Source: Limnohabitans sp. (GTDB taxonomy: Bacteria > Pseudomonadota > Gammaproteobacteria > Burkholderiales > Burkholderiaceae_C). Taken from it: DNA of 64,000 bases. Positions within the stretch are counted from its first letter, which is position 1, and every line of letters begins with the position of its first letter. A model generated the notes under the pieces. That model did not search any database, was not told the DNA's origin, and was given only the letters and a program-made list of their open reading frames with translations. The DNA is taken from the NCBI GenBank assembly GCA_018882835.1, contig VERE01000006.1, positions 1-64,000 on the forward strand, given 5' to 3'. Shown here piece by piece: positions 1-64,000 of the stretch. A program made the position numbers and the translations under genes.

Positions 1-2
1 AT

Positions 3-248
3 CCAGGCCACTTTGTCGCGATCCAGGTCACCCCCATAGCACCGCCTGTCGCTGCATTGCCCCCCACTGAATTGCCGGTGAGCACCTGGGTTCATAATTC
101 CCCGCCGCAGGCAATGACGCCATCGGTGGCGCCGGTTTATTTGGCGCCTTATGTGTATCCTTATCCACCGGCCTACTACGGCCCCGCGCCCTTCATGTTC
201 AGTGTGGGCGTCGGTTATCACCGCGGCTACGGTCGACACTGGCGCTGA
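3..248 (+). CDS. Pro/Tyr-rich hypothetical protein, C-terminal fragment
   Basis: The reading frame is open to the left edge of the window, so this is the last 81 or so residues of a gene that begins upstream; the TTG at 57 given by the ORF track is probably internal. The visible tail is rich in Pro, Tyr, Ala and Val (for example YLAPYVYPYPPAYYGP) and ends in a Gly/Tyr/Arg/His-rich tail (GYHRGYGRHWR). This low-complexity composition resembles C-termini of small exported or surface proteins of unknown function. I do not recognise a family. The next gene begins 50 bases downstream with its own ribosome binding site. Confidence 0.5.
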   Translation, partial: PGHFVAIQVTPIAPPVAALPPTELPVSTWVHNSPPQAMTPSVAPVYLAPYVYPYPPAYYGPAPFMFSVGVGYHRGYGRHWR

Positions 249-298
249 GCGCCTGCCGTTCGACCCCACGCACCTTGGCTTTTTTCAGGAGACCTCTC

Positions 299-1453
299 AT
301 GCCTGGCTTGCTTTCACACATTGACCCCGATGGACTTTTGGAGTTTTCGGTGGTTTACACCGATCGCGCGCTGAACCATATGTCTCAGCGCTTTCAGGGC
401 GTGATGCAGGATATTTCTGCAATTTTGAAAGAGGTTTACGGCGCCAGGTCTTCAATCCTCGTACCCGGAAGCGGTACGTTTGGCATGGAGGCCGTGGCGC
501 GGCAGTTTGCCACCGGCAAGAAAGCCATGGTGATTCGCAACGGGTGGTTCAGCTACCGATGGACACAAATTTTCGAGATGGGGCAGATCCCTGCCGAATC
601 CTCGGTGCTCAAGGCGCGACGCACTCACGCTGGCCACCAGGCACCCTGGGCGCCCTGTCCGGTGGACGAAGTGGTGGCGGCCATTCGCAGCCAAAAGCCA
701 GATGTGGTCTTTGCGCCGCATGTGGAAACGGCCGCTGGCCTGATGCTGCCAGACGACTATTTGCGCCAGGTTTGCGATGCGGTGCATGAGGTGGGGGGCC
801 TGTTTGTTCTGGATTGCATTGCGTCGGGCGCCATGTGGGTCAACATGGAAAGCACCGGCGTCGATGTGTTGGTCAGTGCACCGCAAAAAGGCTGGAGTGG
901 CTCACCTTGTTGCGCCATGGTGATGCTGAGCGCACGAGCGCGCGCGGCCATTGAGGGCACCACCAGCTCCAGTTTTGCCTGTGATCTCAAAAAATGGTTG
1001 CAAATCATGGAAAGCTACGAAGCGGGTGGTCATGCCTACCACACCACCATGCCAACCGACGCCCTGACCCGACTGCGCGAGGTCATGAAAGAAACCCAGG
1101 CCTATGGCTTTCAGAAGGTCCGGGATGAGCAAATGGCGCTGGGTGCCAAGGTCCGCGCTTTGCTCGAGAGCAGAGGCTTTCGCAGCGTGGCCGCCGAGGG
1201 CTTCAAGGCGCCTGGCGTGGTGGTCAGCTACACCGATGACGTCAACATTCACAACAGTCAGAAGTTTTTGGCGCTGGGTTTGCAGACGGCCGCAGGCGTG
1301 CCATTGCAGTGTGATGAGCCAGCCGATTTCATGACCTTTCGCATCGGACTCTTCGGGCTGGAGAAGCTTCACGACGCCGATCGCAGTGTGGCCCATTTGG
1401 CGTCCGCGCTTGACCATATTCAGCAGCAACAGAAAGTTCCGCTGGCGGCCTGA
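299..1453 (+). CDS. Class V PLP-dependent aminotransferase (alanine/serine-glyoxylate type)
   Basis: Fold-type I PLP enzyme of 384 residues, the usual size for alanine-glyoxylate or serine-glyoxylate aminotransferases, which move an amino group to glyoxylate or a related 2-oxo acid in the cytoplasm. Visible family features are the N-terminal PGSGTFGMEAV cofactor-phosphate loop, the LDCIASG segment holding the PLP-nitrogen Asp, and the APQKGW motif whose Lys (about residue 197) should form the Schiff base. The ORF track starts at TTG 275, but ATG 299 is preferred because AGGAGA lies six bases upstream. The substrate is not determinable here. It stands alone before the sugar-transport operon. 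Confidence 0.85.
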   Translation: MPGLLSHIDPDGLLEFSVVYTDRALNHMSQRFQGVMQDISAILKEVYGARSSILVPGSGTFGMEAVARQFATGKKAMVIRNGWFSYRWTQIFEMGQIPAESSVLKARRTHAGHQAPWAPCPVDEVVAAIRSQKPDVVFAPHVETAAGLMLPDDYLRQVCDAVHEVGGLFVLDCIASGAMWVNMESTGVDVLVSAPQKGWSGSPCCAMVMLSARARAAIEGTTSSSFACDLKKWLQIMESYEAGGHAYHTTMPTDALTRLREVMKETQAYGFQKVRDEQMALGAKVRALLESRGFRSVAAEGFKAPGVVVSYTDDVNIHNSQKFLALGLQTAAGVPLQCDEPADFMTFRIGLFGLEKLHDADRSVAHLASALDHIQQQQKVPLAA

Positions 1454-1488
1454 GCGGCGCTGCAACCCATTGGTAAAACCCTTAGGAA

Positions 1489-1523
1489 AGAAGCGGCGTT
1501 TATGGCATAAGCTTGCCGCTTCT
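1489..1523. promoter_or_regulatory. Inverted repeat upstream of the sugar ABC operon
   Basis: A nine-base perfect inverted repeat (AGAAGCGGC and GCCGCTTCT) with a 17-base spacer sits between the aminotransferase stop and the solute-binding-protein start. It ends 18 bases before the start codon. There is no T-tract directly after it, so an operator or leader hairpin for the sugar operon is more likely than a terminator. No regulator gene for the operon is present in the window. Confidence 0.4.
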
Positions 1524-1541
1524 CCTTGATTATTTGATGTC

Positions 1542-2831
1542 ATGAAAACTCAATCTGCTGTAACTTCCCGAAAGCTCAAGTCTTCTTTGTGGGTGGCCCC
1601 CTTGGCCTTGGGCATGGCGTGCGCCACGGCCGGCGAAATTCGCGTCATGTGTTACCAAGACGGCACCGAGTGCGAGGTCACGGCCGATCTGGCCAAACGC
1701 TTCGAGGCGCAGAACCCTGGCACCAAGGTCGTGTTGGATGTGGTGCCCTACAAAACCATTGTGGAGCAACTGCCTGTGCAACTCGCGGCCGGCCAAGGTC
1801 CCGACATTGCACGCGTGACCGATTTGGGGGGGCTATCCAAACATTACTTGGACATCACGCCCCATTTGAAAGACGCCAAATATTTTGAAGCCAACTTTGG
1901 CGCAACCCTTCCCTGGCTGCGTCCTGCGGCAGGCGACAAAGGTATTTACGGCTTCATGTCCCAGTTGACCATGACGGGACCCTATGTGAACAAAACCTTG
2001 TTTGAGCAAGCCAAGGTGCCTCTGCCAGGTCCCAAGGCAACTTGGGATGACTGGGTGGAAGCTGCGCGCAAGGTGGCGAAGGCCACTGAAACCAAGGCGG
2101 CACTGGCATGGGACAGATCGGGCCACCGTTTTGCGGGCCCCGCGATCAGCTATGGCGCGAAGATTTTTGATGCCAAGGGCGAGCTTGCGCTGGACGCAGG
2201 TTACCGGACCGCTGTCACCAAGTTTGTGGGCTGGCACAAAGATGGCGCCATGCTCAAAGAAGTTTGGGCCGGCTCTGGGGGCTCCACCTATGCCGACTCG
2301 ATTGGCGAGTTCATCAACGGGCGCGTGGTGATGGTTCTCTCTGGCTCCTGGCAAATCAATCGCTTGCAAAAAGACATCGGGACGAACTTTGACTGGCTGG
2401 CGGTTCCAAATCCCTGTGGTCCTGCGGCTTGCACGGGCATTCCAGGCGGTGCCGCTTGGGTGGCCTTGAAAACCAGCAAGTCACCCAAGGAAGCCGCTCA
2501 GTTTTTGGAGTTCATGGCCTCTGAGGCCAGTTATGCGGAATTCGCCGGCAAAACCAACAACATCCCCGCCCATGCAGGTCTGGCCAAAAAGGGCGTTGCT
2601 TACCCAGGGGCAGCAGCGGGGGCCCGAGCCGCCTTGGGCACCTTCAGTGCAGGGGTGGCCAACCTGTCGCCTGTGGCTTACCAGTTTCAAGGTTACAAAT
2701 ACAACCGTGCGCTGATGTTGCCCACCGTCTCGCGCGTGACCCAGGCCATTGTGGGTGAAATGAGCGTGGATGAAGCGCTTGGCAAGATTGGCACCGACAT
2801 GTCGGACGCCGTCAAGCAGGCGCAGAAATAA
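1542..2831 (+). CDS. Carbohydrate ABC transporter, periplasmic binding protein (family 1)
   Basis: Family 1 extracellular solute-binding protein of 429 residues. An N-terminal signal peptide (basic start, hydrophobic core, probable cleavage after ATAG) is followed by a domain with typical features: AAGQGPDIARV in the first lobe, PATWDDWVEAA-like helix, and FINGRVVMVLSGSW near the hinge. It captures an oligosaccharide in the periplasm for the two permeases that follow. The order binding protein, permease, permease, ATPase, GH31 glycosidase resembles aglEFGK/A alpha-glucoside systems, so an alpha-linked glycoside is the likely ligand. No strong Shine-Dalgarno is visible; the start is supported by the signal peptide. 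Confidence 0.88.
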   Translation: MKTQSAVTSRKLKSSLWVAPLALGMACATAGEIRVMCYQDGTECEVTADLAKRFEAQNPGTKVVLDVVPYKTIVEQLPVQLAAGQGPDIARVTDLGGLSKHYLDITPHLKDAKYFEANFGATLPWLRPAAGDKGIYGFMSQLTMTGPYVNKTLFEQAKVPLPGPKATWDDWVEAARKVAKATETKAALAWDRSGHRFAGPAISYGAKIFDAKGELALDAGYRTAVTKFVGWHKDGAMLKEVWAGSGGSTYADSIGEFINGRVVMVLSGSWQINRLQKDIGTNFDWLAVPNPCGPAACTGIPGGAAWVALKTSKSPKEAAQFLEFMASEASYAEFAGKTNNIPAHAGLAKKGVAYPGAAAGARAALGTFSAGVANLSPVAYQFQGYKYNRALMLPTVSRVTQAIVGEMSVDEALGKIGTDMSDAVKQAQK

Positions 2832-2854
2832 ATGCGAGGAGCGGGTCGCTGAAC

Positions 2855-3832
2855 GTGCGCCTCCTCGCGCTTTTTTTCAATCTGTTCGAACCCTTGTTCA
2901 GGCTGGGCCAGAAATGGCTTGGCCTTTCTCGCCTGGGATGGTTGTTCGTGGGGCCGAACCTGGTGGTCTTCGGCTTGTTTACTTTTTTACCGATCGTCAT
3001 CAATTTCATCTATGCAACCACGGGCGGCGTACAGCTCATGCCTTTGGAGCGGCCATTTACAGGGGTAGAAAATTTCGTCACCTTGTTTGAGTGCCAGAAC
3101 TACCTCGATTTGCGAACTTGCCGAAAAGATGTATTTTGGCGGGCCATGGGCAACACGCTGCAATTCAGCATCTTGCAAGTGGGCTTGATGGTTTTTTTCT
3201 CGCTTCTGACCGCCCTTGTGCTCAACCGCAACATTGCAGGCCGAGGCTTCTGGCGGGGCGTTTTTTTCTACCCCGTGCTGTTGTCGCCGGTCGTGGTGGC
3301 TTTGATTTGGAAATGGCTGCTTCAAAGCCAGGGCGTTTTCAACGCCGTCCTGGTCTCATGGGGCGCTTCGCCGGTGGCGTGGTTGACGGATGCAGGCTGG
3401 GCGTTTTTCTGGACTGTTTTTGTATCCATTTGGGCCCATATGGGTTTCTACACCCTGATTTTGCTCGCAGGCCTGCAGGCCATTCCGCGGGACCTTTACG
3501 AGGCTGCAGAGATGGACCATGCCTCCCCGTGGCGTAGGCTCACGCGCATCACCTTGCCACTGCTGATGCCCAATTTGATTGTGGTTCTGGTGCTGGCCTT
3601 GATTCGAGCCATTCAAATTTTCGATGAAGTCTTCGTGCTGACAGGCGGCGGGCCAGGCTCGGCCACGACCTTCATGGTTCAGTTCATTTACCAGACCGGC
3701 TTTGCAGAACAAATTCATCTGTACGGCCTTGCGGCGGCGGCCTCATTGGCGCTGGCCGCCGGGCTGATTCTTCTCACCCTGGCACAACTGCGATTGACGC
3801 GTGCCAGCGAGGCCGGCCGACGCGAAAGATGA
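2855..3832 (+). CDS. Carbohydrate ABC transporter permease (MalF/AglF type)
   Basis: Inner-membrane permease of 325 residues with about six hydrophobic segments. The cytoplasmic EAA loop is clear: YEAAEMDHASPWRRLTRITLPLLMPN, which docks to the ATPase. The start is GTG 2855, with GAGGAG about 13 bases upstream; the long spacing leaves the exact start slightly uncertain. It forms a heterodimer with the next gene and imports the sugar delivered by the upstream binding protein. CUT1 family assignment follows from the operon and the EAA motif. Confidence 0.87.
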   Translation: MRLLALFFNLFEPLFRLGQKWLGLSRLGWLFVGPNLVVFGLFTFLPIVINFIYATTGGVQLMPLERPFTGVENFVTLFECQNYLDLRTCRKDVFWRAMGNTLQFSILQVGLMVFFSLLTALVLNRNIAGRGFWRGVFFYPVLLSPVVVALIWKWLLQSQGVFNAVLVSWGASPVAWLTDAGWAFFWTVFVSIWAHMGFYTLILLAGLQAIPRDLYEAAEMDHASPWRRLTRITLPLLMPNLIVVLVLALIRAIQIFDEVFVLTGGGPGSATTFMVQFIYQTGFAEQIHLYGLAAAASLALAAGLILLTLAQLRLTRASEAGRRER

Positions 3833-3836
3833 CCCC

Positions 3837-4886
3837 ATGTCGTGGCTGAAATTTTTGTTGCGAACGCGTGGCAGGCAGCGGTTGGACTGGACCGATTGGT
3901 TGAGCTACGCCTATCTGATGGTGGGTCTGTTCACCCTGTTTGGGCCGGTCGCCTGGCTGGTGTTGTCTTCTTTGAAAACAGAAAGCGCGCTCAGCAAATT
4001 TCCTCCCACGCTTTTGCCCTACAGTCAAAAAACGGTTCAGGTAGCTGGCCATGACAAGCCTTTGCCGGTGTTTCTGGCAGCCAACGAAAGCGGCCACATG
4101 CAAGAGTGGGCGCAGGTGCGCCGAATTGGCATTCAGGCAACGCTGGTAGACCCTGCCCAGCCGGAAGTCACGCGCCAAGTGAACATCAAGGAGAGAGTCG
4201 CTGTCGATCAGCTTGCCTTCGCCTGGGGCAATTACACCGAGCTGTTTGAAAAGTTCACCTTCGGCCGGTATCTTTGGAACAGCGTGTTCATTACCGTGGT
4301 GGCGACTTTGCTGACCCTGCTGATCAATTCCATGGCGGCCTTTGCCTTGTCGAAGTACCAATTCAAAGGCCAAAAGGGCGTCTTTCTTTTGATCATTGCC
4401 ACCTTGATGATTCCGCCCACCATTATCCTGGTGCCGGTCTTCCTGGTGATCAACTCGGTGGGCCTGCTGAACAGTTTGTGGGGGGTCATTTTGCCGGCCA
4501 TCGCCACGCCCACCGGTGTCTTCTTGTTGCGGCAATACATGTTGACCCTGCCCGATGAGCTGCTGGAGGCTGCGCGCATGGACCATGCCAGCGAGTGGCG
4601 TATTTATTGGCGCATCGTCTTGCCCCTGACCGCGCCCGCTTTGGCCGTGCTGGCCATCTTCTCTGTCATGTGGCGATGGAACGACTTTCTGCTGCCCCTG
4701 ATTGTCCTGTCCAAGTCTGAGCACTTCACCCTGCAACTTGCGCTCAACTCCTTTCAGGGCGAGTTGAACACCCAGTGGCACTACCTGTTGGCCATGACCG
4801 TCATCACCCTGATCCCGGTGACCCTGGTCTTTGCATTCTTGCAACGCTACATCACAACTGGCATTGCCAGCGCCGGCGTCAAGTAA
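3837..4886 (+). CDS. Carbohydrate ABC transporter permease (MalG/AglG type) with periplasmic insert
   Basis: Second permease, 349 residues from ATG 3837; the ORF track's GTG at 3801 would overlap the preceding gene by 32 bases. The first membrane span (about residues 20-45) is followed by about 100 mostly polar residues before the next span, a large extracytoplasmic loop. The EAA loop reads LEAARMDHASEWRIYWRIVLPL. MalG-family proteins are usually near 280-300 residues, and AglG-type members are longer because of this loop. The loop may contact the binding protein or substrate (inference). Confidence 0.87.
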   Translation: MSWLKFLLRTRGRQRLDWTDWLSYAYLMVGLFTLFGPVAWLVLSSLKTESALSKFPPTLLPYSQKTVQVAGHDKPLPVFLAANESGHMQEWAQVRRIGIQATLVDPAQPEVTRQVNIKERVAVDQLAFAWGNYTELFEKFTFGRYLWNSVFITVVATLLTLLINSMAAFALSKYQFKGQKGVFLLIIATLMIPPTIILVPVFLVINSVGLLNSLWGVILPAIATPTGVFLLRQYMLTLPDELLEAARMDHASEWRIYWRIVLPLTAPALAVLAIFSVMWRWNDFLLPLIVLSKSEHFTLQLALNSFQGELNTQWHYLLAMTVITLIPVTLVFAFLQRYITTGIASAGVK

Positions 4887-4928
4887 ACCCACCGAGCCAC
4901 GCTCAGAAACGTTTTAGGAACATCCAAA

Positions 4929-5972
4929 GTGTCTGCACTTGAACTGAAGGGCCTGACCAAAAGTTTTGATTCAACGCAAGTGATTCGTGGCGTGAATCTT
5001 CAGGTTGAGCATGGTGAATTCATGGTCTTTGTCGGACCCTCCGGTTGTGGAAAATCCACCTTGCTGCGCTTGGTCGCCGGACTGGAGTCACCCACTGCCG
5101 GCGACATCCTGATGGACGGCGAACCGGTCACGGCCGTGTCAGCGGCTGATCGCGGTTGCGCCATGGTCTTTCAGTCCTATGCTTTGTACCCGCACATGAC
5201 GGTGTATGCCAACATGGCCTTTGGCCTGGAGAACATCGGGGAAAGCCGGTCCAGCATCCAGGGCAAAGTGCGTTCGGCGGCTGAATTGCTGCAACTCTCG
5301 TCCCTGTTGGAGCGCAAGCCCACCCAACTCTCAGGCGGTCAGCGCCAGCGCGTAGCGATTGGCCGCGCCATCGTTCGCAACCCCAAAGTTTTTTTGTTTG
5401 ATGAGCCTTTGTCCAACCTCGATGCTGAACTTCGGGTATCCATGCGCGCCGAGCTGCGTGAGTTGCATCGTCGTTTGAAGTCCACCATGATTTACGTCAC
5501 GCACGACCAGGTGGAAGCCATGACCCTGGCTGACAGGATTGTGGTCCTCAGAGACGGGCGCATTGAGCAGGTCGGAACCCCACAGGCCCTTTATGCCCAT
5601 CCCGTCAACACATTTGTGGCAGGTTTTATCGGCAGCCCCAGAATGAATTTCATTCCTTTGAGTGCTTGCCAAGCCTGGCCTGAAATGATCGGCTCACGAC
5701 CCCACGGCACCACACAGATTGGCGTGCGGCCAGAGCATTTTTCAGTTGTCGCTGAAGGGCAGGGGCTTACATTGACGGTGAATTCCGTCGAGTACATGGG
5801 TGCGCACAGCCTGGTGCAAGGCACTTTGGCCGATGGTACGCCGGTGGCGCTGATGTGGGGCGATGCAGTTGCAGCCTCCGAGGGGCAGACCTTGAAGCTT
5901 CAAGCCTTGCCGCAGCATGTCCACAGCTTTGATGCCCAAGGCCAATCTCTGGCCACAAAGGAGAGGCTATGA
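4929..5972 (+). CDS. Carbohydrate ABC transporter ATPase (MalK/UgpC/AglK type)
   Basis: ATP-binding subunit of 347 residues. Walker A is GPSGCGKST, the Q-loop VFQSYALYPHMT, the signature LSGGQRQRV, Walker B VFLFDEPLSNLD, and the H-loop VTHDQVEAM. The C-terminal about 110 residues form the TOBE/OB regulatory domain typical of CUT1 ATPases (GVRPEHF). Translation starts at GTG 4929 with AGGAAC upstream. Its stop overlaps the glycosidase start as ATGA, implying translational coupling. It energises import by the two upstream permeases. Confidence 0.93.
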   Translation: MSALELKGLTKSFDSTQVIRGVNLQVEHGEFMVFVGPSGCGKSTLLRLVAGLESPTAGDILMDGEPVTAVSAADRGCAMVFQSYALYPHMTVYANMAFGLENIGESRSSIQGKVRSAAELLQLSSLLERKPTQLSGGQRQRVAIGRAIVRNPKVFLFDEPLSNLDAELRVSMRAELRELHRRLKSTMIYVTHDQVEAMTLADRIVVLRDGRIEQVGTPQALYAHPVNTFVAGFIGSPRMNFIPLSACQAWPEMIGSRPHGTTQIGVRPEHFSVVAEGQGLTLTVNSVEYMGAHSLVQGTLADGTPVALMWGDAVAASEGQTLKLQALPQHVHSFDAQGQSLATKERL

Positions 5973-8104
5973 AACCTTGGCACGCCCAGGAATGGCAACA
6001 GAGCGTCCAAGGCGCCAGTGCCTTGCTCGAAGATCAGTCACAGTTGACGGTTCGCTTCTTGTCCGAAACCCTGGCGCGGGTCACCCTGAAGCCCCAGGCA
6101 GGGTACCGTGAGCCTCGCACCTGGGCGATTGCACCTGTGTTGCAGGGGGACGCGCCTTTACAAGGGCGCAGCAGGGATGATTTGACGGGTTTCCCATTGC
6201 CGCCCATCAAGCACCAGGTACAGGCTGGCGTGCTGCAAGTCGGTACGCCCCGTTTGTCGGTCCGGCTTCACCCTCATCCACTGCGTTTGGAGTGGCAGGC
6301 TGGTTCGGGCGGGCCAGATTTGCTGAGTGACCGCGGGACCAGTGCCTACCTCAGAGAAAAACGAACCGGCGCCATTCGCCATTGCCTGCAAAGAAATACT
6401 GCAGAACGTTACTACGGATTGGGTGACAAGACGGGCCCTTTGAATTTGCATGGGCGCCGACTGCGTACCGGCGGCATGGACTCTCTGGGGTACGACCCCG
6501 AGCACGGTGACCCACTGTACAAACACTGGCCCTTTGTGTTGAGCAGAACACCGCAAGGCCAATGGCTTGGCCTTTACTACGACACCTTGTCTACTTGCAC
6601 ATTTGACCTCGGCTGTGAGCATGACAATTACCACGGTTTTTACCGGTACGTTGACATCGACGATGGCGACCTGGACTATTACTTGATGGTGGGACAGACA
6701 CCCGCCGAGGTGGTCGCGCAATTTGTGGCCCTGATCGGTGGCACGGCCTTGCCGCCACGCTGGTCTGTCGGTTATGCCCAAACAGCCATGGGGCTGGCTG
6801 ATGCCCCTGACGCGCAGGCACAGCTCGATGCCTTCATTGACAAGGCCCGGGACCATCGCATTCCGGTCTCTGCGTTTCACTATGGATCAGGCTACTCCTC
6901 GCGTGGCAAGCAGCGCTATGTTTTTACCTGGAATCACCAAAAGTTTCCCGACCCCAAAGCCCTCAATGAAAAATTCCATGCCGCTGGCATGCGGCTGGTG
7001 GCCAACATCAAACCCTGCTTGCTCGACGATCACCCGGCCTACGCGCTGGTGCGCGATCGCCAGTGGCTGATCGAGAACGCCGTCACACAACAGCCGGTGG
7101 TCGAACCGTTTTGGGACGGGCAAGGCTCACACCTTGACTTCACCCACCCTGAGGCCTATCGGTGGTGGCAACAACAACTGGCTGAAAAGGTGCTCGATTA
7201 CGGCTTGGACGCTGGCTGGAACGACAACAACGAATATGCCATTCAGGACGAAGATGCCAGCGTTCATGGCTTCGGTGAACCGCTGCCAATGCACCGTTCC
7301 AGGCCGCTCCAGGCCCTGCTGATGACGCGCGCGACCTATGAAGCCCAAAAATCGCGACTGGCGCCTGGCGAACCGGTCTTTACCGTCACGCGGGCTGGCC
7401 CGCCCGGGATTCAGCGCTATGCGCAAACATGGTCGGGTGACAACACCACCAGCTGGCGAACTTTGCGATGGAATATCCGCACCGGCTTGCAGATGAGTCT
7501 CTCCGGCTTGTTTAATGTGGGGCACGACGTGGGGGGCTTTTACGGTCCCTTGCCAGAACCGGAGCTGTTCGTGCGCTGGGTGCAGTCGTGTTGCCTGAAC
7601 CCCCGCATGGTGATGAATTCCTGGAAAGAGGGCGGGGCCAGCAACTTGCCCTGGATGCATCCCGAGGTGGCTGCCGAGGTCATTGACGCAATCCGTTTGC
7701 GGTATCGCCTGATGCCCTATTTGTGGTCTTTGTTTGAGCAGGCGCATGCCTCTCACAGCCCCATCCTGCGCCCCACATTTTTCGTTTTTCCAGAGGACGA
7801 GGCTTGCTACGAGGACTGCGATGATTTCATGCTGGGTGACGCCTTGCTGGCCGCGCCTGTGGTGTGCCCCGGCGAGCGGGAGCGGCGGGTCTATTTGCCC
7901 CAACTGCCGCAAGGGCAGCCTTGGGTTGACTTTCACGACGGCACTCTGTGGGCATCGGGCCAAATGCATACCGTTGCGGCGCCCCTGGGGCGCTTGCCCC
8001 TCTTTGTGCGTTCGGGTGCGCAGCTGCCGCTGGCCAATCCGCGGCCAGGTCAATTGCCCCAGCACGATGATCCGATCACCGAGTTGAAAAGCTTTGGCCC
8101 TTGA
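5969..8104 (+). CDS. Glycoside hydrolase family 31 (alpha-glucosidase/alpha-xylosidase)
   Basis: Cytoplasmic GH31 enzyme of 711 residues with no signal peptide, expected to hydrolyse the imported alpha-glycoside with retention. The catalytic nucleophile is Asp of DAGWNDNNEY (about residue 419) and the acid/base is Asp of TWSGDNTTSW (about 491). The N-terminal galactose-mutarotase-like beta-domain holds the YYGLGDKTGPLN segment common to the family. It overlaps the ATPase by four bases and closes the operon. Alpha-glucosidase is most likely from the aglEFGK-like context; alpha-xylosidase is possible because the family signature is shared. Confidence 0.88.
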   Translation: MKPWHAQEWQQSVQGASALLEDQSQLTVRFLSETLARVTLKPQAGYREPRTWAIAPVLQGDAPLQGRSRDDLTGFPLPPIKHQVQAGVLQVGTPRLSVRLHPHPLRLEWQAGSGGPDLLSDRGTSAYLREKRTGAIRHCLQRNTAERYYGLGDKTGPLNLHGRRLRTGGMDSLGYDPEHGDPLYKHWPFVLSRTPQGQWLGLYYDTLSTCTFDLGCEHDNYHGFYRYVDIDDGDLDYYLMVGQTPAEVVAQFVALIGGTALPPRWSVGYAQTAMGLADAPDAQAQLDAFIDKARDHRIPVSAFHYGSGYSSRGKQRYVFTWNHQKFPDPKALNEKFHAAGMRLVANIKPCLLDDHPAYALVRDRQWLIENAVTQQPVVEPFWDGQGSHLDFTHPEAYRWWQQQLAEKVLDYGLDAGWNDNNEYAIQDEDASVHGFGEPLPMHRSRPLQALLMTRATYEAQKSRLAPGEPVFTVTRAGPPGIQRYAQTWSGDNTTSWRTLRWNIRTGLQMSLSGLFNVGHDVGGFYGPLPEPELFVRWVQSCCLNPRMVMNSWKEGGASNLPWMHPEVAAEVIDAIRLRYRLMPYLWSLFEQAHASHSPILRPTFFVFPEDEACYEDCDDFMLGDALLAAPVVCPGERERRVYLPQLPQGQPWVDFHDGTLWASGQMHTVAAPLGRLPLFVRSGAQLPLANPRPGQLPQHDDPITELKSFGP

Positions 8105-8116
8105 AGCCATGGATTT

Positions 8117-8143
8117 CCACGTAGACAAAGTTGTCTTTTGTGG
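8117..8143. promoter_or_regulatory. Inverted repeat / hairpin between GH31 and Bug gene
   Basis: Between the GH31 stop and the next gene, AGACAA and TTGTCT face each other across two bases, and outer CCAC/GTGG arms extend the pairing with small unpaired insertions. No T-run follows immediately. It could be an operator for the downstream receptor gene or a weak end-of-operon hairpin. Confidence 0.35.
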
Positions 8144-8191
8144 TTCACACTAGCCCCTGATTTTTTAGGGCATCACTGAAGAAAGGTTGAT

Positions 8192-9187
8192 ATGCATTCC
8201 ACACGCCGCCAATGGCTTCAGACGACGCTTGCCACCAGCTTGTTCGGGGCAGGGACCTCTTCCCTTTGGGCTCAGTCAGGCAGCCCCCTGGAGTCCCTCA
8301 AAATCGTGACCGGTTTTCCCCCCGGCGGTACTTCCGATTCCATTTGTCGACGCGTCGCTGAAAAGATGGCGCCCGGTTATGCCAAGACCGCATTTGTCGA
8401 AAATAAAACAGGCGCGGGTGGCCAGATAGCCATTCAGTTTGCCAAGGCTGCTCCGCCCGATGGCACGGTGCTGCTCCAAACGCCCATGTCCATGTTGGGC
8501 ATTTACCCCCACATTTACAAAAAGCTCAGCTACGACCCGATCAACGACGTGATGCCGGTGTCACTGGGCTGCACCTTTGACTTTGGCTTTGCCGTGGGTC
8601 CCTTGGTGCCGGCTTCCGTCAGGACCGTGCCAGAGTTTCTGGCCTGGTGCAAGGCCAACCCCAGCTTGGCAAATTTTGGCTCGCCGGCAGCGGGTTCCGT
8701 CCCTCATTTCATTGGTGCCCTGATGGGCCGCGCCGCAGAAGTCGATTTGCGCCATGTGGCGTTTCGCGGCACCCAGCCTGCCATTCTGGACATGATTGGC
8801 GGCCAGATCGCTGCCGTCTCGGGGCCCATTGGTGAATTCACCCAGCACGTGGCCGCGGGAAAGTGCCGCCTGCTGGGGGCCACTGGCGCCAAACGCAGCC
8901 AGTTCGCGCCACAGACGGCGACTTTGGCAGAGCAGGGCATGAAAGATTTTGTCTACAGCGAATGGTTTGGCTTTTATGTGCCGGCCAAAACGCCGACCGA
9001 CATCGTCAACCGCCTGAATGCAGCCTTGCGTGCGGCCCTGGCGGCACCCGAGACGGTGAACGGTCTGGCCGTGATGGGGCTCGAGGCGCAGTCTTCTTCG
9101 CCCGCAGAGTTGGCCGCGCGACTGAAAGCCGACACCGAGCGTTGGGGCCCGCTGGTCAAGGCCATCGGCTTCACGGCGGAAGGCTGA
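8192..9187 (+). CDS. Bug/TctC-family periplasmic solute receptor
   Basis: Tripartite-tricarboxylate-type receptor (Bug family), 331 residues, binding a carboxylate or related small molecule in the periplasm. The N-terminus has a Tat-like motif (STRRQWLQT) and a hydrophobic stretch ending LWAQ. Core family features are VTGFPPGGTSDSI, the PPDGTVLL segment and the HVAFRGTQPAILDMIGGQI strand-helix. A clear AGAAAGG lies before ATG 8192. It is followed by a convergent second Bug gene. No TctA/TctB partners are nearby, so the ligand and permease are unknown. Confidence 0.88.
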   Translation: MHSTRRQWLQTTLATSLFGAGTSSLWAQSGSPLESLKIVTGFPPGGTSDSICRRVAEKMAPGYAKTAFVENKTGAGGQIAIQFAKAAPPDGTVLLQTPMSMLGIYPHIYKKLSYDPINDVMPVSLGCTFDFGFAVGPLVPASVRTVPEFLAWCKANPSLANFGSPAAGSVPHFIGALMGRAAEVDLRHVAFRGTQPAILDMIGGQIAAVSGPIGEFTQHVAAGKCRLLGATGAKRSQFAPQTATLAEQGMKDFVYSEWFGFYVPAKTPTDIVNRLNAALRAALAAPETVNGLAVMGLEAQSSSPAELAARLKADTERWGPLVKAIGFTAEG

Positions 9188-9204
9188 CGGTTTCGCGCGA
9201 TCGG

Positions 9205-9224
9205 GGCTGGCTTATTGGCCAGCC
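9205..9224. terminator. Hairpin between convergent Bug genes
   Basis: GGCTGGC and GCCAGCC form a seven-base perfect stem with a six-base loop between the two converging receptor genes, spanning the stop codon of the minus-strand gene. There is no T-tract on either side, so it may be only a weak bidirectional terminator. Confidence 0.35.
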
Positions 9225-10195
9225 TTGATGTTGTTATCCCGGACCACTTTGCCCCAGCGGTCCACTTCATTGCGGATGAATTTTCCAAATTCATCCGGTT
9301 TTGAGGCGCTGACTTGAACGCCCATTTGGGACAGTCGCTCTTGAACGGCAGGAATTTTCAGCACTTTGGCAAGCTCTGCGTTCATGCGCAGCACAATTTC
9401 AGAGGGAATGCCGGCAGGGCCCAACATGCCCCACCATGCCTGTGCTTCGAAATCAGGCAAGCCTTGTTCCGCCACAGTGGGCACATCGGGAAGTTGCGGC
9501 ATGCGCTTGGGGGACGTGACGGCGAGCGCGCGCAAGCGACCCGAAGCAATGTGCGGTGCCCACAGCGCATAGGTGGCCAAGGTCACAGGCACATGGCCAG
9601 CAATGCCATCGGTTGACAGGGGGCCACCCCCTTTGTAAGGAATGTGTGTCCAGTCGGCCTTCAGCTGGTTGCCCATGGCCGTCATGGCCAGGTGCGCCAG
9701 ACTGCCTGACCCAATGGTGCCGTAACTGATGGCGCCAGGCTTGCTGCGCGCGGCTTGCAGCAACTCCGAGAATGATTTGTGCGGCGTCGAGGCATGGGCT
9801 GTGACCACCATGGCGCCTGTGCCAATCAGCATCACGGGGCTGAGGTCTTTGATCGTGTCAAAGGGCATGTTGGGAATCAAGCTGGGGTTCACGCCGTGGG
9901 TGTCAAACACCATGACCCAGGTGTAACCGTCAGGGGCAGCCTTGGCTGCCGCTGCGGTTCCGATGGAACCGGATGCGCCCACCCGGTTGTCTATCACGAT
10001 AGGCTGTCCCAGAGCCTGCTGCATGTGGGGTTGCAACAAGCGTGAAATCTGATCAACCGTGCCGCCCGTGGGGAAAGGGTTGATCCATTTGATGGGCTGG
10101 GTGGGCCAAGCCGCCGTTTGTGCGGAGACGTTCAGGCCGAGCAGCAAGCCCAGTGTCGAAACGATAGCGGCCGATTGAAACCAACGATGCAGCAT
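9212..10195 (-). CDS. Bug/TctC-family periplasmic solute receptor
   Basis: Receptor of 327 residues with a Sec-type signal peptide (MLHRWFQSAAIV..., cleaved near VSAQT). Family hallmarks are INPFPTGGTVDQISR near the mature N-terminus, the APDGYTW turn, and HIPYKGGGPLSTDGIAGHV. The ORF track extends to 10252, but the ATG at 10195 has CGGAG seven bases upstream and gives a proper signal peptide. It lies downstream of the FKBP and ThDP-enzyme genes on the same strand and may be cotranscribed with them. Confidence 0.87.
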   Translation of the reverse strand: MLHRWFQSAAIVSTLGLLLGLNVSAQTAAWPTQPIKWINPFPTGGTVDQISRLLQPHMQQALGQPIVIDNRVGASGSIGTAAAAKAAPDGYTWVMVFDTHGVNPSLIPNMPFDTIKDLSPVMLIGTGAMVVTAHASTPHKSFSELLQAARSKPGAISYGTIGSGSLAHLAMTAMGNQLKADWTHIPYKGGGPLSTDGIAGHVPVTLATYALWAPHIASGRLRALAVTSPKRMPQLPDVPTVAEQGLPDFEAQAWWGMLGPAGIPSEIVLRMNAELAKVLKIPAVQERLSQMGVQVSASKPDEFGKFIRNEVDRWGKVVRDNNIKAGQ

Positions 10196-10273
10196 GCAGC
10201 AACTCCGAGAGAGATTGAAGAACCAGGCGATGCTACGAAGCTTGCGTCGCACGCGGCATCAGGGAAACCCTTG

Positions 10274-10627
10274 TCAGGCTTCGATGTCCAGCAGCTCGAC
10301 GTCAAATTTCAGTGTGGCATGGGGCGGAATCACACCCCCTGCGCCGCGTGCGCCATACCCCAGCTCGGACGGAATGATCAAGGTCCGGTGGCCGCCTATT
10401 TTCATCCCTTGCACGCCTTCGTCCCAGCCTTTGATCACCATGCCAGCCCCCAGGGGGAATGCAAACGGATCGTTGCGGTCTTTGCTGGAGTCGAACTTTT
10501 CGCCTTGCTCACCGTTTTCATAGAGCCAACCGGTGTAGTGCACCGAGACGTATTGTCCCGCTTGCGCAACGTCGCCGCTGCCTTCTTGGGTGTCGAGGTA
10601 CTGCAGGCCGGAGGGGGTGGTGATCAT
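10274..10627 (-). CDS. FKBP-type peptidyl-prolyl cis-trans isomerase
   Basis: Single-domain FKBP of 117 residues without a signal peptide, so a cytoplasmic prolyl isomerase that assists folding. The complete domain is visible: VSVHYTGWLYENG, FDSSKDRNDPFAFPLG, VIKGWDEGVQGMKIGG, and the C-terminal LGYGARGAGGVIPPHATLKFDVELL. The size and sequence match the small stand-alone FKBPs common in Proteobacteria. It lies between a Bug gene and a ThDP enzyme on the same strand; a functional tie to them is not evident. Confidence 0.93.
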   Translation of the reverse strand: MITTPSGLQYLDTQEGSGDVAQAGQYVSVHYTGWLYENGEQGEKFDSSKDRNDPFAFPLGAGMVIKGWDEGVQGMKIGGHRTLIIPSELGYGARGAGGVIPPHATLKFDVELLDIEA

Positions 10628-10679
10628 GGTGAACTTTCTGTAAATTTGAAAAAAGGGGGAGTGTACTCAGGCGCGCGAT

Positions 10680-12230
10680 TCACATCAGCACTTCGATCAG
10701 GAATGGCCCTTCTTCGGCAAGTGCGGCCTGGAGGGCTTGGGCCAGAGAGGCCAAATCAGAGGCTTGGCGCCCCGGAACGCCGTGGCCTTTGGCCAGGGCA
10801 ACCCAATCCAGGCATGGGCGATCCAGGGTCAACATGTCGGTGGCGTTTTTGCCGGGTGTGCCCGCACCCACGTTTTTCAATTCGCCACGCAAAATTTGGT
10901 AGGCGCGGTTGGCAAAGACCAGCACTTTGACGTTCAGATTTTCGCGCGCCATGGTCCACAGCGCTTGCAAGGTGTACATGCCACTGCCATCCCCTTCCAG
11001 CAAAATCACCGGACGGCCTGGCGCGCCCACGGCGGCACCCACCGCCGCCGGCATGCCAAAGCCAATCGCGCCTCCCATCACATTGAGCCAGTCATGGGGT
11101 CGCGCATGTGTGGTGGGCAGGTCAAAGCCGCGGCCGGTGGAGACGGACTCATCGACCACCACCGCACCTTCCGGTATCAAGGCCGCCAGCAGACGGCCAA
11201 TGCCCAAAGGCTCCAGGGCACCCGAGGGCAGTTCGCCGGGTTGATAGTCAGCGACGTGGAGGGGGGGCATGGTTGTCGCCTGCAAACGTTCGCTCAAGTC
11301 GGTGAGCGCCTGGACAATGTCATCGCCAGCGCCAGCCAATGGAATCACTTGGGCGTGCGGTGCCGTCAGCAGGCTGGGCTTGTCAGGGTAGGCAAAGAAA
11401 GCCACCGGCTGTTTGGCGCCGACCAGAATGATTTGGTCGAACTCTTTGAGCAAAGCCACTGCAGCGTCTACCGCATAAGGAATGCGGCGCGTGATGACGC
11501 GGCCAGCACCGCGCTGCAAGCGCGGTGTGTTGTATTCCGACAAGACGGCGCACCCCGTGCGTGCTGCAATTTTGCCGACCCAGTTCAGTGCGGGTTCACG
11601 CACCCCCATGCCACCCAACAGCAAAGCTGTTCGCAGCGGACGCAGCAATGCCTGCGCCACGGTTTCCACCGTATCGCTGGCAACAGCGGACCGTTGGCCG
11701 GTGTAGGGCGTGGTGTCAATACCCGAACCCTCTTCCCACGCCGTATCCGCGGGCAAGATGAGTGTGGCGATTTGCCCTGGGGCCTGGCGTGCCGCATGCA
11801 CCGCCAGGGCGCCGTCGTGGGCCACGGACTTGGCGCTTTCCGAGGTCTTGACCCAGGCCGACATGGGTCTGGCCACGCCCTGGATGTCAGAGGTTAACGG
11901 GGCATTGTGGGCAATGTGATGGCGTGCATGTTCCCCCACGACATTGACAATGCCTGAGCCCGCTTTTTTGGCGTTGTGAAGATTGGCCAAGCCGTTGGCC
12001 AAACCGGGACCCAAGTGAAGCAGGGTGCAGGCCGGTTTGTCGGTCATGCGGTAATAGGCGTCTGCGGCGCCGGTGGCGACGCCCTCGAACAAACCCAGAA
12101 TGCAACGCATCCCTTCGACCTTGTCGAGCGCGGCCACAAAGTGCATTTCAGATGTGCCAGGGTTCGAGAAACAGACCTCGACCTCTTGTGCGAGCAGTGT
12201 GCGCGCCAGGCTTTCTGCGCCGTTCATCAT
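10680..12230 (-). CDS. ThDP-dependent acetolactate synthase large-subunit-like enzyme
   Basis: Three-domain thiamine-diphosphate enzyme of 516 residues, somewhat shorter than biosynthetic IlvB. The conserved cofactor-activating Glu lies in LGLFEGVATGAAD (about residue 49), and the ThDP/Mg motif is EGDGSGMYTLQALWTMARENLNVKVLVFAN. The family includes acetolactate synthase, benzoylformate decarboxylase and oxalyl-CoA decarboxylase. No IlvN-type regulatory subunit follows, arguing against a normal branched-chain biosynthetic enzyme; a catabolic 2-oxo-acid decarboxylase or carboligase is equally possible. Start supported by GAGAGGA upstream. Divergent to the SMP-30 gene. Confidence 0.82.
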   Translation of the reverse strand: MMNGAESLARTLLAQEVEVCFSNPGTSEMHFVAALDKVEGMRCILGLFEGVATGAADAYYRMTDKPACTLLHLGPGLANGLANLHNAKKAGSGIVNVVGEHARHHIAHNAPLTSDIQGVARPMSAWVKTSESAKSVAHDGALAVHAARQAPGQIATLILPADTAWEEGSGIDTTPYTGQRSAVASDTVETVAQALLRPLRTALLLGGMGVREPALNWVGKIAARTGCAVLSEYNTPRLQRGAGRVITRRIPYAVDAAVALLKEFDQIILVGAKQPVAFFAYPDKPSLLTAPHAQVIPLAGAGDDIVQALTDLSERLQATTMPPLHVADYQPGELPSGALEPLGIGRLLAALIPEGAVVVDESVSTGRGFDLPTTHARPHDWLNVMGGAIGFGMPAAVGAAVGAPGRPVILLEGDGSGMYTLQALWTMARENLNVKVLVFANRAYQILRGELKNVGAGTPGKNATDMLTLDRPCLDWVALAKGHGVPGRQASDLASLAQALQAALAEEGPFLIEVLM

Positions 12231-12300
12231 GGGAGTCCTCTCGGAGTGAAGCTGCTTGAATCATCGGAGCATACAGGCGACAACGCTATCCCGTCTTGGC

Positions 12301-12329
12301 TTGACACCTGCCGTGCTTCTGGGTACACC
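12301..12329 (+). promoter_or_regulatory. Candidate sigma70 promoter for SMP-30 gene
   Basis: TTGACA (perfect -35) and TACACC (weak -10) are separated by 17 bases in the divergent gap before the SMP-30 gene. The implied transcription start is near 12336, which supports an ATG at 12344 or 12362 over the TTG at 12335 used by the ORF track. Confidence 0.4.
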
Positions 12330-12361
12330 CTCGCTTGAGGGGCATGGAAAGGATGCACGGC

Positions 12362-13282
12362 ATGTTTTTCGGAGAAATTGAAGGCGGTGGCTTCGAGGTG
12401 ATTGAGCCAGAGTTTGCGCAATGCTTTGTAGGTCATGCGCGTTTGGAGCGCTTGTGGACAGGCGGGCGCTGGTCGGAGGGGCCGGCCTGGTTTGGCGGCG
12501 GGCGATACCTGATCTGGTCTGACCTGCCCAACAACCGAATGATGCGCTATGACGAGACAGACGGTTCGGTTTCGGTGTTCCGCGAGCCCTCGGGCTATGC
12601 CAATGGCAACACCGTGGACCGCATGGGCAGGCTGGTCACATGCGAGCATTTGAACCGCCGCGTCACACGAACAGAGCATGACGGCGCAATCACTGTGTTG
12701 GCCGACCGCCATGCAGGCAAGCGCCTGAATTCCCCCAACGATGTGGTGGTGAAATCCGACGACTCGATATGGTTCACGGACCCAGATTACGGCATCATTG
12801 CCGACTATGAAGGCGCTTGTGCGCTCAAGGAGCAAGCAAGTTGCAATGTGTACAGGATCGATCCGCATTCTGGCGAGGTCACCTGTGTTGCGGATGACTT
12901 TGACCATCCCAACGGCCTGGCTTTTTCCCCCGATGAAAAACAGCTTTTCATTGCGGACAGCGGAGCCACCGAAGGCGCAGGGCGGCCCAAACACATTCGC
13001 CGCTTTGACGTCAGGCCGGATGGCACGTTGTCGCGCGACTCGGTGGTATTTGCCACTTGTCCTGCGGGATTCTTCGATGGCTTTCGCATCGACCGTGCAG
13101 GCAGGGTTTGGGCCAGCTCTGCAGAAGGCGTGCAGTGTTACAGCCCAGACGGGCGATTGATCGGCCGGGTACGCGTTCCGGAGATGGTCGCCAACTTGAC
13201 ATTTGGTGGCCGCATGCGCAACCGCTTGTTCATTTGCGGCACAACTTCGTTGTATGCTATTTATCTAAAGATCAACGGCTAA
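12362..13282 (+). CDS. SMP-30/gluconolactonase/regucalcin-family lactonase
   Basis: Six-bladed beta-propeller of about 306 residues in the SMP-30 family, which hydrolyses sugar or other lactones using one divalent metal. Likely metal ligands are Glu of WSEGPAWF, Asn of LNSPNDVV, and Asp of FIADSG following DHPNGLAFSPDE. ATG 12362 is chosen because GGAAAGGA lies eight bases upstream; ATG 12344 and 12353 are also in frame. No signal peptide, so cytoplasmic. It is divergent from the ThDP enzyme; the substrate is unknown. Confidence 0.85.
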   Translation: MFFGEIEGGGFEVIEPEFAQCFVGHARLERLWTGGRWSEGPAWFGGGRYLIWSDLPNNRMMRYDETDGSVSVFREPSGYANGNTVDRMGRLVTCEHLNRRVTRTEHDGAITVLADRHAGKRLNSPNDVVVKSDDSIWFTDPDYGIIADYEGACALKEQASCNVYRIDPHSGEVTCVADDFDHPNGLAFSPDEKQLFIADSGATEGAGRPKHIRRFDVRPDGTLSRDSVVFATCPAGFFDGFRIDRAGRVWASSAEGVQCYSPDGRLIGRVRVPEMVANLTFGGRMRNRLFICGTTSLYAIYLKING

Positions 13283-13319
13283 GCTTTCGCGGGGCGGCCG
13301 GGCGTCGGGATTTACCTGC

Positions 13320-13348
13320 TTGTTATCTGCCGCCTTCGCGGTTAGATT
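13320..13348 (+). promoter_or_regulatory. Candidate sigma70 promoter for catabolic island
   Basis: TTGTTA and TAGATT are separated by exactly 17 bases, each matching four of six consensus positions. The implied start is near 13355, about 20 bases before the monooxygenase ATG at 13375. It could drive the first gene of the catabolic island. Confidence 0.4.
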
Positions 13349-13374
13349 GTCATTGACCGAATTTGAGGGACAAG

Positions 13375-14601
13375 ATGAACATTCGATCCATCGCAAGTGT
13401 CAAGCCTGTGCCTGCTGCCAGCAAACGATTGACCGCGCAAGAAGCGGTTCAGGCCGCCGCGGCCCTGGTGCCCCGGCTGGCCGAGCGCGCTGCCGAAGCC
13501 GAGCGCCTGCGCAGAATCCCTCAAGCCACCATTGACGAACTGCACGAAGCAGGCCTGATGCGCCTGATGCAGCCAGCGCGTTTTGGCGGTTCCGAACTGG
13601 GCCTGGACACCTTGATGAACGTGGTGACCGAAATCGCCAAAGGCTGTACCTCGACGGCGTGGGTCTATTCCAACCTCGCCTCCCACTCCTGGAACATCGG
13701 CCAATTTGAGATGCGTGCCCAGGAAGACGTCTGGGGAACCGACCCCGATGCGCTGGCTGCCACAGGCCTGGCCTTCCCCTGTGGTCGCGCCATCCCGGTA
13801 GAGGGCGGCTTCAAGCTGTCGGGCAAGTGGCCTTTCGCCAGTGGCATTGATGCTTCCACCTGGATGCTGGTGGGCGCCATGACAGAATTGCCTGGGCGTG
13901 CGCCAGAGCGCAGGTTCTTCCTGGTGCCCCAGTCGCAGTTCCGCAGCCTGGACAATTGGGATACCTATGGCCTGACCGGCACGGGCAGCCACGATGTGGA
14001 GGTCAAAGAGGCCTTTGTGCCGGACCACCGAAGCGTTTCGGCAGAGGTGTTCGCCGCTGGGCAAAATTTGCCTGGCGCCACCCTGTATGAAAATCCCCTG
14101 TACGCCATGCCCACTTTTGCCGCATTCGCGTATGTCCTGTCGATCGTGCCCATAGCCACTGCCAAAGCCGTGGTGGAGCAATTCACTGCCGCCATGCGCG
14201 CGCGCGCCAGCACCTACACGGGCGCCCGTGTCGCCGAGTTGAGCTCGGTTCAGGCACGCATTGCCGAGGCCGCAGCATGCGTGGAGTTTGCAGAAACCGT
14301 GGTGCGCCGTGATTGGCAGGAGCTGGAGTCCCAGGCCAATGAGCGTCGCTACCCGAGCATGGAGACCAAATTGCGCTGGAAGCGCAACGTGGCTTTCGCT
14401 TCACAGTTGGCCGTGCGTGCGGTCGACGTCCTGATGCCGGCGGCAGGGGCGGGGGGGTTGACGAAATCGGCCGCATTGCAGCGCCAGTTCCGCGACTTGC
14501 ATGCTGCCTCGGCCCACATTGGCCTCACCTGGGATGTCCACGCCGTAGCCTATGGCCAAAGCGCCCTGGGGCTGCAGCCCAATGCGGGTTTCTTGCTTTG
14601 A
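13375..14601 (+). CDS. Acyl-CoA dehydrogenase-fold flavin monooxygenase (class D)
   Basis: Protein of 408 residues with the acyl-CoA dehydrogenase fold. The arrangement (IPQATIDELHEAGLMRLMQPARFGGSE, AKGCTSTAWVYSNLASH, GGFKLSGKWPFASGIDAS) is that of oxygenase components of two-component flavin monooxygenases such as HsaA and C2-type 4-hydroxyphenylacetate 3-hydroxylase, not of true acyl-CoA dehydrogenases. Such enzymes use reduced flavin and oxygen to hydroxylate aromatic rings or cleave C-S or C-N bonds. ATG 13375 has GAGGG five bases upstream. No flavin reductase gene is adjacent, so reduced flavin must come from elsewhere. It opens the catabolic island. Confidence 0.83.
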   Translation: MNIRSIASVKPVPAASKRLTAQEAVQAAAALVPRLAERAAEAERLRRIPQATIDELHEAGLMRLMQPARFGGSELGLDTLMNVVTEIAKGCTSTAWVYSNLASHSWNIGQFEMRAQEDVWGTDPDALAATGLAFPCGRAIPVEGGFKLSGKWPFASGIDASTWMLVGAMTELPGRAPERRFFLVPQSQFRSLDNWDTYGLTGTGSHDVEVKEAFVPDHRSVSAEVFAAGQNLPGATLYENPLYAMPTFAAFAYVLSIVPIATAKAVVEQFTAAMRARASTYTGARVAELSSVQARIAEAAACVEFAETVVRRDWQELESQANERRYPSMETKLRWKRNVAFASQLAVRAVDVLMPAAGAGGLTKSAALQRQFRDLHAASAHIGLTWDVHAVAYGQSALGLQPNAGFLL

Positions 14602-14717
14602 GAAACCCTTCGGTTTTGGTGGGAATTGATCGACCGATTACTTGCGCGTTTGCCCTAATGTCGGCACTGACGGAAACAGTTATGGTCGGTCCTCAAGAGT
14701 GAGAGACACAGTTTCAT

Positions 14718-15185
14718 ATGCCGATCAAAGACCTCAATCATTTCTTCATTCGTGCCAACGACCTGGAAGCTACCAAACAGTTCTTTGTGGATACGCTTGG
14801 CTTTGAGGTCATGCCGCGCCCCAATTTTCCGTTTCCAGGCTATTGGCTGGGCGTGAACGGATCCATTCAGGTGCACATCGGCCCCACGGGCATCCCCAAC
14901 CGGCAGCACTATTACCTTGGGACGCCTGACGATGCCGTGGATGGGCAGACCGGCGTGATCGATCATGTGGCCTTCCTGGCGGATGACCCCGGCAGCTTCA
15001 TCCAGCGGTTGGATGCCAAGGGTGTTTCGTACCGCCCTCGTCACTTGCCGGACTCCAACCTGTTTCAATTGTTTTTGCGTGACCCCAATGGGGTCATGAT
15101 TGAGCTGAATTTCTTTGGCGTTGACGATGTGTCGGCTTTCGGGGGTGAAAACTATTCCGAGATGACGCGGGTCAACGCGAGTTAA
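14718..15185 (+). CDS. VOC-superfamily protein (glyoxalase/extradiol dioxygenase type)
   Basis: Two beta-alpha-beta-beta-beta modules in 155 residues, the vicinal oxygen chelate fold. Probable metal ligands are His of DLNHFFIRA, His of VIDHVAF and Glu of VMIELNFFG. This size fits glyoxalase/fosfomycin-resistance-type proteins or small single-domain ring-modifying enzymes. It sits 45 bases before the LivK-type gene on the same strand and probably shares its transcript. A role in processing the imported compound is inferred from context; a detoxification role cannot be excluded. Confidence 0.8.
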   Translation: MPIKDLNHFFIRANDLEATKQFFVDTLGFEVMPRPNFPFPGYWLGVNGSIQVHIGPTGIPNRQHYYLGTPDDAVDGQTGVIDHVAFLADDPGSFIQRLDAKGVSYRPRHLPDSNLFQLFLRDPNGVMIELNFFGVDDVSAFGGENYSEMTRVNAS

Positions 15186-15230
15186 CCCCTTTTGTGTGTG
15201 TGCGTGAATCAATAGATTGAGGAGATCAAG

Positions 15231-16487
15231 ATGGATAAGACACGTCGCAAGGTCCTTGGCACCGCCGGTGCTGCTGTGATGGCTGCCAATTTGGGTGCGG
15301 GCGTTGCCCATGCACAAGGCGCTCCCGTCAAAATAGGCATGAGCATGCCCCAAACGGGTGGCTTGGGTGCCGGTGGCCAAGCCGCCTTGCTGGCGCTACG
15401 CATGTGGGTCGACGATGTCAACGCCAAGGGTGGCTTGTTGGGCCGCAAGGTGGAATTGATCGCCTATGACGACCAGAGCAACGGTGCCAACACCCCGGGC
15501 ATCTACACCAAATTGTTGGACGTGGACAAGGTTGACCTGCTGATTGCGCCATATGCCACCAACGTCACAGCGCCCATCATGCCGCTGGTCAAAGAGCGCC
15601 AAAAACTTTTGATGGGCAACTTCTCGTTCCAGGTCAATGCCAAGGTGCAGCATGACATGTGGTTCAACAACGCACCCTGGAACGACGCCAGAGGCTGGTC
15701 AGAGGGCTTCTTTGACATGGGCAAGAAGGCGGGCGGCAAGACGGCAGCCATTTTTGCGGCCGATGCCGAATTCCAGCAAAACCTGGCCAACGGCGCGCGC
15801 GAAATCATCAAGAGCTCTGGCCTGAACCTGGTGTACGACCAAAACTACCCGCCCAACAGCACCGACTTCTCGTCGATCATTCGGGCCGTGCGGGCATCGC
15901 GTGCGGAAGTCATTTTTGTGGCGTGCTACCCCAGCGAGGCCGTGGCCATCATGCGCTCGGTCAATGAAATCGGTTTGGGTTCGCAGGTGCAGTTGTTTGG
16001 CGGCGGGATGGTGGGTTTGCAGTTCACCCCCATCATGCAAAGCCTGGGCAGCCTGCTCAATGGTGTGACCAATTACAACTCTTATGTGCCGGGTATGAAA
16101 TACCCTGGCATTGATGAATTCTTCAAGCGTTATTCGGAACGTGCGGCCGCCGCCAAGGTCGACCCCCTGGGCTTCTACCTGCCTCCTTTCAACTACGCCA
16201 CGGGCCAAATGATCGAGGCGGCTGTCAATGCCACCAAGTCGCTGGACCACAAGAAGCTGGCAGATTACTTGCGCAAGAACACCCATCAGACCATCGTGGG
16301 GCCCATCAGCTTCGACAAAAACGGCGAACGTGCCAAGTCGGCCGTGGTGCAGGCGCAGTTCCGCAACATTCAGGACAACAACGTGGACCAGTTCAAGAAC
16401 ACTGGCAAACAGATCGTGGTTTGGCCCGACTCTGAAAAGCAAGGGGATCTGATCACACCGTTCGACAAAGCCCGCAAGGCAACCTGA
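15231..16487 (+). CDS. Branched-chain-amino-acid-type ABC transporter, periplasmic receptor (LivK family)
   Basis: Type I periplasmic binding protein of 418 residues. A Tat-like signal (KTRRKVLGTAG) with cleavage after AHAQ precedes the receptor core (VKIGMSMPQTGGLGAGGQAALLALRMWVDDVNAKGGLLGRKVELIAYDD), which is the LivJ/K hallmark. GAGGAGA precedes the ATG. It heads a complete HMGF transporter. In Burkholderiales such importers often serve aromatic acids or amides rather than amino acids, and the moly-hydroxylase genes downstream favour that here (inference). Confidence 0.9.
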   Translation: MDKTRRKVLGTAGAAVMAANLGAGVAHAQGAPVKIGMSMPQTGGLGAGGQAALLALRMWVDDVNAKGGLLGRKVELIAYDDQSNGANTPGIYTKLLDVDKVDLLIAPYATNVTAPIMPLVKERQKLLMGNFSFQVNAKVQHDMWFNNAPWNDARGWSEGFFDMGKKAGGKTAAIFAADAEFQQNLANGAREIIKSSGLNLVYDQNYPPNSTDFSSIIRAVRASRAEVIFVACYPSEAVAIMRSVNEIGLGSQVQLFGGGMVGLQFTPIMQSLGSLLNGVTNYNSYVPGMKYPGIDEFFKRYSERAAAAKVDPLGFYLPPFNYATGQMIEAAVNATKSLDHKKLADYLRKNTHQTIVGPISFDKNGERAKSAVVQAQFRNIQDNNVDQFKNTGKQIVVWPDSEKQGDLITPFDKARKAT

Positions 16488-16504
16488 TCGATTCTTTGTT
16501 CAGC

Positions 16505-16529
16505 AGGGGCGGACGGTCCGTCCGCCCCT
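16505..16529 (+). terminator. Strong hairpin between livK- and livH-type genes
   Basis: An 11-base perfect stem (AGGGGCGGACG / CGTCCGCCCCT) with a three-base loop, followed by the T-rich stretch CTTTCTT, lies in the 57-base gap between receptor and first permease. As an intrinsic, probably partial, terminator it would let the receptor be made in excess over the membrane subunits; it may also protect the 3-prime end of the receptor mRNA. Confidence 0.8.
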
Positions 16530-16544
16530 CTTTCTTAAGCGCTT

Positions 16545-17417
16545 ATGTTTTCATTTGAACTTTTGTTCGAGGCAGCCCTGTTCGGTATCTTGCTGGGCTG
16601 TTTCTATGCTGCAGTCAGCCTGGGCTTGTCTGTCGCGTTCGGTTTGCTGGACGTTCCTTATGTCGCCCACCCTGCGTTGCTGATCGTGGGTGCCTATTTC
16701 ACTTACATGCTCTCTGGCATGGGCATCGATCCCCTGTTGGCAGGGGTGTTGCTGACGCCGGTGTTTTTCCTGGTGGGCGTCTTGCTCTACCGCTTCTATT
16801 ACGAGACTTTTGAAAAGCGGGGCACCGACACCGGCGTGCGCGGTCTTGGCTTTTTCTTTGGCATCGCCTTCATCATCGAGGTACTGCTGATTCTGAGTTT
16901 TGGGGTCGACCAGCGCAGCGTGCGTGCCAGCTACATTGGCAGCAGCCTTGAAATTGGCGACTACCGTTTCCCTTACCGCATGCTGATCGCTTTCGGTGTG
17001 GCATTGTTGCTGACACTGGTGCTCACGCTGTACTTTTCGAAGACCTTCAATGGCCGGGCCATCAAGGCCGTGGGCCAGGACGAGGCCGCGCTTCGTTTGA
17101 TGGGGGCCAACCCGGTCAAGATCAAGCAACTCGCATTCGGCATTGCCACGGCGGTGAATGCGCTGGCAGGCGCCATGTTGATCATCGTCGGCCCGGTCGA
17201 GCCCGCGATGGACCGTATCTACATTGGCCGCACATTCTGCGTCGTTGTGCTGGCGGGTTTGGGCAGCATGAGCGGCACCCTGGTGGCAGGCCTCATTCTG
17301 GGTGTGGTCGAGTCCGTTGTTCTGATGACCTTCGGGGCTTCATGGGCGCCCGCGGTGGCCTTTGGCCTTTTGTTGTTGATGCTGGGCGTTCGCCCCCAAG
17401 GCTTGTTTGGAAGGTAA
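16545..17417 (+). CDS. ABC transporter permease, LivH family
   Basis: Inner-membrane permease of 290 residues with about eight hydrophobic segments. Family signatures include LSVAFGLLDVPYVAHPALLIVGAYFTY near the N-terminus and FNGRAIKAVGQDEAALRLMGANPVKIK, the cytoplasmic coupling region of LivH proteins. It pairs with the LivM-type protein six bases downstream. No good Shine-Dalgarno is visible just after the hairpin, consistent with reduced expression relative to the receptor. Confidence 0.9.
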   Translation: MFSFELLFEAALFGILLGCFYAAVSLGLSVAFGLLDVPYVAHPALLIVGAYFTYMLSGMGIDPLLAGVLLTPVFFLVGVLLYRFYYETFEKRGTDTGVRGLGFFFGIAFIIEVLLILSFGVDQRSVRASYIGSSLEIGDYRFPYRMLIAFGVALLLTLVLTLYFSKTFNGRAIKAVGQDEAALRLMGANPVKIKQLAFGIATAVNALAGAMLIIVGPVEPAMDRIYIGRTFCVVVLAGLGSMSGTLVAGLILGVVESVVLMTFGASWAPAVAFGLLLLMLGVRPQGLFGR

Positions 17418-17423
17418 GGCGCC

Positions 17424-18356
17424 ATGAAATTCTGGTTAAGTTGCGCCGTCATGACCCTGGTGATTTTGGGTCTGGCCATGTCGGGTATCAATGAGTACCT
17501 GTTCTTTGCAGGTTTCGTGATCCTGCAATTCATCGTTCTGGCGACCGCCTGGAACATCCTGGGCGGCTACGCCGGTTATGTGAACTTTGGCGTTCCGGCT
17601 TTTGTGGCGGTTGGCGCCTACACCGCGGTGGTGTTGTTCAAGTCGATCCAGGCGCCCTTGATCGTCCAGATCCTTGGCGGCGGCATTCTTGCGGGTGCCC
17701 TGGGCCTGGGGGTCGGTTTGCTGACGCTCAAACTGCGAGGGATCTTTTTCTCGATCGCCACCGTGGCCGTGGTCTTTATCCTTGAAACCGTGGTCATGAA
17801 CTGGCGCTACGTGGGAGGTGCCACAGGCCTTCAACTGACACGCCCCTCGGACGCCTGGATTTTTGATTCCTATACCCGCATGCTGTTCTTTGTCATGGGC
17901 TTGCTGGCGATTGGCGCCATTGCCATTGCCCGCTACATTCAAGACTCTTACTTGGGGCAAGGTTTGAGAGCCGTGCGAGACTCCGAAGAGGCCGCAGAGT
18001 GCTCGGGCGTACCCACCCTGAAAATCAAGCTCATCGCCTGTACGGTGTCCGGTGCCTTGATGGGCATTGCGGGTGCGCCGATGCCGATGTACCTCAGCTA
18101 CATCGAGCCTACCTCCACCTTCAACCTCAGCTACTCCATTTCTGCGCTGGGCATGCCCATCATTGGCGGCACCTCGCATTGGCTGGGCCCGCTGATCGGT
18201 GCCATCCTGCTGGGCACCATTCAGCAGGTGGTGACCGTCACCATCTCCAGCGAATTGAACGTGCTGGTGGTGGGTGTGCTGTTGGTCTTGTTTGTTGTGT
18301 TGGCCCCTGAGGGTGTGCTCGGACTGGTGAAAAAATGGAAGCAATCCTCGAAGTAA
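17424..18356 (+). CDS. ABC transporter permease, LivM family
   Basis: Inner-membrane permease of 310 residues with multiple hydrophobic spans. Typical LivM features are ILGGYAGYVNFGVPAFVAVGAYTA, LRGIFFSIATVAVVFILE, and SYLGQGLRAVRDSEEAAECSGVPTLKIKL (coupling loop). The TAAGG before the start overlaps the end of the LivH-type gene. Its last 22 bases overlap the ATPase gene that follows, so the operon is translationally tight. Confidence 0.9.
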   Translation: MKFWLSCAVMTLVILGLAMSGINEYLFFAGFVILQFIVLATAWNILGGYAGYVNFGVPAFVAVGAYTAVVLFKSIQAPLIVQILGGGILAGALGLGVGLLTLKLRGIFFSIATVAVVFILETVVMNWRYVGGATGLQLTRPSDAWIFDSYTRMLFFVMGLLAIGAIAIARYIQDSYLGQGLRAVRDSEEAAECSGVPTLKIKLIACTVSGALMGIAGAPMPMYLSYIEPTSTFNLSYSISALGMPIIGGTSHWLGPLIGAILLGTIQQVVTVTISSELNVLVVGVLLVLFVVLAPEGVLGLVKKWKQSSK

Positions 18357-19051
18357 GCAAAGTCGCCAAGCACTTTGGCGGATTCACAGCCCTGCACGAA
18401 GTCAACCTTCAGGTTGGACGCGGCGAGCGGCTGGGCTTGATCGGCCCCAACGGGTCGGGCAAGACCACCCTGATCAGCTGCATTTCTGGCGCGTTGCAAA
18501 ACGACGGCGGCTCCATCAAGTTTGAAGGGCGTGAAATGACGGGCATGAAGGCTTTCGAGCGAACCCGTCTGGGCATCGCGCGCAGCTTCCAGATTCCCCG
18601 CCCATTCAAAAGTATGACGGTGCTGGAAAACCTCATGGTGCCTCTGGCGTATGTGGGCGGAATCAACGGGCACAAGGCCGAAACCGAGGCGATGCACATT
18701 CTGGAGCGCATGGGCTTGGCAGGTAAGGCCAGCACCCTGTCTGCACAGCTGTCCCAAGTAGAGCTGCGCAAGATGGAATTGGCGCGTGCCATGGCCGCCA
18801 AGCCCAAGCTGCTGATTTCCGATGAGGCGCTGGCCGGGCTGGCCGGGGCAGAGGTCGATGAAGTGCTGCAAATCTTGTTCGACCTGAACGCGTTGGGCAT
18901 CACCATCATCATGATCGAGCACATCATGCAAGCGGTCATGAAGTTCTCGCATCGCGTGGTGTGCCTGGACACAGGGCGCATCATTTGCGAAGGCACGCCT
19001 GAAACCATCATTCAAAACCCGGACGTACAGAGGGCTTACCTTGGCGATTAA
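18335..19051 (+). CDS. ABC transporter ATPase, LivG family, with divergent signature motif
   Basis: ATPase of 238 residues. Walker A is GPNGSGKTTL and the usual LivG segment TRLGIARSFQIPRPFKSMTVLENL is present. The ABC signature is degenerate: LSQVELRKMELARAM in place of the usual YGxQRRLEIARAL-type sequence, and Walker B reads LLISDEALAGL with Ala in place of the usual Pro after DE. Catalytic Asp-Glu are kept, so activity is plausible. It starts inside the LivM gene and overlaps the LivF gene by 11 bases. Confidence 0.88.
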   Translation: MEAILEVSKVAKHFGGFTALHEVNLQVGRGERLGLIGPNGSGKTTLISCISGALQNDGGSIKFEGREMTGMKAFERTRLGIARSFQIPRPFKSMTVLENLMVPLAYVGGINGHKAETEAMHILERMGLAGKASTLSAQLSQVELRKMELARAMAAKPKLLISDEALAGLAGAEVDEVLQILFDLNALGITIIMIEHIMQAVMKFSHRVVCLDTGRIICEGTPETIIQNPDVQRAYLGD

Positions 19052-19775
19052 GCTAGACATCAAAGACATCCATGCGGGGTATGGCGCGGTGCGCGCCCTC
19101 ATGGGCGTTTCCCTGGAATTGAACCAGGGCGAGACCGTGGCCTTGCTGGGCACCAACGGCAACGGCAAAAGCACGCTGATGAAATGCGTGATGGGCATGG
19201 TCAAGCCCGATCAGGGTGAAATCAACCTGGAGATCGATGGCGTCAGGCACGATCTGACAAAGCTCTCGACGGAAGAGATCGTCAACCTGGGTGTGGCCCT
19301 GGTTCCGGAGGGGCGGCGTCTGTTCCCGAAGCTGACCGTGGAGGAAAACTTGCTGCTGGGCGCGTTCCGAGAGCTCGCCCGTCCCCAGATTGCAGACAAC
19401 CTGGCCTTTTGCTTCGAGGCATTTCCGCTTCTGAAAGAGCGTCGCACCCAATTGGCAGGTTCCATGTCGGGCGGGCAGCAACAAATGCTGGCGATTGCCC
19501 GTGCTCTGATGTCCAGCCCCAAGCTGCTGCTGGTGGACGAGCCCTCGGTGGGTTTGTCGCCCTTGCTGGTCTCCACCACGATCACCAAGATCAAGGAACT
19601 CAAAGACAAGTACCAGCTGACCGTGCTGATGGCTGAGCAGAACTTCAACCAGGCGGTTCGCATTGCTGATCACGGCTACATCATCGTGCACGGTGAAATC
19701 GTGTTCAAGGGCGACGTGGACGCCATCAAGAACAACGAAATGGTCAAGAATTTCTACCTGGGTGTGGCCACCTGA
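19041..19775 (+). CDS. ABC transporter ATPase, LivF family
   Basis: ATPase of 244 residues starting at TTG 19041. Walker A is GTNGNGKSTL, the signature SGGQQQMLAIARAL, and Walker B LLLVDEPSVGLSPL, all canonical for LivF. It forms the heterodimeric motor with the LivG-type protein. A six-base stem (GGCCAC / GTGGCC) spans its stop codon but lacks a T-tract. The molybdenum hydroxylase operon begins 73 bases later on the same strand and may be read from the same transcript. Confidence 0.9.
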   Translation: MAIKLDIKDIHAGYGAVRALMGVSLELNQGETVALLGTNGNGKSTLMKCVMGMVKPDQGEINLEIDGVRHDLTKLSTEEIVNLGVALVPEGRRLFPKLTVEENLLLGAFRELARPQIADNLAFCFEAFPLLKERRTQLAGSMSGGQQQMLAIARALMSSPKLLLVDEPSVGLSPLLVSTTITKIKELKDKYQLTVLMAEQNFNQAVRIADHGYIIVHGEIVFKGDVDAIKNNEMVKNFYLGVAT

Positions 19776-19848
19776 AGTGGCCCCGACCCACTCACAACGG
19801 CACTGATTGTGCCGGCATGGGTATGAAGAAAACGACGAGGCGCGCGCC

Positions 19849-20709
19849 ATGAAATCACCAGACTTCGATTACTTTCGTGCCAGCTCTTTGCAAGAGGCCT
19901 TGACCTGCCTGCAGGCGCATGGCGCGAATGCACAACTGCTGGCCGGTGGCCAAAGCTTGTTGGCCATGATGAATTTGCGCATGGCCTCGCCGCAGATACT
20001 CATCGACATCAGCCGCATTCCTGGCTTGTCGCAGATTGAGCGCCAGGGCAGCGTGATGCGCATCGGTGCTTTGGTCACCCATAGGCAGTTGCTGGATTCT
20101 GCGGAGGTCGCCACTTGCGTGCCGCTGCTGGCGCAAGCCGTGCCGTATGTCGCGCACCTGGCCATTCGCAATGCAGGCACCCTTGGCGGCAGCTTGGCGC
20201 TGGCCGACCCGGCGGCTGAATACCCGTCCGTGGCGCTGGCCTTGCAGGCCACGATGATTGCCACTTCCTTGCGTGGCGAGCGACGCATTGCCGCGGCGGA
20301 TTATTTTCAGGGCCTGTACCAAACGGCTTTGGCAGAGGATGAAATTCTCACCGCGGTTGAATTCCCCATTGCCACCCCCGGGCAGCGATTCAGCTTTCAA
20401 GAGTTGGCCCGCCGCCGTGGCGACTACGCGATGGTGGGGGTCGCCTGTGCCATCACTATGTCTGACGACCGTGTCAGCGATGCGCGCATCACTTTTTTGG
20501 CGATGGGCGATGGGCCCGTATTGGCCTCGCATGCCATGAAGGCCTTGGTTGGCACTTCGCTGGACGCTGCTGCCATTCAGGCCAGCCAGCAAGCCTTGTC
20601 GCACGACCTGGCGCCTGCGGGCGACTTGCAAGCCACCCCTGAGACCAAATGTCACCTGGCGCGCGTCTTGATGGGGCGCGCCCTGGCCCCGTTGAGGAGC
20701 GCTGCATGA
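19849..20709 (+). CDS. Molybdenum hydroxylase FAD subunit (CoxM/XdhB type)
   Basis: Medium subunit of 286 residues that carries FAD and passes electrons from the 2Fe-2S subunit to the acceptor. FAD-contact motifs are AGGQSLLAMMNLRMA and TLGGSLALADPAAEYPS. ATG 19849 is chosen over the tracked GTG 19807 because GAGG lies eight bases upstream. The stop overlaps the 2Fe-2S subunit start. Order medium-small-large is common among CO-dehydrogenase-like hydroxylases of aromatic and N-heteroaromatic compounds. Confidence 0.9.
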   Translation: MKSPDFDYFRASSLQEALTCLQAHGANAQLLAGGQSLLAMMNLRMASPQILIDISRIPGLSQIERQGSVMRIGALVTHRQLLDSAEVATCVPLLAQAVPYVAHLAIRNAGTLGGSLALADPAAEYPSVALALQATMIATSLRGERRIAAADYFQGLYQTALAEDEILTAVEFPIATPGQRFSFQELARRRGDYAMVGVACAITMSDDRVSDARITFLAMGDGPVLASHAMKALVGTSLDAAAIQASQQALSHDLAPAGDLQATPETKCHLARVLMGRALAPLRSAA

Positions 20710-21221
20710 GCGAGAAAAAAATCAGCACCCATTTCACGCTGAATGGCGTGCCCACCCAACGCGACGTCCCCGTGCGTCTGCATCTGGTGGACATGTTGCG
20801 CGAAGAGTTAGGCCTGACGGGCTCGCACCTGGGGTGTGAGCACGGCGTCTGTGGCGCATGCCAAGTCATGGTGGATGGCCAGCCCGTGCGCGGTTGCCTC
20901 ACGCTGGCGGTGCAAGCCGATGGCCGCCAGGTTGAAACCATTGAGGGCTTGTCGGACAGCGGCGAGCTTGCGGAGCTGCAAGCCGCATTTTTGGCACACA
21001 ACGCCTTTCAATGCGGATTTTGTGCCTCTGGCATGTTGATCACCGCGCTGGACATCGTGCGACACCACCGTGACGCCGACCGTGACGGCATTCGCGACCT
21101 GATTTCTGGCAACTACTGCCGCTGCACAGGCTACCAATCCATTGTGGATGCGATCGAGTCTGTGCTGAAAGCCCACCGTGCGCTGCCCCCTCAGCGTTTG
21201 ACACAAGGAGCCGCGTCATGA
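20706..21221 (+). CDS. Molybdenum hydroxylase 2Fe-2S subunit (CoxS type)
   Basis: Small subunit of 171 residues with two 2Fe-2S centres. The N-terminal plant-ferredoxin-like site is CEHGVCGAC plus a downstream Cys (VRGC), and the C-terminal four-helix site is CGFCASGM with NYCRCTGY. ATG 20706 overlaps the FAD subunit stop, with GAGGAGC upstream. It relays electrons from the molybdenum site to FAD. Its stop overlaps the large subunit start as ATGA. Confidence 0.94.
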   Translation: MSEKKISTHFTLNGVPTQRDVPVRLHLVDMLREELGLTGSHLGCEHGVCGACQVMVDGQPVRGCLTLAVQADGRQVETIEGLSDSGELAELQAAFLAHNAFQCGFCASGMLITALDIVRHHRDADRDGIRDLISGNYCRCTGYQSIVDAIESVLKAHRALPPQRLTQGAAS

Positions 21222-23608
21222 ATGCACGTTCCGAATTGCCATTGAAAGCCGATGGCAGCCAAGTTCAGTCCAGCTTTGTCGGGCAGAGCATTCCGCGCTC
21301 GGGTGCCAAAAAATTATTGCAAGGCCGTGGCGCTTACCTGGACGATGTGCGTGTGCCACGCCTGGCCCATGTGGCGTTTTATCGCAGCCCGCACGCCCAC
21401 GCCAAGATCACCCAGATGGATTTGACACAGGCGCGTCAGCAACCGGGCGTCATCGCCGTGGTGGAGGGGCGTGCCCTGGCAGAATTTTGCACGCCCTGGG
21501 TCGGTGTTCTTGGCCATTTGAAAGGCATCAAATCAGCGCCACAGCATGCGTTGGCCATTGACCGCGTGTGCTGGCAGGGCGAGGCGGTGGTGGCCATAGT
21601 GGCCGAAACACGGCGTCAGGCAGAAGATGCCCTGGACCATGTGCAAATCGATTGGGCGCCCTTGCCGGCCGTCACCGACATGAAGGCCTCGCAGCGGGGT
21701 GACGTCGTCATCCATCCCGATTTGGGCGACAACATCTGCTTTACCCGCTCCTTGGAAACCGAGGGCTTTGCAGAGGCCTTTGCCAAGGCCGATGTGGTGG
21801 TGGAAAAAACCTACGACTTCAGCCGTCACACCGGCGTGACCAACGAGCCGCGTGCCATCCTCGCCGATTACAACCCGGCAGAGCACTCGCTCACGGTGTA
21901 CCACGGCACCCAGGCGCCCAACATGATGCAGGATGTCTTTTCGCGGCACCTGAACATCCCGGAGTCGAACGTGCGGGTCATTTGCAAGGATGTCGGCGGC
22001 TCCTTCGGCATCAAGGTGCACGTCTATGCAGACGAGATGGCCACCGCTGCGCTGTCTGTGATGCTCAAGCGCCCCGTCAAATTTGTGGCGGATCGCATCG
22101 AGTCCTTCCTGACCGACATCCATGCCCGCGAACACACGGCCACCGTGCGGCTGGCTTGCACCCGCGAAGGCGACATCATCGGCTTTGACCTGCTGGATTT
22201 GACGGGCATTGGCCCTTATTCAGTCTACCCGCGCACCAGTGGCATCGAAGGCAACCAGGTGGTGAACCTCACCGGTGGGCCTTACAAGCACAAGCACTAC
22301 CGCGCAAAACTCGATGTGGTGTTCACCAACAAGAATGTCACCTGCCAATACCGCGCCGTCGGACATCCCATTGCCATGGCCCTCACCGAAGGCATTGTGG
22401 ACGAGGCTGCGCGCGCCATCGGCATGGACCCGGCCGAGTTCCGGCGCCGCAACCTGATTGCTGACGATGCCTATCCCTACACTTTTCCTTCGGGCATCAA
22501 GTTTGAAAAACTGTCGCACCAGCAATGCATGGACAAATTGCTGAGCGTCATGGACTACCAAGGCTTGCGCAAAGAACAGGCCGAGTTGCGCCAAAAAGGC
22601 ATTTACCGCGGCATCGGCCTGGCCGCCATGATTGAGGTGACCAATCCCTCGCCGGCGTTTTACGGCGTGGGTGGCGCCCGCATCTCTGCCCAGGACGGCG
22701 CCACGTTGCGTCTGGACCCTGCGGGCATGGTCAATGTGCTGGTCAGCGTGACCGAGCAAGGGCAGGGCACGGAAGCGATCTTTGCGCAAATTGCAGCGAG
22801 TGCGGTCGGCGTCAGCATGGACCGCGTGCGCGTCATCACGGGCGATACCGCCGTGACGCCCTATGGCGGCGGCACCTGGGCTTCGCGCGGTGCGGGCATC
22901 GGTGGCGAAGCCGTGCTGCAAGCGGGCAAGGTGCTGAAGTCCCATATCCTGGAGGTGGCTGCCGCCATTCTCCAAGCAGACAAGGCCACGCTTGACGTGC
23001 AGGGCAACGAGGTCATCGACAAGCTCACGGGCAAAGTGCATATGCCTTTGCAAGAGGTGGGGCGCGTTGCGTATTTCCGCCCTGACACCTTGCCCATGAA
23101 TTTTCAATCGGAATTGACCGTCACGCGCCATTACACACCCAGAGAATATGGCTTCACCTTCACCAACGGCATCCAGGCTTCCTATGTGGAGGTAGATACT
23201 GAAACAGGGTTTGTGAAGTTGCTCAAGCACTGGTGCATAGAAGACTGCGGCACGGTCATCAACCCGATGCTGGTGGACGAGCAAATTCGGGGTGGCATTG
23301 TGCAAGGCATTGGCGGTGCGCTGTTCGAAGAGTGCCTCTACAGCGACGATGGCCAATTGCTCAATGGCTCCATGGCAGACTACCTCGTCCCCATGGCTGG
23401 CGAGATGCCGGACATTGTGGTGGGGCATGTGGAAACACCCACGCGAACCTCCGAGTTGGGCGCGAAGGGGGCCGGCGAGGCGGGCACAGCCGGCGCGCCC
23501 GGTGCCGTCATGAATGCCATCAATGATGCGCTGGCTTGCCTGGGGGCGAATGTGAGCGTGCAGCCTTTCACGCCGCAGCGCGTGCTTCAGGCGCTGGGGA
23601 AAATTTAA
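21218..23608 (+). CDS. Molybdenum hydroxylase catalytic subunit (CoxL/XdhA type)
   Basis: Large subunit of 796 residues carrying the molybdopterin cofactor. Family motifs are PRSGAKKLLQGRGAYLDDV at the N-terminus, KDVGGSFGIKVHVYADE, TPYGGGTWASRGAGIGGEA, and the catalytic Glu in GAKGAGEAGTAGAPGA near the C-terminus. The active-site loop reads CQYRAVGHP, unlike the YRCSFR of true CO dehydrogenase and unlike the YRGAGRPE-type loop of many relatives. It therefore likely hydroxylates an organic ring or aldehyde with water as oxygen donor; the substrate is unknown. It converges on the next gene with a four-base overlap. Confidence 0.9.
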   Translation: MNARSELPLKADGSQVQSSFVGQSIPRSGAKKLLQGRGAYLDDVRVPRLAHVAFYRSPHAHAKITQMDLTQARQQPGVIAVVEGRALAEFCTPWVGVLGHLKGIKSAPQHALAIDRVCWQGEAVVAIVAETRRQAEDALDHVQIDWAPLPAVTDMKASQRGDVVIHPDLGDNICFTRSLETEGFAEAFAKADVVVEKTYDFSRHTGVTNEPRAILADYNPAEHSLTVYHGTQAPNMMQDVFSRHLNIPESNVRVICKDVGGSFGIKVHVYADEMATAALSVMLKRPVKFVADRIESFLTDIHAREHTATVRLACTREGDIIGFDLLDLTGIGPYSVYPRTSGIEGNQVVNLTGGPYKHKHYRAKLDVVFTNKNVTCQYRAVGHPIAMALTEGIVDEAARAIGMDPAEFRRRNLIADDAYPYTFPSGIKFEKLSHQQCMDKLLSVMDYQGLRKEQAELRQKGIYRGIGLAAMIEVTNPSPAFYGVGGARISAQDGATLRLDPAGMVNVLVSVTEQGQGTEAIFAQIAASAVGVSMDRVRVITGDTAVTPYGGGTWASRGAGIGGEAVLQAGKVLKSHILEVAAAILQADKATLDVQGNEVIDKLTGKVHMPLQEVGRVAYFRPDTLPMNFQSELTVTRHYTPREYGFTFTNGIQASYVEVDTETGFVKLLKHWCIEDCGTVINPMLVDEQIRGGIVQGIGGALFEECLYSDDGQLLNGSMADYLVPMAGEMPDIVVGHVETPTRTSELGAKGAGEAGTAGAPGAVMNAINDALACLGANVSVQPFTPQRVLQALGKI

Positions 23609-24828
23609 GACAGAACCGTGTGCGCCACACCGTTGATTTCGACGGCGGTTTCCATGATCAGGTTGTACGGGTCGGCGAAATGCGTGGCCCATTGCGCCAT
23701 GCCCGGATCGGGCAAGTTGATCACGGCGCCCAATTGTTGCGCCATCGTCACCGCCTTGTAACCCACCGGCACCCGCACACGGCTGTATTCAGCCAGCGCT
23801 TGCGGCACCTGCTGGCCCGACTCTTGTAGCGCCTGAACCAAGGCCAAGGCATCGCCCGCCGCCTTGGTGACGCCTTGGCCCACATGGGGGCGCGCCACAA
23901 AGGCTGCGTCGCCCAGCAAGGCGACGCGCTGCGTGCCCATGGTGTCGGTGACGCCGTCCAATATTGTTTGCACAATCAGGTCGGGTGATTTGTCCACAAT
24001 TTCAGCCCACACCGGGTGCAATTGAGCGTGTGCTGCTTGCCTGGCTTGCTGGAGGACCTCGGGTCGCAACAGGTGCGGCGCAATGCCATCCGGGTGATAG
24101 CGGCCCTGCGCATCCGTGAGGATGTCACGCAAGGCCTCGGCTGAGGTACGGCGGTACCACACGAAATTGACGTGAATCGTGTTCTGATGGTCAGCACCCA
24201 GCACCGGATAGCCGACAATTTGCTCGCCCGGGATTTGAGAAAAGGCAAAGTTCTCACCCACAAGCTCGCAAGCCAAAGTGCTCAGGGCCTCCCGATGGAC
24301 CAGACCGCGCCAAGCGACATAACCCGCATAGCGCATGGGCGGCGCGTGAAATAACTGACGGCGTGCCTCCGATCGGTTGCCATCGGCCGCCACCACCAGG
24401 TCGGCTTGCAGCACCCGGCCATCGTGCAAATGCACTTGGGCCGCTTGCTGGGCATCGCCATCTTCAATTCGGACCACGCCGGACGACAAGTGGTAGCGAT
24501 CGGCAGGGAAGGCCTCCAGCAGAATCTGCAGCAAGCGAGACCAGGAGGTGAAATTTTGTGGCAATTGCACTTCACTCAGGATGTGGCCGCGCGCGTCAAA
24601 TGCAAGGCGCCGAGAAATTTCAATGCCCAGCCGGTTTTCGAATTGCGCGCCTGCCAATCGCATGACCTCGCGCAGGCCGGGATGGGTCACGATGCCAGTG
24701 CCTCTGCTTGTGAGTGGGGTGGCAGCTTTTTCCAGCAGGGTGACATCCCAGCCAGCACGGTGCAGCAGGTTGCCGGCAAACAGCCCCCCCATGGAACCCC
24801 CAATGATCACGGCCTTGGGTGCATGCAT
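23605..24828 (-). CDS. FAD-dependent aromatic monooxygenase (2,6-dihydroxypyridine hydroxylase-like)
   Basis: Single-component flavoprotein hydroxylase of 407 residues. The Rossmann site is VIIGGSMGGLFAGNLLHRAGWDVTLLEK, followed by GTGIVTHPGL, the DG motif LVVAADGNRS, GYVAWRGLV, and the GD motif ALLGDAAFVARPHVGQG. The RGTGIV and GYVAWRG blocks resemble 2,6-dihydroxypyridine 3-hydroxylase of nicotine degraders (from memory of that family). It would insert one oxygen into an electron-rich ring using NAD(P)H and oxygen. AGGA lies eight bases before its ATG. Only 14 bases separate its start from the divergent TetR gene. Confidence 0.85.
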   Translation of the reverse strand: MHAPKAVIIGGSMGGLFAGNLLHRAGWDVTLLEKAATPLTSRGTGIVTHPGLREVMRLAGAQFENRLGIEISRRLAFDARGHILSEVQLPQNFTSWSRLLQILLEAFPADRYHLSSGVVRIEDGDAQQAAQVHLHDGRVLQADLVVAADGNRSEARRQLFHAPPMRYAGYVAWRGLVHREALSTLACELVGENFAFSQIPGEQIVGYPVLGADHQNTIHVNFVWYRRTSAEALRDILTDAQGRYHPDGIAPHLLRPEVLQQARQAAHAQLHPVWAEIVDKSPDLIVQTILDGVTDTMGTQRVALLGDAAFVARPHVGQGVTKAAGDALALVQALQESGQQVPQALAEYSRVRVPVGYKAVTMAQQLGAVINLPDPGMAQWATHFADPYNLIMETAVEINGVAHTVLS

Positions 24829-24842
24829 ACTCTTATCCTAAA

Positions 24843-25538
24843 ATGCAAAACGTGAAAAAAAGTCAACCTTCAGCGGGAACACGGCTGGATCCCGCCACCC
24901 GACGCCAGCAAATTCTGGATGCAGCCATTGTGTACTTTGCCGAGGCAGGCTTTGGTGTCCAGACCCGAGAGTTGACACGCCGCATCGGTGTGTCCCAGCC
25001 TTTGCTTTACCGTTACTTTCCGTCCAAGCAAGACTTGATCAATGCGGTGTTTGATGCGGTGTTCATCGGCCGCTTTGACGAAAACTGGATTGCCTTGCTC
25101 AGAGACCCAGCCACGCCCTTGCGAGACCGGTTGCTGCATTTCTACGAGCTGTATGCCAAAGCCACATACCGTCCCGAGTGGATTCGCATCTACATGTATG
25201 CGGGCCTGGCCGACATGGGGTGGAACCGCAACTACCTGAACATTGTTCGTAAAAAGTTGCTGAACGTGATGTGTGAAGAGCTTCGCACCGCTTTGGTTCC
25301 CGCCAGGCTCTTGAAAGACGCCCCGCCCATCAGCGGGCGTGAAATCGAGTTGGTGTGGAACCTTCATGGCAGCATGTTTTACTGGGGTGTGCGGCAAAAT
25401 ATTTTCAACACCAAGTCGGCTACATCGTTTGAGGCGCGGACGGCAGACGCCATTGACCTGTTTCTTTCAGGCGCGGCAGTTCACTACCCCCGGATCCTGG
25501 AAGAGGCTGTCCGCGAGGACAAGAAGAAGCCCCGTTGA
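24843..25538 (+). CDS. TetR/AcrR-family transcriptional regulator
   Basis: Regulator of 231 residues. The N-terminal HTH region is clear: ATRRQQILDAAIVYFAEAGFG, then the recognition helix segment GVSQPLLYRYFPSKQDL. The C-terminal ligand domain is unclassified. No Shine-Dalgarno precedes ATG 24843 (or the in-frame GTG 24852), and the start lies 14 bases from the divergent monooxygenase start, so this mRNA may be leaderless or read from within that gene. It probably controls the surrounding catabolic genes in response to a pathway compound (inference). Confidence 0.88.
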   Translation: MQNVKKSQPSAGTRLDPATRRQQILDAAIVYFAEAGFGVQTRELTRRIGVSQPLLYRYFPSKQDLINAVFDAVFIGRFDENWIALLRDPATPLRDRLLHFYELYAKATYRPEWIRIYMYAGLADMGWNRNYLNIVRKKLLNVMCEELRTALVPARLLKDAPPISGREIELVWNLHGSMFYWGVRQNIFNTKSATSFEARTADAIDLFLSGAAVHYPRILEEAVREDKKKPR

Positions 25539-25543
25539 ACAGC

Positions 25544-25567
25544 GGCTGAGGGGCCGCCGCCTCAGCC
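25544..25567. terminator. Hairpin between convergent tetR and deacetylase genes
   Basis: An eight-base perfect stem (GGCTGAGG / CCTCAGCC) with an eight-base GC-rich loop lies between two converging genes and spans the stop codon of the minus-strand one. No T-tract is evident; a bidirectional terminator is the simplest reading. Confidence 0.45.
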
Positions 25568-26455
25568 CTTGGGCGCAGGAATTTGCTGGGTGTACCAGTC
25601 GGCAATTTTTTCGCCCGTCATGATGGCCACATCTGCCTTGGCCAACACGGCATCCAGCAAGCGCTCAAACGCTTCAATACGATGTGGCACGCCCGTGATG
25701 TAGGGGTGCACGCTGATGGCCATCACGCGCGGTGACTGTGCGCTGTCTTTCCACAGCCGCTCCAATTGCAGGACCCCGCGGTGGTACAGCTCGTCGCTGC
25801 GGTGGTTCTGAATGGCCATCAGGGGGATGTCGTTGATTTCCACGGTGTAGGGGACGGACAGTACAGGCCGTGGCTTGGCTTGGATCCAGGTCGGCTGGTC
25901 GTCAATGACCCAATCGGCCACGTACTCAATGCCTGCCGCGGATAAATGGTCCAGGGTTTCGTCGGTTTCTGTCAGGCCGGGGCTTTCCCAGCCACGAGGC
26001 GCCTTGCCTGTGAATGCTCGGATACTTTCAATCGTCTGGCGGATGGCCAGTGCCTGATCTTCCACACGGTGCATCGGGCCTTGCACATAGCTGTGCCCCA
26101 TGAACTCCCAGCCCGCATCGAGCGCAGCTTGTGCAACGCGCGGGTAAGACTGGCAGACGATGCCGTTGATAGCCAGCGTAGGCACGATGTGGCGCGAAAC
26201 CAGGGCATCGTAGAGACGCCAAAAACCCGCGCGCATGCCGTACTCGTGCCACGACCAGTTTGGCAGGTCCGGCAACAGGGGCTGGCCCATCGGGGGTGGC
26301 AGCACGGTGCGCGGCATGGCGCGCTCAATCGACCAATGCTCCACATTCACGATGATCCAGACCAGCATGCGCTTGCCATCGGGCATGGTCAGAGGCGGGC
26401 GGTCGGGCATCGCCATGTAGGGGACGCGGTCACTGAGCAAGCGAGGTGAGGTCAT
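25562..26455 (-). CDS. Polysaccharide deacetylase-fold amidohydrolase (PuuE-like)
   Basis: Protein of 297 residues with the NodB/PuuE-type fold. Visible features are the N-terminal VWIIVNVEHWSIE, GHSYVQGPMHRV with likely metal His, RGWESPGL, and ISVHPYITGVPHRI near the C-terminus. This arrangement is typical of cytoplasmic PuuE-like allantoinases and relatives that hydrolyse small amides, rather than secreted chitin or peptidoglycan deacetylases; no signal peptide is seen. The start at 26455 replaces the tracked upstream start, which would run into the dioxygenase gene. Downstream of the extradiol-type gene by 19 bases, it may hydrolyse an amide or formamide made by ring cleavage (inference). 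Confidence 0.8.
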   Translation of the reverse strand: MTSPRLLSDRVPYMAMPDRPPLTMPDGKRMLVWIIVNVEHWSIERAMPRTVLPPPMGQPLLPDLPNWSWHEYGMRAGFWRLYDALVSRHIVPTLAINGIVCQSYPRVAQAALDAGWEFMGHSYVQGPMHRVEDQALAIRQTIESIRAFTGKAPRGWESPGLTETDETLDHLSAAGIEYVADWVIDDQPTWIQAKPRPVLSVPYTVEINDIPLMAIQNHRSDELYHRGVLQLERLWKDSAQSPRVMAISVHPYITGVPHRIEAFERLLDAVLAKADVAIMTGEKIADWYTQQIPAPKG

Positions 26456-26474
26456 GGAAGGGCCTTGATGTATT

Positions 26475-27434
26475 TCAGGGCGTCTGGGAAGACGCCTCGT
26501 AGTTGTGAACGAAGTCTTCGGGCACTGAAGGGCCCCACAGGTACATGGAATCTTCAGGGGGGTAGTCGCCGGTGGGCCATTCGGTGTCAGCGCCAATGAA
26601 ATCTATGTCGTAGGAAAACTCCGTGAAGCTGCCCCAGGGGTCCTGTGCATAGTAGAAGTAGTTGGAGCCAATCACATGGCGACCCACGCCCCAGCCTTTG
26701 CGGTAGCCTGCGTGGTACATCTGCTCCATGCCCAGGCCCACTTCATCCAAATTGCGTACCACCCAGCTCGAGTGGTGCAGCCCGGGCCCATTCGATTTGG
26801 CCATCGCCAGCAAATGATGGTCACTGGCATGCGCGCCATGCAAAAAGGCAATCACATCCAGCGACTTGTCCGACAGGCGGAACCCCAGCGCCTCGGTATA
26901 AAACTTCACGGCGCGCGGCACATCGGTGACAAAAATCAGAATGTGTGACAAGCGTTGGGGATGGACTTTTTGCGTTTGGCTGCGCATGGGGCTCACGCCG
27001 ACGCCAATCACATTGTCATGAAAGGTAGACTCCTGGCGCGGGGCTTTGGCGGAGGGTGTCACCTTCTCGCTGACCACCACCTGGATCGGCATGCCATCGG
27101 GGTCGGCGACCCAAAAGCCTTGGCCATCGGATCGCGGATGCGGTGCGATCAGTGCGTGACCTGCAGCCTGAACCTGCGCCTTCAGGGCCGCCTCGTCTTC
27201 GGCATAGACGCCAACTGTGTAGTACTCGGTTTTTTTCGGGCCAGTGCCTTGGTGCACGATCCCCCAGCAGTGTGAATGGCCTGGCGTGAAAAGATGCAGT
27301 TGGTCGGCGTGACGAACCACCTGCAAGCCAAAGCAGTTGAAATAGGCTTCGGCCACGTTCAGGTCCGGCACGGACAGGGCAAAACGCAACACCGAATGGA
27401 TCGCAGTCACTTGAGGTCTTTTCACGAGGGCCAT
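26475..27434 (-). CDS. Two-domain extradiol (catechol 2,3-) dioxygenase-like protein
   Basis: VOC protein of 319 residues with two domains, the length of catechol 2,3-dioxygenases. In the catalytic C-terminal domain the expected Fe(II) ligands are His of QRLSHILIFV, His of GLHHSSWVV and Glu of GSFTEFSYD. Such enzymes cleave catecholic or dihydroxy-heteroaromatic rings next to the vicinal diol. It is transcribed ahead of the PuuE-like gene in a two-gene unit, divergent from the DapA-type gene. The natural substrate is not deducible. Confidence 0.85.
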   Translation of the reverse strand: MALVKRPQVTAIHSVLRFALSVPDLNVAEAYFNCFGLQVVRHADQLHLFTPGHSHCWGIVHQGTGPKKTEYYTVGVYAEDEAALKAQVQAAGHALIAPHPRSDGQGFWVADPDGMPIQVVVSEKVTPSAKAPRQESTFHDNVIGVGVSPMRSQTQKVHPQRLSHILIFVTDVPRAVKFYTEALGFRLSDKSLDVIAFLHGAHASDHHLLAMAKSNGPGLHHSSWVVRNLDEVGLGMEQMYHAGYRKGWGVGRHVIGSNYFYYAQDPWGSFTEFSYDIDFIGADTEWPTGDYPPEDSMYLWGPSVPEDFVHNYEASSQTP

Positions 27435-27488
27435 GGTCGTTCCTGTTCAAAGCCGGAATGAACCGCAGTCTAGGACACTGCTGATCGC

Positions 27489-27516
27489 TCGACCACTGGG
27501 GATTTCACTGTATGCT
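27489..27516 (+). promoter_or_regulatory. Candidate promoter for DapA-type gene
   Basis: TCGACC and TATGCT, each four of six matches to the sigma70 consensus, are 16 bases apart in the divergent gap. The -10 element is about 33 bases before the ATG at 27550. Confidence 0.3.
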
Positions 27517-27549
27517 CTGACCCCATCGCGACTTGCAAGAAAGCCTGAC

Positions 27550-28491
27550 ATGAATGCATTGAACCGATCAGCCAAGGGGGTCTATCTGATCACAGTGACG
27601 CCGTTCACTGCCTCGGGTGCGCTTGACTTGGACAGCACCGATCGCATGGTGGACTTTTGCCTTGAAAAGGGGGTGACCGGGCTGACCATTCTGGGCATCA
27701 TGGGCGAGGCGACCAAACTCACAGCCGAAGAGTCGCGCACCTTCGTGCAGCGCGTGCTGGCGCGCGTGGCTGGCAAGGTGCCTGTGGTGGTGGGCGCTTC
27801 AGCGCCAGGCTTTGCGCCCATGCGCGAGCTGACAGACAGCGTCATGGCCATGGGGGCTGCCGGCGTCATGGTGGCGCCGCCTTCCACGGTGCGCACCGAT
27901 GACCAAATTGTGGCGTATTTCGACATGGTCAATGAGACGCTGGGGGCCAATGTCCCGTGGGTTTTGCAAGACCATCCGGTGGCCACAGGGGTGCAAATGT
28001 CGGCTTCGGTGATTTTGCGCATCTTGAAAAATTCGCCTACCTGCGTGATGTTGAAACACGAGGATTGCCCCGGCTTGGCCAAGCTGTCGGCGATTCGTGC
28101 CGCTTGCGACCGTGGCGATGTGCAGCGCGTGTCGATTCTGACGGGCAACGGTGGCGGGCTTTTCTTGCCTGAAGAGCTCAGCCGTGGTGCCGATGGCGCC
28201 ATGACGGGTTTCGCCTACCCCGAGATGATGGTTGATGTGTGCCAAGCGCACGCCGCAGGCCATGTCGAGCGCGCCCATGATGTGTTCGATGCCTATTTGC
28301 CCTTGGCCCGCTACGAGCAGCAATCTGGCGTAGGCTTGGCGGTTCGCAAGCATTTGCTGGCACAGCGCGGCGTGATTGCTTCCGAGGCCGTGCGCAAGCC
28401 TGGCCCCAAACTGAGTCCGGCTGATCTGGCCGACATCGCCCGTTTGGTGCAGCGACAAGAGCGTCGCCTGGCCGAACTGGGTGCCCGATGA
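27550..28491 (+). CDS. DapA-family class I aldolase/hydratase
   Basis: TIM-barrel Schiff-base enzyme of 313 residues from the dihydrodipicolinate synthase / N-acetylneuraminate lyase superfamily. The Schiff-base Lys lies in CVMLKHEDCPG (about residue 169) and the substrate-carboxylate loop is GIMGEATKL. The position usually holding the catalytic Tyr reads LQDHPVATG, with His (about 142) in its place. This and the catabolic setting argue against lysine biosynthesis; cleavage or hydration of a 2-oxo acid from ring degradation is plausible. The ATG at 27550 is used because upstream codons in the track lack family sequence. Confidence 0.82.
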   Translation: MNALNRSAKGVYLITVTPFTASGALDLDSTDRMVDFCLEKGVTGLTILGIMGEATKLTAEESRTFVQRVLARVAGKVPVVVGASAPGFAPMRELTDSVMAMGAAGVMVAPPSTVRTDDQIVAYFDMVNETLGANVPWVLQDHPVATGVQMSASVILRILKNSPTCVMLKHEDCPGLAKLSAIRAACDRGDVQRVSILTGNGGGLFLPEELSRGADGAMTGFAYPEMMVDVCQAHAAGHVERAHDVFDAYLPLARYEQQSGVGLAVRKHLLAQRGVIASEAVRKPGPKLSPADLADIARLVQRQERRLAELGAR

Positions 28492-28512
28492 TTCATTGAA
28501 CAAGGACACTGC

Positions 28513-28842
28513 ATGTTGATTCGTTGCGCTTTTTTTCGCGGTCACGTCAAGCCTGGCATGGAGGAAGAATTCTTCCGCCATGTGCATGACAAGCTGGTGC
28601 CGCTGTGGTCCCAGTTTCCCGGCGTACAAGAAGTGAGGGTGCTGCGCCAGCGCGAAAGCGACGTCGAAGACCCCCACTTGGCCATGGTCATGGCCATGCG
28701 CTTTGAAAGCATGGAAGCGATTGAAAAGGCCTTGGCCTCCGACATTCGCTACCAGAGCAAAGAGGCATCCAAGCGTTTGTTTGAAATGTTTGACGGCTCC
28801 GTGTTTCATACGGTGTTTGATGCGGAGCAGTTCAAGCCTTGA
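28513..28842 (+). CDS. Small dimeric alpha/beta-barrel-like protein, unknown function
   Basis: Protein of 109 residues with the beta-alpha-beta pattern of ABM/Dabb-type dimeric alpha-beta barrels: LIRCAFFRGHVKPGMEEEFF, then GVQEVRVLRQRE and MAMRFESMEAIEKAL. Such proteins are often accessory oxygenases, isomerases or decarboxylases in aromatic pathways, but the exact role is unknown. It begins 21 bases after the DapA-type gene and ends just before the ATPase gene, so the three are probably cotranscribed. Confidence 0.7.
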   Translation: MLIRCAFFRGHVKPGMEEEFFRHVHDKLVPLWSQFPGVQEVRVLRQRESDVEDPHLAMVMAMRFESMEAIEKALASDIRYQSKEASKRLFEMFDGSVFHTVFDAEQFKP

Positions 28843-28859
28843 AGGCTTGCGAGGCGGCC

Positions 28860-29477
28860 ATGTACCTGGCAAGCTTGCAGGTCAAAGGCTTGTCGTTCCG
28901 GCAACCCCACGCTCAGCTGTTCGCCGATTGGTCGGCCACGTTTTTGCCGGGCCTGACGTGGGTCACTGGCGATGAAGGTGTCGGCAAGACCACGTTGTTG
29001 AGATTGCTGGCAGGCGATTGGCCCCTGGCGACGGGATCGGTGCTTTGGCAGGACACACAGGGTGTGCGCAAGCTGTCATCCGCCGATGTGTATTGGGTGG
29101 ATCCTGCCGACACTTCGCGTGATGACCTGACGGTCCATGCGTTTGCAGCTGCGTGTCAGGCGTGCTATCCGCGCTGGTCGCAAGCGGCATTCAACCAGTG
29201 GGTCGACACACTGTCATTGACAGAGCATCTGGACAAATTTTTATACATGCTTTCCACCGGCAGCAAGCGCAAAGTCTGGCTGGCAGGCGCTCTGGCGGCC
29301 CGCGCCCGGGTGACCCTGTTGGACGAGCCGGAGGCGGCGCTTGATCAGCCTTCCCGGCGCGCCTTGCGCGCACAACTGGCGCACTGCAACCAGGGCCACG
29401 ATGGGGTGTGGTTGGTGGCCAGCTACAGTTGCCCAATCGATGGCGAACCAATGCAAACGCTGAGCTTAGGTTCTTGA
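28860..29477 (+). CDS. Orphan ABC-type ATPase (CcmA-like size)
   Basis: ATPase of 205 residues. Walker A is GDEGVGKTTLLRLLAGDW, the signature is degenerate (LSTGSKRKVWLAGAL), and Walker B is VTLLDEPEAALD. No permease gene is adjacent, so it is an orphan. Its size and STGSKRK signature recall CcmA/NatA-like exporter ATPases. ATG 28860 has GAGG five bases upstream; TTG 28839 would overlap the previous gene's stop. It may work with membrane proteins encoded elsewhere or have a regulatory role. Confidence 0.8.
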   Translation: MYLASLQVKGLSFRQPHAQLFADWSATFLPGLTWVTGDEGVGKTTLLRLLAGDWPLATGSVLWQDTQGVRKLSSADVYWVDPADTSRDDLTVHAFAAACQACYPRWSQAAFNQWVDTLSLTEHLDKFLYMLSTGSKRKVWLAGALAARARVTLLDEPEAALDQPSRRALRAQLAHCNQGHDGVWLVASYSCPIDGEPMQTLSLGS

Positions 29478-29501
29478 CATTTTTGGCAGAGGCCGCATGA
29501 T
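29474..29501 (+). promoter_or_regulatory. Candidate sigma70 promoter for Bug gene
   Basis: A perfect TTGACA and CATGAT (four of six) are 16 bases apart. The -35 box contains the TGA stop of the ATPase gene, and the implied start is about 20 bases before ATG 29528. The receptor gene is therefore probably expressed on its own even though it follows the ATPase closely. Confidence 0.5.
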
Positions 29502-29527
29502 CTCAGCCACTGCATCAAGGAGACACC

Positions 29528-30523
29528 ATGCTCAAACGTCGTCGCTCGCTGGCCCACCTGATGGCATTGTTTGGCCTGACTGTGTCAGCCGTTTTGGGCA
29601 GTGCCAGCGCACAGGCTCAGGCCTATCCCAGCAAGCCCATCAAGATGATCGTGCCCTTTCCTGCAGGGGGTACCACCGACATCGTGGCACGCCTGGTGGC
29701 ACAGCGCATGAGTGAGTCCATGGGCCAGCCGGTGGTGGTGGAAAACAAAGGTGGGGCAGGGGGCGCCATCGGCGCTGACATCGTTGCCAAGGCGGCGCCC
29801 GATGGCTACACCCTCCTGATGCACAACATCACCTTTCCGTTGTCCTCTGTGGCCCAAATGCTGGCGAATCGCTCACCCTTCAATGCGGACACAGATTTCG
29901 CGGGCATTTCGATTGCGGTGTTTGTCCCTTTTGTGCTGACCGCACACCCCAGCGTGCCGGCCAAGGACTTGAAAGAGCTGGCCAACCTGTTGCGTACCAA
30001 CAAGGCCTTGCAATACAACTATGGCTCCACCGGGCCAGGCTCTGCGGTGCATGTGCTGGGAGAGGCTTACAAGCGTGATGCGAAGATCAGCATGGAACAC
30101 ATTCCCTTCAAGGGGGCCGCGCCTTTGAAGCAAGAATTGCTGGCGGGCCGCATTCAGATCGGGGGCGACCAGTTGTCGTCCTCGCTGGCCGAAATCAGGG
30201 CCGGCACCCTGAAGGCGCTGGCCACCACGGCCACCACCCGCATCGCCGGCCTGCCAGATGTGCCAACCGTGCGTGAACTGGGCTTTCCCGGGCTTGAACT
30301 GGAAGGCTGGAACGGATTGTTTGCGCCTGCCAAAACACCCAAAGACATCATTGACCGGCTGCAGCGTGAAACCGCAGCCGCAGTGCGTCACCCAGAGGTG
30401 ATGAAACGCCTGCTGGAGCTTGGCGCCGAGCCTGTGGGCTCGTCACCCGCAGAGCAAAATGCCATGCTGAAAAATCAGATGGACCAGTTCCGCTCTGTCA
30501 TCAAAGACATGCGCCTGGAGTAA
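29528..30523 (+). CDS. Bug/TctC-family periplasmic solute receptor
   Basis: Receptor of 331 residues with a Sec signal peptide (MLKRRRSLAHLMALFGL..., cleavage near AQAQ). Family motifs are YPSKPIKMIVPFPAGGTTDIVARLV, KAAPDGYTLLMHN, NYGSTGPGSAVHVLGE, and HIPFKGAAPLKQELLAGRI. AAGGAGA precedes the ATG. It converges, with a three-base gap, on the dehydrogenase gene. The ligand is unknown. Confidence 0.9.
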   Translation: MLKRRRSLAHLMALFGLTVSAVLGSASAQAQAYPSKPIKMIVPFPAGGTTDIVARLVAQRMSESMGQPVVVENKGGAGGAIGADIVAKAAPDGYTLLMHNITFPLSSVAQMLANRSPFNADTDFAGISIAVFVPFVLTAHPSVPAKDLKELANLLRTNKALQYNYGSTGPGSAVHVLGEAYKRDAKISMEHIPFKGAAPLKQELLAGRIQIGGDQLSSSLAEIRAGTLKALATTATTRIAGLPDVPTVRELGFPGLELEGWNGLFAPAKTPKDIIDRLQRETAAAVRHPEVMKRLLELGAEPVGSSPAEQNAMLKNQMDQFRSVIKDMRLE

Positions 30524-30526
30524 GCC

Positions 30527-31417
30527 TCAGCGCTTGCTGCCGTGCTGCAGCCACCAAACGGGGTACTGCGAGCAGTCTGCAGCATCGATGCCATCGTGCG
30601 CAGCGCGCTCAAAACTCGCCAGCGCCAGCGCAGTCAATGGCATGGCGCGTTGCAGTGACTCACCTTGCGCGAGCATGGTCTTCACGTCCTTGCGCATGGT
30701 GGCCAGGTTGACTGTGACCATCTCATTCTTTTCGCCAGCCAGTGCCTGCGCAATCATGCCGCCGCGGACTTTCAGCATGTTGGGGCCCCCTGACGAGTCG
30801 GACAAGATGTCTACCACACGTTGGGGATCCACGCCCAAAGGCTCGATCAGCGACAGGGCCTCGCTCAGTGTTTGCCAATACACCATGAGCGGCAAATTGA
30901 CGGCCAGTTTCATCATGGCGCCGGCACCGTGTACGCCAACAGGTTCGACACGGCGACAAATCTGGGACAAAAGGGCATGCACCTTTTCCAGATTGGCAGG
31001 GGTGCCGCCGACAAAGCCAATCAGCTTGCCTTCTTTGGCGGGGCCCACACTGCCGCTCACGGGGCATTCAAGGTATCCCGCGCCCAAGGCCTCCACGCGA
31101 GGCGCCATCTCTTGTTGCTTGGCCGGCTTGACCGTGCTCATTTCAATGAACACCTTGCCCTGAAGCTTGGCTAGCGACAAACCGTGAGCGCCGAAGTAAA
31201 CCTCTTCGATGGCCTCTTCGTTGGTGAGAAGACTGATGACCACATCCACTTGGTCCGCCAACATCTGCGGCGTTGCAGCCCACTTGGCGCCGGCGCTGAC
31301 CAATGGCTGGGCCCGTGCTTCGGTCCGATTCCAGACATGCAGCTCATGGCCCAGCCCCAGCAGGCGGCCACCGATGGCTTGTCCCATTTTTCCTGTGCCG
31401 GCGATTCCGATTTTCAT
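30527..31417 (-). CDS. Beta-hydroxyacid dehydrogenase (3-hydroxyisobutyrate dehydrogenase family)
   Basis: NAD(P)-dependent 2-hydroxy-3-oxopropionate/3-hydroxyisobutyrate dehydrogenase family member of 296 residues. The N-terminal Rossmann site is KIGIAGTGKMGQAIGGRLLGLGH with VWNRT; the catalytic Lys is in GAGAMMKLAVNL; GSVGPAKEGKL is the substrate loop. AAGGA lies eight bases before the start at 31417; the tracked extension upstream is non-coding. It is last in an MFS-Bug-dehydrogenase operon with 17 to 19 base gaps and probably oxidises or reduces a hydroxy acid taken up by those proteins. Confidence 0.88.
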   Translation of the reverse strand: MKIGIAGTGKMGQAIGGRLLGLGHELHVWNRTEARAQPLVSAGAKWAATPQMLADQVDVVISLLTNEEAIEEVYFGAHGLSLAKLQGKVFIEMSTVKPAKQQEMAPRVEALGAGYLECPVSGSVGPAKEGKLIGFVGGTPANLEKVHALLSQICRRVEPVGVHGAGAMMKLAVNLPLMVYWQTLSEALSLIEPLGVDPQRVVDILSDSSGGPNMLKVRGGMIAQALAGEKNEMVTVNLATMRKDVKTMLAQGESLQRAMPLTALALASFERAAHDGIDAADCSQYPVWWLQHGSKR

Positions 31418-31436
31418 AGGTGATGTCCTTGTGGTC

Positions 31437-32402
31437 TCAATCCACTGTGGCGCCGGAAGCTTTGACCACCTCAGCCCATCGGTCAATCTCGGCCTTGAAA
31501 AAAGCGCTGGCCTCTGCGGGGGTATTCACCACCACTTCAAACCCCAGGTTATTGAAGCGTTGCGTCATTTCTGCAGCGCGGAAACCCTTGGCAATGTCGG
31601 CTTGCAATTTGGCAACAATGTCTTTGGGCGTGCCTTTGGGAACCGCAACCGCTTGCCAGGAGGTCACATCAAAATCCTTCAGCCCGCTTTCCAGCATGGT
31701 GGGCACATTGGGCAATTGCGGCATGCGCTCTTTGGACGTGACGGCCAAGGCTTTCATTTTGCCGGCCTTGATGTAGGGCACAACGGTGCCAAAGTTCTGG
31801 AAGGATGCTTCAATGTTGCCGGCCATGATGTCGGTTTGCGCGGCTGCGCCGCCCCGGTAGGGAATGTGAACCCCGAACGTCTGGGTTTGCAACTTGAACA
31901 TTTCGGCAGACAGGTGGTCGCTGGAGCCAGAACCGGAGGAGCCATACGACACCCGCCCTGGATTTTTCTTCGCATAGTCCACCAGCTCTTTGACTGAATT
32001 GGCAGGGAAGTTGGGCGGGGTGATCAGCACGTTGGGTGTGCGCACAGCCACCGTCACGGCCTCGAAATCGCGCATCACATCGTACTTGGGATTTTTGTAA
32101 AGCCCCATGTTGATGGCAAAGGTGCCAATCGAACCAACCAGCAAGGTATAGCCATCGGCGGGCGATTTGGACAAGGCTTCTGCGGCGATGGAGCCATTGG
32201 CGCCAGGTCGGTTTTCGACCAAAGTGACATAACCCGCGTCATTCAGCTTTTGAGAAATGGCACGCGCCACGATATCACTGGTGCCGCCTGCCACAAAGGG
32301 CACCAAAATTTTCACGGGCTTTTGCGGGTAACTTTGGGCCATCGACAGGGCGCCCGCACAACTCAGCATGCTCAACAAAATGGTTCGGATGGCTTTCTTC
32401 AT
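31437..32402 (-). CDS. Bug/TctC-family periplasmic solute receptor
   Basis: Receptor of 321 residues. A Sec signal peptide (MKKAIRTILLSMLSCAGALSMAQ) precedes YPQKPVKILVPFVAGGTSDIVARAI. Further motifs are YGSSGSGSSDHLSAE and HIPYRGGAAAQTDIMAGNI. The ATG at 32402 has a near-perfect AAAGGAG; the extra 118 residues of the tracked ORF are the antisense-frame extension into the MFS gene. It sits between an MFS permease and a dehydrogenase, so it may bind the substrate those proteins handle. Confidence 0.9.
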   Translation of the reverse strand: MKKAIRTILLSMLSCAGALSMAQSYPQKPVKILVPFVAGGTSDIVARAISQKLNDAGYVTLVENRPGANGSIAAEALSKSPADGYTLLVGSIGTFAINMGLYKNPKYDVMRDFEAVTVAVRTPNVLITPPNFPANSVKELVDYAKKNPGRVSYGSSGSGSSDHLSAEMFKLQTQTFGVHIPYRGGAAAQTDIMAGNIEASFQNFGTVVPYIKAGKMKALAVTSKERMPQLPNVPTMLESGLKDFDVTSWQAVAVPKGTPKDIVAKLQADIAKGFRAAEMTQRFNNLGFEVVVNTPAEASAFFKAEIDRWAEVVKASGATVD

Positions 32403-32419
32403 GGTGACTCCTTTGGGAT

Positions 32420-33694
32420 TCAAGCTCGTTGAGGTTTTTTGGCAAGCATAAATGACAACGAGCCCAAACCTGCCACCAAGGCCAGCAGGGTGAACCCTAG
32501 ACGGTAGTTGCCAGTCAGGTCGGCCAACATGCCCGCCACCATGGGGCCTGCCACCTGGCCCACTGCAATGATGGCGGCCGAGAGCCCCAAAATCATGCCA
32601 ATGGCATTGCGGCCGAAATAGTCGGCGCGAATGGCTTGCATGAAAGGCCCGCGCAGTCCCCAGGCCACGCCATGGAACGCAGCAAAGGCCGCCAGCGCTG
32701 CCACATGGGTGGCATAGGTCAGGCACAGCAAACCCACCATGTGCGAGACCATGCACAGCGCTGCAACCACCCGCTTGTCATAGCGGTCGCCCATGCTGGC
32801 GCCCAGCAGCACCCCTCCCATTTGTCCCATGGTCATGAGCATGATGACCCACCCGGCCTCAGACACCGAATAGCCCAAGCCTTCCTTCATGTGGGTGATG
32901 GCGTGCACATTGATGGCGGTGACCACCAGCAACGCCAGTCCGTGCCCGATGGCCAACATCCAGAAAGCCTGGGTACGCAATGCCTCTTTGGCCGTGAATT
33001 CGTGTGGGGTGGTCTGTTGGCCAGCGTCTTCCTTGAGCGGCATATCAATCGCATGGGGCGCAATTCCATCAATGAACTCGCCATGGTCTTCAGGTCGGCG
33101 ACGGATGATGCGTGCCAAAGGAATTCCCACCACCAAGGCCACCACGCCCGAGCCCAAAGCTGCGGCACGCCAGCCAAAGCTTTGCATCGCCCAGGCCACC
33201 ACCGGTACCGCCAGCCCCCCCATTGCCAGCCCCAGGCTCATGATGGACAAGGCGCGTGCACGGTAACGCTCAAACCATTGCACCAGGGCCACCGAGAGCG
33301 GGAAATAGCCACACAGGCTGGTGCCAATCGCCATCAAAATGGCGCTGACATAAAAGCCGGTGAGCGAGTCGATTTGACTGAGGCTCAGCAAGCCCATGCC
33401 AAAAATCACCATGCCCCAGCGAATCATCGACTGCGGTCCGAAGCGGTCGACCACCCAACCCAGAACCGGTCCGATGATGGCGGCTTCCACTGATTGCAAG
33501 GCAGCTGCACCGGACAAGGCGGTTTTGCTCCATCCCAATTCGTCCGACAGCGCGGCAATGTACAGGCCGAACGACTGCATCAGCAAGGCGGCCAGCAGAA
33601 ACTGAATGCCGCAGGCGGCAGCGGTCATGCGCCAGCCATAAAAGATCTTCACAAGCTCAGGGTCCGGTTGAAGTGAGTCACGCCAGTGTCCCAT
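32420..33694 (-). CDS. MFS transporter
   Basis: Major facilitator superfamily permease of 424 residues with about 12 hydrophobic segments. Conserved loops are GWVVDRFGPQSMIRWG between the second and third spans and GASMGDRYDKRVV at the equivalent site in the second half. The central cytoplasmic loop is IIRRRPEDHGEFIDG. This type commonly moves organic acids by proton symport. Its operon partner, a periplasmic Bug receptor, is unusual for an MFS protein. Confidence 0.9.
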   Translation of the reverse strand: MGHWRDSLQPDPELVKIFYGWRMTAAACGIQFLLAALLMQSFGLYIAALSDELGWSKTALSGAAALQSVEAAIIGPVLGWVVDRFGPQSMIRWGMVIFGMGLLSLSQIDSLTGFYVSAILMAIGTSLCGYFPLSVALVQWFERYRARALSIMSLGLAMGGLAVPVVAWAMQSFGWRAAALGSGVVALVVGIPLARIIRRRPEDHGEFIDGIAPHAIDMPLKEDAGQQTTPHEFTAKEALRTQAFWMLAIGHGLALLVVTAINVHAITHMKEGLGYSVSEAGWVIMLMTMGQMGGVLLGASMGDRYDKRVVAALCMVSHMVGLLCLTYATHVAALAAFAAFHGVAWGLRGPFMQAIRADYFGRNAIGMILGLSAAIIAVGQVAGPMVAGMLADLTGNYRLGFTLLALVAGLGSLSFMLAKKPQRA

Positions 33695-33805
33695 GCATGC
33701 CAGCTTGGGGCTGTTAGATGGGTGACTGGCCAGATTGCCTCAGCTCCCTTTCTGCCGTTAACCTAGCAGTGTTTGATTTACCCGACTCTGACGGAAAGGT
33801 TGTTC

Positions 33806-34525
33806 ATGGCTCACCAAGCTCTTATCACTGGCGCATCCAACGGTATTGGTCGCGCGATTGCCTCCCGGCTGGCGGCCGATGGCTTTCAAATCATCACAGT
33901 GGACCGGGTACCCCCCAAGCAGGCTTTGCCAGGTGAGTTGTTCTACGAGGCTGACCTGGCGGACCCCGGCAGCACGCGCGACACCCTGGGCCGCATCGTC
34001 GAAAAGCATGACATCTACGCATTGGTGAACAACGTGGGCAAGGTCATGCCTGCGCCCATTGAAGGTACCTCCATAGAAGACATGCACGCCGTGGTGGCGC
34101 TGAACCTGGGATCTACCCTGTTGTGCACCCAGGCTGTTTTGCCAGCCATGAAAGCACGCCGCGCCGGACGCATTGTCAGCATTTCCAGCCGTGCCGCTTT
34201 GGGCAAGGAATTGCGTACCGCCTATGCCGCCACCAAGTCTGCACTGCATGGCATGACCAAAACCTGGGCGCTCGAGTTGGGGCGCCACGGCATCACGGTG
34301 AATGCCATTGGCCCGGGTCCGATCGACACAGAATTGTTCCGTCAGGTGAACCCGCCCGACAGTCCGCGCACGCATGCCATCATCGAGGCCATTCCGGTCA
34401 AACGCATGGGCACGCCGGACGATGTGGCGCATGGCGTGGCCAGCTTTGTCGACCCGCGCGCAGGCTTCATCACAGGGCAGGTGCTTTACATCTGCGGCGG
34501 CATGACCGTCGGTCTGGCAGGCTGA
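33806..34525 (+). CDS. Short-chain dehydrogenase/reductase
   Basis: Classical SDR of 239 residues. NAD(P) motif GASNGIGRA, NNVG structural motif, catalytic Ser in IVSISSRAALG and YAATK. Start ATG 33806 has GGAAAGG eight bases upstream. It is divergent from the MFS operon. The substrate is an alcohol or ketone of unknown identity; a hydroxy-acid or sugar role is plausible from context. Confidence 0.88.
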   Translation: MAHQALITGASNGIGRAIASRLAADGFQIITVDRVPPKQALPGELFYEADLADPGSTRDTLGRIVEKHDIYALVNNVGKVMPAPIEGTSIEDMHAVVALNLGSTLLCTQAVLPAMKARRAGRIVSISSRAALGKELRTAYAATKSALHGMTKTWALELGRHGITVNAIGPGPIDTELFRQVNPPDSPRTHAIIEAIPVKRMGTPDDVAHGVASFVDPRAGFITGQVLYICGGMTVGLAG

Positions 34526-34532
34526 GAGGCGC

Positions 34533-36218
34533 TCAACGCGGGCGCGACTCGGGCAAAAACCGAACGCCTTCGCGTGCCATGCCACCGCTGACGCCAATGG
34601 GCGTGCCATCGGCGCGCCAGCAGGCCGCCCCTTCCAGGCGGCCATCGTCATGGAAGCGAATGGCATTCATGCCGCCCCCCACGTTGCTCACGGGCAGGAT
34701 GTCGTGGCCTCTTGCAGCCAGCGCCTGGGAAGTGGCCTGCGAAAAGGCCGGCTCCAATTCCAGCCCGTAGCCTTGCGTCCAAATGCGTGGCGCCTCGACC
34801 GCTTGTTGCAAGCTCATGCCATGGTCAAGCAAATTGACCACGGCCTGCAATGCCGATGGAAAAATTCTCAGGCCCCCAGGCAAGCCCAGCGCCAAGACCG
34901 GTCGGCCATCGCGCAGCACAATCAGGGGCGCCATCGATGAAATCACGCGCTTGCCCGCAGCGAGCGAGTTGGCCCGGCCGGGTCGCGGGTCCAGTACATA
35001 CAGGTAGTTGTTGGGAATCATGCCGGTGCCAGGCACCATGTAGCGCGCACCAAAGACCGAGTTGATGGTTTGGGTGGCGCTGACGATGCAACCCTGGGCA
35101 TCGGCTACCGTGATGTGGGTGGTGTTGGCACTCTCTGCAGGCACCACGCCCGGGGCCCAATCCTGTGCCCTTGACATATCTATTTGCTGGCGGCGCTCAT
35201 CCGCATAAGATGCAGACAGAAGCTTGTCGACGGGCACCGGGACAAAGTCCGGATCGGCAGTCGCCGCTGAGCGATCGGCAAATGCAATCTTCAGCACTTC
35301 GGCCAGCAAATGCACGCTGTCCACGCTGCCAAAGCCCATGGCTTTGACATCGAAGCCTTCCAGGATTTTCAGCATCTGGCCGATGTGCAAGGGGCCAGCG
35401 CAGGGGGGCGGGGGGCCGGTCACTTCAAAGCCGCGGTAGGTGGCGCGCAAAACCTCTCGGTCGCGGGTTTGGTAGCCGCGCAAGTCGGCCAGCGTCAGAT
35501 AACCCGCGTTGTTGGCCATGTCATTCGCCAAAGCTTGTCCCAAGCTGCCGCCGTAGAGCGCGCCCGGCCCTTCGCGAAGCACCGTGCGCAAGGTCTCGGC
35601 ATAGGCGCCTTGAACCAGCCGGTCACCAGCTTGCAGCGGGCGACCTCCTGGCAGGAAGACACTGGCAATTTCGGGGTCGAGCAGCAGATCTGCGGCGTTG
35701 TCGGTGATGCAGTTGCTGAGGTAGCGTGTGGCCACAAAGCCGCGGCTGGCATATCGCAAAGCGGGCTGCATCACATCCTCCAGCGACAGCGTCCCGTGCC
35801 GTTCCAGCATCTGGCACCAGGCCATCAGGTTGCCGGGGATGGCCACGGCAGCGCGGCCCAGGCTGTTGCGGCGTCCCACGGTTTCCATGGTGCCAGGCGG
35901 TGCCTGCGGGTCTGGCGTGAAAGTGCTGGGTGAGATGTTTTGCGGGCAAACCCCTTGGCCCTCGATCACGGTGTGTTGGCCGTTGGGCAGGCGCAGGTGC
36001 GCAAAGCCGCCACCGAGCAGGCCGACCATCATGGGCTCGACAACCGACAGGGTGAACAAGGCGGCCACCGCCGCATCGACTGCATTGCCACCCGCAGCCA
36101 ACATTTCCGTTCCGGCCGCCGAGGCCAGAGGGTGGTTGGTGACCACCATGCCGCGTGCGCCGAAGGCAGGCTGCTTGTCAGTGGCGAAGGGCGTGGAAAA
36201 GGGGGGACTTGAGATCAT
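34533..36218 (-). CDS. Gamma-glutamyltransferase family protein
   Basis: Ntn-hydrolase of 561 residues, the normal size for gamma-glutamyltranspeptidase. The autoprocessing nucleophile is the first Thr of ANTTHITVAD (about residue 366). The oxyanion region reads SSMAPLIVLRDG and the small subunit has LGLPGGLRIFPSAL where Gly-Gly-Ser is common. No signal peptide is evident, unlike exported GGTs, so a cytoplasmic acylase or amide hydrolase acting on imported compounds is possible. It stands between an SDR gene it converges on and a divergent SDR gene. Confidence 0.85.
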   Translation of the reverse strand: MISSPPFSTPFATDKQPAFGARGMVVTNHPLASAAGTEMLAAGGNAVDAAVAALFTLSVVEPMMVGLLGGGFAHLRLPNGQHTVIEGQGVCPQNISPSTFTPDPQAPPGTMETVGRRNSLGRAAVAIPGNLMAWCQMLERHGTLSLEDVMQPALRYASRGFVATRYLSNCITDNAADLLLDPEIASVFLPGGRPLQAGDRLVQGAYAETLRTVLREGPGALYGGSLGQALANDMANNAGYLTLADLRGYQTRDREVLRATYRGFEVTGPPPPCAGPLHIGQMLKILEGFDVKAMGFGSVDSVHLLAEVLKIAFADRSAATADPDFVPVPVDKLLSASYADERRQQIDMSRAQDWAPGVVPAESANTTHITVADAQGCIVSATQTINSVFGARYMVPGTGMIPNNYLYVLDPRPGRANSLAAGKRVISSMAPLIVLRDGRPVLALGLPGGLRIFPSALQAVVNLLDHGMSLQQAVEAPRIWTQGYGLELEPAFSQATSQALAARGHDILPVSNVGGGMNAIRFHDDGRLEGAACWRADGTPIGVSGGMAREGVRFLPESRPR

Positions 36219-36347
36219 GTGCTCAGCTTAATCAGCGCCGATGGGCTGGCGCGTCACCCTTGAGACAAATCGGGCGTGGCTATCGATTGCGTGATTGACA
36301 GCCTGGAGCCTTCACTCGACACTGGCTTTTTATGCGGAGAATGGCTT

Positions 36348-37142
36348 GTGTTGAATCTTCATGGAAAAGTGGCTTTGGTCATGGGCTGCGGCGCGGTTGC
36401 CGAGGGCTGGGGCAATGGCCGGGCCACCGCCACGTTGCTGGCACGCCAGGGCGCGCAGGTGTACGGCATCGATCTTCAACTCAGTCATGCTGAAAACACC
36501 CGGGACATTGTGCGCGCTGAGGGCGGCACCATCGAAGTCGCGGCCTGCGATGTGACACAGGCCGAGCAGGTGAACCAGGTGGTGGACGATTGCGTGAAGC
36601 GGTTCGGGCGCATTGACATCCTGGTCAACAACGTCGGGCTGTCGCAACCTGGAGGGCCGGTGGACATGCTCGAGTCGGTCTGGGACAGCCAGCTGGAGGT
36701 CAACCTGAAAGGGGCCTTTCTCGCTTGCAAACGTGTGTTGCCCTTGATGAAGGCCCAAGGCGGTGGATCGGTCATCAACATTTCCTCCGTGGCCGGACTG
36801 CGCTATGTTGGCAAGCCCCAGGTGGCTTACGCTGCGGCCAAGGCCGCCTTGATGCAGTTCACCCGCACCACCGCGGTCATCCATGCGCCGGAAGGTATCC
36901 GCTTGAATTGCGTCATCCCCGGGCTGATGCACACGCCCTTGATCGAAGGCCTGGCCGCCAAGTACGCGGCAGGCGACACTGCCGGTTTCATTGCCCACCG
37001 TCACCAACAAGTGCCCATGCAGCACATGGGGGACGGCTGGGATGTCGCGAATGCTGTTTTATTCTTGGCCGCCGATGAAAGCCGGTACATCACAGCCACT
37101 GAAATTTTGGTAGACGGCGGTCTCGTCGCTGCCACACGTTGA
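36348..37142 (+). CDS. Short-chain dehydrogenase/reductase with atypical nucleotide motif
   Basis: SDR of about 264 residues. The dinucleotide motif is unusual: GCGAVAEGWGNGRA with extra residues in place of the standard TGxxxGxG. NNVGLSQPGG and the catalytic SSVAGLRYVGKPQVAYAAAK are intact. GTG 36348 is chosen because GCGGAGA lies about seven bases upstream; TTG 36351 is an alternative. The next SDR follows 18 bases later, so the two form a pair. Confidence 0.83.
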   Translation: MLNLHGKVALVMGCGAVAEGWGNGRATATLLARQGAQVYGIDLQLSHAENTRDIVRAEGGTIEVAACDVTQAEQVNQVVDDCVKRFGRIDILVNNVGLSQPGGPVDMLESVWDSQLEVNLKGAFLACKRVLPLMKAQGGGSVINISSVAGLRYVGKPQVAYAAAKAALMQFTRTTAVIHAPEGIRLNCVIPGLMHTPLIEGLAAKYAAGDTAGFIAHRHQQVPMQHMGDGWDVANAVLFLAADESRYITATEILVDGGLVAATR

Positions 37143-37160
37143 CCCACAAAAGGAGACCTC

Positions 37161-37925
37161 ATGACTTTGTTTGACCTGACAGGCCAGGTGGCCGTGATCA
37201 CCGGATCCTCGCGCGGCATTGGCCGCGCCATTGCCGAGCGCATGGCCGAGCACGGTGCGCGCGTGGTGATTTCTTCCCGCAAAGCAGATGCTTGCAACGA
37301 GGTGGTGAAAGCCATCGAGGCCAAGCATGGGCCAGGGCGGGCCATCGCGATTCCTGCCAACATCTCAGCCAAGGCAGACCTGGAAAAATTGGTGTCCGAG
37401 ACCCGTCGTCACTGGGGGCGCATCGACATTGTGGTGTGCAACGCGGCCAGCAACCCATACTACGGTCCGATGGCAGGCATTGGAGATGACCAGTTCCGCA
37501 AAATTCTGGACAACAACATCGTTGCCAACCATTGGCTGATCAATTTGACCGTCCCTGAAATGAAGGAGCGCCGCTCCGGCTCGATCATCATCGTCTCTTC
37601 CATCGGGGGCTTGCGCGGCTCCTCCGTCATCGGCGCCTATTGCATCAGCAAAGCCGCCGACATGCAGTTGGCGCGCAACCTGGCGGTTGAATACGGCCCG
37701 CACAATATCCGTGTCAACTGCATTGCCCCCGGCCTGATCAAGACCGACTTTGCCAAAGCGCTGTGGGATGACCCGGCCATGCTCAAGGAGCGCAATGCGA
37801 CCACCCCCCTGCGTCGCATTGGCGAACCCGATGAAATTGCGGGCGCGGCGGTATTTTTGGCGTCCCAGGCGGGGTCCTTCATGACCGGGCAAAGCCTGGT
37901 CATTGACGGGGGTGTCACGATTTAG
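37161..37925 (+). CDS. Short-chain dehydrogenase/reductase
   Basis: Classical SDR of 254 residues. Motifs are ITGSSRGIGRAIA, CNAASNPY, catalytic VSSIGGLRGSSVIGAYCISK, and GLIKTDF near the C-terminus. AAAGGAGA precedes the ATG. It probably acts with the preceding SDR on the same pathway; the ligand-binding half gives no firm specificity. Confidence 0.9.
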   Translation: MTLFDLTGQVAVITGSSRGIGRAIAERMAEHGARVVISSRKADACNEVVKAIEAKHGPGRAIAIPANISAKADLEKLVSETRRHWGRIDIVVCNAASNPYYGPMAGIGDDQFRKILDNNIVANHWLINLTVPEMKERRSGSIIIVSSIGGLRGSSVIGAYCISKAADMQLARNLAVEYGPHNIRVNCIAPGLIKTDFAKALWDDPAMLKERNATTPLRRIGEPDEIAGAAVFLASQAGSFMTGQSLVIDGGVTI

Positions 37926-38002
37926 TCATTTTTTTTCATCCATCCTGTCCACCAAATTCTGGCTGGGTGCGTTGATTCTTCATCATGTATGGAGAAAACC
38001 GC

Positions 38003-38194
38003 ATGGAAAAGAAAACCACCCAGCTGGCGCCCGCCCGCAACGGCATGGACCAGTGTTTGCAGCAAATGAACGACGAAGTCAGCCAAATCAAGGCCAGTTT
38101 CAATCGTATTCGAGCCCTTATGGCCCAGGAACACGAACAAAAGCATCGTCCCGCTGCACGCATTTATTCTGGCATGCGTGCACTAAAGGCTTAA
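38003..38194 (+). CDS. Small hypothetical protein
   Basis: A 63-residue ORF with GGAG eight bases before ATG 38003. The sequence is polar and helical (MDQCLQQMNDEVSQIKASFNRIRALM), with no membrane span. I do not recognise it. It lies alone between the SDR pair and the desaturase; the ribosome binding site and helical composition support it being a real small gene. Confidence 0.45.
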   Translation: MEKKTTQLAPARNGMDQCLQQMNDEVSQIKASFNRIRALMAQEHEQKHRPAARIYSGMRALKA

Positions 38195-38308
38195 TTTTCC
38201 AGGATTTCAAGCGCCAATTTCATCCAAAGGTGACAGGCTGAACTTCTCAGCCCATCCCTGGCAAGCTAACATCCGCGCTGTCTAGGGATGTCACACAAAG
38301 GTTTCGCC

Positions 38309-39271
38309 ATGGATGTCGGAGCGAAAGGCTGGCTCTCAGCCGAAGAAGACCAAGCGCTTCGTGCGCGCTCCAATGTTATGGGTTTCTACCTGGTGCTGCA
38401 TGCTTGGGGTACCATCTTTTTGGCCATGGCCTTGTTTGTGGCCTGGCCCAACCCCCTGACTTTTTTGCTGGCTGTCATCCTGATTGGCGGCCGTCAGCTT
38501 GGCCTGGCCATCCTGATGCACGATGCAGCGCATCGCTTGCTGTTTAAAAATACCCGCCTCAACGATGCAATCGGCTTTTACCTCTGCGGCTCGCCGGTAG
38601 GGGCCAGCTTGGCTTTGTACCGTCCCTACCATCTTCAGCACCATCGCCATACCCAGCAAAAGGACGATCCCGACTGGATTCTGTCCGCTCCTTTTCCCAT
38701 CAGCCAGAAAAGCTTCAGGCGCAAAATGCTGCGAGACCTTTTCGGTGTCACGGCCTACCAGCGGCGACTGGAAGGCTTTCGTTACAACATGGGCGAAGGC
38801 ACCACCGCACAGCGTTGGGCCCGGCTGTGGCGGCTTGACGGCCATTTTTTGATAGCCAATGGCCTGTTGTTTCTGTTGTTGTGGGGTGTTGGCCATCCGG
38901 AGCTTTTTTTCACCCTCTGGCTCCTGCCCCTCATGACCTGGTACCAAGTCATCAGCCGTGTTCGCAACATTGCGGAGCATGCAGTGGTGCCTGACAACGA
39001 TGACCCCTTGCGCAACACCCGCACCACCCTGACCAACCTGGCCATGCGCGCCATCCTGGCGCCTTATTGGGTGAACTACCACCTGGAGCACCATCTCTTG
39101 GTAGCCACGCCTTGCTGGAAATTACCTGCGGCTCATCGCCTGCTGTGCGCGCGCGGCCTGCGCGATCGCATGGAAGTTGTGCAGGGCTACCGTGCGGTCT
39201 TGCGCCAAGCCATCTCGAACCCCCACGACGGCCCGCACCGCGGGCGCGAGCGCAAAGTCTCCATGATTTGA
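38309..39271 (+). CDS. Membrane fatty acid desaturase-family protein
   Basis: Integral membrane di-iron enzyme of 320 residues. The three His boxes are HDAAHR (about residue 71), HLQHHRHT (about 108) and NYHLEHHL (about 258). About four membrane spans flank them. It introduces a double bond into, or hydroxylates, acyl chains or similar lipids. ATG 38309 has AAAGG seven bases upstream; ATG 38288 is an in-frame alternative. It converges on the VWA gene with a four-base gap. Confidence 0.88.
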   Translation: MDVGAKGWLSAEEDQALRARSNVMGFYLVLHAWGTIFLAMALFVAWPNPLTFLLAVILIGGRQLGLAILMHDAAHRLLFKNTRLNDAIGFYLCGSPVGASLALYRPYHLQHHRHTQQKDDPDWILSAPFPISQKSFRRKMLRDLFGVTAYQRRLEGFRYNMGEGTTAQRWARLWRLDGHFLIANGLLFLLLWGVGHPELFFTLWLLPLMTWYQVISRVRNIAEHAVVPDNDDPLRNTRTTLTNLAMRAILAPYWVNYHLEHHLLVATPCWKLPAAHRLLCARGLRDRMEVVQGYRAVLRQAISNPHDGPHRGRERKVSMI

Positions 39272-39275
39272 GCGC

Positions 39276-40361
39276 TTAGCTTGGGTTCAGCAGCTTGGGG
39301 GCGCCCGCGCGAAACCAGCGCACAGACAAGCCCAGCGCCAGCAACATCAACAAAAAGGCTGCACCTGCCAGCAAGGCGCTGATTTCGGTGTCCTTGCGTT
39401 CCAGCGTGAACTGGGTGGAGAGATGCTCGTATATTTTTTTCAATTCATCGGCCGAACCGGCTTTGAAGTATTCAGCCTCGGTGACATTGGCCACGGCTTT
39501 CAGTGTTTCTTCATCCACTTGCGTGAAAAAGGAATAGCCCTCGTAGCCCGGGATGAAGCCATTGGGTGTTCCAAAGCCGACGGTGTAAACCCGAACCCCC
39601 AAATTGGCCGCCAACTTGGCCGCTTCGATGGGGTCGGGCCCCGTGGTGCGGCGGCCATCGGAGAGCAGCACGATGGCGCCGCCTGTGTAAGAACCGGGTG
39701 GCACCGGGACGATTTCTTTGGGCGGTGTGCTTTTGCGTCGATCTTCCAGGCTTTGGCCTTGGGGCTCACCGATGCCGCGCTGGGCGACGCCGCCGTACAA
39801 AGCGGTCTCCAACTGGATCGGGGCGTCTGGCCGCAGGGTGGACAGGGCCATCAACAACCCACTGCCGGTGGCCGTGCCACGCTGTAATTGAAAGCGGTCG
39901 ATGGCGGCCACCCAATCTTCGCGCCGGTCACTCACATGCTGGACCACCTGGGCGGTGCCGGCAAACGACACAATGGCCACCCGCACGCCTGCAGGCAAGG
40001 CTTGTAAAAACTCTTTGGCTGCTTTTTGCGCCGCCTGAATCCGGTTAGGCTCGACATCGGTGGCCAGCATGCTGCGTGACACGTCCATGGCCATCACCAG
40101 GGTCATGTAATCGGCGGGGAGGGTGATGCGGGCCACCGGGCGGGCCATGGCCAACAAAGCCAGCACAAAGGCCATGCCCACCAATGCGGGGGGCAAATGC
40201 CGGCGCCAGCGCGATGACGAGGCCATCGCTTCATGGATCAGGCGCAAGGATGAAAACGCCAGCACCTGTCGCCGACGCCGGCGAATCAGGTACAGGTAAA
40301 AGCCCACCAGCATGGGTGCCAGCAACAGGGCCCAAAGCATCTCGGCCTGGAGGAAATGCAT
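39276..40361 (-). CDS. BatA-like VWA-domain membrane protein
   Basis: Protein of 361 residues: an N-terminal membrane pair (FLQAEMLWALLLAP..., then LVGMAFVLALLAMARP), a VWA domain, and a C-terminal membrane span. The metal-ion-dependent adhesion site is complete: MAMDVSRSM, TATGSGL, and VLLSDGRRTTG. Such proteins work with MoxR ATPases, possibly as periplasmic chaperone-like or aerotolerance factors. The start at 40361 replaces the tracked ORF's long upstream extension, which overlaps the protease gene. Oriented against the MoxR-DUF58-VWA operon. Confidence 0.85.
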   Translation of the reverse strand: MHFLQAEMLWALLLAPMLVGFYLYLIRRRRRQVLAFSSLRLIHEAMASSSRWRRHLPPALVGMAFVLALLAMARPVARITLPADYMTLVMAMDVSRSMLATDVEPNRIQAAQKAAKEFLQALPAGVRVAIVSFAGTAQVVQHVSDRREDWVAAIDRFQLQRGTATGSGLLMALSTLRPDAPIQLETALYGGVAQRGIGEPQGQSLEDRRKSTPPKEIVPVPPGSYTGGAIVLLSDGRRTTGPDPIEAAKLAANLGVRVYTVGFGTPNGFIPGYEGYSFFTQVDEETLKAVANVTEAEYFKAGSADELKKIYEHLSTQFTLERKDTEISALLAGAAFLLMLLALGLSVRWFRAGAPKLLNPS

Positions 40362-40427
40362 GTGAGGTTGGAAGGTTAATAAGGTCTGACGCCAATTTAC
40401 CATTGAACCCTGTGTTATGGTTATTTC

Positions 40428-41318
40428 ATGAAACGCGCCGTGGTGTTCAGCAAACGTCCCCGTCCCAGCGAGGCGGAGCGTCAAATCGCTGCGGCCAAAG
40501 CCCCAGAAGCGGCAAACGATGAAAAAAAATGGCGATGGGACCGGGTTGCCCTTTTCCTGATGGGCTTGCTGGTGGCCGTGCTGGCTTACGAAGTGCGCGA
40601 CGCATCGACCCCTGCCAAAACCGAGCTGACTCAAAAAGACATTGATGCCGCCGTTCTGCATGCGCTGACCACACAGGATTTGCCATCCCCCACGGCCAAA
40701 GCGGCCGCGGCTGTGCAGGGCGCTGTGGTGCGCGTGCAGGGCTTTGAGCCCAACCCCAAAAAACCCAAGGACGAGGACCGAGAGAGTGGCGTCGGCACCG
40801 GTGTGGTCATCAAGGACGATGGCACGATTCTCACCAACTACCATGTGGTCTGGGGGGCCAAGCGCTTGGTGGTGACCTTTGCCGACGGCACGGAGTCTCC
40901 TGCCCATGTGGTGGGGGTGCACCCTGACAAAGACCTGGCGGTGGTCAAGCCGCAAAAAATTCCTGACGATTTGCAACCGGCCATTCTGGGCTCGAGCCGC
41001 CAGTTGTTGCCCGGAGATGGTGTGGTGGCCGTGGGCTTCCCCTTTGGCATAGGCCCCTCTGTCTCAGCGGGCGTGGTGTCGGGACTGGGGCGCGAGTTTT
41101 TGTCTCCCGAAGGCGGCCGTCGCCTGGCGGGGCTGATTCAGTTTGATGCGGCCGCCAACCCAGGCAATTCGGGCGGGCCTTTGGTGAACTTGTCAGGTGA
41201 GGTGGTGGGCATTGTCACCGCCATCCTCAATCCCACCTCGGCGCGCACCTTCATCGGCATTGGTTTTGCAACCACCATTGAGGAAGCGGGCATGGCCGTT
41301 GGCATGCCTCCTTTTTAA
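40428..41318 (+). CDS. Trypsin-like serine protease without PDZ domain
   Basis: Membrane-anchored serine protease of 296 residues. A single N-terminal span (about 40-54) is followed by the S1C/HtrA-like catalytic domain: His of LTNYHVV (about 139), Asp of HPDKDLAVV (about 169), Ser of NPGNSGGPL (about 248). No PDZ domain follows, unlike DegP/DegS. It would act in the periplasm. It lies 24 bases before the MoxR gene and is part of that operon, suggesting a role in the same envelope process. Confidence 0.87.
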   Translation: MKRAVVFSKRPRPSEAERQIAAAKAPEAANDEKKWRWDRVALFLMGLLVAVLAYEVRDASTPAKTELTQKDIDAAVLHALTTQDLPSPTAKAAAAVQGAVVRVQGFEPNPKKPKDEDRESGVGTGVVIKDDGTILTNYHVVWGAKRLVVTFADGTESPAHVVGVHPDKDLAVVKPQKIPDDLQPAILGSSRQLLPGDGVVAVGFPFGIGPSVSAGVVSGLGREFLSPEGGRRLAGLIQFDAAANPGNSGGPLVNLSGEVVGIVTAILNPTSARTFIGIGFATTIEEAGMAVGMPPF

Positions 41319-41342
41319 CGAATTTCAAAGCAAGGAAATGGC

Positions 41343-42389
41343 ATGAACACTTCCACCGATGTCTGGCGCGGCCAGCCCACCGCCAACCCCGCAGCTGCGC
41401 AAGCCGCAGCCCAAATGCAGCATGTGCTGTACGAAGTCAAACGCGTGGTGGTAGGGCAAGATGCCTTTCTGGAGCGCGTGCTGGTGGCTTTGCTGGCACA
41501 GGGCCATTTGCTGATCGAGGGCGTTCCGGGCCTGGCCAAAACCCTGACCGTGAATACCTTGGCCAAAACACTGCGCGGCTCATTCCGCCGCATTCAGTTC
41601 ACCCCCGATTTGTTGCCAGCCGACTTGGTGGGCACGCGCATCTTCAATCAAAAAACCAGCGAGTTCAGCACGGTGCTGGGCCCGGTGTTCGCCAACCTTT
41701 TGCTGGCCGATGAAATCAACCGCGCCCCCGCCAAAGTGCAAAGTGCCTTGCTGGAGGTCATGCAAGAGCGGCAAGTGACCCTGGCTGGCGAAACCCACCG
41801 CGTGCCCTTGCCGTTTTTGGTGATGGCCACGCAGAACCCGATTGAAACCGAGGGCACCTATCCCTTGCCTGAGGCGCAAGTGGACCGTTTCATGATGAAG
41901 GTGCTGGTGGACTACCCCACGGAAGACGAAGAGTTTGTGATCGTGCAGCGCGTGATTGGCGAGCCAGCGCAAGTGACCGGCGTGGTCACGCCAGAGCAGT
42001 TGATGGCCTTGCAAGCCCAGTGTCGGCGCGGCTATGTAGACCCTGGCCTGGTGCACTACGCCGTCAAGTTGGTGGCGGCCACGCGTCAGCCGGAGCGCTA
42101 TGGGCTGGAAGACATGAAACGTTTCTTAAGCTTTGGCGCCAGTCCCCGGGCCACCATCGGCTTGATCGAGGGGGCCAGAGCGCTGGCGTTTTTGCGCGGG
42201 CGCGATTACGCCTTGCCTGTAGACGTGGCCGACCTGGTGCCCGATGTGTTGCGCCATCGGTTGGTCTTGTCCTACGAGGCGTTGTCAGAAGGTCAGACCC
42301 CTGACAGCTTGATTGCCCGCATCATGCAAGCCGTGCCGGTGCCCGACAAACCCTTGGAATCTCATGCTCGGATGGCTGCGTCAGCTTAA
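41343..42389 (+). CDS. MoxR-family AAA ATPase
   Basis: ATPase of 348 residues. Walker A is GVPGLAKT (about 60-67), Walker B LLADEINRAPAKVQSALLEVMQE, and sensor 1 VMATQNPIE, all typical of MoxR. These proteins are thought to act as chaperones assembling metal or complex proteins together with VWA partners. The stop lies inside the DUF58 gene, which starts 26 bases upstream of it, so translation is coupled. Confidence 0.93.
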   Translation: MNTSTDVWRGQPTANPAAAQAAAQMQHVLYEVKRVVVGQDAFLERVLVALLAQGHLLIEGVPGLAKTLTVNTLAKTLRGSFRRIQFTPDLLPADLVGTRIFNQKTSEFSTVLGPVFANLLLADEINRAPAKVQSALLEVMQERQVTLAGETHRVPLPFLVMATQNPIETEGTYPLPEAQVDRFMMKVLVDYPTEDEEFVIVQRVIGEPAQVTGVVTPEQLMALQAQCRRGYVDPGLVHYAVKLVAATRQPERYGLEDMKRFLSFGASPRATIGLIEGARALAFLRGRDYALPVDVADLVPDVLRHRLVLSYEALSEGQTPDSLIARIMQAVPVPDKPLESHARMAASA

Positions 42390-43338
42390 GCGCCAGCGAC
42401 AGGCTGAGCCTGCAGCGGCTGTGTCGGGCACCGCGCTGGCGCGGGCCGACATGGATGCTTTGCTGCGACAGCTCGACTGGACCGTGTTGCGCCGCTTGGA
42501 CGGTGCGCTGCAAGGCGACCACCGCAGTCTGTTTCGCGGGGCGGGACTGGACCTCGCGGATTTGCGCGAATACCAACCGCACGACGATGTGCGCCACATC
42601 GACTGGAATGTCACTGCGCGCCTGCAAGTGCCCCATGTGAGAGAACACCAGGAAGACCGGGAGGTCAGTGCCTGGTTTTTGCTGGACATGACCGGCTCCA
42701 TGGGTTTTGGCTCCCAGGGACAGAGCAAGCGCGCTTTGATGCTTTCTTTCGTGGGCGTGATGGCTCAGATGCTGATGCGCCGCGGCAATCGCGTGGGTGC
42801 ACTCATGCTGACCGCTGATCCCTCTGCGAAAATTCGCCATGTGCCTGCGCGGATGGGACGTCGGCATTTGCTGCATTTGATGGACACCGTGCAACGCGTG
42901 CCCCTGCAGGCATCTCACCATGAGACCGCCCTGGGGCCATGGTTGCACCAAGCGCAGTCCCTGCTCAAACGCCGTTCGCAAGTGTTTGTGCTGTCGGACT
43001 TTCTCAGCGCACCGGGTTGGGAGAAAGCCCTCAGTGGCTTGGCACGGCGACATGATGGCATTGCGGTTCGCCTCAGTGACCCATTGGAAACGAGGCTGCC
43101 AGCGGCAGGCCTGATGTGGCTCGAAGATGCGGAATCGGGTGAACAGTTGTTGCTGGACACCTCTGATCCTGCGTTCAGGCAGCGTTATGCCGACCTGGCG
43201 CTGGCGCGAGAAGCGGCGTTTCATGCCGCACTGACGCAAGCCGGCATGGATGGTTTGGCGCTGGCCACCGACGAAGACCTGGCTTTGGCGGTACGGCACT
43301 TCGTGGCGCTTCGCAAGCGCAGGAGTTTGCATGCCTGA
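42364..43338 (+). CDS. DUF58-domain protein (VWA-like)
   Basis: Protein of 324 residues with the characteristic DUF58 block DLREYQPHDDVRHIDWNVTARL, followed by a degenerate VWA-type region (WFLLDMTGSMGFG). No membrane span is obvious. It is a standard partner of MoxR. ATG 42364 is used, inside the MoxR gene, and its stop overlaps the start of the next VWA gene. Confidence 0.9.
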   Translation: MLGWLRQLKRQRQAEPAAAVSGTALARADMDALLRQLDWTVLRRLDGALQGDHRSLFRGAGLDLADLREYQPHDDVRHIDWNVTARLQVPHVREHQEDREVSAWFLLDMTGSMGFGSQGQSKRALMLSFVGVMAQMLMRRGNRVGALMLTADPSAKIRHVPARMGRRHLLHLMDTVQRVPLQASHHETALGPWLHQAQSLLKRRSQVFVLSDFLSAPGWEKALSGLARRHDGIAVRLSDPLETRLPAAGLMWLEDAESGEQLLLDTSDPAFRQRYADLALAREAAFHAALTQAGMDGLALATDEDLALAVRHFVALRKRRSLHA

Positions 43339-44356
43339 TCTTTTCAGCCTGCATTTTTTGTGGCCGCCATTGCTGGTGAGCGGCCTGCTGGTGCCAATTT
43401 TGCTGTGGGTCTACCTTCGACTGCAACGCGCAAGCGCCACTGCGCCGGTTGGGCTCAAAGCCAAATGGCTGCTGCATGCGCCTGTGCTGTTGGTGTTGCT
43501 GGGTTTGACGTTGCTGTGTCTGGCTTTGGCGCGGCCGCAAGCCGTCATGCTCACGCCCATGCGCGAGGCCACGGTGATGCTGGCGATGGATATTTCTGGC
43601 AGCATGCGTGCCAAAGACTTGGAGCCCAGTCGTTTCGAGGCCGCCAAAGCGGCTGCCGAACGCTTCATCCAAGACAAGCCTGCACGACTGCGGGTGGGCC
43701 TGGTCACCATCGCTGGCACAGCGGCATTGGCGCAAGCGCCGACCGACCAGCGCGACGACTTGCTGCGTGCCCTGGAGAATTTGCCCCTGCAATACGGATC
43801 CGCATTGGGGACAGGCGTGTTGATTTCCCTGGAAGCCCTGCTGCCGGGAGCCAACATTGACGCCCAAAAAATCATCAATGAGGCGATGGATGGCAAGCCA
43901 GCCAAGCCGCCATCGCAGCCCCCGTCACAGCCAGCGCCATCCGCCAACCCAGCGCCTCAGGGACGCGCCATGGCAATTGTGTTGCTCAGTGATGGCCAAG
44001 GCAACATGGGGCCAGACTTGTTGGCCATGGCCAAATTGGCGGCAGAACACAAAGTGCGGATTTACACCGTTGGCATCGGCACGCCAGAGGGCGCCATCGT
44101 GCAGGCCCAAGGACGGTCGATGCGGGTTCGGCTGGAGGAAGACATGTTGCGCAAGGTGGCCAACGAAACACAGGGTGAATATTTTCGGGCCAGCAGCGCG
44201 CAAGATTTGCACAAAATCTATGACCAGTTGGGACACCGATTCCGCTTTGAAAAACGCGCCGTGACCGAGGTGACGGGTGCCATGGCTGCGTTAGGCATGC
44301 TGTTGGCCTTGTGGGGGTGCTTGCTGTCTTTGCACCGCTACGGTCGCATCCTCTAA
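43331..44356 (+). CDS. BatB/BatA-like VWA-domain membrane protein
   Basis: Protein of 341 residues with N-terminal spans (LWPPLLVSGLLVPILLWVYL and VLLVLLGLTLLCLALA), a VWA domain with MIDAS MLAMDISGSM and IVLLSDGQGN, and a C-terminal span. An unusual Pro-rich insert (KPPSQPPSQPAPSANPAPQ) lies within the VWA domain. It overlaps the DUF58 stop. It closes the operon and faces the AKR gene. Confidence 0.88.
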   Translation: MPDLFSLHFLWPPLLVSGLLVPILLWVYLRLQRASATAPVGLKAKWLLHAPVLLVLLGLTLLCLALARPQAVMLTPMREATVMLAMDISGSMRAKDLEPSRFEAAKAAAERFIQDKPARLRVGLVTIAGTAALAQAPTDQRDDLLRALENLPLQYGSALGTGVLISLEALLPGANIDAQKIINEAMDGKPAKPPSQPPSQPAPSANPAPQGRAMAIVLLSDGQGNMGPDLLAMAKLAAEHKVRIYTVGIGTPEGAIVQAQGRSMRVRLEEDMLRKVANETQGEYFRASSAQDLHKIYDQLGHRFRFEKRAVTEVTGAMAALGMLLALWGCLLSLHRYGRIL

Positions 44357-44390
44357 AGCCGCAGCCCCCTTTGGGCCTCGCAGCTTTTTT
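44355..44390 (+). terminator. Imperfect terminator after MoxR/VWA operon
   Basis: Starting at the VWA stop codon, AAAGCCGC and GCAGCTTT pair with one mismatch around a CCC/GGG inner stem and lead into a T6 run on the plus strand. It fits an intrinsic terminator for the operon, although the stem is bulged. Confidence 0.5.
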
Positions 44391-45405
44391 AGGGCTTGGC
44401 AATGCGGCCGGTCAGCGGGTATTGGGGGTCGTTGTAGCCGTGGGTGGAGGCATGGCCTTGAGGCACCCATCGATCTACCACGGCTTCATCCTCGGCAGTG
44501 AGCCTCACAGACAGGGCTGCCACATAGTCTTGCCATTGCGCCAAGGTGCGCGGGCCGCCAATGACGCCCTGGATGCGCTGGTTGTTGAGCACCCAGGCGA
44601 TGGCAAATTGCGTTGGGCTCATGCCTCGTTGCGCTGCATGTGCGCACAGCGCTTGTGACACTTCGAGCGACTCTGGCCGGAACTCGGTCTGCAGGATGCG
44701 CTTGTCACCACGTGCTGCACGGCTGCCTGCCTCGGGGGCAGTACCCGGCTTGTATTTGCCTGTCAGCACACCGCGCGCCAGAGGGCTGTAGGCCACCACG
44801 CCCACGCCATAGTGGTCACAGCAGGGCAACAGCTCGGTTTCAATCTGGCGTGTGACTGCGCTGTACGGGGGTTGGCACACAATGGGTTGTGGAACGCCCA
44901 TTTGCCGCGCCGTTTCCACCATGCGCGCCACACGCCAGCTGCGGAAGTTGGAGACGCCGTAATAGCGAATTTTGCCCAGCTCGATCAGCCGCGCGAAGGT
45001 GCCCAGGGTTTCTTCGATGGGGGTGCTCTCGTCGTCGCGGTGCATGTAATACACATCGATCCAATCGGTTTGCAGGCGCTGCAGGCTGTTGTCTACTTCC
45101 TTCAGCAGCCAGCGCCGGGACAAGCCCCGATCGTTGGGTTCTTGTCCGATCGGGTTGGCCACCTTGGTGGCCAGGACCCAGCGGTCTCGGTCCTTGGCAA
45201 TCAGCCTGCCTACCATGCGCTCCGATTCGCCGCTGGCATAGTTGTCAGCTGTGTCGATGGCGTTAAGGCCCGCGTCGCGTGTGGCATCGACAATGTTGCG
45301 AGCCTCTGCCTCGTCTGTTTGGTCACCAAACATCATGGTGCCCAGCCAGAGGGAGGGAACCTTCAGACCGCTGTGGCCCAGGTTGCTAAATTGAACCGTT
45401 GCCAT
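44389..45405 (-). CDS. Aldo/keto reductase
   Basis: NADPH-dependent AKR of 338 residues. Catalytic Asp and Tyr are in AIDTADNYASG, Lys in RWVLATKVANP, and His in VYYMHRDDEST. The sequence resembles the Tas/YajO-like group. It follows a Bug receptor gene by six bases and an enolase-superfamily gene before that, all on the minus strand, so probably reduces or oxidises a sugar-acid-derived aldehyde or ketone in that pathway. Confidence 0.9.
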   Translation of the reverse strand: MATVQFSNLGHSGLKVPSLWLGTMMFGDQTDEAEARNIVDATRDAGLNAIDTADNYASGESERMVGRLIAKDRDRWVLATKVANPIGQEPNDRGLSRRWLLKEVDNSLQRLQTDWIDVYYMHRDDESTPIEETLGTFARLIELGKIRYYGVSNFRSWRVARMVETARQMGVPQPIVCQPPYSAVTRQIETELLPCCDHYGVGVVAYSPLARGVLTGKYKPGTAPEAGSRAARGDKRILQTEFRPESLEVSQALCAHAAQRGMSPTQFAIAWVLNNQRIQGVIGGPRTLAQWQDYVAALSVRLTAEDEAVVDRWVPQGHASTHGYNDPQYPLTGRIAKP

Positions 45406-45411
45406 GTCGCT

Positions 45412-46389
45412 TCACTCCACCACCAATTTGATTTGTTTGACCACCGATTCAAAGGCCTCCAGCTCGGCCTTGATTTGTGCGGCCATCTGTTGCGAGGTGT
45501 TGCCCATGGGCTCCGAGCCGGCCTCCAGCATTTGCTTGCGCACATCCGGTTGCTGAATGATTTTCACAATTTCCGCATTCAGTTTTTGCACGATGGCGGG
45601 CGGGGTGGCGGCCGGTGCCAGCAAGCCAAACCAGGTGCCGACATCGAAGCCAGGCAGTACCGTTTCAGACAATGACGGCACGTCCGGCATGGCAGAAGAA
45701 CGTTTGGCCGTCGTGACCGCCAAGGCGCGAAGCTTGCCTGCCTTGACTTGCGGCAAGCCAGAGGTGACGGTGTCAAACATCAGCTGCACCTGACCACTGA
45801 GCAAGTCGGCCACCGCCGGTGCGCTGCCTTTGTAGGGCACGTGCACCAATTCCACGCCAGCACGCAGCTTGAACATTTCGCCGATCAAATGGTGGGCGGT
45901 GCCCGCGCCGGCAGAGCCGTAATTGAATTTGCCGGGCTGACTTTTGCTCAGCGCAATGAATTCGCCAATCGTCTTAGCGGGCACGTCGCTGTTCACCACA
46001 ACCATGTTGGGCACCATGGCCACCATGGTGATGGGCGCAAAGTCGCGATCGAATTGGTAGGGAATTTTGGCGTAGACCTTTTGTGCAATGGTGTGGTGTG
46101 CCGCGCCCATCAGCAGGGTGTAGCCATCGGGTGCGGATTTCGCCACGATGTCGGCGCCCAGGGTGGCCCCGGCACCAGGCTTGTTTTCAATGACCACGGG
46201 CTGTCCCCAGGCCAACGTCAAGCGTTGGCCAACGAGCCGGGCCAGCATGTCTGTGGTGCCCCCCGGTGCAAAGGGCACCACGATCTTGATCGGGCGCGAA
46301 GGATAGTTGGCTGCAGTTTGCGCAATAGCGTTCGATGCCATGGCGGTCAGACCCGCGGCCAGTGCAATGCAATTCAGTAGGCGTTTCAT
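45412..46389 (-). CDS. Bug/TctC-family periplasmic solute receptor
   Basis: Receptor of 325 residues. Sec signal MKRLLNCIALAAGLTAMASNAIAQ; mature start YPSRPIKIVVPFAPGGTTDML; YGSAGAGTAHHLIGE; VPYKGSAPAVADLLSGQV. The start at 46389 has CAGGAGA upstream. The operon enolase-Bug-AKR implies that its ligand is a sugar acid or hydroxy acid dehydrated by the enolase-family enzyme (inference). Confidence 0.9.
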   Translation of the reverse strand: MKRLLNCIALAAGLTAMASNAIAQTAANYPSRPIKIVVPFAPGGTTDMLARLVGQRLTLAWGQPVVIENKPGAGATLGADIVAKSAPDGYTLLMGAAHHTIAQKVYAKIPYQFDRDFAPITMVAMVPNMVVVNSDVPAKTIGEFIALSKSQPGKFNYGSAGAGTAHHLIGEMFKLRAGVELVHVPYKGSAPAVADLLSGQVQLMFDTVTSGLPQVKAGKLRALAVTTAKRSSAMPDVPSLSETVLPGFDVGTWFGLLAPAATPPAIVQKLNAEIVKIIQQPDVRKQMLEAGSEPMGNTSQQMAAQIKAELEAFESVVKQIKLVVE

Positions 46390-46408
46390 GTCAGTCTCCT
46401 GATGCCAA

Positions 46409-47542
46409 TTAAACAATGCGTTGGCCGTATTTGGCCAGCGCTCTTTCGGACAAGGTTAAGCCCAGCCCAGGGGCTTGCTTGAGGTGCAACACGCCGTTGC
46501 GAATCAGTGGCGGGTCTTCATACAGTTCGGCCTGCAAGGGGTCTCGCTCCGGGTCGGTAAAGGCCTCCACGATACAGCCCGCGGGGCTGGAGGCCACGAT
46601 GTGGGCATGGATGAAGCAATCGTGGTGCGGCGCCACTTGCACGTGGTTCAGTTCGCACAGCCCCGTGAGCTTGCGGCCCTCGGTGAAGCCGCCCATCATG
46701 GTGCAGTCGAACTGCAGAATCTGAATGGCCTGTTCCTCCAGCATGGCGCGGCAACCGTAGCTGGTCATTTCGCTTTCGCCGCCCGACAACGGTATGCGCG
46801 TTTTCTGCGCCAGCAGTTTCAGCCCTCGTCGGTCATCTTCCCAGCGGATGGGCTCTTCCAGCCAGCGGGGGTTGAGGGCTTCCAGGCGATGCGCGGCATC
46901 GATGGCTGTCGGCAAGTCCCAGGCGCGGTTGGGGTCGATCATGAAGTCGCGGTCCGGGCCAATCACCTCACGCATGACGGCCATGCGCTCGACATCCTGC
47001 GGAACCGGCAAGCCACCGGCTTTGGCTTTGAAGCCGGTGTGGCCCTGGCCGAGCAGCATCTGCATTTCGTCGCGCAATTCCGCATGGTCTTTGCCTTCGC
47101 GATAGTAGCCACAAGTCACATAGGCGGGCACGCTGTCACGGTAGCCGCCGAACAGCCGGTACAGGGGCAAGCCTGCTGCCTTGCCCACGATGTCCCAGCA
47201 AGCAATGTCCACCGCCGCAGAGATGCGGATCAGCGCTTCGCGCGACCAGCCTTTTTCATTGGCCACTTTGCTGGTGGTCAGGGCAAACAGCTTTTGGTAA
47301 AGCCGCTCGGGCGCGAGCGCATCCTCGCCAATGATTTGCTCGGCCAGGCCGCCTTTCCAGGCCTTGATGGCAAAGTCAATCGGGGTGTAGCTGGTGGCCA
47401 GGCCAAAGCCTTCAATGCCTTCGTCGGTGTACAGCCGCACCAAAATTTCATTGGCGGTGGGCACGATGAAATGGCTGGTCCAGTGCGGGCGTTCGGGCGC
47501 CGGCGCACGCAGGGCAAACACTTCCAATCGGGTGATCTTCAT
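46409..47542 (-). CDS. Mandelate racemase/enolase-superfamily sugar-acid dehydratase-like protein
   Basis: Enolase-superfamily enzyme of 377 residues. The catalytic base pair is the Lys-x-Lys of GFKAKAGG; the metal ligands are Asp of MIDPNRAWD, Glu of WLEEPI and Glu of GGESEMTS; and the His of APHHDCFIHAHI fits the mandelate-racemase subgroup. Such enzymes racemise or dehydrate acid sugars. It heads the operon with AAGGAA before its ATG at 47542. The specific acid cannot be told from sequence. Confidence 0.87.
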   Translation of the reverse strand: MKITRLEVFALRAPAPERPHWTSHFIVPTANEILVRLYTDEGIEGFGLATSYTPIDFAIKAWKGGLAEQIIGEDALAPERLYQKLFALTTSKVANEKGWSREALIRISAAVDIACWDIVGKAAGLPLYRLFGGYRDSVPAYVTCGYYREGKDHAELRDEMQMLLGQGHTGFKAKAGGLPVPQDVERMAVMREVIGPDRDFMIDPNRAWDLPTAIDAAHRLEALNPRWLEEPIRWEDDRRGLKLLAQKTRIPLSGGESEMTSYGCRAMLEEQAIQILQFDCTMMGGFTEGRKLTGLCELNHVQVAPHHDCFIHAHIVASSPAGCIVEAFTDPERDPLQAELYEDPPLIRNGVLHLKQAPGLGLTLSERALAKYGQRIV

Positions 47543-47658
47543 GCAGGAGTTCCTTGTGGTGCTGGGACTGTGCGCGATGCCGCCCAATGCCTCAGTCGCC
47601 AGTGAGACATTTTGCATGTGCACAATGTCATCTTGTTTGCCATTGTGAGAGATTGCCC

Positions 47659-48204
47659 GTGCCACTGCCTTCACCCCAACCCCGCGCCCCAGAACATACC
47701 CGCCAAGTGACGTTTCAAGGCTATCGCCGTGAGGATGGCCTGTGGGACATCGAAGGTGAAATGAAAGACACCAAAAGCCTGGTGTTCGATTTGCAGGAAG
47801 AAGGCATATGGCAACCCGGCGAGCCCATCCATCATTTGGCCATCCGCTTGACCGTGGATGCCAAATTGCTGATCCATGACATCGCCGTGGCCATGGAGAG
47901 CACGCCGCACCGGGAGTGCCCGACGGCCGCCGCCGCCATGCAACGCATGGTCGGCTGTACCCTGGGCGCGGGCTGGCGCAAAGCCATCGAAAAGAACCTG
48001 GGCGGCGTCCAGGGATGCACCCATTTGCGAGAACTGTTGTTCAACATGGCGACCGTGGCGTTTCAGACCATTCAAGGCGCTTTCTCCTCGCCCGATGCCA
48101 CGCAACCGCCGCCCCACCTGGGGCGTTGTCATGCGTGGGCTTTTGAAGGGCCTCTGGTCGAACGGCAGTACCCTTTGTTCTTTCGTCCTAAGGGCAAGCC
48201 CTAA
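47659..48204 (+). CDS. DUF2889 protein
   Basis: Protein of about 181 residues that I assign to DUF2889 from FQGYRREDGLWDIEGEMKDTKS and the HECPTAAAAM-like Cys/His segment. DUF2889 members recur near aromatic-catabolism genes of Betaproteobacteria; their function is unknown. GTG 47659 is used with GAGAG upstream; the tracked start at 47554 overlaps the divergent enolase gene leader. It precedes a Bug gene by 98 bases. Confidence 0.75.
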   Translation: MPLPSPQPRAPEHTRQVTFQGYRREDGLWDIEGEMKDTKSLVFDLQEEGIWQPGEPIHHLAIRLTVDAKLLIHDIAVAMESTPHRECPTAAAAMQRMVGCTLGAGWRKAIEKNLGGVQGCTHLRELLFNMATVAFQTIQGAFSSPDATQPPPHLGRCHAWAFEGPLVERQYPLFFRPKGKP

Positions 48205-48302
48205 TCCTTGCGCTTGGGGTTGTCACGGCTATTCAAGCTAAGGGGGAGTCGGTATCGTTGCGTTGTGATGCCGATCTGGCACCTTTTCAACAAGGAGAAC
48301 CC

Positions 48303-49295
48303 ATGCGCCGAAACTGGCTTCGCTCCCTCGCTGTGATCGCTTGCTGCATGGCAAGCAGCAACCTGTCCTGGGCGCAAGCGCCTGCCAGCCCCAACGCCTG
48401 GCCCAACAAGCCTATTCGCTGGGTCATTCCCTACACCCCCGGGGGGTTGACCGACAGCACCACCCGCATGGTGATTCAAAAGGTGCAGGAACTGACCGGG
48501 TGGCCCATCGTGATGGAAAACAAGCCTGGTGCCAATTCCTTGCTGGGCTCGGAATTTGTGGCCCGCGCCCAGCCAGATGGGTATACCTTTCTCACCGTCA
48601 TTGCGGCACATGCTGCCAACGCCACGCTGTATGCCGGGCGCATGCCTTATGACCCCGTGAAAAGTTTTGCACCGGTATCCGTGGTGGGCATCACCCCGCT
48701 GATACTGACGGCCAGCAACAATTTCCCGGTCAAAGATGTCAAGGAGTTGATCAGCTATGCCAAGGCCAATCCGGACAAGGTGTCATTTGGTTCCTCGGGC
48801 ATTGGTGCCGCAGCCCATTTGACCACTGAGTTTCTCAAGCTGAACACAGGGACCCAAATGGTGCACGTTCCCTACAAAGGCACCGCGCCCGCTTTGCAAG
48901 ACCTGATGGGCAACTCCATCCAGATCCTGGTGGACACCCCGGTGTCGTTGATGCCGCATGTGCGCAGTGGCAAGATCAAGGCGCTGGGCATGTTCTCGTC
49001 CAAACGCATCCCCAGTGCGCCCGAAGTGCCGACCTTGGCCGAAGCTGGCGGTCCGGCACTGGAGGCCTCGACCTGGGTGCTTTTTCTGGCGCCCGCCGGT
49101 GTGCCCAAAGAAATTGTGGCCCGACTTTCTGCCGAAACAGCGCGTGCCTTGAATTCACCCGACTTGCGCGCGCGCTTTGAGGCCTTGGGCCTGGAGCCTG
49201 TGGGCAGCACTCCCGATCAGGCGGTGAAGTTTCTGGACGAAGAAATTGTCAAGTGGGGCAAAGTCATCACATCCGCTGGCGTGAAGGCCGAATAA
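48303..49295 (+). CDS. Bug/TctC-family periplasmic solute receptor
   Basis: Receptor of 330 residues. Sec signal MRRNWLRSLAVIACCMASSN with cleavage near SWAQ; WPNKPIRWVIPYTPGGLTDSTTR; FGSSGIGAAAHLTTE; VPYKGTAPALQDLMGNSI. AAGGAGA precedes the ATG. A second Bug gene starts 57 bases later, then an altronate-dehydratase-family gene. Confidence 0.9.
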   Translation: MRRNWLRSLAVIACCMASSNLSWAQAPASPNAWPNKPIRWVIPYTPGGLTDSTTRMVIQKVQELTGWPIVMENKPGANSLLGSEFVARAQPDGYTFLTVIAAHAANATLYAGRMPYDPVKSFAPVSVVGITPLILTASNNFPVKDVKELISYAKANPDKVSFGSSGIGAAAHLTTEFLKLNTGTQMVHVPYKGTAPALQDLMGNSIQILVDTPVSLMPHVRSGKIKALGMFSSKRIPSAPEVPTLAEAGGPALEASTWVLFLAPAGVPKEIVARLSAETARALNSPDLRARFEALGLEPVGSTPDQAVKFLDEEIVKWGKVITSAGVKAE

Positions 49296-49352
49296 GCCCT
49301 TTTCCTGAGCCACAATCGGCGTTCTGCCCCGATTGACCACAGAGAGGAAGAC

Positions 49353-50330
49353 ATGATCAAGCGACGCACGATGCTGGGCGCCACCACGGCGAGTCTGGCG
49401 AGCATGGCTTTGAAGACGCATGCGCAAGCCACCGGCTACCCCGATCGTCCCATCACTTTCATTTGTCCCTGGCCTGCCGGTGGCACCGCCGATCAAACCA
49501 TGCGGGCGCTGTGCCTGGCAGCGGGCCGTGAGCTGGGTCAGTCCATGGTGGTTGAAAACAAAGTGGGCGCCGCGGGCATGATCGGCCTGAAGGCCCTGGC
49601 CTCGGCCAAGCCAGATGGCTACACGGTTGGCCAAATTCCTATTTCGGTCACCCGCTTTTCGCAGTTGGGAACGGTCGCCATCGATCCCTTGAAAGACCTG
49701 ACCTACCTGGCGCGCACCTCCGGCCAGACCTTCGGCATCGCCGTGCCTGCCAATGCTCGCTGGAAAACATTGCAAGAACTGGTGGCAGAAGCCCGTGCAC
49801 AGCCTGGCAAGATCAGCTATGCCCATTCAGGGGTCGGTGGCGCCACGCATGTCGGCATGGAAGAGTTCGCGCTGGCTGCCAATGTGCAATTCAACCATGT
49901 GCCCTTCAAGGGCGGCGCCGACGCCTTGCAATCGGTGTTGGGCGGTCATGTGGAGGTGCTGGTGGATTCTTCCTCCTGGGCGCCGCATGTGGAATCGGGC
50001 AAGCTGCGATTGCTGGCCACCTGGGGCGAGCAGCGCACGGCTCGCTTCAAAGACGTGCCGACCTTGAAAGATGCCGGTTTCAATGTGGTGGTGGATGCGC
50101 CCAATGGCGTGGGCATGCCGCGCGGTGCCGATCCTGCCCAGGTGGCTCGCTTGCGGCAAGCCTTCAAAGCCGCCGTTGCCAGTGCCGAGTTCAAACAAGC
50201 TTGTGACAAGATCGATGCGCCGGTGCTCTACCTTGATGGGCCTGATTATGAAAAATATGTCGGCACGGTGTACAAAAAAGAAACCCTGTTGATCGAGCGC
50301 CTTAAATTGCGTGAACTGACCCGGAGTTGA
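49353..50330 (+). CDS. Bug/TctC-family periplasmic solute receptor
   Basis: Receptor of 325 residues with a Tat-like signal (MIKRRTMLGATTASLASMAL). Family motifs are YPDRPITFICPWPAGGTADQTMR and HVPFKGGADALQSVLGGHV. GAGAGGAAG precedes the ATG. It ends three bases before the dehydratase gene, so they are almost certainly cotranscribed, and the ligand may be the dehydratase substrate or precursor. Confidence 0.9.
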   Translation: MIKRRTMLGATTASLASMALKTHAQATGYPDRPITFICPWPAGGTADQTMRALCLAAGRELGQSMVVENKVGAAGMIGLKALASAKPDGYTVGQIPISVTRFSQLGTVAIDPLKDLTYLARTSGQTFGIAVPANARWKTLQELVAEARAQPGKISYAHSGVGGATHVGMEEFALAANVQFNHVPFKGGADALQSVLGGHVEVLVDSSSWAPHVESGKLRLLATWGEQRTARFKDVPTLKDAGFNVVVDAPNGVGMPRGADPAQVARLRQAFKAAVASAEFKQACDKIDAPVLYLDGPDYEKYVGTVYKKETLLIERLKLRELTRS

Positions 50331-50333
50331 GCT

Positions 50334-51848
50334 GTGGCCTTGATTCGTTTGCATGAACAAGACAATGTGCTGGTTGCCAAATCGGCCGTCGCACTGGGCG
50401 AGGTCTTCAGCGATTGGCAATTAAGGGCCCGCGCCCAGGTTCCCGCCGGGCACAAAATTGCCGCGCGCGCTATTGCGCAAGGGGAGCGTGTCCTCAAGTA
50501 CAACACCGAAATTGGCGTGGCCACCCGCGACATTGCAGCCGGCGATCATGTGCACAGCCACAACCTGGCACTGGGCGAGTTTCACCACGATCCTGCATTT
50601 GGGGAAGACGTGCGGCCTGTGGCGTATGTGCCTGCAGCGCAACGCGCCACCTTTCAAGGCATCGTGCGCGCCGATGGCCGTGTGGCCACGCGCAACTTCA
50701 TCGGTATTTTGTCTTCGGTGAATTGTTCTTCCACCGTGATTCACCGCATCGCTGCTTATTTCACCCCTGAAAAACTCGCGGCCTACCCCAACGTCGATGG
50801 CGTGGTGGCGTTTGCACAAACCAGCGGCTGTGGCATGGCCTCGCCAAGCGAACATTTCGATGTGCTGCGACGCACGATTGCCGGCTATGTGCGCCATCCG
50901 AATTTGGCGGGGGCCCTGATTGTCGGACTGGGCTGTGAGCGCAACCAGGTGATGGACCTGGTCAGCTCGCAAGGCTTGCGCGAGGACCGCTTGATGCAAA
51001 CCCTGGTCATGCAGGACACTGGTGGCACACGTGCCACAGTCGCGGCGGGCATTGCGGCGGTGGAGGCCATGCTGCCGCTTGCCAATGCGGTCAAGCGCGA
51101 GCCTGTTTCAGCCAGTCATTTGAAAATTGGCCTCGAATGCGGCGGCTCGGATGGCTTTTCGGGCATCACCTGCAATCCGGCTTTGGGGGCGGCAATGGAC
51201 ATTCTGGTGCGCCATGGTGGCACGGCCATCTTGTCGGAAACGCCAGAAATTCATGGCGTCGAGCACATGCTGACGCGCCGTGCGGTCTCGCCCGAAGTCG
51301 GACAGAAGCTGCTGGACCGGCTGGCCTGGTGGGCCGAGTACACGCGTGGTACCAACGTTCAGTTCAACGGGGTGGTGGGGCATGGCAACCAGCAAGGCGG
51401 CTTGGCGAACATCTTCGAAAAATCGCTGGGCTCGGCCATGAAAGCCGGCACCACGCCTTTGCAAGAGGTTTACCGCTATGCCGAGCCGATTGACAAGGCA
51501 GGCTTTGTGTTCATGGACTCTCCCGGCTATGACCCTGTGGCCAGCACCGGCCAAATTGCCAGCGGCGCCAACCTGATTTGCTTCACCACCGGGCGCGGTT
51601 CGATGTTTGGCTCCAAGCCTGCGCCCACCATCAAGCTGGCCAGCAATTCGCCGATGTTCCAGCGGCTTGAGGAAGACATGGATATCAACTGCGGGCTCAT
51701 CCTCGATGGCAAATTGAGTGTGCAGGAGATGGGTCAGCAAATTTTCGAGCAAATTTTGCGTCATGCCTCTGGCGAGCCCACCAAGAGCGAGGCATTGGGC
51801 CTGGGCGACCATGAGTTCGTGCCCTGGCACATGGGCGTGGTCAGCTAA
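50334..51848 (+). CDS. UxaA/GarD-family sugar-acid dehydratase
   Basis: Altronate/galactarate dehydratase-family protein of 504 residues, the size of UxaA with its N-terminal SAF domain (about residues 1-90, containing AGDHVHSHNLALGEF). The C-terminal enzyme domain has GRVATRNFIGILSSVNCSS and the family segments QTSGCGMAS and LKIGLECGGSDGFSGI. It dehydrates hexonates or hexarates to 2-keto-3-deoxy acids and needs iron. GTG 50334 begins just after the Bug stop. A sugar-acid pathway fits the neighbouring receptors. Confidence 0.88.
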   Translation: MALIRLHEQDNVLVAKSAVALGEVFSDWQLRARAQVPAGHKIAARAIAQGERVLKYNTEIGVATRDIAAGDHVHSHNLALGEFHHDPAFGEDVRPVAYVPAAQRATFQGIVRADGRVATRNFIGILSSVNCSSTVIHRIAAYFTPEKLAAYPNVDGVVAFAQTSGCGMASPSEHFDVLRRTIAGYVRHPNLAGALIVGLGCERNQVMDLVSSQGLREDRLMQTLVMQDTGGTRATVAAGIAAVEAMLPLANAVKREPVSASHLKIGLECGGSDGFSGITCNPALGAAMDILVRHGGTAILSETPEIHGVEHMLTRRAVSPEVGQKLLDRLAWWAEYTRGTNVQFNGVVGHGNQQGGLANIFEKSLGSAMKAGTTPLQEVYRYAEPIDKAGFVFMDSPGYDPVASTGQIASGANLICFTTGRGSMFGSKPAPTIKLASNSPMFQRLEEDMDINCGLILDGKLSVQEMGQQIFEQILRHASGEPTKSEALGLGDHEFVPWHMGVVS

Positions 51849-51851
51849 GTC

Positions 51852-52505
51852 TCAACTCAGCAATGCGTGCAATTCAGGCAGGCCGCTGATGGTTTGAACG
51901 CGGGTCGCGATGTCTGGCGCGAGGGTGCGCGGGTCACACAGGGAATACACATGCATGCCCGCAGCCAAGCCTGCCTGAAGGCCCGGCACACTGTCTTCCA
52001 CTACGGCGCATTGGTGAGCGGGGATGCCCAGTTGTTGCGCCGCATGCCAGAACAACTCTGGGTCGGGTTTGAACGCGCCGATGTCGTAGGCGCAGTACAA
52101 GTGGTTTTTGAAAAAAGGCAGCAGACCGGTCAGGCCCAGCGTCAGCTCTGCCTTTTCGCGCGGCCCATTGGTGGCGATGGCATAAGGCAGGGTCAGTTGC
52201 GACACCAGCGTCAAGGCGCCCGGCATGGGCTCCAGGGCTTCACGGAAACGCACTGCCATGCAACGGCGCAAATGGGCCGTGAAATCCATTTCAAAGTTTT
52301 CGGGAGGCGCGTTTGGCAAACGCCTTTCAATGCTTTGAACGCACAGCGCCATTTTTTTGCCACGAAACTCGGCATGGGCTTGCTCCAGGCTGAGTGTCAC
52401 GCCCAGCTTTTGGGCTTCTTCGTGCATCACGTTCAAGCCGTGCGTTTCGCTGTCGACCAGGGTGCCATCCAGGTCAAAGATAAGAGCGGCAGGGGTGAAG
52501 GTCAT
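51852..52505 (-). CDS. HAD-family phosphatase (phosphoglycolate phosphatase-like)
   Basis: HAD subfamily I hydrolase of 217 residues. Motif I is FDLDGTLVDSE, motif II is IATNGPREKAEL, and motif IV is VVEDSVPGLQAGLAAGM. The cap is the small helical type seen in beta-phosphoglucomutase/phosphoglycolate phosphatases. It converges on the dehydratase gene. It could dephosphorylate a sugar phosphate; identity is not determined. Confidence 0.88.
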   Translation of the reverse strand: MTFTPAALIFDLDGTLVDSETHGLNVMHEEAQKLGVTLSLEQAHAEFRGKKMALCVQSIERRLPNAPPENFEMDFTAHLRRCMAVRFREALEPMPGALTLVSQLTLPYAIATNGPREKAELTLGLTGLLPFFKNHLYCAYDIGAFKPDPELFWHAAQQLGIPAHQCAVVEDSVPGLQAGLAAGMHVYSLCDPRTLAPDIATRVQTISGLPELHALLS

Positions 52506-52575
52506 GCGCGGGCGAATTGCTGAAAAGAAAACTTATCCACAGACTGCAGGCAAAAGACAAGACCTGACCCCATGG

Positions 52576-53556
52576 TTAGTCGGCTTGAATGTTGGCGGTT
52601 TTGACCACGCGTTGCCACTTTTCGATTTCGCTGCGCAAAATTTTGGCGAAAGCTTCGGGGGTGGTGGGGAAGGGGTCGGCGCCCGCTTCGTGAAAACGCT
52701 GGCGTGTTTCGGCAAGGGACAGCACTTTCACGATGTCTTTGCTCACCTGGTTGACGATGTCCTTGGGCGTGCCCGCCGGTGCCACCACCGCGGCCCAGGA
52801 GTAGGCCTCATAGCCTGGCAGGCCGGATTCGGCCATGGTGGGCAAATCGGGCAGCAAGCTGTAGCGCTGGGTGCTGGCGACCGCCAAGGCCTTGACCTTG
52901 CCATTGCGAATGAAGGGCAGGGCGGTCGGGGCATCGCTGAACATCAGGGGCACTTGGCCACCGAGCACATCGGTCATGGCGGGCGCGCTGCCTTTGTAGG
53001 GAATGTGGTTGAGTGTGGTGCCTGCCAGCATGTTGAACAGCTCAGCCGAGAGATGGGTGCCGCCGCCATTGCCGGCCGAGGCATAGGCCAGGTTTTTTGG
53101 ATTTTTCTTGGCATAGGCGATCAACTCGCTGACGGATTGCACCGGCAGTGAGGGATGCGCCACCAAAATGACCGGGAACATGGCGCCGCCACTCACGGGC
53201 ACAAAGTCGCGCTCGATGTCATACGACAGCTTGGGCTTGAGGCTGGGCAGCACCGAGTGATGGATGCTGCACAGGAAAAAAGTGTGGCCGTCGGGCGCCG
53301 CTTTGGCAGCGTATTCCGCACCGACGATGCCGCCCGCCCCGGCCTTGTTTTCCACTATGACCTGACGGCCCCAGAGCTCTGTGAGCTTTTGCGCCAACAG
53401 CCGACCAGTGAGGTCCACCGGTCCCCCGGGTGGAAAGGGCACGATCAAACGGGTGGTGCGGCTGCTGGCCGCAGTTTGCGCCGCTGCGGGAAGACCCGCC
53501 AGTGCCAGAGAGGCGGCAGCGCCCCCCAAAAGTTGACGACGAACTTCAGAGGTCAT
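52576..53556 (-). CDS. Bug/TctC-family periplasmic solute receptor
   Basis: Receptor of 326 residues. The N-terminus has a Tat-like SEVRRQLLGGAAASLALA, cleavage near AAAQ. Motifs are TTRLIVPFPPGGPVDLTGR, YASAGNGGGTHLSAE and HIPYKGSAPAMTDVLGGQV. AGGAAAG lies before the ATG at 53556. It stands alone, divergent from the CaiB gene. Confidence 0.9.
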   Translation of the reverse strand: MTSEVRRQLLGGAAASLALAGLPAAAQTAASSRTTRLIVPFPPGGPVDLTGRLLAQKLTELWGRQVIVENKAGAGGIVGAEYAAKAAPDGHTFFLCSIHHSVLPSLKPKLSYDIERDFVPVSGGAMFPVILVAHPSLPVQSVSELIAYAKKNPKNLAYASAGNGGGTHLSAELFNMLAGTTLNHIPYKGSAPAMTDVLGGQVPLMFSDAPTALPFIRNGKVKALAVASTQRYSLLPDLPTMAESGLPGYEAYSWAAVVAPAGTPKDIVNQVSKDIVKVLSLAETRQRFHEAGADPFPTTPEAFAKILRSEIEKWQRVVKTANIQAD

Positions 53557-53582
53557 GGTTTCTTTCCTAGTCACCTAAGCAA

Positions 53583-53611
53583 TAGACCATCTTAATGGGA
53601 ATTCGTATAGT
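53583..53611 (+). promoter_or_regulatory. Candidate sigma70 promoter for CaiB gene
   Basis: TAGACC (four of six) and TATAGT (five of six) are separated by exactly 17 bases in the divergent gap between the Bug gene and the CaiB gene, about 38 bases before ATG 53650. This is the best-looking promoter in the right half of the window. Confidence 0.5.
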
Positions 53612-53649
53612 GGCCTGCGTGGTTTGTCACGGATCGAACAAGGAATTTC

Positions 53650-54822
53650 ATGCAGGCATTTCAAAAACTGACCGTGCTCGACATGAGCCAGGGCATCGCA
53701 GGCCCGGTCAGCGCCGGTATCCTGGCGCGGCAAGGTGCCCGCGTGATCAAGGTGGAGCCGCTCGGTGGCGATTGGATTCGAGGCACGGGGGCCAGCCAGC
53801 AAGGCATGAGCGCCAATGCCCTGGCCGGCAATTTCAACAAGCGCGGTGTGGCCATTGATGCGGCCAGTGCCCTGGGTCGCGAGGCCTTGTTGCGCATGGT
53901 GCCCAAAGTGGATGTGCTGGTGGAAAATTTTCGCCACGGCGTGATGAAAAAGCTGGGGCTGGATTACGAGGCGCTTTCCAAGCTCAATCCGCGCCTCGTG
54001 TACTGCTCCATCACCGGCTTCGGCACCCAGGGTCCGCTGAAAAGCAAACCCGCCACCGACTCTGTTGTGCAGGCTTATTCCGGCATGGCCGTGGTCAATG
54101 GCGATGCGCAGCGACCCCGGCGCATGGGCTTGTATGTGCCGGACAACATCAGCGCCTTGTATGCGGCACAAGCCATCAGCGCCGCACTGTATGAGCAAAC
54201 GCAAACCGGACGCGGCCAGCACGTCGAGATTTCCCTGGTGGAATGTTGTGCAGCCTTTCAAGCGGGTCCGATGTTGAACGCCTATTTGTTTGAGCGCAAC
54301 CCTTCTGAAAAGGTGGCGGTCTTTGCCCCGGCGGGTGAATTCCGCACGGCATCGGGTTGGATGGTGGTGGCGTGCAGCAATGCCGACATGTTCACACGCC
54401 TGGCCAAAGCGGTGGGGCGCGAGGACTGGCTGTCAGACCCACGTTATGCGGACAGCGACGTGCGCAAACGTTACTTGAAAGAAATCAATGCCGATCTGGG
54501 CGAGGCCTTGGCGCAAGACACGCGCGAGGCCTGGATGCAAAAGCTGGAAGCCGCCGATGTGCTGGTCAGTCCGGTCCACGATTACTTCGAGCTCTATGAC
54601 GATGCCCAAATGCAGGCTATGAATTATTTTTGCAGCGTGCCCCAGGCACCCTATGGTGAAGTGAAGGTGCCGCATTTGCCAGGGTCTTCGCGCGATCTGA
54701 GGCCCGCGCCCCGTCTGGGCGAGCACACGCAGAAGGTCTTGCAGGAAATGGGTTTCAGCGATGCCGAAATTGACCACCTGATCCGCCAACGTGCAGCCTA
54801 CCAAGGAGAAACAAGCGAATGA
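53650..54822 (+). CDS. CaiB/BaiF family III CoA-transferase
   Basis: Family III CoA-transferase of 390 residues. Features are DMSQGIAGPVSAGILARQGARVIKVEP, NFRHGVMKKLGLDYEALSKLNPRLVYCSITGFG, and the likely catalytic Asp in YVPDNISALYAAQ (about residue 165). It moves CoA from one acid to another in the cytoplasm. AAGGAA precedes the ATG. It overlaps the next Bug gene as ATGA, so receptor and enzyme are tightly coupled. Confidence 0.9.
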   Translation: MQAFQKLTVLDMSQGIAGPVSAGILARQGARVIKVEPLGGDWIRGTGASQQGMSANALAGNFNKRGVAIDAASALGREALLRMVPKVDVLVENFRHGVMKKLGLDYEALSKLNPRLVYCSITGFGTQGPLKSKPATDSVVQAYSGMAVVNGDAQRPRRMGLYVPDNISALYAAQAISAALYEQTQTGRGQHVEISLVECCAAFQAGPMLNAYLFERNPSEKVAVFAPAGEFRTASGWMVVACSNADMFTRLAKAVGREDWLSDPRYADSDVRKRYLKEINADLGEALAQDTREAWMQKLEAADVLVSPVHDYFELYDDAQMQAMNYFCSVPQAPYGEVKVPHLPGSSRDLRPAPRLGEHTQKVLQEMGFSDAEIDHLIRQRAAYQGETSE

Positions 54823-55802
54823 ACACCCCTGCATTTTCGCAACGCCGTGCCCTGATGGGTTGGGGGCTCCTGGGGGCCCTGCCTTTGAGCTGGGCGCAAA
54901 CGGCGGGTTACCCCTCGCGTCCTGTGCGCATGGTGGTGCCCTTTCCGCCGGGCGGCCCCACCGATGTGTTGGCGCGCATTGTCGCCAGCAAACTGGGCGA
55001 GCGCTTTGGACAAGCCTTTGCCATTGACAACAAAGCCGGCAGCTCGGGCATGATGGGGTCTGCCGATGTGGCCAAGGCGGTGCCCGATGGCTACACCTTG
55101 CTGGGCAATGCATCCATTCACGTGATCAACCCCAGCCTCTACCCGAAGATTGCTTTCGATGCATCGGCCGACTTCACCCCGATCACGCAACTGGCTCATG
55201 TGCCCCTGATCTTGGTGGTGAACAACGACCTGCCCGTGCGTTCGGTCAAAGAGTTGATTGCCTATGCCAAAGCCAACCCCGGCAAATTGAACTTTGCCTC
55301 CTCGGGCAACGCTGCGGCGCCTCACCTTGCAGGCGAGTCTTTCAAGCTGGCTACGGGCATCGACATGCAGCACGTGCCCTACAAAGGGAGCTCGCCCGCA
55401 CTGACCGACCTGATTGGCGGCCAGGTGCAGTTGATGTTCGATTCCATGCCTTCGGCCATGCCATTTGTGAAGGCCGGCAAATTGCGCCCACTGGCTGTGA
55501 CCACCGCCCGGCGTTCCTTGGCCGTGCCCGACCTGGCCACCGTTGCCGAAGCCGGCGTGCCCGGTTACGACATCAGCACCTGGTACGGTCTGTGGGGCCC
55601 CAAAGGATTGCCCAAAGAGGTGGCCGACAAGTTGGCCAATGAAGTGGCGCGCATCCTGAAGTTGCCGGATGTCAAAGAACGCTATGCGGCACTCGGCGCA
55701 GAGCCTGTGGGCAACTCGCCCGAAGAGTTCGCGGCCTATTGCAAGAGCGAACTGCTCAAATGGGCCAAGGTGGTGAAAGACTCGGGCGCCAAGGCAGACT
55801 GA
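54819..55802 (+). CDS. Bug/TctC-family periplasmic solute receptor
   Basis: Receptor of 327 residues. Tat-like start FSQRRALMGWGLLGALPLSW; YPSRPVRMVVPFPPGGPTDVLAR; NFASSGNAAAPHLAGE; VPYKGSSPALTDLIGGQV. Translation is coupled to the upstream CoA-transferase (ATGA). The carboxylate it binds may be the substrate for CoA transfer (inference). Confidence 0.91.
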   Translation: MNTPAFSQRRALMGWGLLGALPLSWAQTAGYPSRPVRMVVPFPPGGPTDVLARIVASKLGERFGQAFAIDNKAGSSGMMGSADVAKAVPDGYTLLGNASIHVINPSLYPKIAFDASADFTPITQLAHVPLILVVNNDLPVRSVKELIAYAKANPGKLNFASSGNAAAPHLAGESFKLATGIDMQHVPYKGSSPALTDLIGGQVQLMFDSMPSAMPFVKAGKLRPLAVTTARRSLAVPDLATVAEAGVPGYDISTWYGLWGPKGLPKEVADKLANEVARILKLPDVKERYAALGAEPVGNSPEEFAAYCKSELLKWAKVVKDSGAKAD

Positions 55803-55823
55803 GCTGCCGCGCGCCAGAAAGTG

Positions 55824-56792
55824 TCAATCCAGGGTGGCGCCCGAAGCCTTCACGGTGCGCGCCCATTTCTCTACTTCGTTGCGAACAAACACACCAAACT
55901 GATCTGGCGTGTTCCAAGACGCGGCAAAACCTTGCGCGCTGAATTTCTCGCGCACCTGCGGCAATTGCATGGCTTTGCGAATTTCTTCATTGAGTTGTGC
56001 AACGATGGCCTTGGGCGTTCCAGCCGGCACCAGCACACCGTTCCAGGCAAACACTTCATAGCCTGGCAAGCCTGACTCTGCAATGGTGGGCACATCGGGT
56101 GCTGCGGGGGTGCGTTGTGGGCTGGTCACTCCCAAAGCCTTGAGCTTGCCCGCTTTCACAAAGGGCATGGCCGACAGCGTGGTGTCAAACATGATGCCCA
56201 CTTGGCCCGACATCAGGTCGCCCAAAGCAGGCGCACTGCCTTTGTAGGGTACGTGAACCATTTTGATTCCCGCCATGCTGTTGAACAATTCGGCCGACAA
56301 ATGCGTGGACTGGCCATTGCCTGAAGAGGCAAAGTTCAAACTGCCCGGCTTGGCCTTGGCCATGTCGATCAGCTCTTTGATGCTGTTGGCGGGAAACTGG
56401 GGGTGCGTGACCAGGACCAGTGGTCCTTGGGTCAACAAACTCACGGGGGCCAGATCTTTTTGCACGTCGTAATTCAAAGACTTGAAGAGCGACATGTTGA
56501 TGGCATGGGCCGTTGTGCCAATCAGCAGGGTGTAGCCATCAGCGGGCGCTTTCGCCACGGCCTCGGCGCCAATATTGCCGCCTGCGCCCGCGCGATTGTC
56601 AATCAGAAATTGCTGGCCTGTGCTTTCGGCCACCTGCTGAAACAGCACGCGCGCCACGATGTCAGTGGGGCCGCCGGGCGGGTAGGGCACCACCACGCGA
56701 ACGGGTTTGCTGGGGTAGGACTGTGCCTGCAACGTGAGGGCAAAAAGTCCACCTATGGCCGCAAGCAAGAAGGATCGGATGCTGAGCTTCAT
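55824..56792 (-). CDS. Bug/TctC-family periplasmic solute receptor
   Basis: Receptor of 322 residues. Sec signal MKLSIRSFLLAAIGGLFALTLQAQ; YPSKPVRVVVPYPPGGPTDIVAR; NFASSGNGQSTHLSAE; VPYKGSAPALGDLMSGQV. It is last in the RraA-cyclase-Bug operon (gaps of 16 and six bases), suggesting that its ligand feeds the cyclase and RraA-type enzymes. Confidence 0.92.
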   Translation of the reverse strand: MKLSIRSFLLAAIGGLFALTLQAQSYPSKPVRVVVPYPPGGPTDIVARVLFQQVAESTGQQFLIDNRAGAGGNIGAEAVAKAPADGYTLLIGTTAHAINMSLFKSLNYDVQKDLAPVSLLTQGPLVLVTHPQFPANSIKELIDMAKAKPGSLNFASSGNGQSTHLSAELFNSMAGIKMVHVPYKGSAPALGDLMSGQVGIMFDTTLSAMPFVKAGKLKALGVTSPQRTPAAPDVPTIAESGLPGYEVFAWNGVLVPAGTPKAIVAQLNEEIRKAMQLPQVREKFSAQGFAASWNTPDQFGVFVRNEVEKWARTVKASGATLD

Positions 56793-56798
56793 GGCAAA

Positions 56799-57863
56799 TC
56801 AGACCGTGGCAATCGGCGTCGCCGGTGAGCCCACAGCGCCGGGCAAACGCAGCGGTGGTGCGGTCAACAAAAAACGCGAGCGCTGGTGTGCCCGCAGCCA
56901 GTTGGCCAGTGGCGTGAGGTGCCAAATTTCCCCCAGATGCACGCCCAGCTTGAAGAGGCAGTGCTCGTGAATGGGCAAGGTGGCACAGGGGCCTGCCTTG
57001 GGTGAGGCGGGATGGGCTTCTACCGCATAGTTGTCGGCAATCAGGGCCACCAGGCCCGAGTCGGTGATCCATTGCAGCAGGCGGGGGTCGCGGCCTTCCA
57101 GCACCGCGCAACTCTTGTCCAGCAATTCGCCATCCGGTTGCTTGTTCATTTCCAACAACATTTCAGAAAAGCCCGTGTGCAGGCACACCATGTCGCCTGG
57201 CTCGACGGTGACATGGTCTTTCTTCATGATGTCCATGAGTTGTTCGTAGTCGATGTTGACGCGCTTTCGCCCCACATGCGCGTGCAGGTCGATCATCACG
57301 GCACGGCCTTGCACGCAGCGCTCGGACATTTTGTCGATGCCCAGGGCTTTGGCCTGCGAAGTGGACTCGCGAGGAATCTTGGCGAAGTCAAAAATGCCAG
57401 CGCCTTCACCGCTGGCAGGGCCCACCACGTCGATGCCTGCGCGAAAGCCGTTGTAGTACACCGGTTCGGGTTGGCCATCGCCGTTGGCATCGAACATCGA
57501 GCCCACATGGGCCAGGCTGTCCCATTGCGTGCTGTATTGCAAGTGCATGATGACCAGGTCATCGCTGATCACATCGGTGCAACTGGGGTCATCGCACCAT
57601 AACTGGTAGTTCAAATTGGGCTTGCCATTGCGCAAGGTCGGTCGCAACACCGGCGGCAAACGACGGGGATTCAGCACATTGCCCCCTGGAACATCCAGCG
57701 GCAAACTGAGGTTGAAAGTCAGGCCCTCTTTCACTTCCGCAATGCCTTGTCGCACTTTTTCGGGCGTGAGAAGGTTCATGCGACCGTATTGATCGTCGGG
57801 CCCAAAGTCACCCCAGGTGGAACCGGGGGGGCGTTGTTTCCAGCGTGGGTTGGGGCTTGTCAT
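56799..57863 (-). CDS. Cyclase-family protein (kynurenine formamidase-like)
   Basis: Protein of 354 residues of the putative cyclase family (Pfam Cyclase), which includes kynurenine formamidase and other metal-dependent amide or lactone hydrolases. The N-terminal region GPDDQYGRMNLLTPEKV is typical. The metal-binding region reads STQWDSLAHVGS, a variant of the HxGTHxDxP motif. No signal peptide. It is in an operon with RraA-type and Bug genes; hydrolysis of a cyclic or amide catabolite is inferred. Confidence 0.85.
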   Translation of the reverse strand: MTSPNPRWKQRPPGSTWGDFGPDDQYGRMNLLTPEKVRQGIAEVKEGLTFNLSLPLDVPGGNVLNPRRLPPVLRPTLRNGKPNLNYQLWCDDPSCTDVISDDLVIMHLQYSTQWDSLAHVGSMFDANGDGQPEPVYYNGFRAGIDVVGPASGEGAGIFDFAKIPRESTSQAKALGIDKMSERCVQGRAVMIDLHAHVGRKRVNIDYEQLMDIMKKDHVTVEPGDMVCLHTGFSEMLLEMNKQPDGELLDKSCAVLEGRDPRLLQWITDSGLVALIADNYAVEAHPASPKAGPCATLPIHEHCLFKLGVHLGEIWHLTPLANWLRAHQRSRFLLTAPPLRLPGAVGSPATPIATV

Positions 57864-57879
57864 CTCGGGTCTCCTTGTT

Positions 57880-58539
57880 TTAAAACTTGCCGTATTTCAA
57901 ATAGGCTTGCACCGGGTCCACGCCGCCACGGATGGCATCGCGCACCAGGTTTTCTGTACTGGCCACTTGCTCAGTTTTGTCCAGCACGTCTTGAATCATG
58001 GCCTGTGGAATGACCACCAGGCCATCCCGATCGCCCAAAATGTAATCGCCTGTGCACACTGTCACAGTGCCCAAGGTGACGGGCTCTTCATAGCGGTCAG
58101 GGCGCCAGCGCGCCACAATGTCCGAGGGCGTGAAAAAACTGTGAAACACCGGGAAGCCTTGGTCGAGGATGAAATCTGTGTCGCGGCAGCCGCCGTCCAC
58201 CACGTAACCCAGAACGCCTTTGTTTTTCAAGGTTTCCGCCGACAATTCGCCCATCAGCGCTACTTCTTTGTTGTTCGGTTGGCAAACCACCACATGGCCT
58301 GCCGGCGCTTTGGACAACAAGGTGGTCCATCCCAGCAGGCTGTCATGGCGAGAGATGGTGCGGTCGATGTGACCCGAGACGGTCCACACGCGGCCTGCCA
58401 CTTTCAGCGAAGGGTCCAAGGGACGCAACTCGGTAGGGAGCACGCAATTGTCGTGGCCCAAGCCGCGCAACACATCGTGCACGGCGCCAGTGTAGAGTTG
58501 GCTGAGTCGCTGGGTGAAGGGGTCTAGGGTTGGGGGCAT
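57880..58539 (-). CDS. RraA-family aldolase/decarboxylase-like protein
   Basis: RraA-like protein of about 219 residues. Family features are TGAVHDVLRGLG, VVDGGCRDTDF (with the catalytic Arg-Asp pair) and GDRDGLVVIPQ. Relatives include RNase E regulator RraA and HMG/4-hydroxy-4-methyl-2-oxoglutarate aldolases. Starts at 58539, 58593 and 58608 are in frame; 58539 gives the normal family N-terminus, none has a strong ribosome site. It heads the RraA-cyclase-Bug operon and more likely is an aldolase or decarboxylase in a carboxylate pathway. Confidence 0.83.
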   Translation of the reverse strand: MPPTLDPFTQRLSQLYTGAVHDVLRGLGHDNCVLPTELRPLDPSLKVAGRVWTVSGHIDRTISRHDSLLGWTTLLSKAPAGHVVVCQPNNKEVALMGELSAETLKNKGVLGYVVDGGCRDTDFILDQGFPVFHSFFTPSDIVARWRPDRYEEPVTLGTVTVCTGDYILGDRDGLVVIPQAMIQDVLDKTEQVASTENLVRDAIRGGVDPVQAYLKYGKF

Positions 58540-58602
58540 GGTGGTTGACGGGATCAATTCAGAATAAGTCACTTTAGGTTGAGAAGGGGGCATTGGCAAG
58601 TC

Positions 58603-59580
58603 ATGCACACGACAGTGAAATTTCTGCGCAACAGCCTGATGGGTCTGTTTTTGGGGGTCATAGGCCTGGGCACGGCCTGGTCATTCCCCACCAAACCTGT
58701 TCGCATCGTGATCGGCTTTCCTGCGGGCGGCCCCTTGGATTTGCATGCCAGATTGCTGGCAGACAAATTGCAAGCGGTCTTGGGCCAGCCCGTGCTGATC
58801 GATTACAAAGCCGGTGCGGGTGGGACCGTGGGAGCCCAGGAAGTGATGAAGTCCGCTCCCGACGGCCATACCTTGATGCTGGCGAACACCGGTGTGCTGG
58901 TGATCAATCCCGCCTTGTACAGCCGGTTGCCCTATGGCACCTTGAAAGATTTTGTGCCGATCGCGCGCACGGCCATGCAGCCACTGGCTTTGTTGGTCAA
59001 CCCACAATTGCCGGTGCGTACCTTGCAGGAGTTCACGGCCTATGTGCGTGATCGCCCCGGCCAGGTCAATTACGGCTCGGCGGGCAATGGTGGCATCAGC
59101 CACCTGGCACCGGAGATGTTCAAGTCTGCGGCCCAACTTTTCATGGTTCATATTCCTTATCGCGGTAGCGCACCGGCGTTCACCGACCTGATGGCGGGGC
59201 AAGTCCAGTTCATGGCGGAAAGCATTCCGCAAGCGGCCAACTACCACAAGCAAGGCAAGGTGCGCGCCCTGGCCGTGACCAGTCGCGAGCGCAGCCCAGC
59301 CTTGCCCGATGTGCCTACCGTTCACGAGAGCGGCTTCAAAGACTTTGTGGTGGTGGGTTTTTACGGCTTCATGGCCCCGGCAGGGACACCGAAAGAAGCT
59401 GTCGAGGTTCTCAGTCAGGCTTTTAAAACCGTTCTGAACCAGGCCGATGTGCGCAAACGCATGGTGGATCAGGGGGCAGACCCGGCGTTCCTCGGGGCCG
59501 ACGATTTTCACCGATTTTTGTCCAACGAAATGCCGCGTTGGAGCGAGGTGGTAAAAAAGTCGGGCGCCCGGGTGGACTGA
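58603..59580 (+). CDS. Bug/TctC-family periplasmic solute receptor
   Basis: Receptor of 325 residues. Signal peptide MHTTVKFLRNSLMGLFLGVIG, cleaved before about FPTKPVRIV; IGFPAGGPLDLHAR; NYGSAGNGGISHLAPE; IPYRGSAPAFTDLMAGQV. It is divergent from the RraA operon and converges on the GST gene. The ATG at 58603 is used instead of the track's upstream codon. Confidence 0.9.
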   Translation: MHTTVKFLRNSLMGLFLGVIGLGTAWSFPTKPVRIVIGFPAGGPLDLHARLLADKLQAVLGQPVLIDYKAGAGGTVGAQEVMKSAPDGHTLMLANTGVLVINPALYSRLPYGTLKDFVPIARTAMQPLALLVNPQLPVRTLQEFTAYVRDRPGQVNYGSAGNGGISHLAPEMFKSAAQLFMVHIPYRGSAPAFTDLMAGQVQFMAESIPQAANYHKQGKVRALAVTSRERSPALPDVPTVHESGFKDFVVVGFYGFMAPAGTPKEAVEVLSQAFKTVLNQADVRKRMVDQGADPAFLGADDFHRFLSNEMPRWSEVVKKSGARVD

Positions 59581-59585
59581 GCCTG

Positions 59586-60197
59586 TCAGGCAGGCAGTGA
59601 CCAGCTGCCCTTGAGCGATGGGCGCTCCATGAAACTGGCAGCCCATTGCGCGACATGGGGGTATTTGCTGCGCCAGGCCAGATCGGCGTAGCGCAGGTCG
59701 AGGTACCACAGCGCGCAGCCCAGCGTGAGGTTGCCAATGTGCACCGCAGGCGTGAGCAATTCGGGGTGGGCTTCAAGGTGACCGAGCGAGGTGGCAATTT
59801 TGTCCAGCTGGCCGTTCGTCCAATCATTCCAGCGCAAGGCTTCAGGTCGCACATTGGTTTCGTAGCGGGCCAGCAAGGCGGCATCCATCACGCCATCGGC
59901 CAGCGATTGCATGGCCAGTGCGGCCCAGCGTGCCGGACCTGCGATGGGAAACAGGGTACCGCCGCCCAAGCTGTTGAGGTATTCACAAATCACACGACTG
60001 TCGTACAAGGCGACGCCATCGTCGGTGACCAGCGTAGGCACCTTGCCCAGGGGGTTGCTGACGATGATGCTTGGGTCGCGGTTGACTGGGTGTGCGCTGC
60101 AATTCAAAAAAGTGAGTCGGTCCACCAGGTTCAGCTCATGGGCAGTCACCAGGCATTTGCGTACGAAGGGGGAGGTGGGAGAGAAGTAAAGTTTCAT
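59586..60197 (-). CDS. Glutathione S-transferase family protein
   Basis: GST of 203 residues. The thioredoxin-like N-domain has MKLYFSPTSPFVRKC, NPLGKVPTLV and LYDSRVICEYL, and the helical C-domain follows. The active-site region SPTSPFVRK is like YibF-type GSTs. It likely conjugates or reduces electrophiles. The start at 60197 is preferred over 60206. Divergent from the MBL-fold gene. Confidence 0.88.
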   Translation of the reverse strand: MKLYFSPTSPFVRKCLVTAHELNLVDRLTFLNCSAHPVNRDPSIIVSNPLGKVPTLVTDDGVALYDSRVICEYLNSLGGGTLFPIAGPARWAALAMQSLADGVMDAALLARYETNVRPEALRWNDWTNGQLDKIATSLGHLEAHPELLTPAVHIGNLTLGCALWYLDLRYADLAWRSKYPHVAQWAASFMERPSLKGSWSLPA

Positions 60198-60265
60198 GGT
60201 GTACAAATTCTAGGACTTGGGGCAAGATCGCCCATCCTGATTTACCCCTGCGGAGACCCCTCACC

Positions 60266-61012
60266 ATGTACCAATTGGATGTGCTTGTGCAAGGCTTTCC
60301 CGGCCGTTCTGTGTGCCATGGCAGCCTGGGCTGGAGCACCTTGAGCCTGCTGCGCGGACAAGGTCGCACGCTGTTGGTGGATGTGGGTTCTTTTGGCGTG
60401 CGGCATGTGCTTGCACAGCAGTTGCATTTTCGCGGGGTGGCCGCGGAGGATGTGACCGATGTGTTGTTGACCCATGCGCATTACGACCATGCGGTCAACT
60501 TCACCCTGTTTCCCAACGCGCGCATCTGGATCGGCGCGCAGGAGTTGTCATGGGCAGCCGCCCAGCCTGTGGGGTTCAACCCTTTGCCTGAGCTGTATGT
60601 CCGCGAGTTGATGCAGTCTTCGCGTGTGCACCGCATTCAGGCGGGCGATGTTTTTTTACCAGGCATTCAAGCTGTGGCGGCGCCCGGCCATACGCCCGGC
60701 CATTTGTTGTTTCATCTGACAGGGACACCCGTGCCCGTGCTCTTTACGGGTGATGCCGCCAAAAACCGGGCAGAGCTTTTGTCGCTGGATGTCGACGCTA
60801 CCGAAGACCGCGCCCAGAGCCAGGCGACGCTGAATACTTTGTGGCGGCTTTGGCGTGCCCAGCCCGGCACGCTGTTGGTGCCAGGGCATGACCTGTGCAT
60901 GGTGTTGGACGCCTCTGGTCAAATTCAGTACCAGGGAGAGCGCAAAGCAGGCATCGATGCCTGGTTTTCCGAGAGCCTTGCCCAGACCACGCGCATGAAT
61001 TTGTGCCCTTGA
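60266..61012 (+). CDS. Metallo-beta-lactamase-fold hydrolase
   Basis: MBL-fold protein of 248 residues. The zinc motif is LLTHAHYDHAVNF (His70, His72, Asp74, His75), then APGHTPGHL, FTGDAAKN and VPGHDLC. The sequence gives no firm function; the superfamily includes glyoxalase II, lactonases and thioesterases. GGAGACC precedes ATG 60266. The next gene follows 20 bases later. Confidence 0.85.
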   Translation: MYQLDVLVQGFPGRSVCHGSLGWSTLSLLRGQGRTLLVDVGSFGVRHVLAQQLHFRGVAAEDVTDVLLTHAHYDHAVNFTLFPNARIWIGAQELSWAAAQPVGFNPLPELYVRELMQSSRVHRIQAGDVFLPGIQAVAAPGHTPGHLLFHLTGTPVPVLFTGDAAKNRAELLSLDVDATEDRAQSQATLNTLWRLWRAQPGTLLVPGHDLCMVLDASGQIQYQGERKAGIDAWFSESLAQTTRMNLCP

Positions 61013-61032
61013 AATCAGGCTATGCTTTACCC

Positions 61033-61767
61033 ATGAGTCCTTTGACATCCGAAATCATTCACGCTGTGGCGCCCTCGGGCGTGTTGCGTGCCGCCATCAA
61101 CCTTGGCAATCCCATCCTGGCAGGAAAAGACCTTCAGACCGGCAAAGCCAAGGGCGTGTCTGTCGATTTGGCACAAGCCCTGGCCGATCGCCTGGGCGTT
61201 GCACTTTCCTGCGAGGTCTTTGAAACCGCGGCCCAGTCGGTCAACGCCGTGACCACCCAGGCGGCCGATGTAGGTTTTTTTGCCATCGACCCTTTGCGCG
61301 GCCAGGGCCTGAATTTCACCGCGCCTTATGTGCTGATTGAAGGCAGTTACATGGTGCGCAATGACTCCCCTTTGCAAGACAATGCTGAGGTGGACCGCGT
61401 GGGCCATCGTGTGGTGGTAGGTCAGGGCAGTGCCTATGATTTGTTTCTGACGCGTGAAATTCAGCACGCCGAGATTGTTCGCGCCCCCAGCTCGCCTGCC
61501 GTGGTCGACACCTTTCTCGCACAAGACCTTGAAGTGGCCGCAGGCGTCAAGCAACAGCTTCAGGCCGATGCGCAACGTTTGCCCGGCTTGCGTCTGTTGC
61601 CCGGACGCTTCATGGTCATTCAGCAAGCCATGGGGTTGTCCAAAGGCAGCGGCGAGGCTGCAGCTGTCATGCTGCGTGAGTTTGTCCAAGAGATGAAAGC
61701 CTGCGGTTTTGTTGCACAAGCCCTGGCCCGCCACAACATTCAGGGGGCCTCAGTGGCCCCCTTGTAA
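61033..61767 (+). CDS. Type II periplasmic-binding-fold protein lacking a signal peptide
   Basis: Protein of 244 residues with the family 3 solute-binding fold (GKAKGVSVDLAQALADRLGV, TAAQSVNAVTTQAADVGFFAIDP, FTAPYVLIEGSYMV). Unlike ordinary receptors it starts without a signal peptide, and no Shine-Dalgarno is evident before ATG 61033. It may be a cytoplasmic ligand-binding protein, or its start could be mis-set. It lies between the MBL gene and the quinone reductase on the same strand. Confidence 0.75.
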   Translation: MSPLTSEIIHAVAPSGVLRAAINLGNPILAGKDLQTGKAKGVSVDLAQALADRLGVALSCEVFETAAQSVNAVTTQAADVGFFAIDPLRGQGLNFTAPYVLIEGSYMVRNDSPLQDNAEVDRVGHRVVVGQGSAYDLFLTREIQHAEIVRAPSSPAVVDTFLAQDLEVAAGVKQQLQADAQRLPGLRLLPGRFMVIQQAMGLSKGSGEAAAVMLREFVQEMKACGFVAQALARHNIQGASVAPL

Positions 61768-61808
61768 CCCATGCTCAGAGCATGCCCTATCAAACTCAAG
61801 GAAATACG

Positions 61809-62783
61809 ATGAAAGCTGCCTGGTACGCTGCCAACGGGGAAGCGCGCGACGTGCTGCAAGTGGGGGAGTTGCCAACGCCGACCCCAGGCCCTGGCGAAGT
61901 GCGTGTGCGCCTGAAAACCTCTGGTGTGAATCCGTCCGATGTGAAGTCCCGAAGAGCCCGTCCGGTGACCGATCCCTTGATTGTTCCCCACAGCGATGGG
62001 GCCGGCTGGATCGATGCGCTGGGCGCTGGAGTTCCCGCTGCCAGGCTCAATGAGCGCGTCTGGTTATGGAATGGCCAATGGCAACGGGCCCTAGGCACGG
62101 CCAGCGAATGGATTGTGGTGCCTGCAGCCCAGGCCGTTCATTTGCCCGACAACACCGACTTTGCAGCCGGGGCATGTCTGGGCATCCCCGCGTTGACGGC
62201 CCTGCAAGCGGTGCATCTGGCGGGTGACTTGAAAGGCAAAAACGTCCTGGTGACAGGCGCAGGCTCTGCTGTTGGGCATTACATTGTCCAACTTGCCAAA
62301 ATGCGCGGCGCGCGCGTTTTGGGTACGGCTGGTGCGCCAGACAAGCAAGCCCATGCCTTGAGCGCCGGGGTGGATGTCCTCTTGAATTACAAAGCCGATC
62401 CGGTGGCGGAGCGAATCAAGGCAGAAACCCAAGGCCAAGGTGTGGATGCCATCATCGACATGGACCTGTCGACGACCAGCCAGTATGTGGCTGCGGGCGC
62501 GCTCAAGGCACACGGTGTGTGGGTTTGCTATGGCTCCAATGCGCTTGAAGTGCCGTTGGCATTCCGCACCTGCCTTTACGCCTCGATCGACTTGCGTTTC
62601 TTCCTGGTCTATGACCTCAAGCCGGCAGACCGTGCTCGCTGCCAGCAAGAGCTGCAAGATTTGTTGTCAGGACAACGGCTGCAGCACAGCATTGGCCCCC
62701 GGTTCCCCTTGCAGGACATTGTCAAAGCCCATGAGGCGGTCGAGGGTGGGCGCGTGGTGGGCAATGTCGTGATCGACCTTTGA
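61809..62783 (+). CDS. NADPH:quinone reductase-like MDR oxidoreductase
   Basis: Zinc-free medium-chain dehydrogenase/reductase of 324 residues. Features are TSGVNPSDVKSRRA, GAACLGIPALTAL, VTGAGSAVGHYIVQLAK (coenzyme site) and IDMDLST. It resembles quinone oxidoreductases (Qor) that reduce quinones or alkenals with NADPH. AAGGAA lies before ATG 61809. It follows the SBP-like gene by 41 bases and converges on the DUF1003 gene. Confidence 0.88.
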   Translation: MKAAWYAANGEARDVLQVGELPTPTPGPGEVRVRLKTSGVNPSDVKSRRARPVTDPLIVPHSDGAGWIDALGAGVPAARLNERVWLWNGQWQRALGTASEWIVVPAAQAVHLPDNTDFAAGACLGIPALTALQAVHLAGDLKGKNVLVTGAGSAVGHYIVQLAKMRGARVLGTAGAPDKQAHALSAGVDVLLNYKADPVAERIKAETQGQGVDAIIDMDLSTTSQYVAAGALKAHGVWVCYGSNALEVPLAFRTCLYASIDLRFFLVYDLKPADRARCQQELQDLLSGQRLQHSIGPRFPLQDIVKAHEAVEGGRVVGNVVIDL

Positions 62784-62787
62784 GGCT

Positions 62788-63312
62788 TCACCGAGGTTTC
62801 GGCCCCTCGCCCTGACGCTCCAGGAAACGAGAGACATTCAGCAAAGCGTCTTCTAGCTTGCGAATGTCTTGCTCGCGCAGCATGTCTATCTTTTGATGCA
62901 GCAGCTCAATTTCCAACTCGGCTTTGACATTGATTTCGTAATCATGGGTCGATCGCAACCGATCCACCTCGCTTTGGCGGTTCTGGCTCATCATGATGGC
63001 GGGGGCGGTATAGGCCGCTTGAAATGACAAGACCAAGTTCAGCAAAATGAAGGGGTAGGGGTCCCAGGCCTGGCTGCCAGCCTGGGTGTTCCATGCAATC
63101 CAGCCCACGATCAAGGCACTTTGCAACAGGATGAAGCGCCAGGAGCCGACCGTGGTGGCCACCGTGTCTGCCAGGCGCTGGCCCCACGTCAAGTGGTTTG
63201 CCGGCAAGGCTCCCAGAGAGGGTTGCCGCTCTTCTCGGTGAAGGCGCCGGTGGCTTCTCAAGTGTTGCAGCAAGTGTTGCTCATCGGCACTAAGGGGGCT
63301 GTGGTCGGTCAT
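62788..63312 (-). CDS. DUF1003 membrane protein
   Basis: Protein of 174 residues. Two membrane spans (WRFILLQSALIVGWIAWN and PFILLNLVLSFQAAYTAP) and the typical LTWGQRLADTVATTVGSW precede a C-terminal coiled region (ELEIELLHQKIDMLREQDI). The function of DUF1003 is unknown. A perfect AGGAGG lies before ATG 63312. The 63389-63412 palindrome lies about 77 bases upstream of its start. Confidence 0.87.
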   Translation of the reverse strand: MTDHSPLSADEQHLLQHLRSHRRLHREERQPSLGALPANHLTWGQRLADTVATTVGSWRFILLQSALIVGWIAWNTQAGSQAWDPYPFILLNLVLSFQAAYTAPAIMMSQNRQSEVDRLRSTHDYEINVKAELEIELLHQKIDMLREQDIRKLEDALLNVSRFLERQGEGPKPR

Positions 63313-63388
63313 GGGGCCTCCTGGATGGTTCAATGGAGAACTCGCATTGTGGTCCCAGTGAGGCCCCATCGGGGCAATGGATTCATGG

Positions 63389-63412
63389 ATGGCTTGACCT
63401 AGGTCAAGCCAT
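63389..63412. promoter_or_regulatory. 24-base perfect palindrome
   Basis: Each 12-base arm (ATGGCTTGACCT) is the exact complement of the other, with no spacer. It lies between the terminator of the LivK-type gene and the DUF1003 start. A dimeric regulator site for the DUF1003 gene is plausible; a second hairpin backing up the terminator is another reading. Confidence 0.5.
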
Positions 63413-63437
63413 GAAAAACGCCACCCGAAGGTGGCGT
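63413..63437 (-). terminator. Intrinsic terminator of the LivK-type gene
   Basis: Read on the minus strand, ACGCCACC and GGTGGCGT form an eight-base perfect stem closed by a TTCG tetraloop and followed by a T-run. It lies 19 bases after the stop codon of the LivK-type gene, an ideal intrinsic terminator. Confidence 0.9.
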
Positions 63438-63455
63438 CTGTAAGCGCATGACAGG

Positions 63456-64000
63456 TTACTTGACAGCGGTCGGTTCGCCGTAGGGCAACCAGGTTTTGCC
63501 GTCGAATTTGATCAGTTGCATCATCTGGAACAGCGCAAAATCATCGGGTGCGGTATTGGCCAGCACGCCCGGGATGGCCATCGGAATTTGGTGGTTCTTG
63601 ATATTGGATACCACTTTCATGATGTTTTCGCGCGTCAGGTTGTCGCCGGCCTGTTTCAGCACATGCACCATCAGTTGTGCAACTGCATAACCGTAGGTCG
63701 TGTTGGCGTCTTCAGGGCTGGCATCGGGCACGTATTTTTTCATGAAGGCCAAGAACTCTTTCATGGTCGGATCGTTTTCCCAACGCTTTTCGGTCGGGTC
63801 TTTGATGTACTGCATGGAAATGACGCCCACGGCTTTTTCAACCCCTGCAGGCTTCAGCACCGAGCCAATTGATGCGGACACCTGGTTCAGGTAGTGCGTG
63901 GGCTTCCAGCCAATGTCATCCACTTTGCGAATGGCTTGTGCGGCAAACTTCGGCGTGGTGATGTTGAAGAAAGTGTCGGCCCCCGAACCCTTCAGGGTCA
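63456..64000 (-). CDS. LivK-type ABC receptor, C-terminal part (cut by window edge)
   Basis: The reading frame runs off the right edge; about 181 residues are visible. They include GADTFFNITTPKFAAQAIRK, KKYVPDASPEDANTTYGYAVAQLMVHVLKQAG and the C-terminal FDGKTWLPYGEP, matching the second lobe of branched-chain-amino-acid-type periplasmic receptors. It belongs to a transporter outside the window and is distinct from the 15.2 kb LivK-type gene. It is followed by a strong terminator. Confidence 0.88.
   Translation of the reverse strand, partial: TLKGSGADTFFNITTPKFAAQAIRKVDDIGWKPTHYLNQVSASIGSVLKPAGVEKAVGVISMQYIKDPTEKRWENDPTMKEFLAFMKKYVPDASPEDANTTYGYAVAQLMVHVLKQAGDNLTRENIMKVVSNIKNHQIPMAIPGVLANTAPDDFALFQMMQLIKFDGKTWLPYGEPTAVK

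Follow-up and report, generated by a model that had tools for sequence, protein, structure and literature searches.

We found that the 64,000-nucleotide stretch of Limnohabitans sp. DNA analysed here (the window) carries a real, uncharacterised and modular catabolic unit, and we put at about 55% the probability that this cluster serves to break down a ring compound that contains nitrogen, probably an N-heteroaromatic compound or acid. Its invariant core, retained across genus, family and order and in one other class, consists of a LivKHMGF importer, a CoxMSL molybdenum hydroxylase and a PuuE-like amidohydrolase. Frequent but exchangeable partners of this core are a TetR regulator, a DHPH-like flavin hydroxylase, an extradiol dioxygenase-like protein (EDO), a VOC protein, a class D flavoprotein and a lactonase (Table 1).

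Every gene named in the original prediction is an open reading frame of the stated family, as judged by profile and structure-relative matches. That prediction overlooked the SMP-30 lactonase gene, which lies directly upstream of the ACAD-fold gene, is linked to it in relatives (78-79% homologs adjoining ACAD in L136-L138 and L152) and belongs to the cluster. The block had also been called an island, a description that finds no compositional support (59.3% G+C for the block versus 59.5% for the window). Within the block we saw no flavin reductase that could serve the class D oxygenase.

Table 1. Features of the cluster, with positions in the window.
Feature	Position	Strand	Evidence or remark
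SMP-30/gluconolactonase-like protein (possible lactonase)	12353..13282	+	PF08450 158.6 bits; starts the + strand run
ACAD-fold class D flavin monooxygenase-like oxygenase component	13375..14601	+	PF08028; linked in 5 relatives
Single-domain VOC protein (VOC1)	14718..15185	+	PF00903 40.6 bits
LivK-type periplasmic binding protein	15231..16487	+	PF13458 205.6 bits
LivK-LivH intergenic hairpin	16488..16544	+	-23.6 kcal/mol, z -3.4
LivH permease	16545..17417	+	Order and homology
LivM permease	17424..18356	+	Order and homology
LivG ATPase	18335..19051	+	Order and homology
LivF ATPase	19041..19775	+	Order and homology
CoxM-type FAD subunit of molybdenum hydroxylase	19849..20709	+	PF00941 164.5 bits, PF03450 82.1 bits
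CoxS-type 2x[2Fe-2S] subunit	20706..21221	+	PF01799, PF00111
CoxL-type Mo subunit	21218..23608	+	PF20256 268.5 bits, PF02738 219 bits
DHPH-like FAD monooxygenase	23605..24828	-	PF22607 domain; clade found beside PuuE
TetR regulator, divergent from FAD monooxygenase	24843 (probable start)..25538	+	PF00440 53.4 bits; linked homologs
PuuE/NodB-type amidohydrolase, not allantoinase equivalog	25562..26455	-	~297 aa rather than the 344-aa ORF
Two-domain type I extradiol dioxygenase-like protein (EDO)	26475..27434	-	Linked 49-64% homologs
DapA-type aldolase/lyase, divergent from EDO	27550 (probable start)..28491	+	PF00701 93.4 bits; core linkage weak
ABM-like protein	28513..28842	+	Weak match, 24.7 bits vs cut-off 23.1
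3-hydroxyisobutyrate-dehydrogenase-like protein, possible outlying member	30527..31486	-	PF03446 129.6 bits

Another Burkholderiales MAG has the entire block in synteny, and the cluster recurs in rearranged form in genomes of the same genus, family and order and in one genome of another class. Among 399 Burkholderiales genomes, a close CoxL was present in nine of the ten other genomes with a close PuuE-like protein and in 21 overall (hypergeometric, 4.5e-12, uncorrected for kinship among genomes). With the block syntenic in one MAG and its genes found together again and again in further genera and families, the linkage is far beyond chance. Comparison of cluster order across relatives argues against a set of genes that come apart elsewhere: many relatives keep the core and most partners together, and the proposal of one catabolic unit stands.

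The composition of the unit varies around its core. The EDO recurs in the clusters of four relatives (G442, G556, G409 and G433) but is missing from G416, where the rest of the cluster is kept, and from the part of G404 that was sampled; linkage of PuuE to the hydroxylase is steadier across relatives than linkage of EDO to the hydroxylase. Some relatives' clusters are without both EDO and the DHPH-like enzyme, and other neighbourhoods contain an LLM monooxygenase, an ACMSD-like decarboxylase or HyuAB. G180 encodes LivHMGF-PuuE-HyuA-HyuB-SDR-CoxMSL-dehydrogenase-TctC all in one direction, neighbouring genes being separated or overlapping by less than about 120 bases. Addition of the ATP-dependent hydantoinase HyuAB to the same operon-like run as the hydroxylase and PuuE agrees with an N-heterocycle whose ring is opened in lactam or imide form. 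Plasmid-borne PuuE matches in Mesorhizobium, Variovorax, Streptomyces and Azospirillum have different neighbours and give no pointer to a substrate.

The three-subunit make-up of CoxMSL, with the catalytic Glu (GxGE) present, is that of Qor-type N-heterocycle hydroxylases, and the best PDB relative of CoxL is quinoline 2-oxidoreductase (444 bits). CoxL belongs to a clade with the active-site loop QYR[AG]VGHP (QYRAVGHP in the window) and the catalytic motif GAKGAGE. By sequence, CoxMSL is a candidate hydroxylase of the carbon beside a ring nitrogen, as in the Qor type. Of the curated NCBIfam models, CoxL matches that of glyceraldehyde dehydrogenase best (544 bits against a cut-off of 790), which leaves room for an aldehyde substrate. 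Aerobic CO dehydrogenase was rejected on score (500.5 bits against a cut-off of 950, and 444.5 against 991) and on the loop, which in that enzyme is AYxCSFR. Xanthine dehydrogenase was likewise rejected, with all curated models below cut-off (405.5/780, 388.7/916 and 245.8/849.5 bits); the genome's own XdhB scores 1064.9 bits.

The PuuE-like protein carries the PuuE-branch motifs EYG.RAG.WR, PYT..ND and H...G.P.R in alignment with 1Z7A and 3CL6, and these are conserved in its relatives. It scores 104.8 bits against the PuuE allantoinase equivalog, short of the cut-off of 424.6, and a search for a link to an imidase found none. Its gene probably shares one operon with that of the EDO. The EDO has all three metal ligands (H, H, E) and the second-sphere motif GRH..GSN.F.Y..DPWGS, and falls below the cut-offs of the named subfamilies HpaD (80.3/321.4 bits), C23O (50.3/320.2) and BphC (48.4/366.5). 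VOC1 has intact H-H-E ligand positions in conserved ligand columns, and in other taxa its homologs are found paired with FAD monooxygenases of the DHPH type.

The best solved relative of the FAD monooxygenase is 2,6-dihydroxypyridine hydroxylase (2VOU, 148 bits), with which it shares the substrate-side PF22607 domain, and the tree places it in a clade (support 100/100) in which every sampled member adjoins PuuE. Since PF22607 also occurs beside uraH/uraD in Methylobacterium, the family leaves the substrate unfixed, and we call the enzyme DHPH-like by family without implying hydroxylation of 2,6-dihydroxypyridine. It scores 116.6 bits against the HpxO model (cut-off 500). The ACAD-fold protein matches PDB 2JBR (225 bits) and remains below both equivalog cut-offs, with 308 bits for HsaA (450) and 277 for HpaH (650).

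Linkage of the peripheral genes is sparser. DapA, whose best PDB relative is 3DZ1 (301 bits), is linked in the syntenic MAG and in one same-genus relative (an 80% homolog beside PuuE, L136/G416) and is unlinked elsewhere; ABM is linked in the syntenic MAG only, with no homolog in L136-L146. The notion that DapA and EDO are confined to the window and one MAG was overturned, with same-genus and same-family genomes showing EDO and, once, DapA linked. Homologs of the 3-hydroxyisobutyrate-dehydrogenase-like protein lie near the cluster in L136 (58%) and beside LivK in L043 (52%), and the gene is absent from the corresponding place in the syntenic MAG.

LivK homologs of 59-81% are present in most relatives' clusters. 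The hairpin between LivK and LivH is likely an attenuator or a 3' stabiliser; L136-L138 have hairpin-like sequences at the corresponding position, although the letters differ. A simple inverted-repeat search of the intergenic regions found terminator-like hairpins only and no shared TetR operator.

With gene content, families, active-site ligands, linkage and clade structure established, we infer every reaction given below, as well as the reaction order, the class of substrate and the mode of regulation. The compound would be bound by LivK and imported by LivHMGF, after which CoxMSL would place water-derived oxygen on the ring carbon next to the nitrogen, producing a lactam (oxo) form. A second hydroxyl group may come from the DHPH-like flavoprotein, and opening of the dihydroxylated ring with O2 would fall to the extradiol-type enzyme or else to the VOC protein. 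The PuuE-like amidohydrolase would then cleave the C-N bond that is left, an amide or imide, releasing nitrogen, and the carbon skeleton could reach central metabolism via the lactonase, aldolase and dehydrogenase. TetR is probably a repressor until the substrate appears. An N-heterocyclic substrate is likely and consistent with the data: the different C-N hydrolases linked to the hydroxylase in relatives (PuuE-like and hydantoinase A/B) and the DHPH-like hydroxylase speak for that part of the original prediction, although no single gene gives the substrate. The linear scheme in which every gene was a step finds no support as it was put, given the scant linkage of DapA and ABM, the missing EDO in G416 and the alternative enzymes in relatives.

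A variant of purine or methylxanthine C-8 oxidation, with CoxMSL as a caffeine or methylxanthine dehydrogenase, the FAD enzyme as a (methyl)urate hydroxylase and PuuE as a (methyl)allantoinase, seems quite unlikely. Hydantoin-type rings are targets of PuuE and hydantoinases, and the caffeine cluster of Pseudomonas CBB1 is a comparable gene set that includes a putative trimethylallantoinase (PMC4408171). Plasmids of Methylobacterium, one of them from an isolate taken from coffee roots, combine an NCS1 nucleobase symporter, a racemase, two uraH, uraD, a PF22607 FAD monooxygenase, TetR, CoxMSL (CoxL 67% to that of the window) and LivKHMGF. However, the window LivK is only 23% to that of Methylobacterium, as against mostly 59-81% to PuuE-linked LivKs, and the FAD enzymes of the two groups form different 100/100 clades, that of the window being DHPH-like and not HpxO-like. 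Moreover, tblastn found no UraH or UraD match in the window or the PuuE-linked loci examined, a canonical set of XdhABC, UraH, UraD-AllC and xanthine permease sits elsewhere in the genome on other contigs, and the pathway has no place for an EDO.

An aromatic substrate with no ring nitrogen is a further alternative: CoxMSL would act on an aromatic aldehyde, the hydroxylases would yield a catechol for meta-cleavage by EDO, and PuuE would deacylate or hydrolyse a side-chain amide. The best NCBIfam model of CoxL is indeed an aldehyde dehydrogenase, ACAD is similar to the phenol hydroxylases HsaA/HpaH and EDO to HpaD, and a Burkholderia enzyme of the xanthine-oxidase family oxidises piperonal (PMC5131310). 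We nevertheless consider this unlikely, as PuuE is tied to the hydroxylase more constantly than EDO is, HyuAB joins them in relatives, and the block contains no FAH-type hydrolase or CoA ligase that we could find. It is also rather doubtful that at least two separate pathways lie side by side (Liv/Cox/PuuE/DHPH/VOC/ACAD and DapA-ABM-TctC), a reading that overlaps with the N-heterocyclic cluster, in which DapA and ABM are dispensable. DapA homologs of 65-72% sit apart from Cox and PuuE in one family, and ABM is unlinked outside the syntenic MAG, but the block is whole in that MAG and G416 retains DapA next to PuuE at 80% conservation.

Returning to the N-heterocyclic reading, we tentatively propose a widespread undescribed N-heteroaromatic pathway in which the lactam or imide formed by a QYRxVGHP-clade Mo hydroxylase is opened by a PuuE-type amidohydrolase, alone or together with hydantoinase A/B, and the oxygenase steps are exchangeable modules (DHPH with EDO or VOC, or LLM monooxygenase with ACMSD-like decarboxylase). 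Our literature search found no paper joining these elements, which agrees, if weakly, with the claim that the cluster is undescribed; it found no known cluster of polysaccharide deacetylase with dihydroxypyridine and no matching trihydroxypyridine or isonicotinate cluster. Linkage over many genomes defines a recurring catabolic gene set, together with CoxL and PuuE-like clades without assigned function. Identifying the substrate would give function to many genes labelled "xanthine dehydrogenase family" or "polysaccharide deacetylase family" and reveal which ring compound these bacteria import.

Among known systems, pRL80021-30 of Rhizobium leguminosarum 3841 plasmid pRL8 (CoxG-CoxMSL-LivKHMGF) is induced only in the pea rhizosphere (PMC3333776). 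Its LivKHMGF proteins are 53-67% identical to those of the window and likewise lie beside a Mo hydroxylase, whereas its CoxL is only 29% identical and the stretch examined has no PuuE. The caffeine C-8 oxidation cluster of Pseudomonas CBB1 comprises cdhABC, tmuM, tmuH, tmuD and the putative trimethylallantoinase gene (PMC4408171). It resembles the window in grouping a trimeric Mo hydroxylase, an FAD monooxygenase and an allantoinase-like gene, but the window is without tmuH and tmuD homologs, its FAD enzyme is not HpxO-like, and it has EDO, VOC and ACAD in addition. PuuE allantoinase (PDB 3CL6, 1Z7A) shares its motifs with the window protein, which differs in lying below the equivalog cut-off and in its linkage to a Mo hydroxylase and importer. 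QorMSL (PDB 1T3Q), also a three-subunit Mo hydroxylase, is the closest solved relative of CoxL, but its neighbours differ and its QorL loop, which we take to be of the RGAGRP type found in unrelated CoxL rows, is distinct from QYR[AG]VGHP. The 2,6-dihydroxypyridine 3-hydroxylase of nicotine degradation (2VOU) is the nearest solved relative of an FAD enzyme that stands in its own clade. The nicotinate (nic), picolinate (pic) and nicotine pathways begin with a Mo hydroxylase, followed by an FAD hydroxylase, ring cleavage and amide hydrolysis, and their cleavage and hydrolase families appear to differ from those of the window.

Gene calls and family profile matches located in the window every gene named in the original prediction of a catabolic island for an aromatic or N-heteroaromatic compound, and an SMP-30 gene omitted from that prediction also belongs to the cluster. 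The gene survey covered bases up to 47.7 kb.

Features of the catabolic cluster and its surroundings in the window
Feature	Position	Strand	Remarks
SMP-30 lactonase-like	start 12353	+	first of plus-strand run
ACAD (class D flavin monooxygenase-like)	start 13375	+	same run
VOC1 (single-domain VOC protein)	start 14718	+	same run
LivK, LivH, LivM, LivG, LivF importer	15231-19775	+	in that order
Hairpin	16505-16529		strong; LivK-LivH gap; kept by relatives with altered sequence
CoxMSL-type molybdenum hydroxylase	19849-23608	+	FAD, FeS and Mo subunits
DHPH-like FAD monooxygenase	23605-24828	opposite	divergent from TetR gene
PuuE-like amidohydrolase, two-domain extradiol-type EDO	25562-27434	-	about 20 bases between them
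DapA, ABM-like	28513-29477 (ABM-like gene with adjoining solitary ABC ATPase gene)	+ (DapA, ABM-like)	divergent from PuuE-EDO pair
TctC/Bug-type solute receptors	8192-10252, 29528-32756, 45412-46416		numerous; usual for this bacterial group
MoxR ATPase, VWA-domain proteins, trypsin-like protease	39276-44356		fatty acid desaturase and SDR genes nearby

None of the tested cluster enzymes reached the equivalog cut-off of a curated model: CoxL fell below those for glyceraldehyde, CO and xanthine dehydrogenases, the PuuE-like protein below that for allantoinase (104.8/424.6 bits), EDO below HpaD, C23O and BphC, and ACAD below HsaA and HpaH. The nearest solved relatives were quinoline 2-oxidoreductase for CoxL, 2,6-dihydroxypyridine hydroxylase (DHPH) for the FAD monooxygenase, PuuE allantoinase for the amidohydrolase, 4-hydroxyphenylacetate hydroxylase C2 for ACAD, and an uncharacterised glyoxalase/dioxygenase and homoprotocatechuate dioxygenase for EDO. 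The H-H-E metal ligands are intact in both EDO and VOC1, and the loop QYR[AG]VGHP at the active site is common to CoxL homologs of the window's kind.

When genome contigs of 84,980 species were scanned with a sequence pattern, a single near-identical EDO (88%) turned up. It belongs to the MAG Loclat_bin-00649, which is syntenic with the window throughout the block, TPP enzyme to MFS gene, and lacks only the window's TctC1 and HIBDH. Window and MAG share 99% identity in the ABM-like protein but only 74% in the adjoining solitary ABC ATPase gene. Among 399 Burkholderiales genomes, PuuE (at least 60% identity) occurred in 10 others, CoxL (at least 58%) in 21 others and both in nine (hypergeometric 4.5e-12, relatedness ignored), with the two genes near each other on one contig in six of the nine. 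Occurrence within the genus was sporadic (CoxL at least 80% identical in 7/41 genomes, several of these incomplete); the genomes compared are mostly interrelated and many are fragmented MAGs, where absence of a gene from a short contig means little.

Linkage was clearest in same-genus and same-family genomes. Relatives' genomes carried the orders SMP30-ACAD-VOC1-LivKHMGF-CoxMSL-DHPH-TetR-PuuE-DapA without EDO (G416), EDO-VOC1-LivKHMGF-CoxMSL-dehydrogenase-hydrolase-PuuE-SMP30-ACAD (G409, G433), ACAD-Cox-Liv-VOC1-PuuE (G404), Liv-Cox-DHPH-TetR-LLM-PuuE-EDO, its EDO 64% identical (G442), Liv-Cox-EDO-PuuE-LLM-TetR-DHPH-HyuA-HyuB (G556) and, in another class, Liv-Cox-LLM-PuuE (G717). CoxL and PuuE were each present at 19 of 22 sampled loci, counts inflated by the use of one or the other to choose loci; LivG and LivF reached 13 each, the dehydrogenase family 11, TetR and LLM monooxygenase eight each, ACAD six, and VOC1, SMP30, DHPH, EDO and HyuB five each. 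In the EDO tree the window's protein groups with those of the Loclat MAG, G442 and G556 (99/97); the G409 and G433 proteins lie nearby, a single group being weakly supported.

In genome G180, one strand carries importer permeases and ATPases, PuuE, HyuA, HyuB, an SDR, CoxMSL and a dehydrogenase in a single closely packed series. At L046 (1-14000) a long same-strand run holds LivHMGF, PuuE, hydantoinase A/B, SDR, CoxMSL, dehydrogenase and TctC, with an acetone-carboxylase gamma domain attached to hydantoinase B as a fusion. Molybdenum hydroxylases turn ring carbons adjoining nitrogen into lactams. Hydantoinase A/B-related enzymes can hydrolyse lactams at the expense of ATP, as described for caprolactamase (PMC8453981). 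Because of these two activities the constant core is best read, with all reactions of the pathway inferred, as substrate import, then putative lactam or imide formation, then C-N hydrolysis; DHPH-like, VOC1/EDO, LLM and ACMSD-like enzymes would supply swappable oxidative or later steps.

An aldehyde or plain aromatic compound is also a possible substrate. In Rhizobium leguminosarum 3841 (pRL80021-30), a relative of the window's transporter adjoins a different, distant molybdenum hydroxylase, and these genes are induced only in the pea rhizosphere (PMC3333776), a hint that the ligand may come from plants. A sister module, VOC-FAD monooxygenase-TetR-(CoxG)-CoxMSL, occurs in several Burkholderiales (L081-L085, L149, L150), including two 2.0 Mb single-contig genomes, with a different LivKHMGF (LivK 22-23%). 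VOC and PF22607 FAD monooxygenase genes recur as a pair (L019, L033-L040, L126), in some loci alongside DUF485 and an acetate-type symporter.

The window cluster might instead serve purine or methylxanthine C-8 oxidation, since a cousin of it that includes uraH, uraD and a nucleobase transporter lies on plasmids of Methylobacterium, one of which comes from a coffee root isolate. However, no UraH or UraD homolog was found in the window, its LivK is only 23% identical to that of the Methylobacterium cluster, and its genome holds canonical XdhABC, UraH, UraD-AllC and xanthine permease on other contigs. Its FAD monooxygenase also belongs to another clade: PuuE-adjacent enzymes form one 100/100 clade (except at PuuE-linked G097, whose enzyme lies outside), separate from VOC-paired enzymes of other Burkholderiales and from uraH/uraD-adjacent ones of Methylobacterium. 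The genes run NCS1-racemase-uraH-uraH-uraD-FAD monooxygenase-TetR-CoxMSL-LivKHMGF on both pMRAD01 and the Coffea arabica root plasmid pNMS14P1. Theirs is a candidate cluster for C-8 oxidation of methylxanthines, its hydroxylase being of the DHPH type instead of the HpxO type, and in make-up it resembles the caffeine cluster of Pseudomonas CBB1 (PMC4408171).
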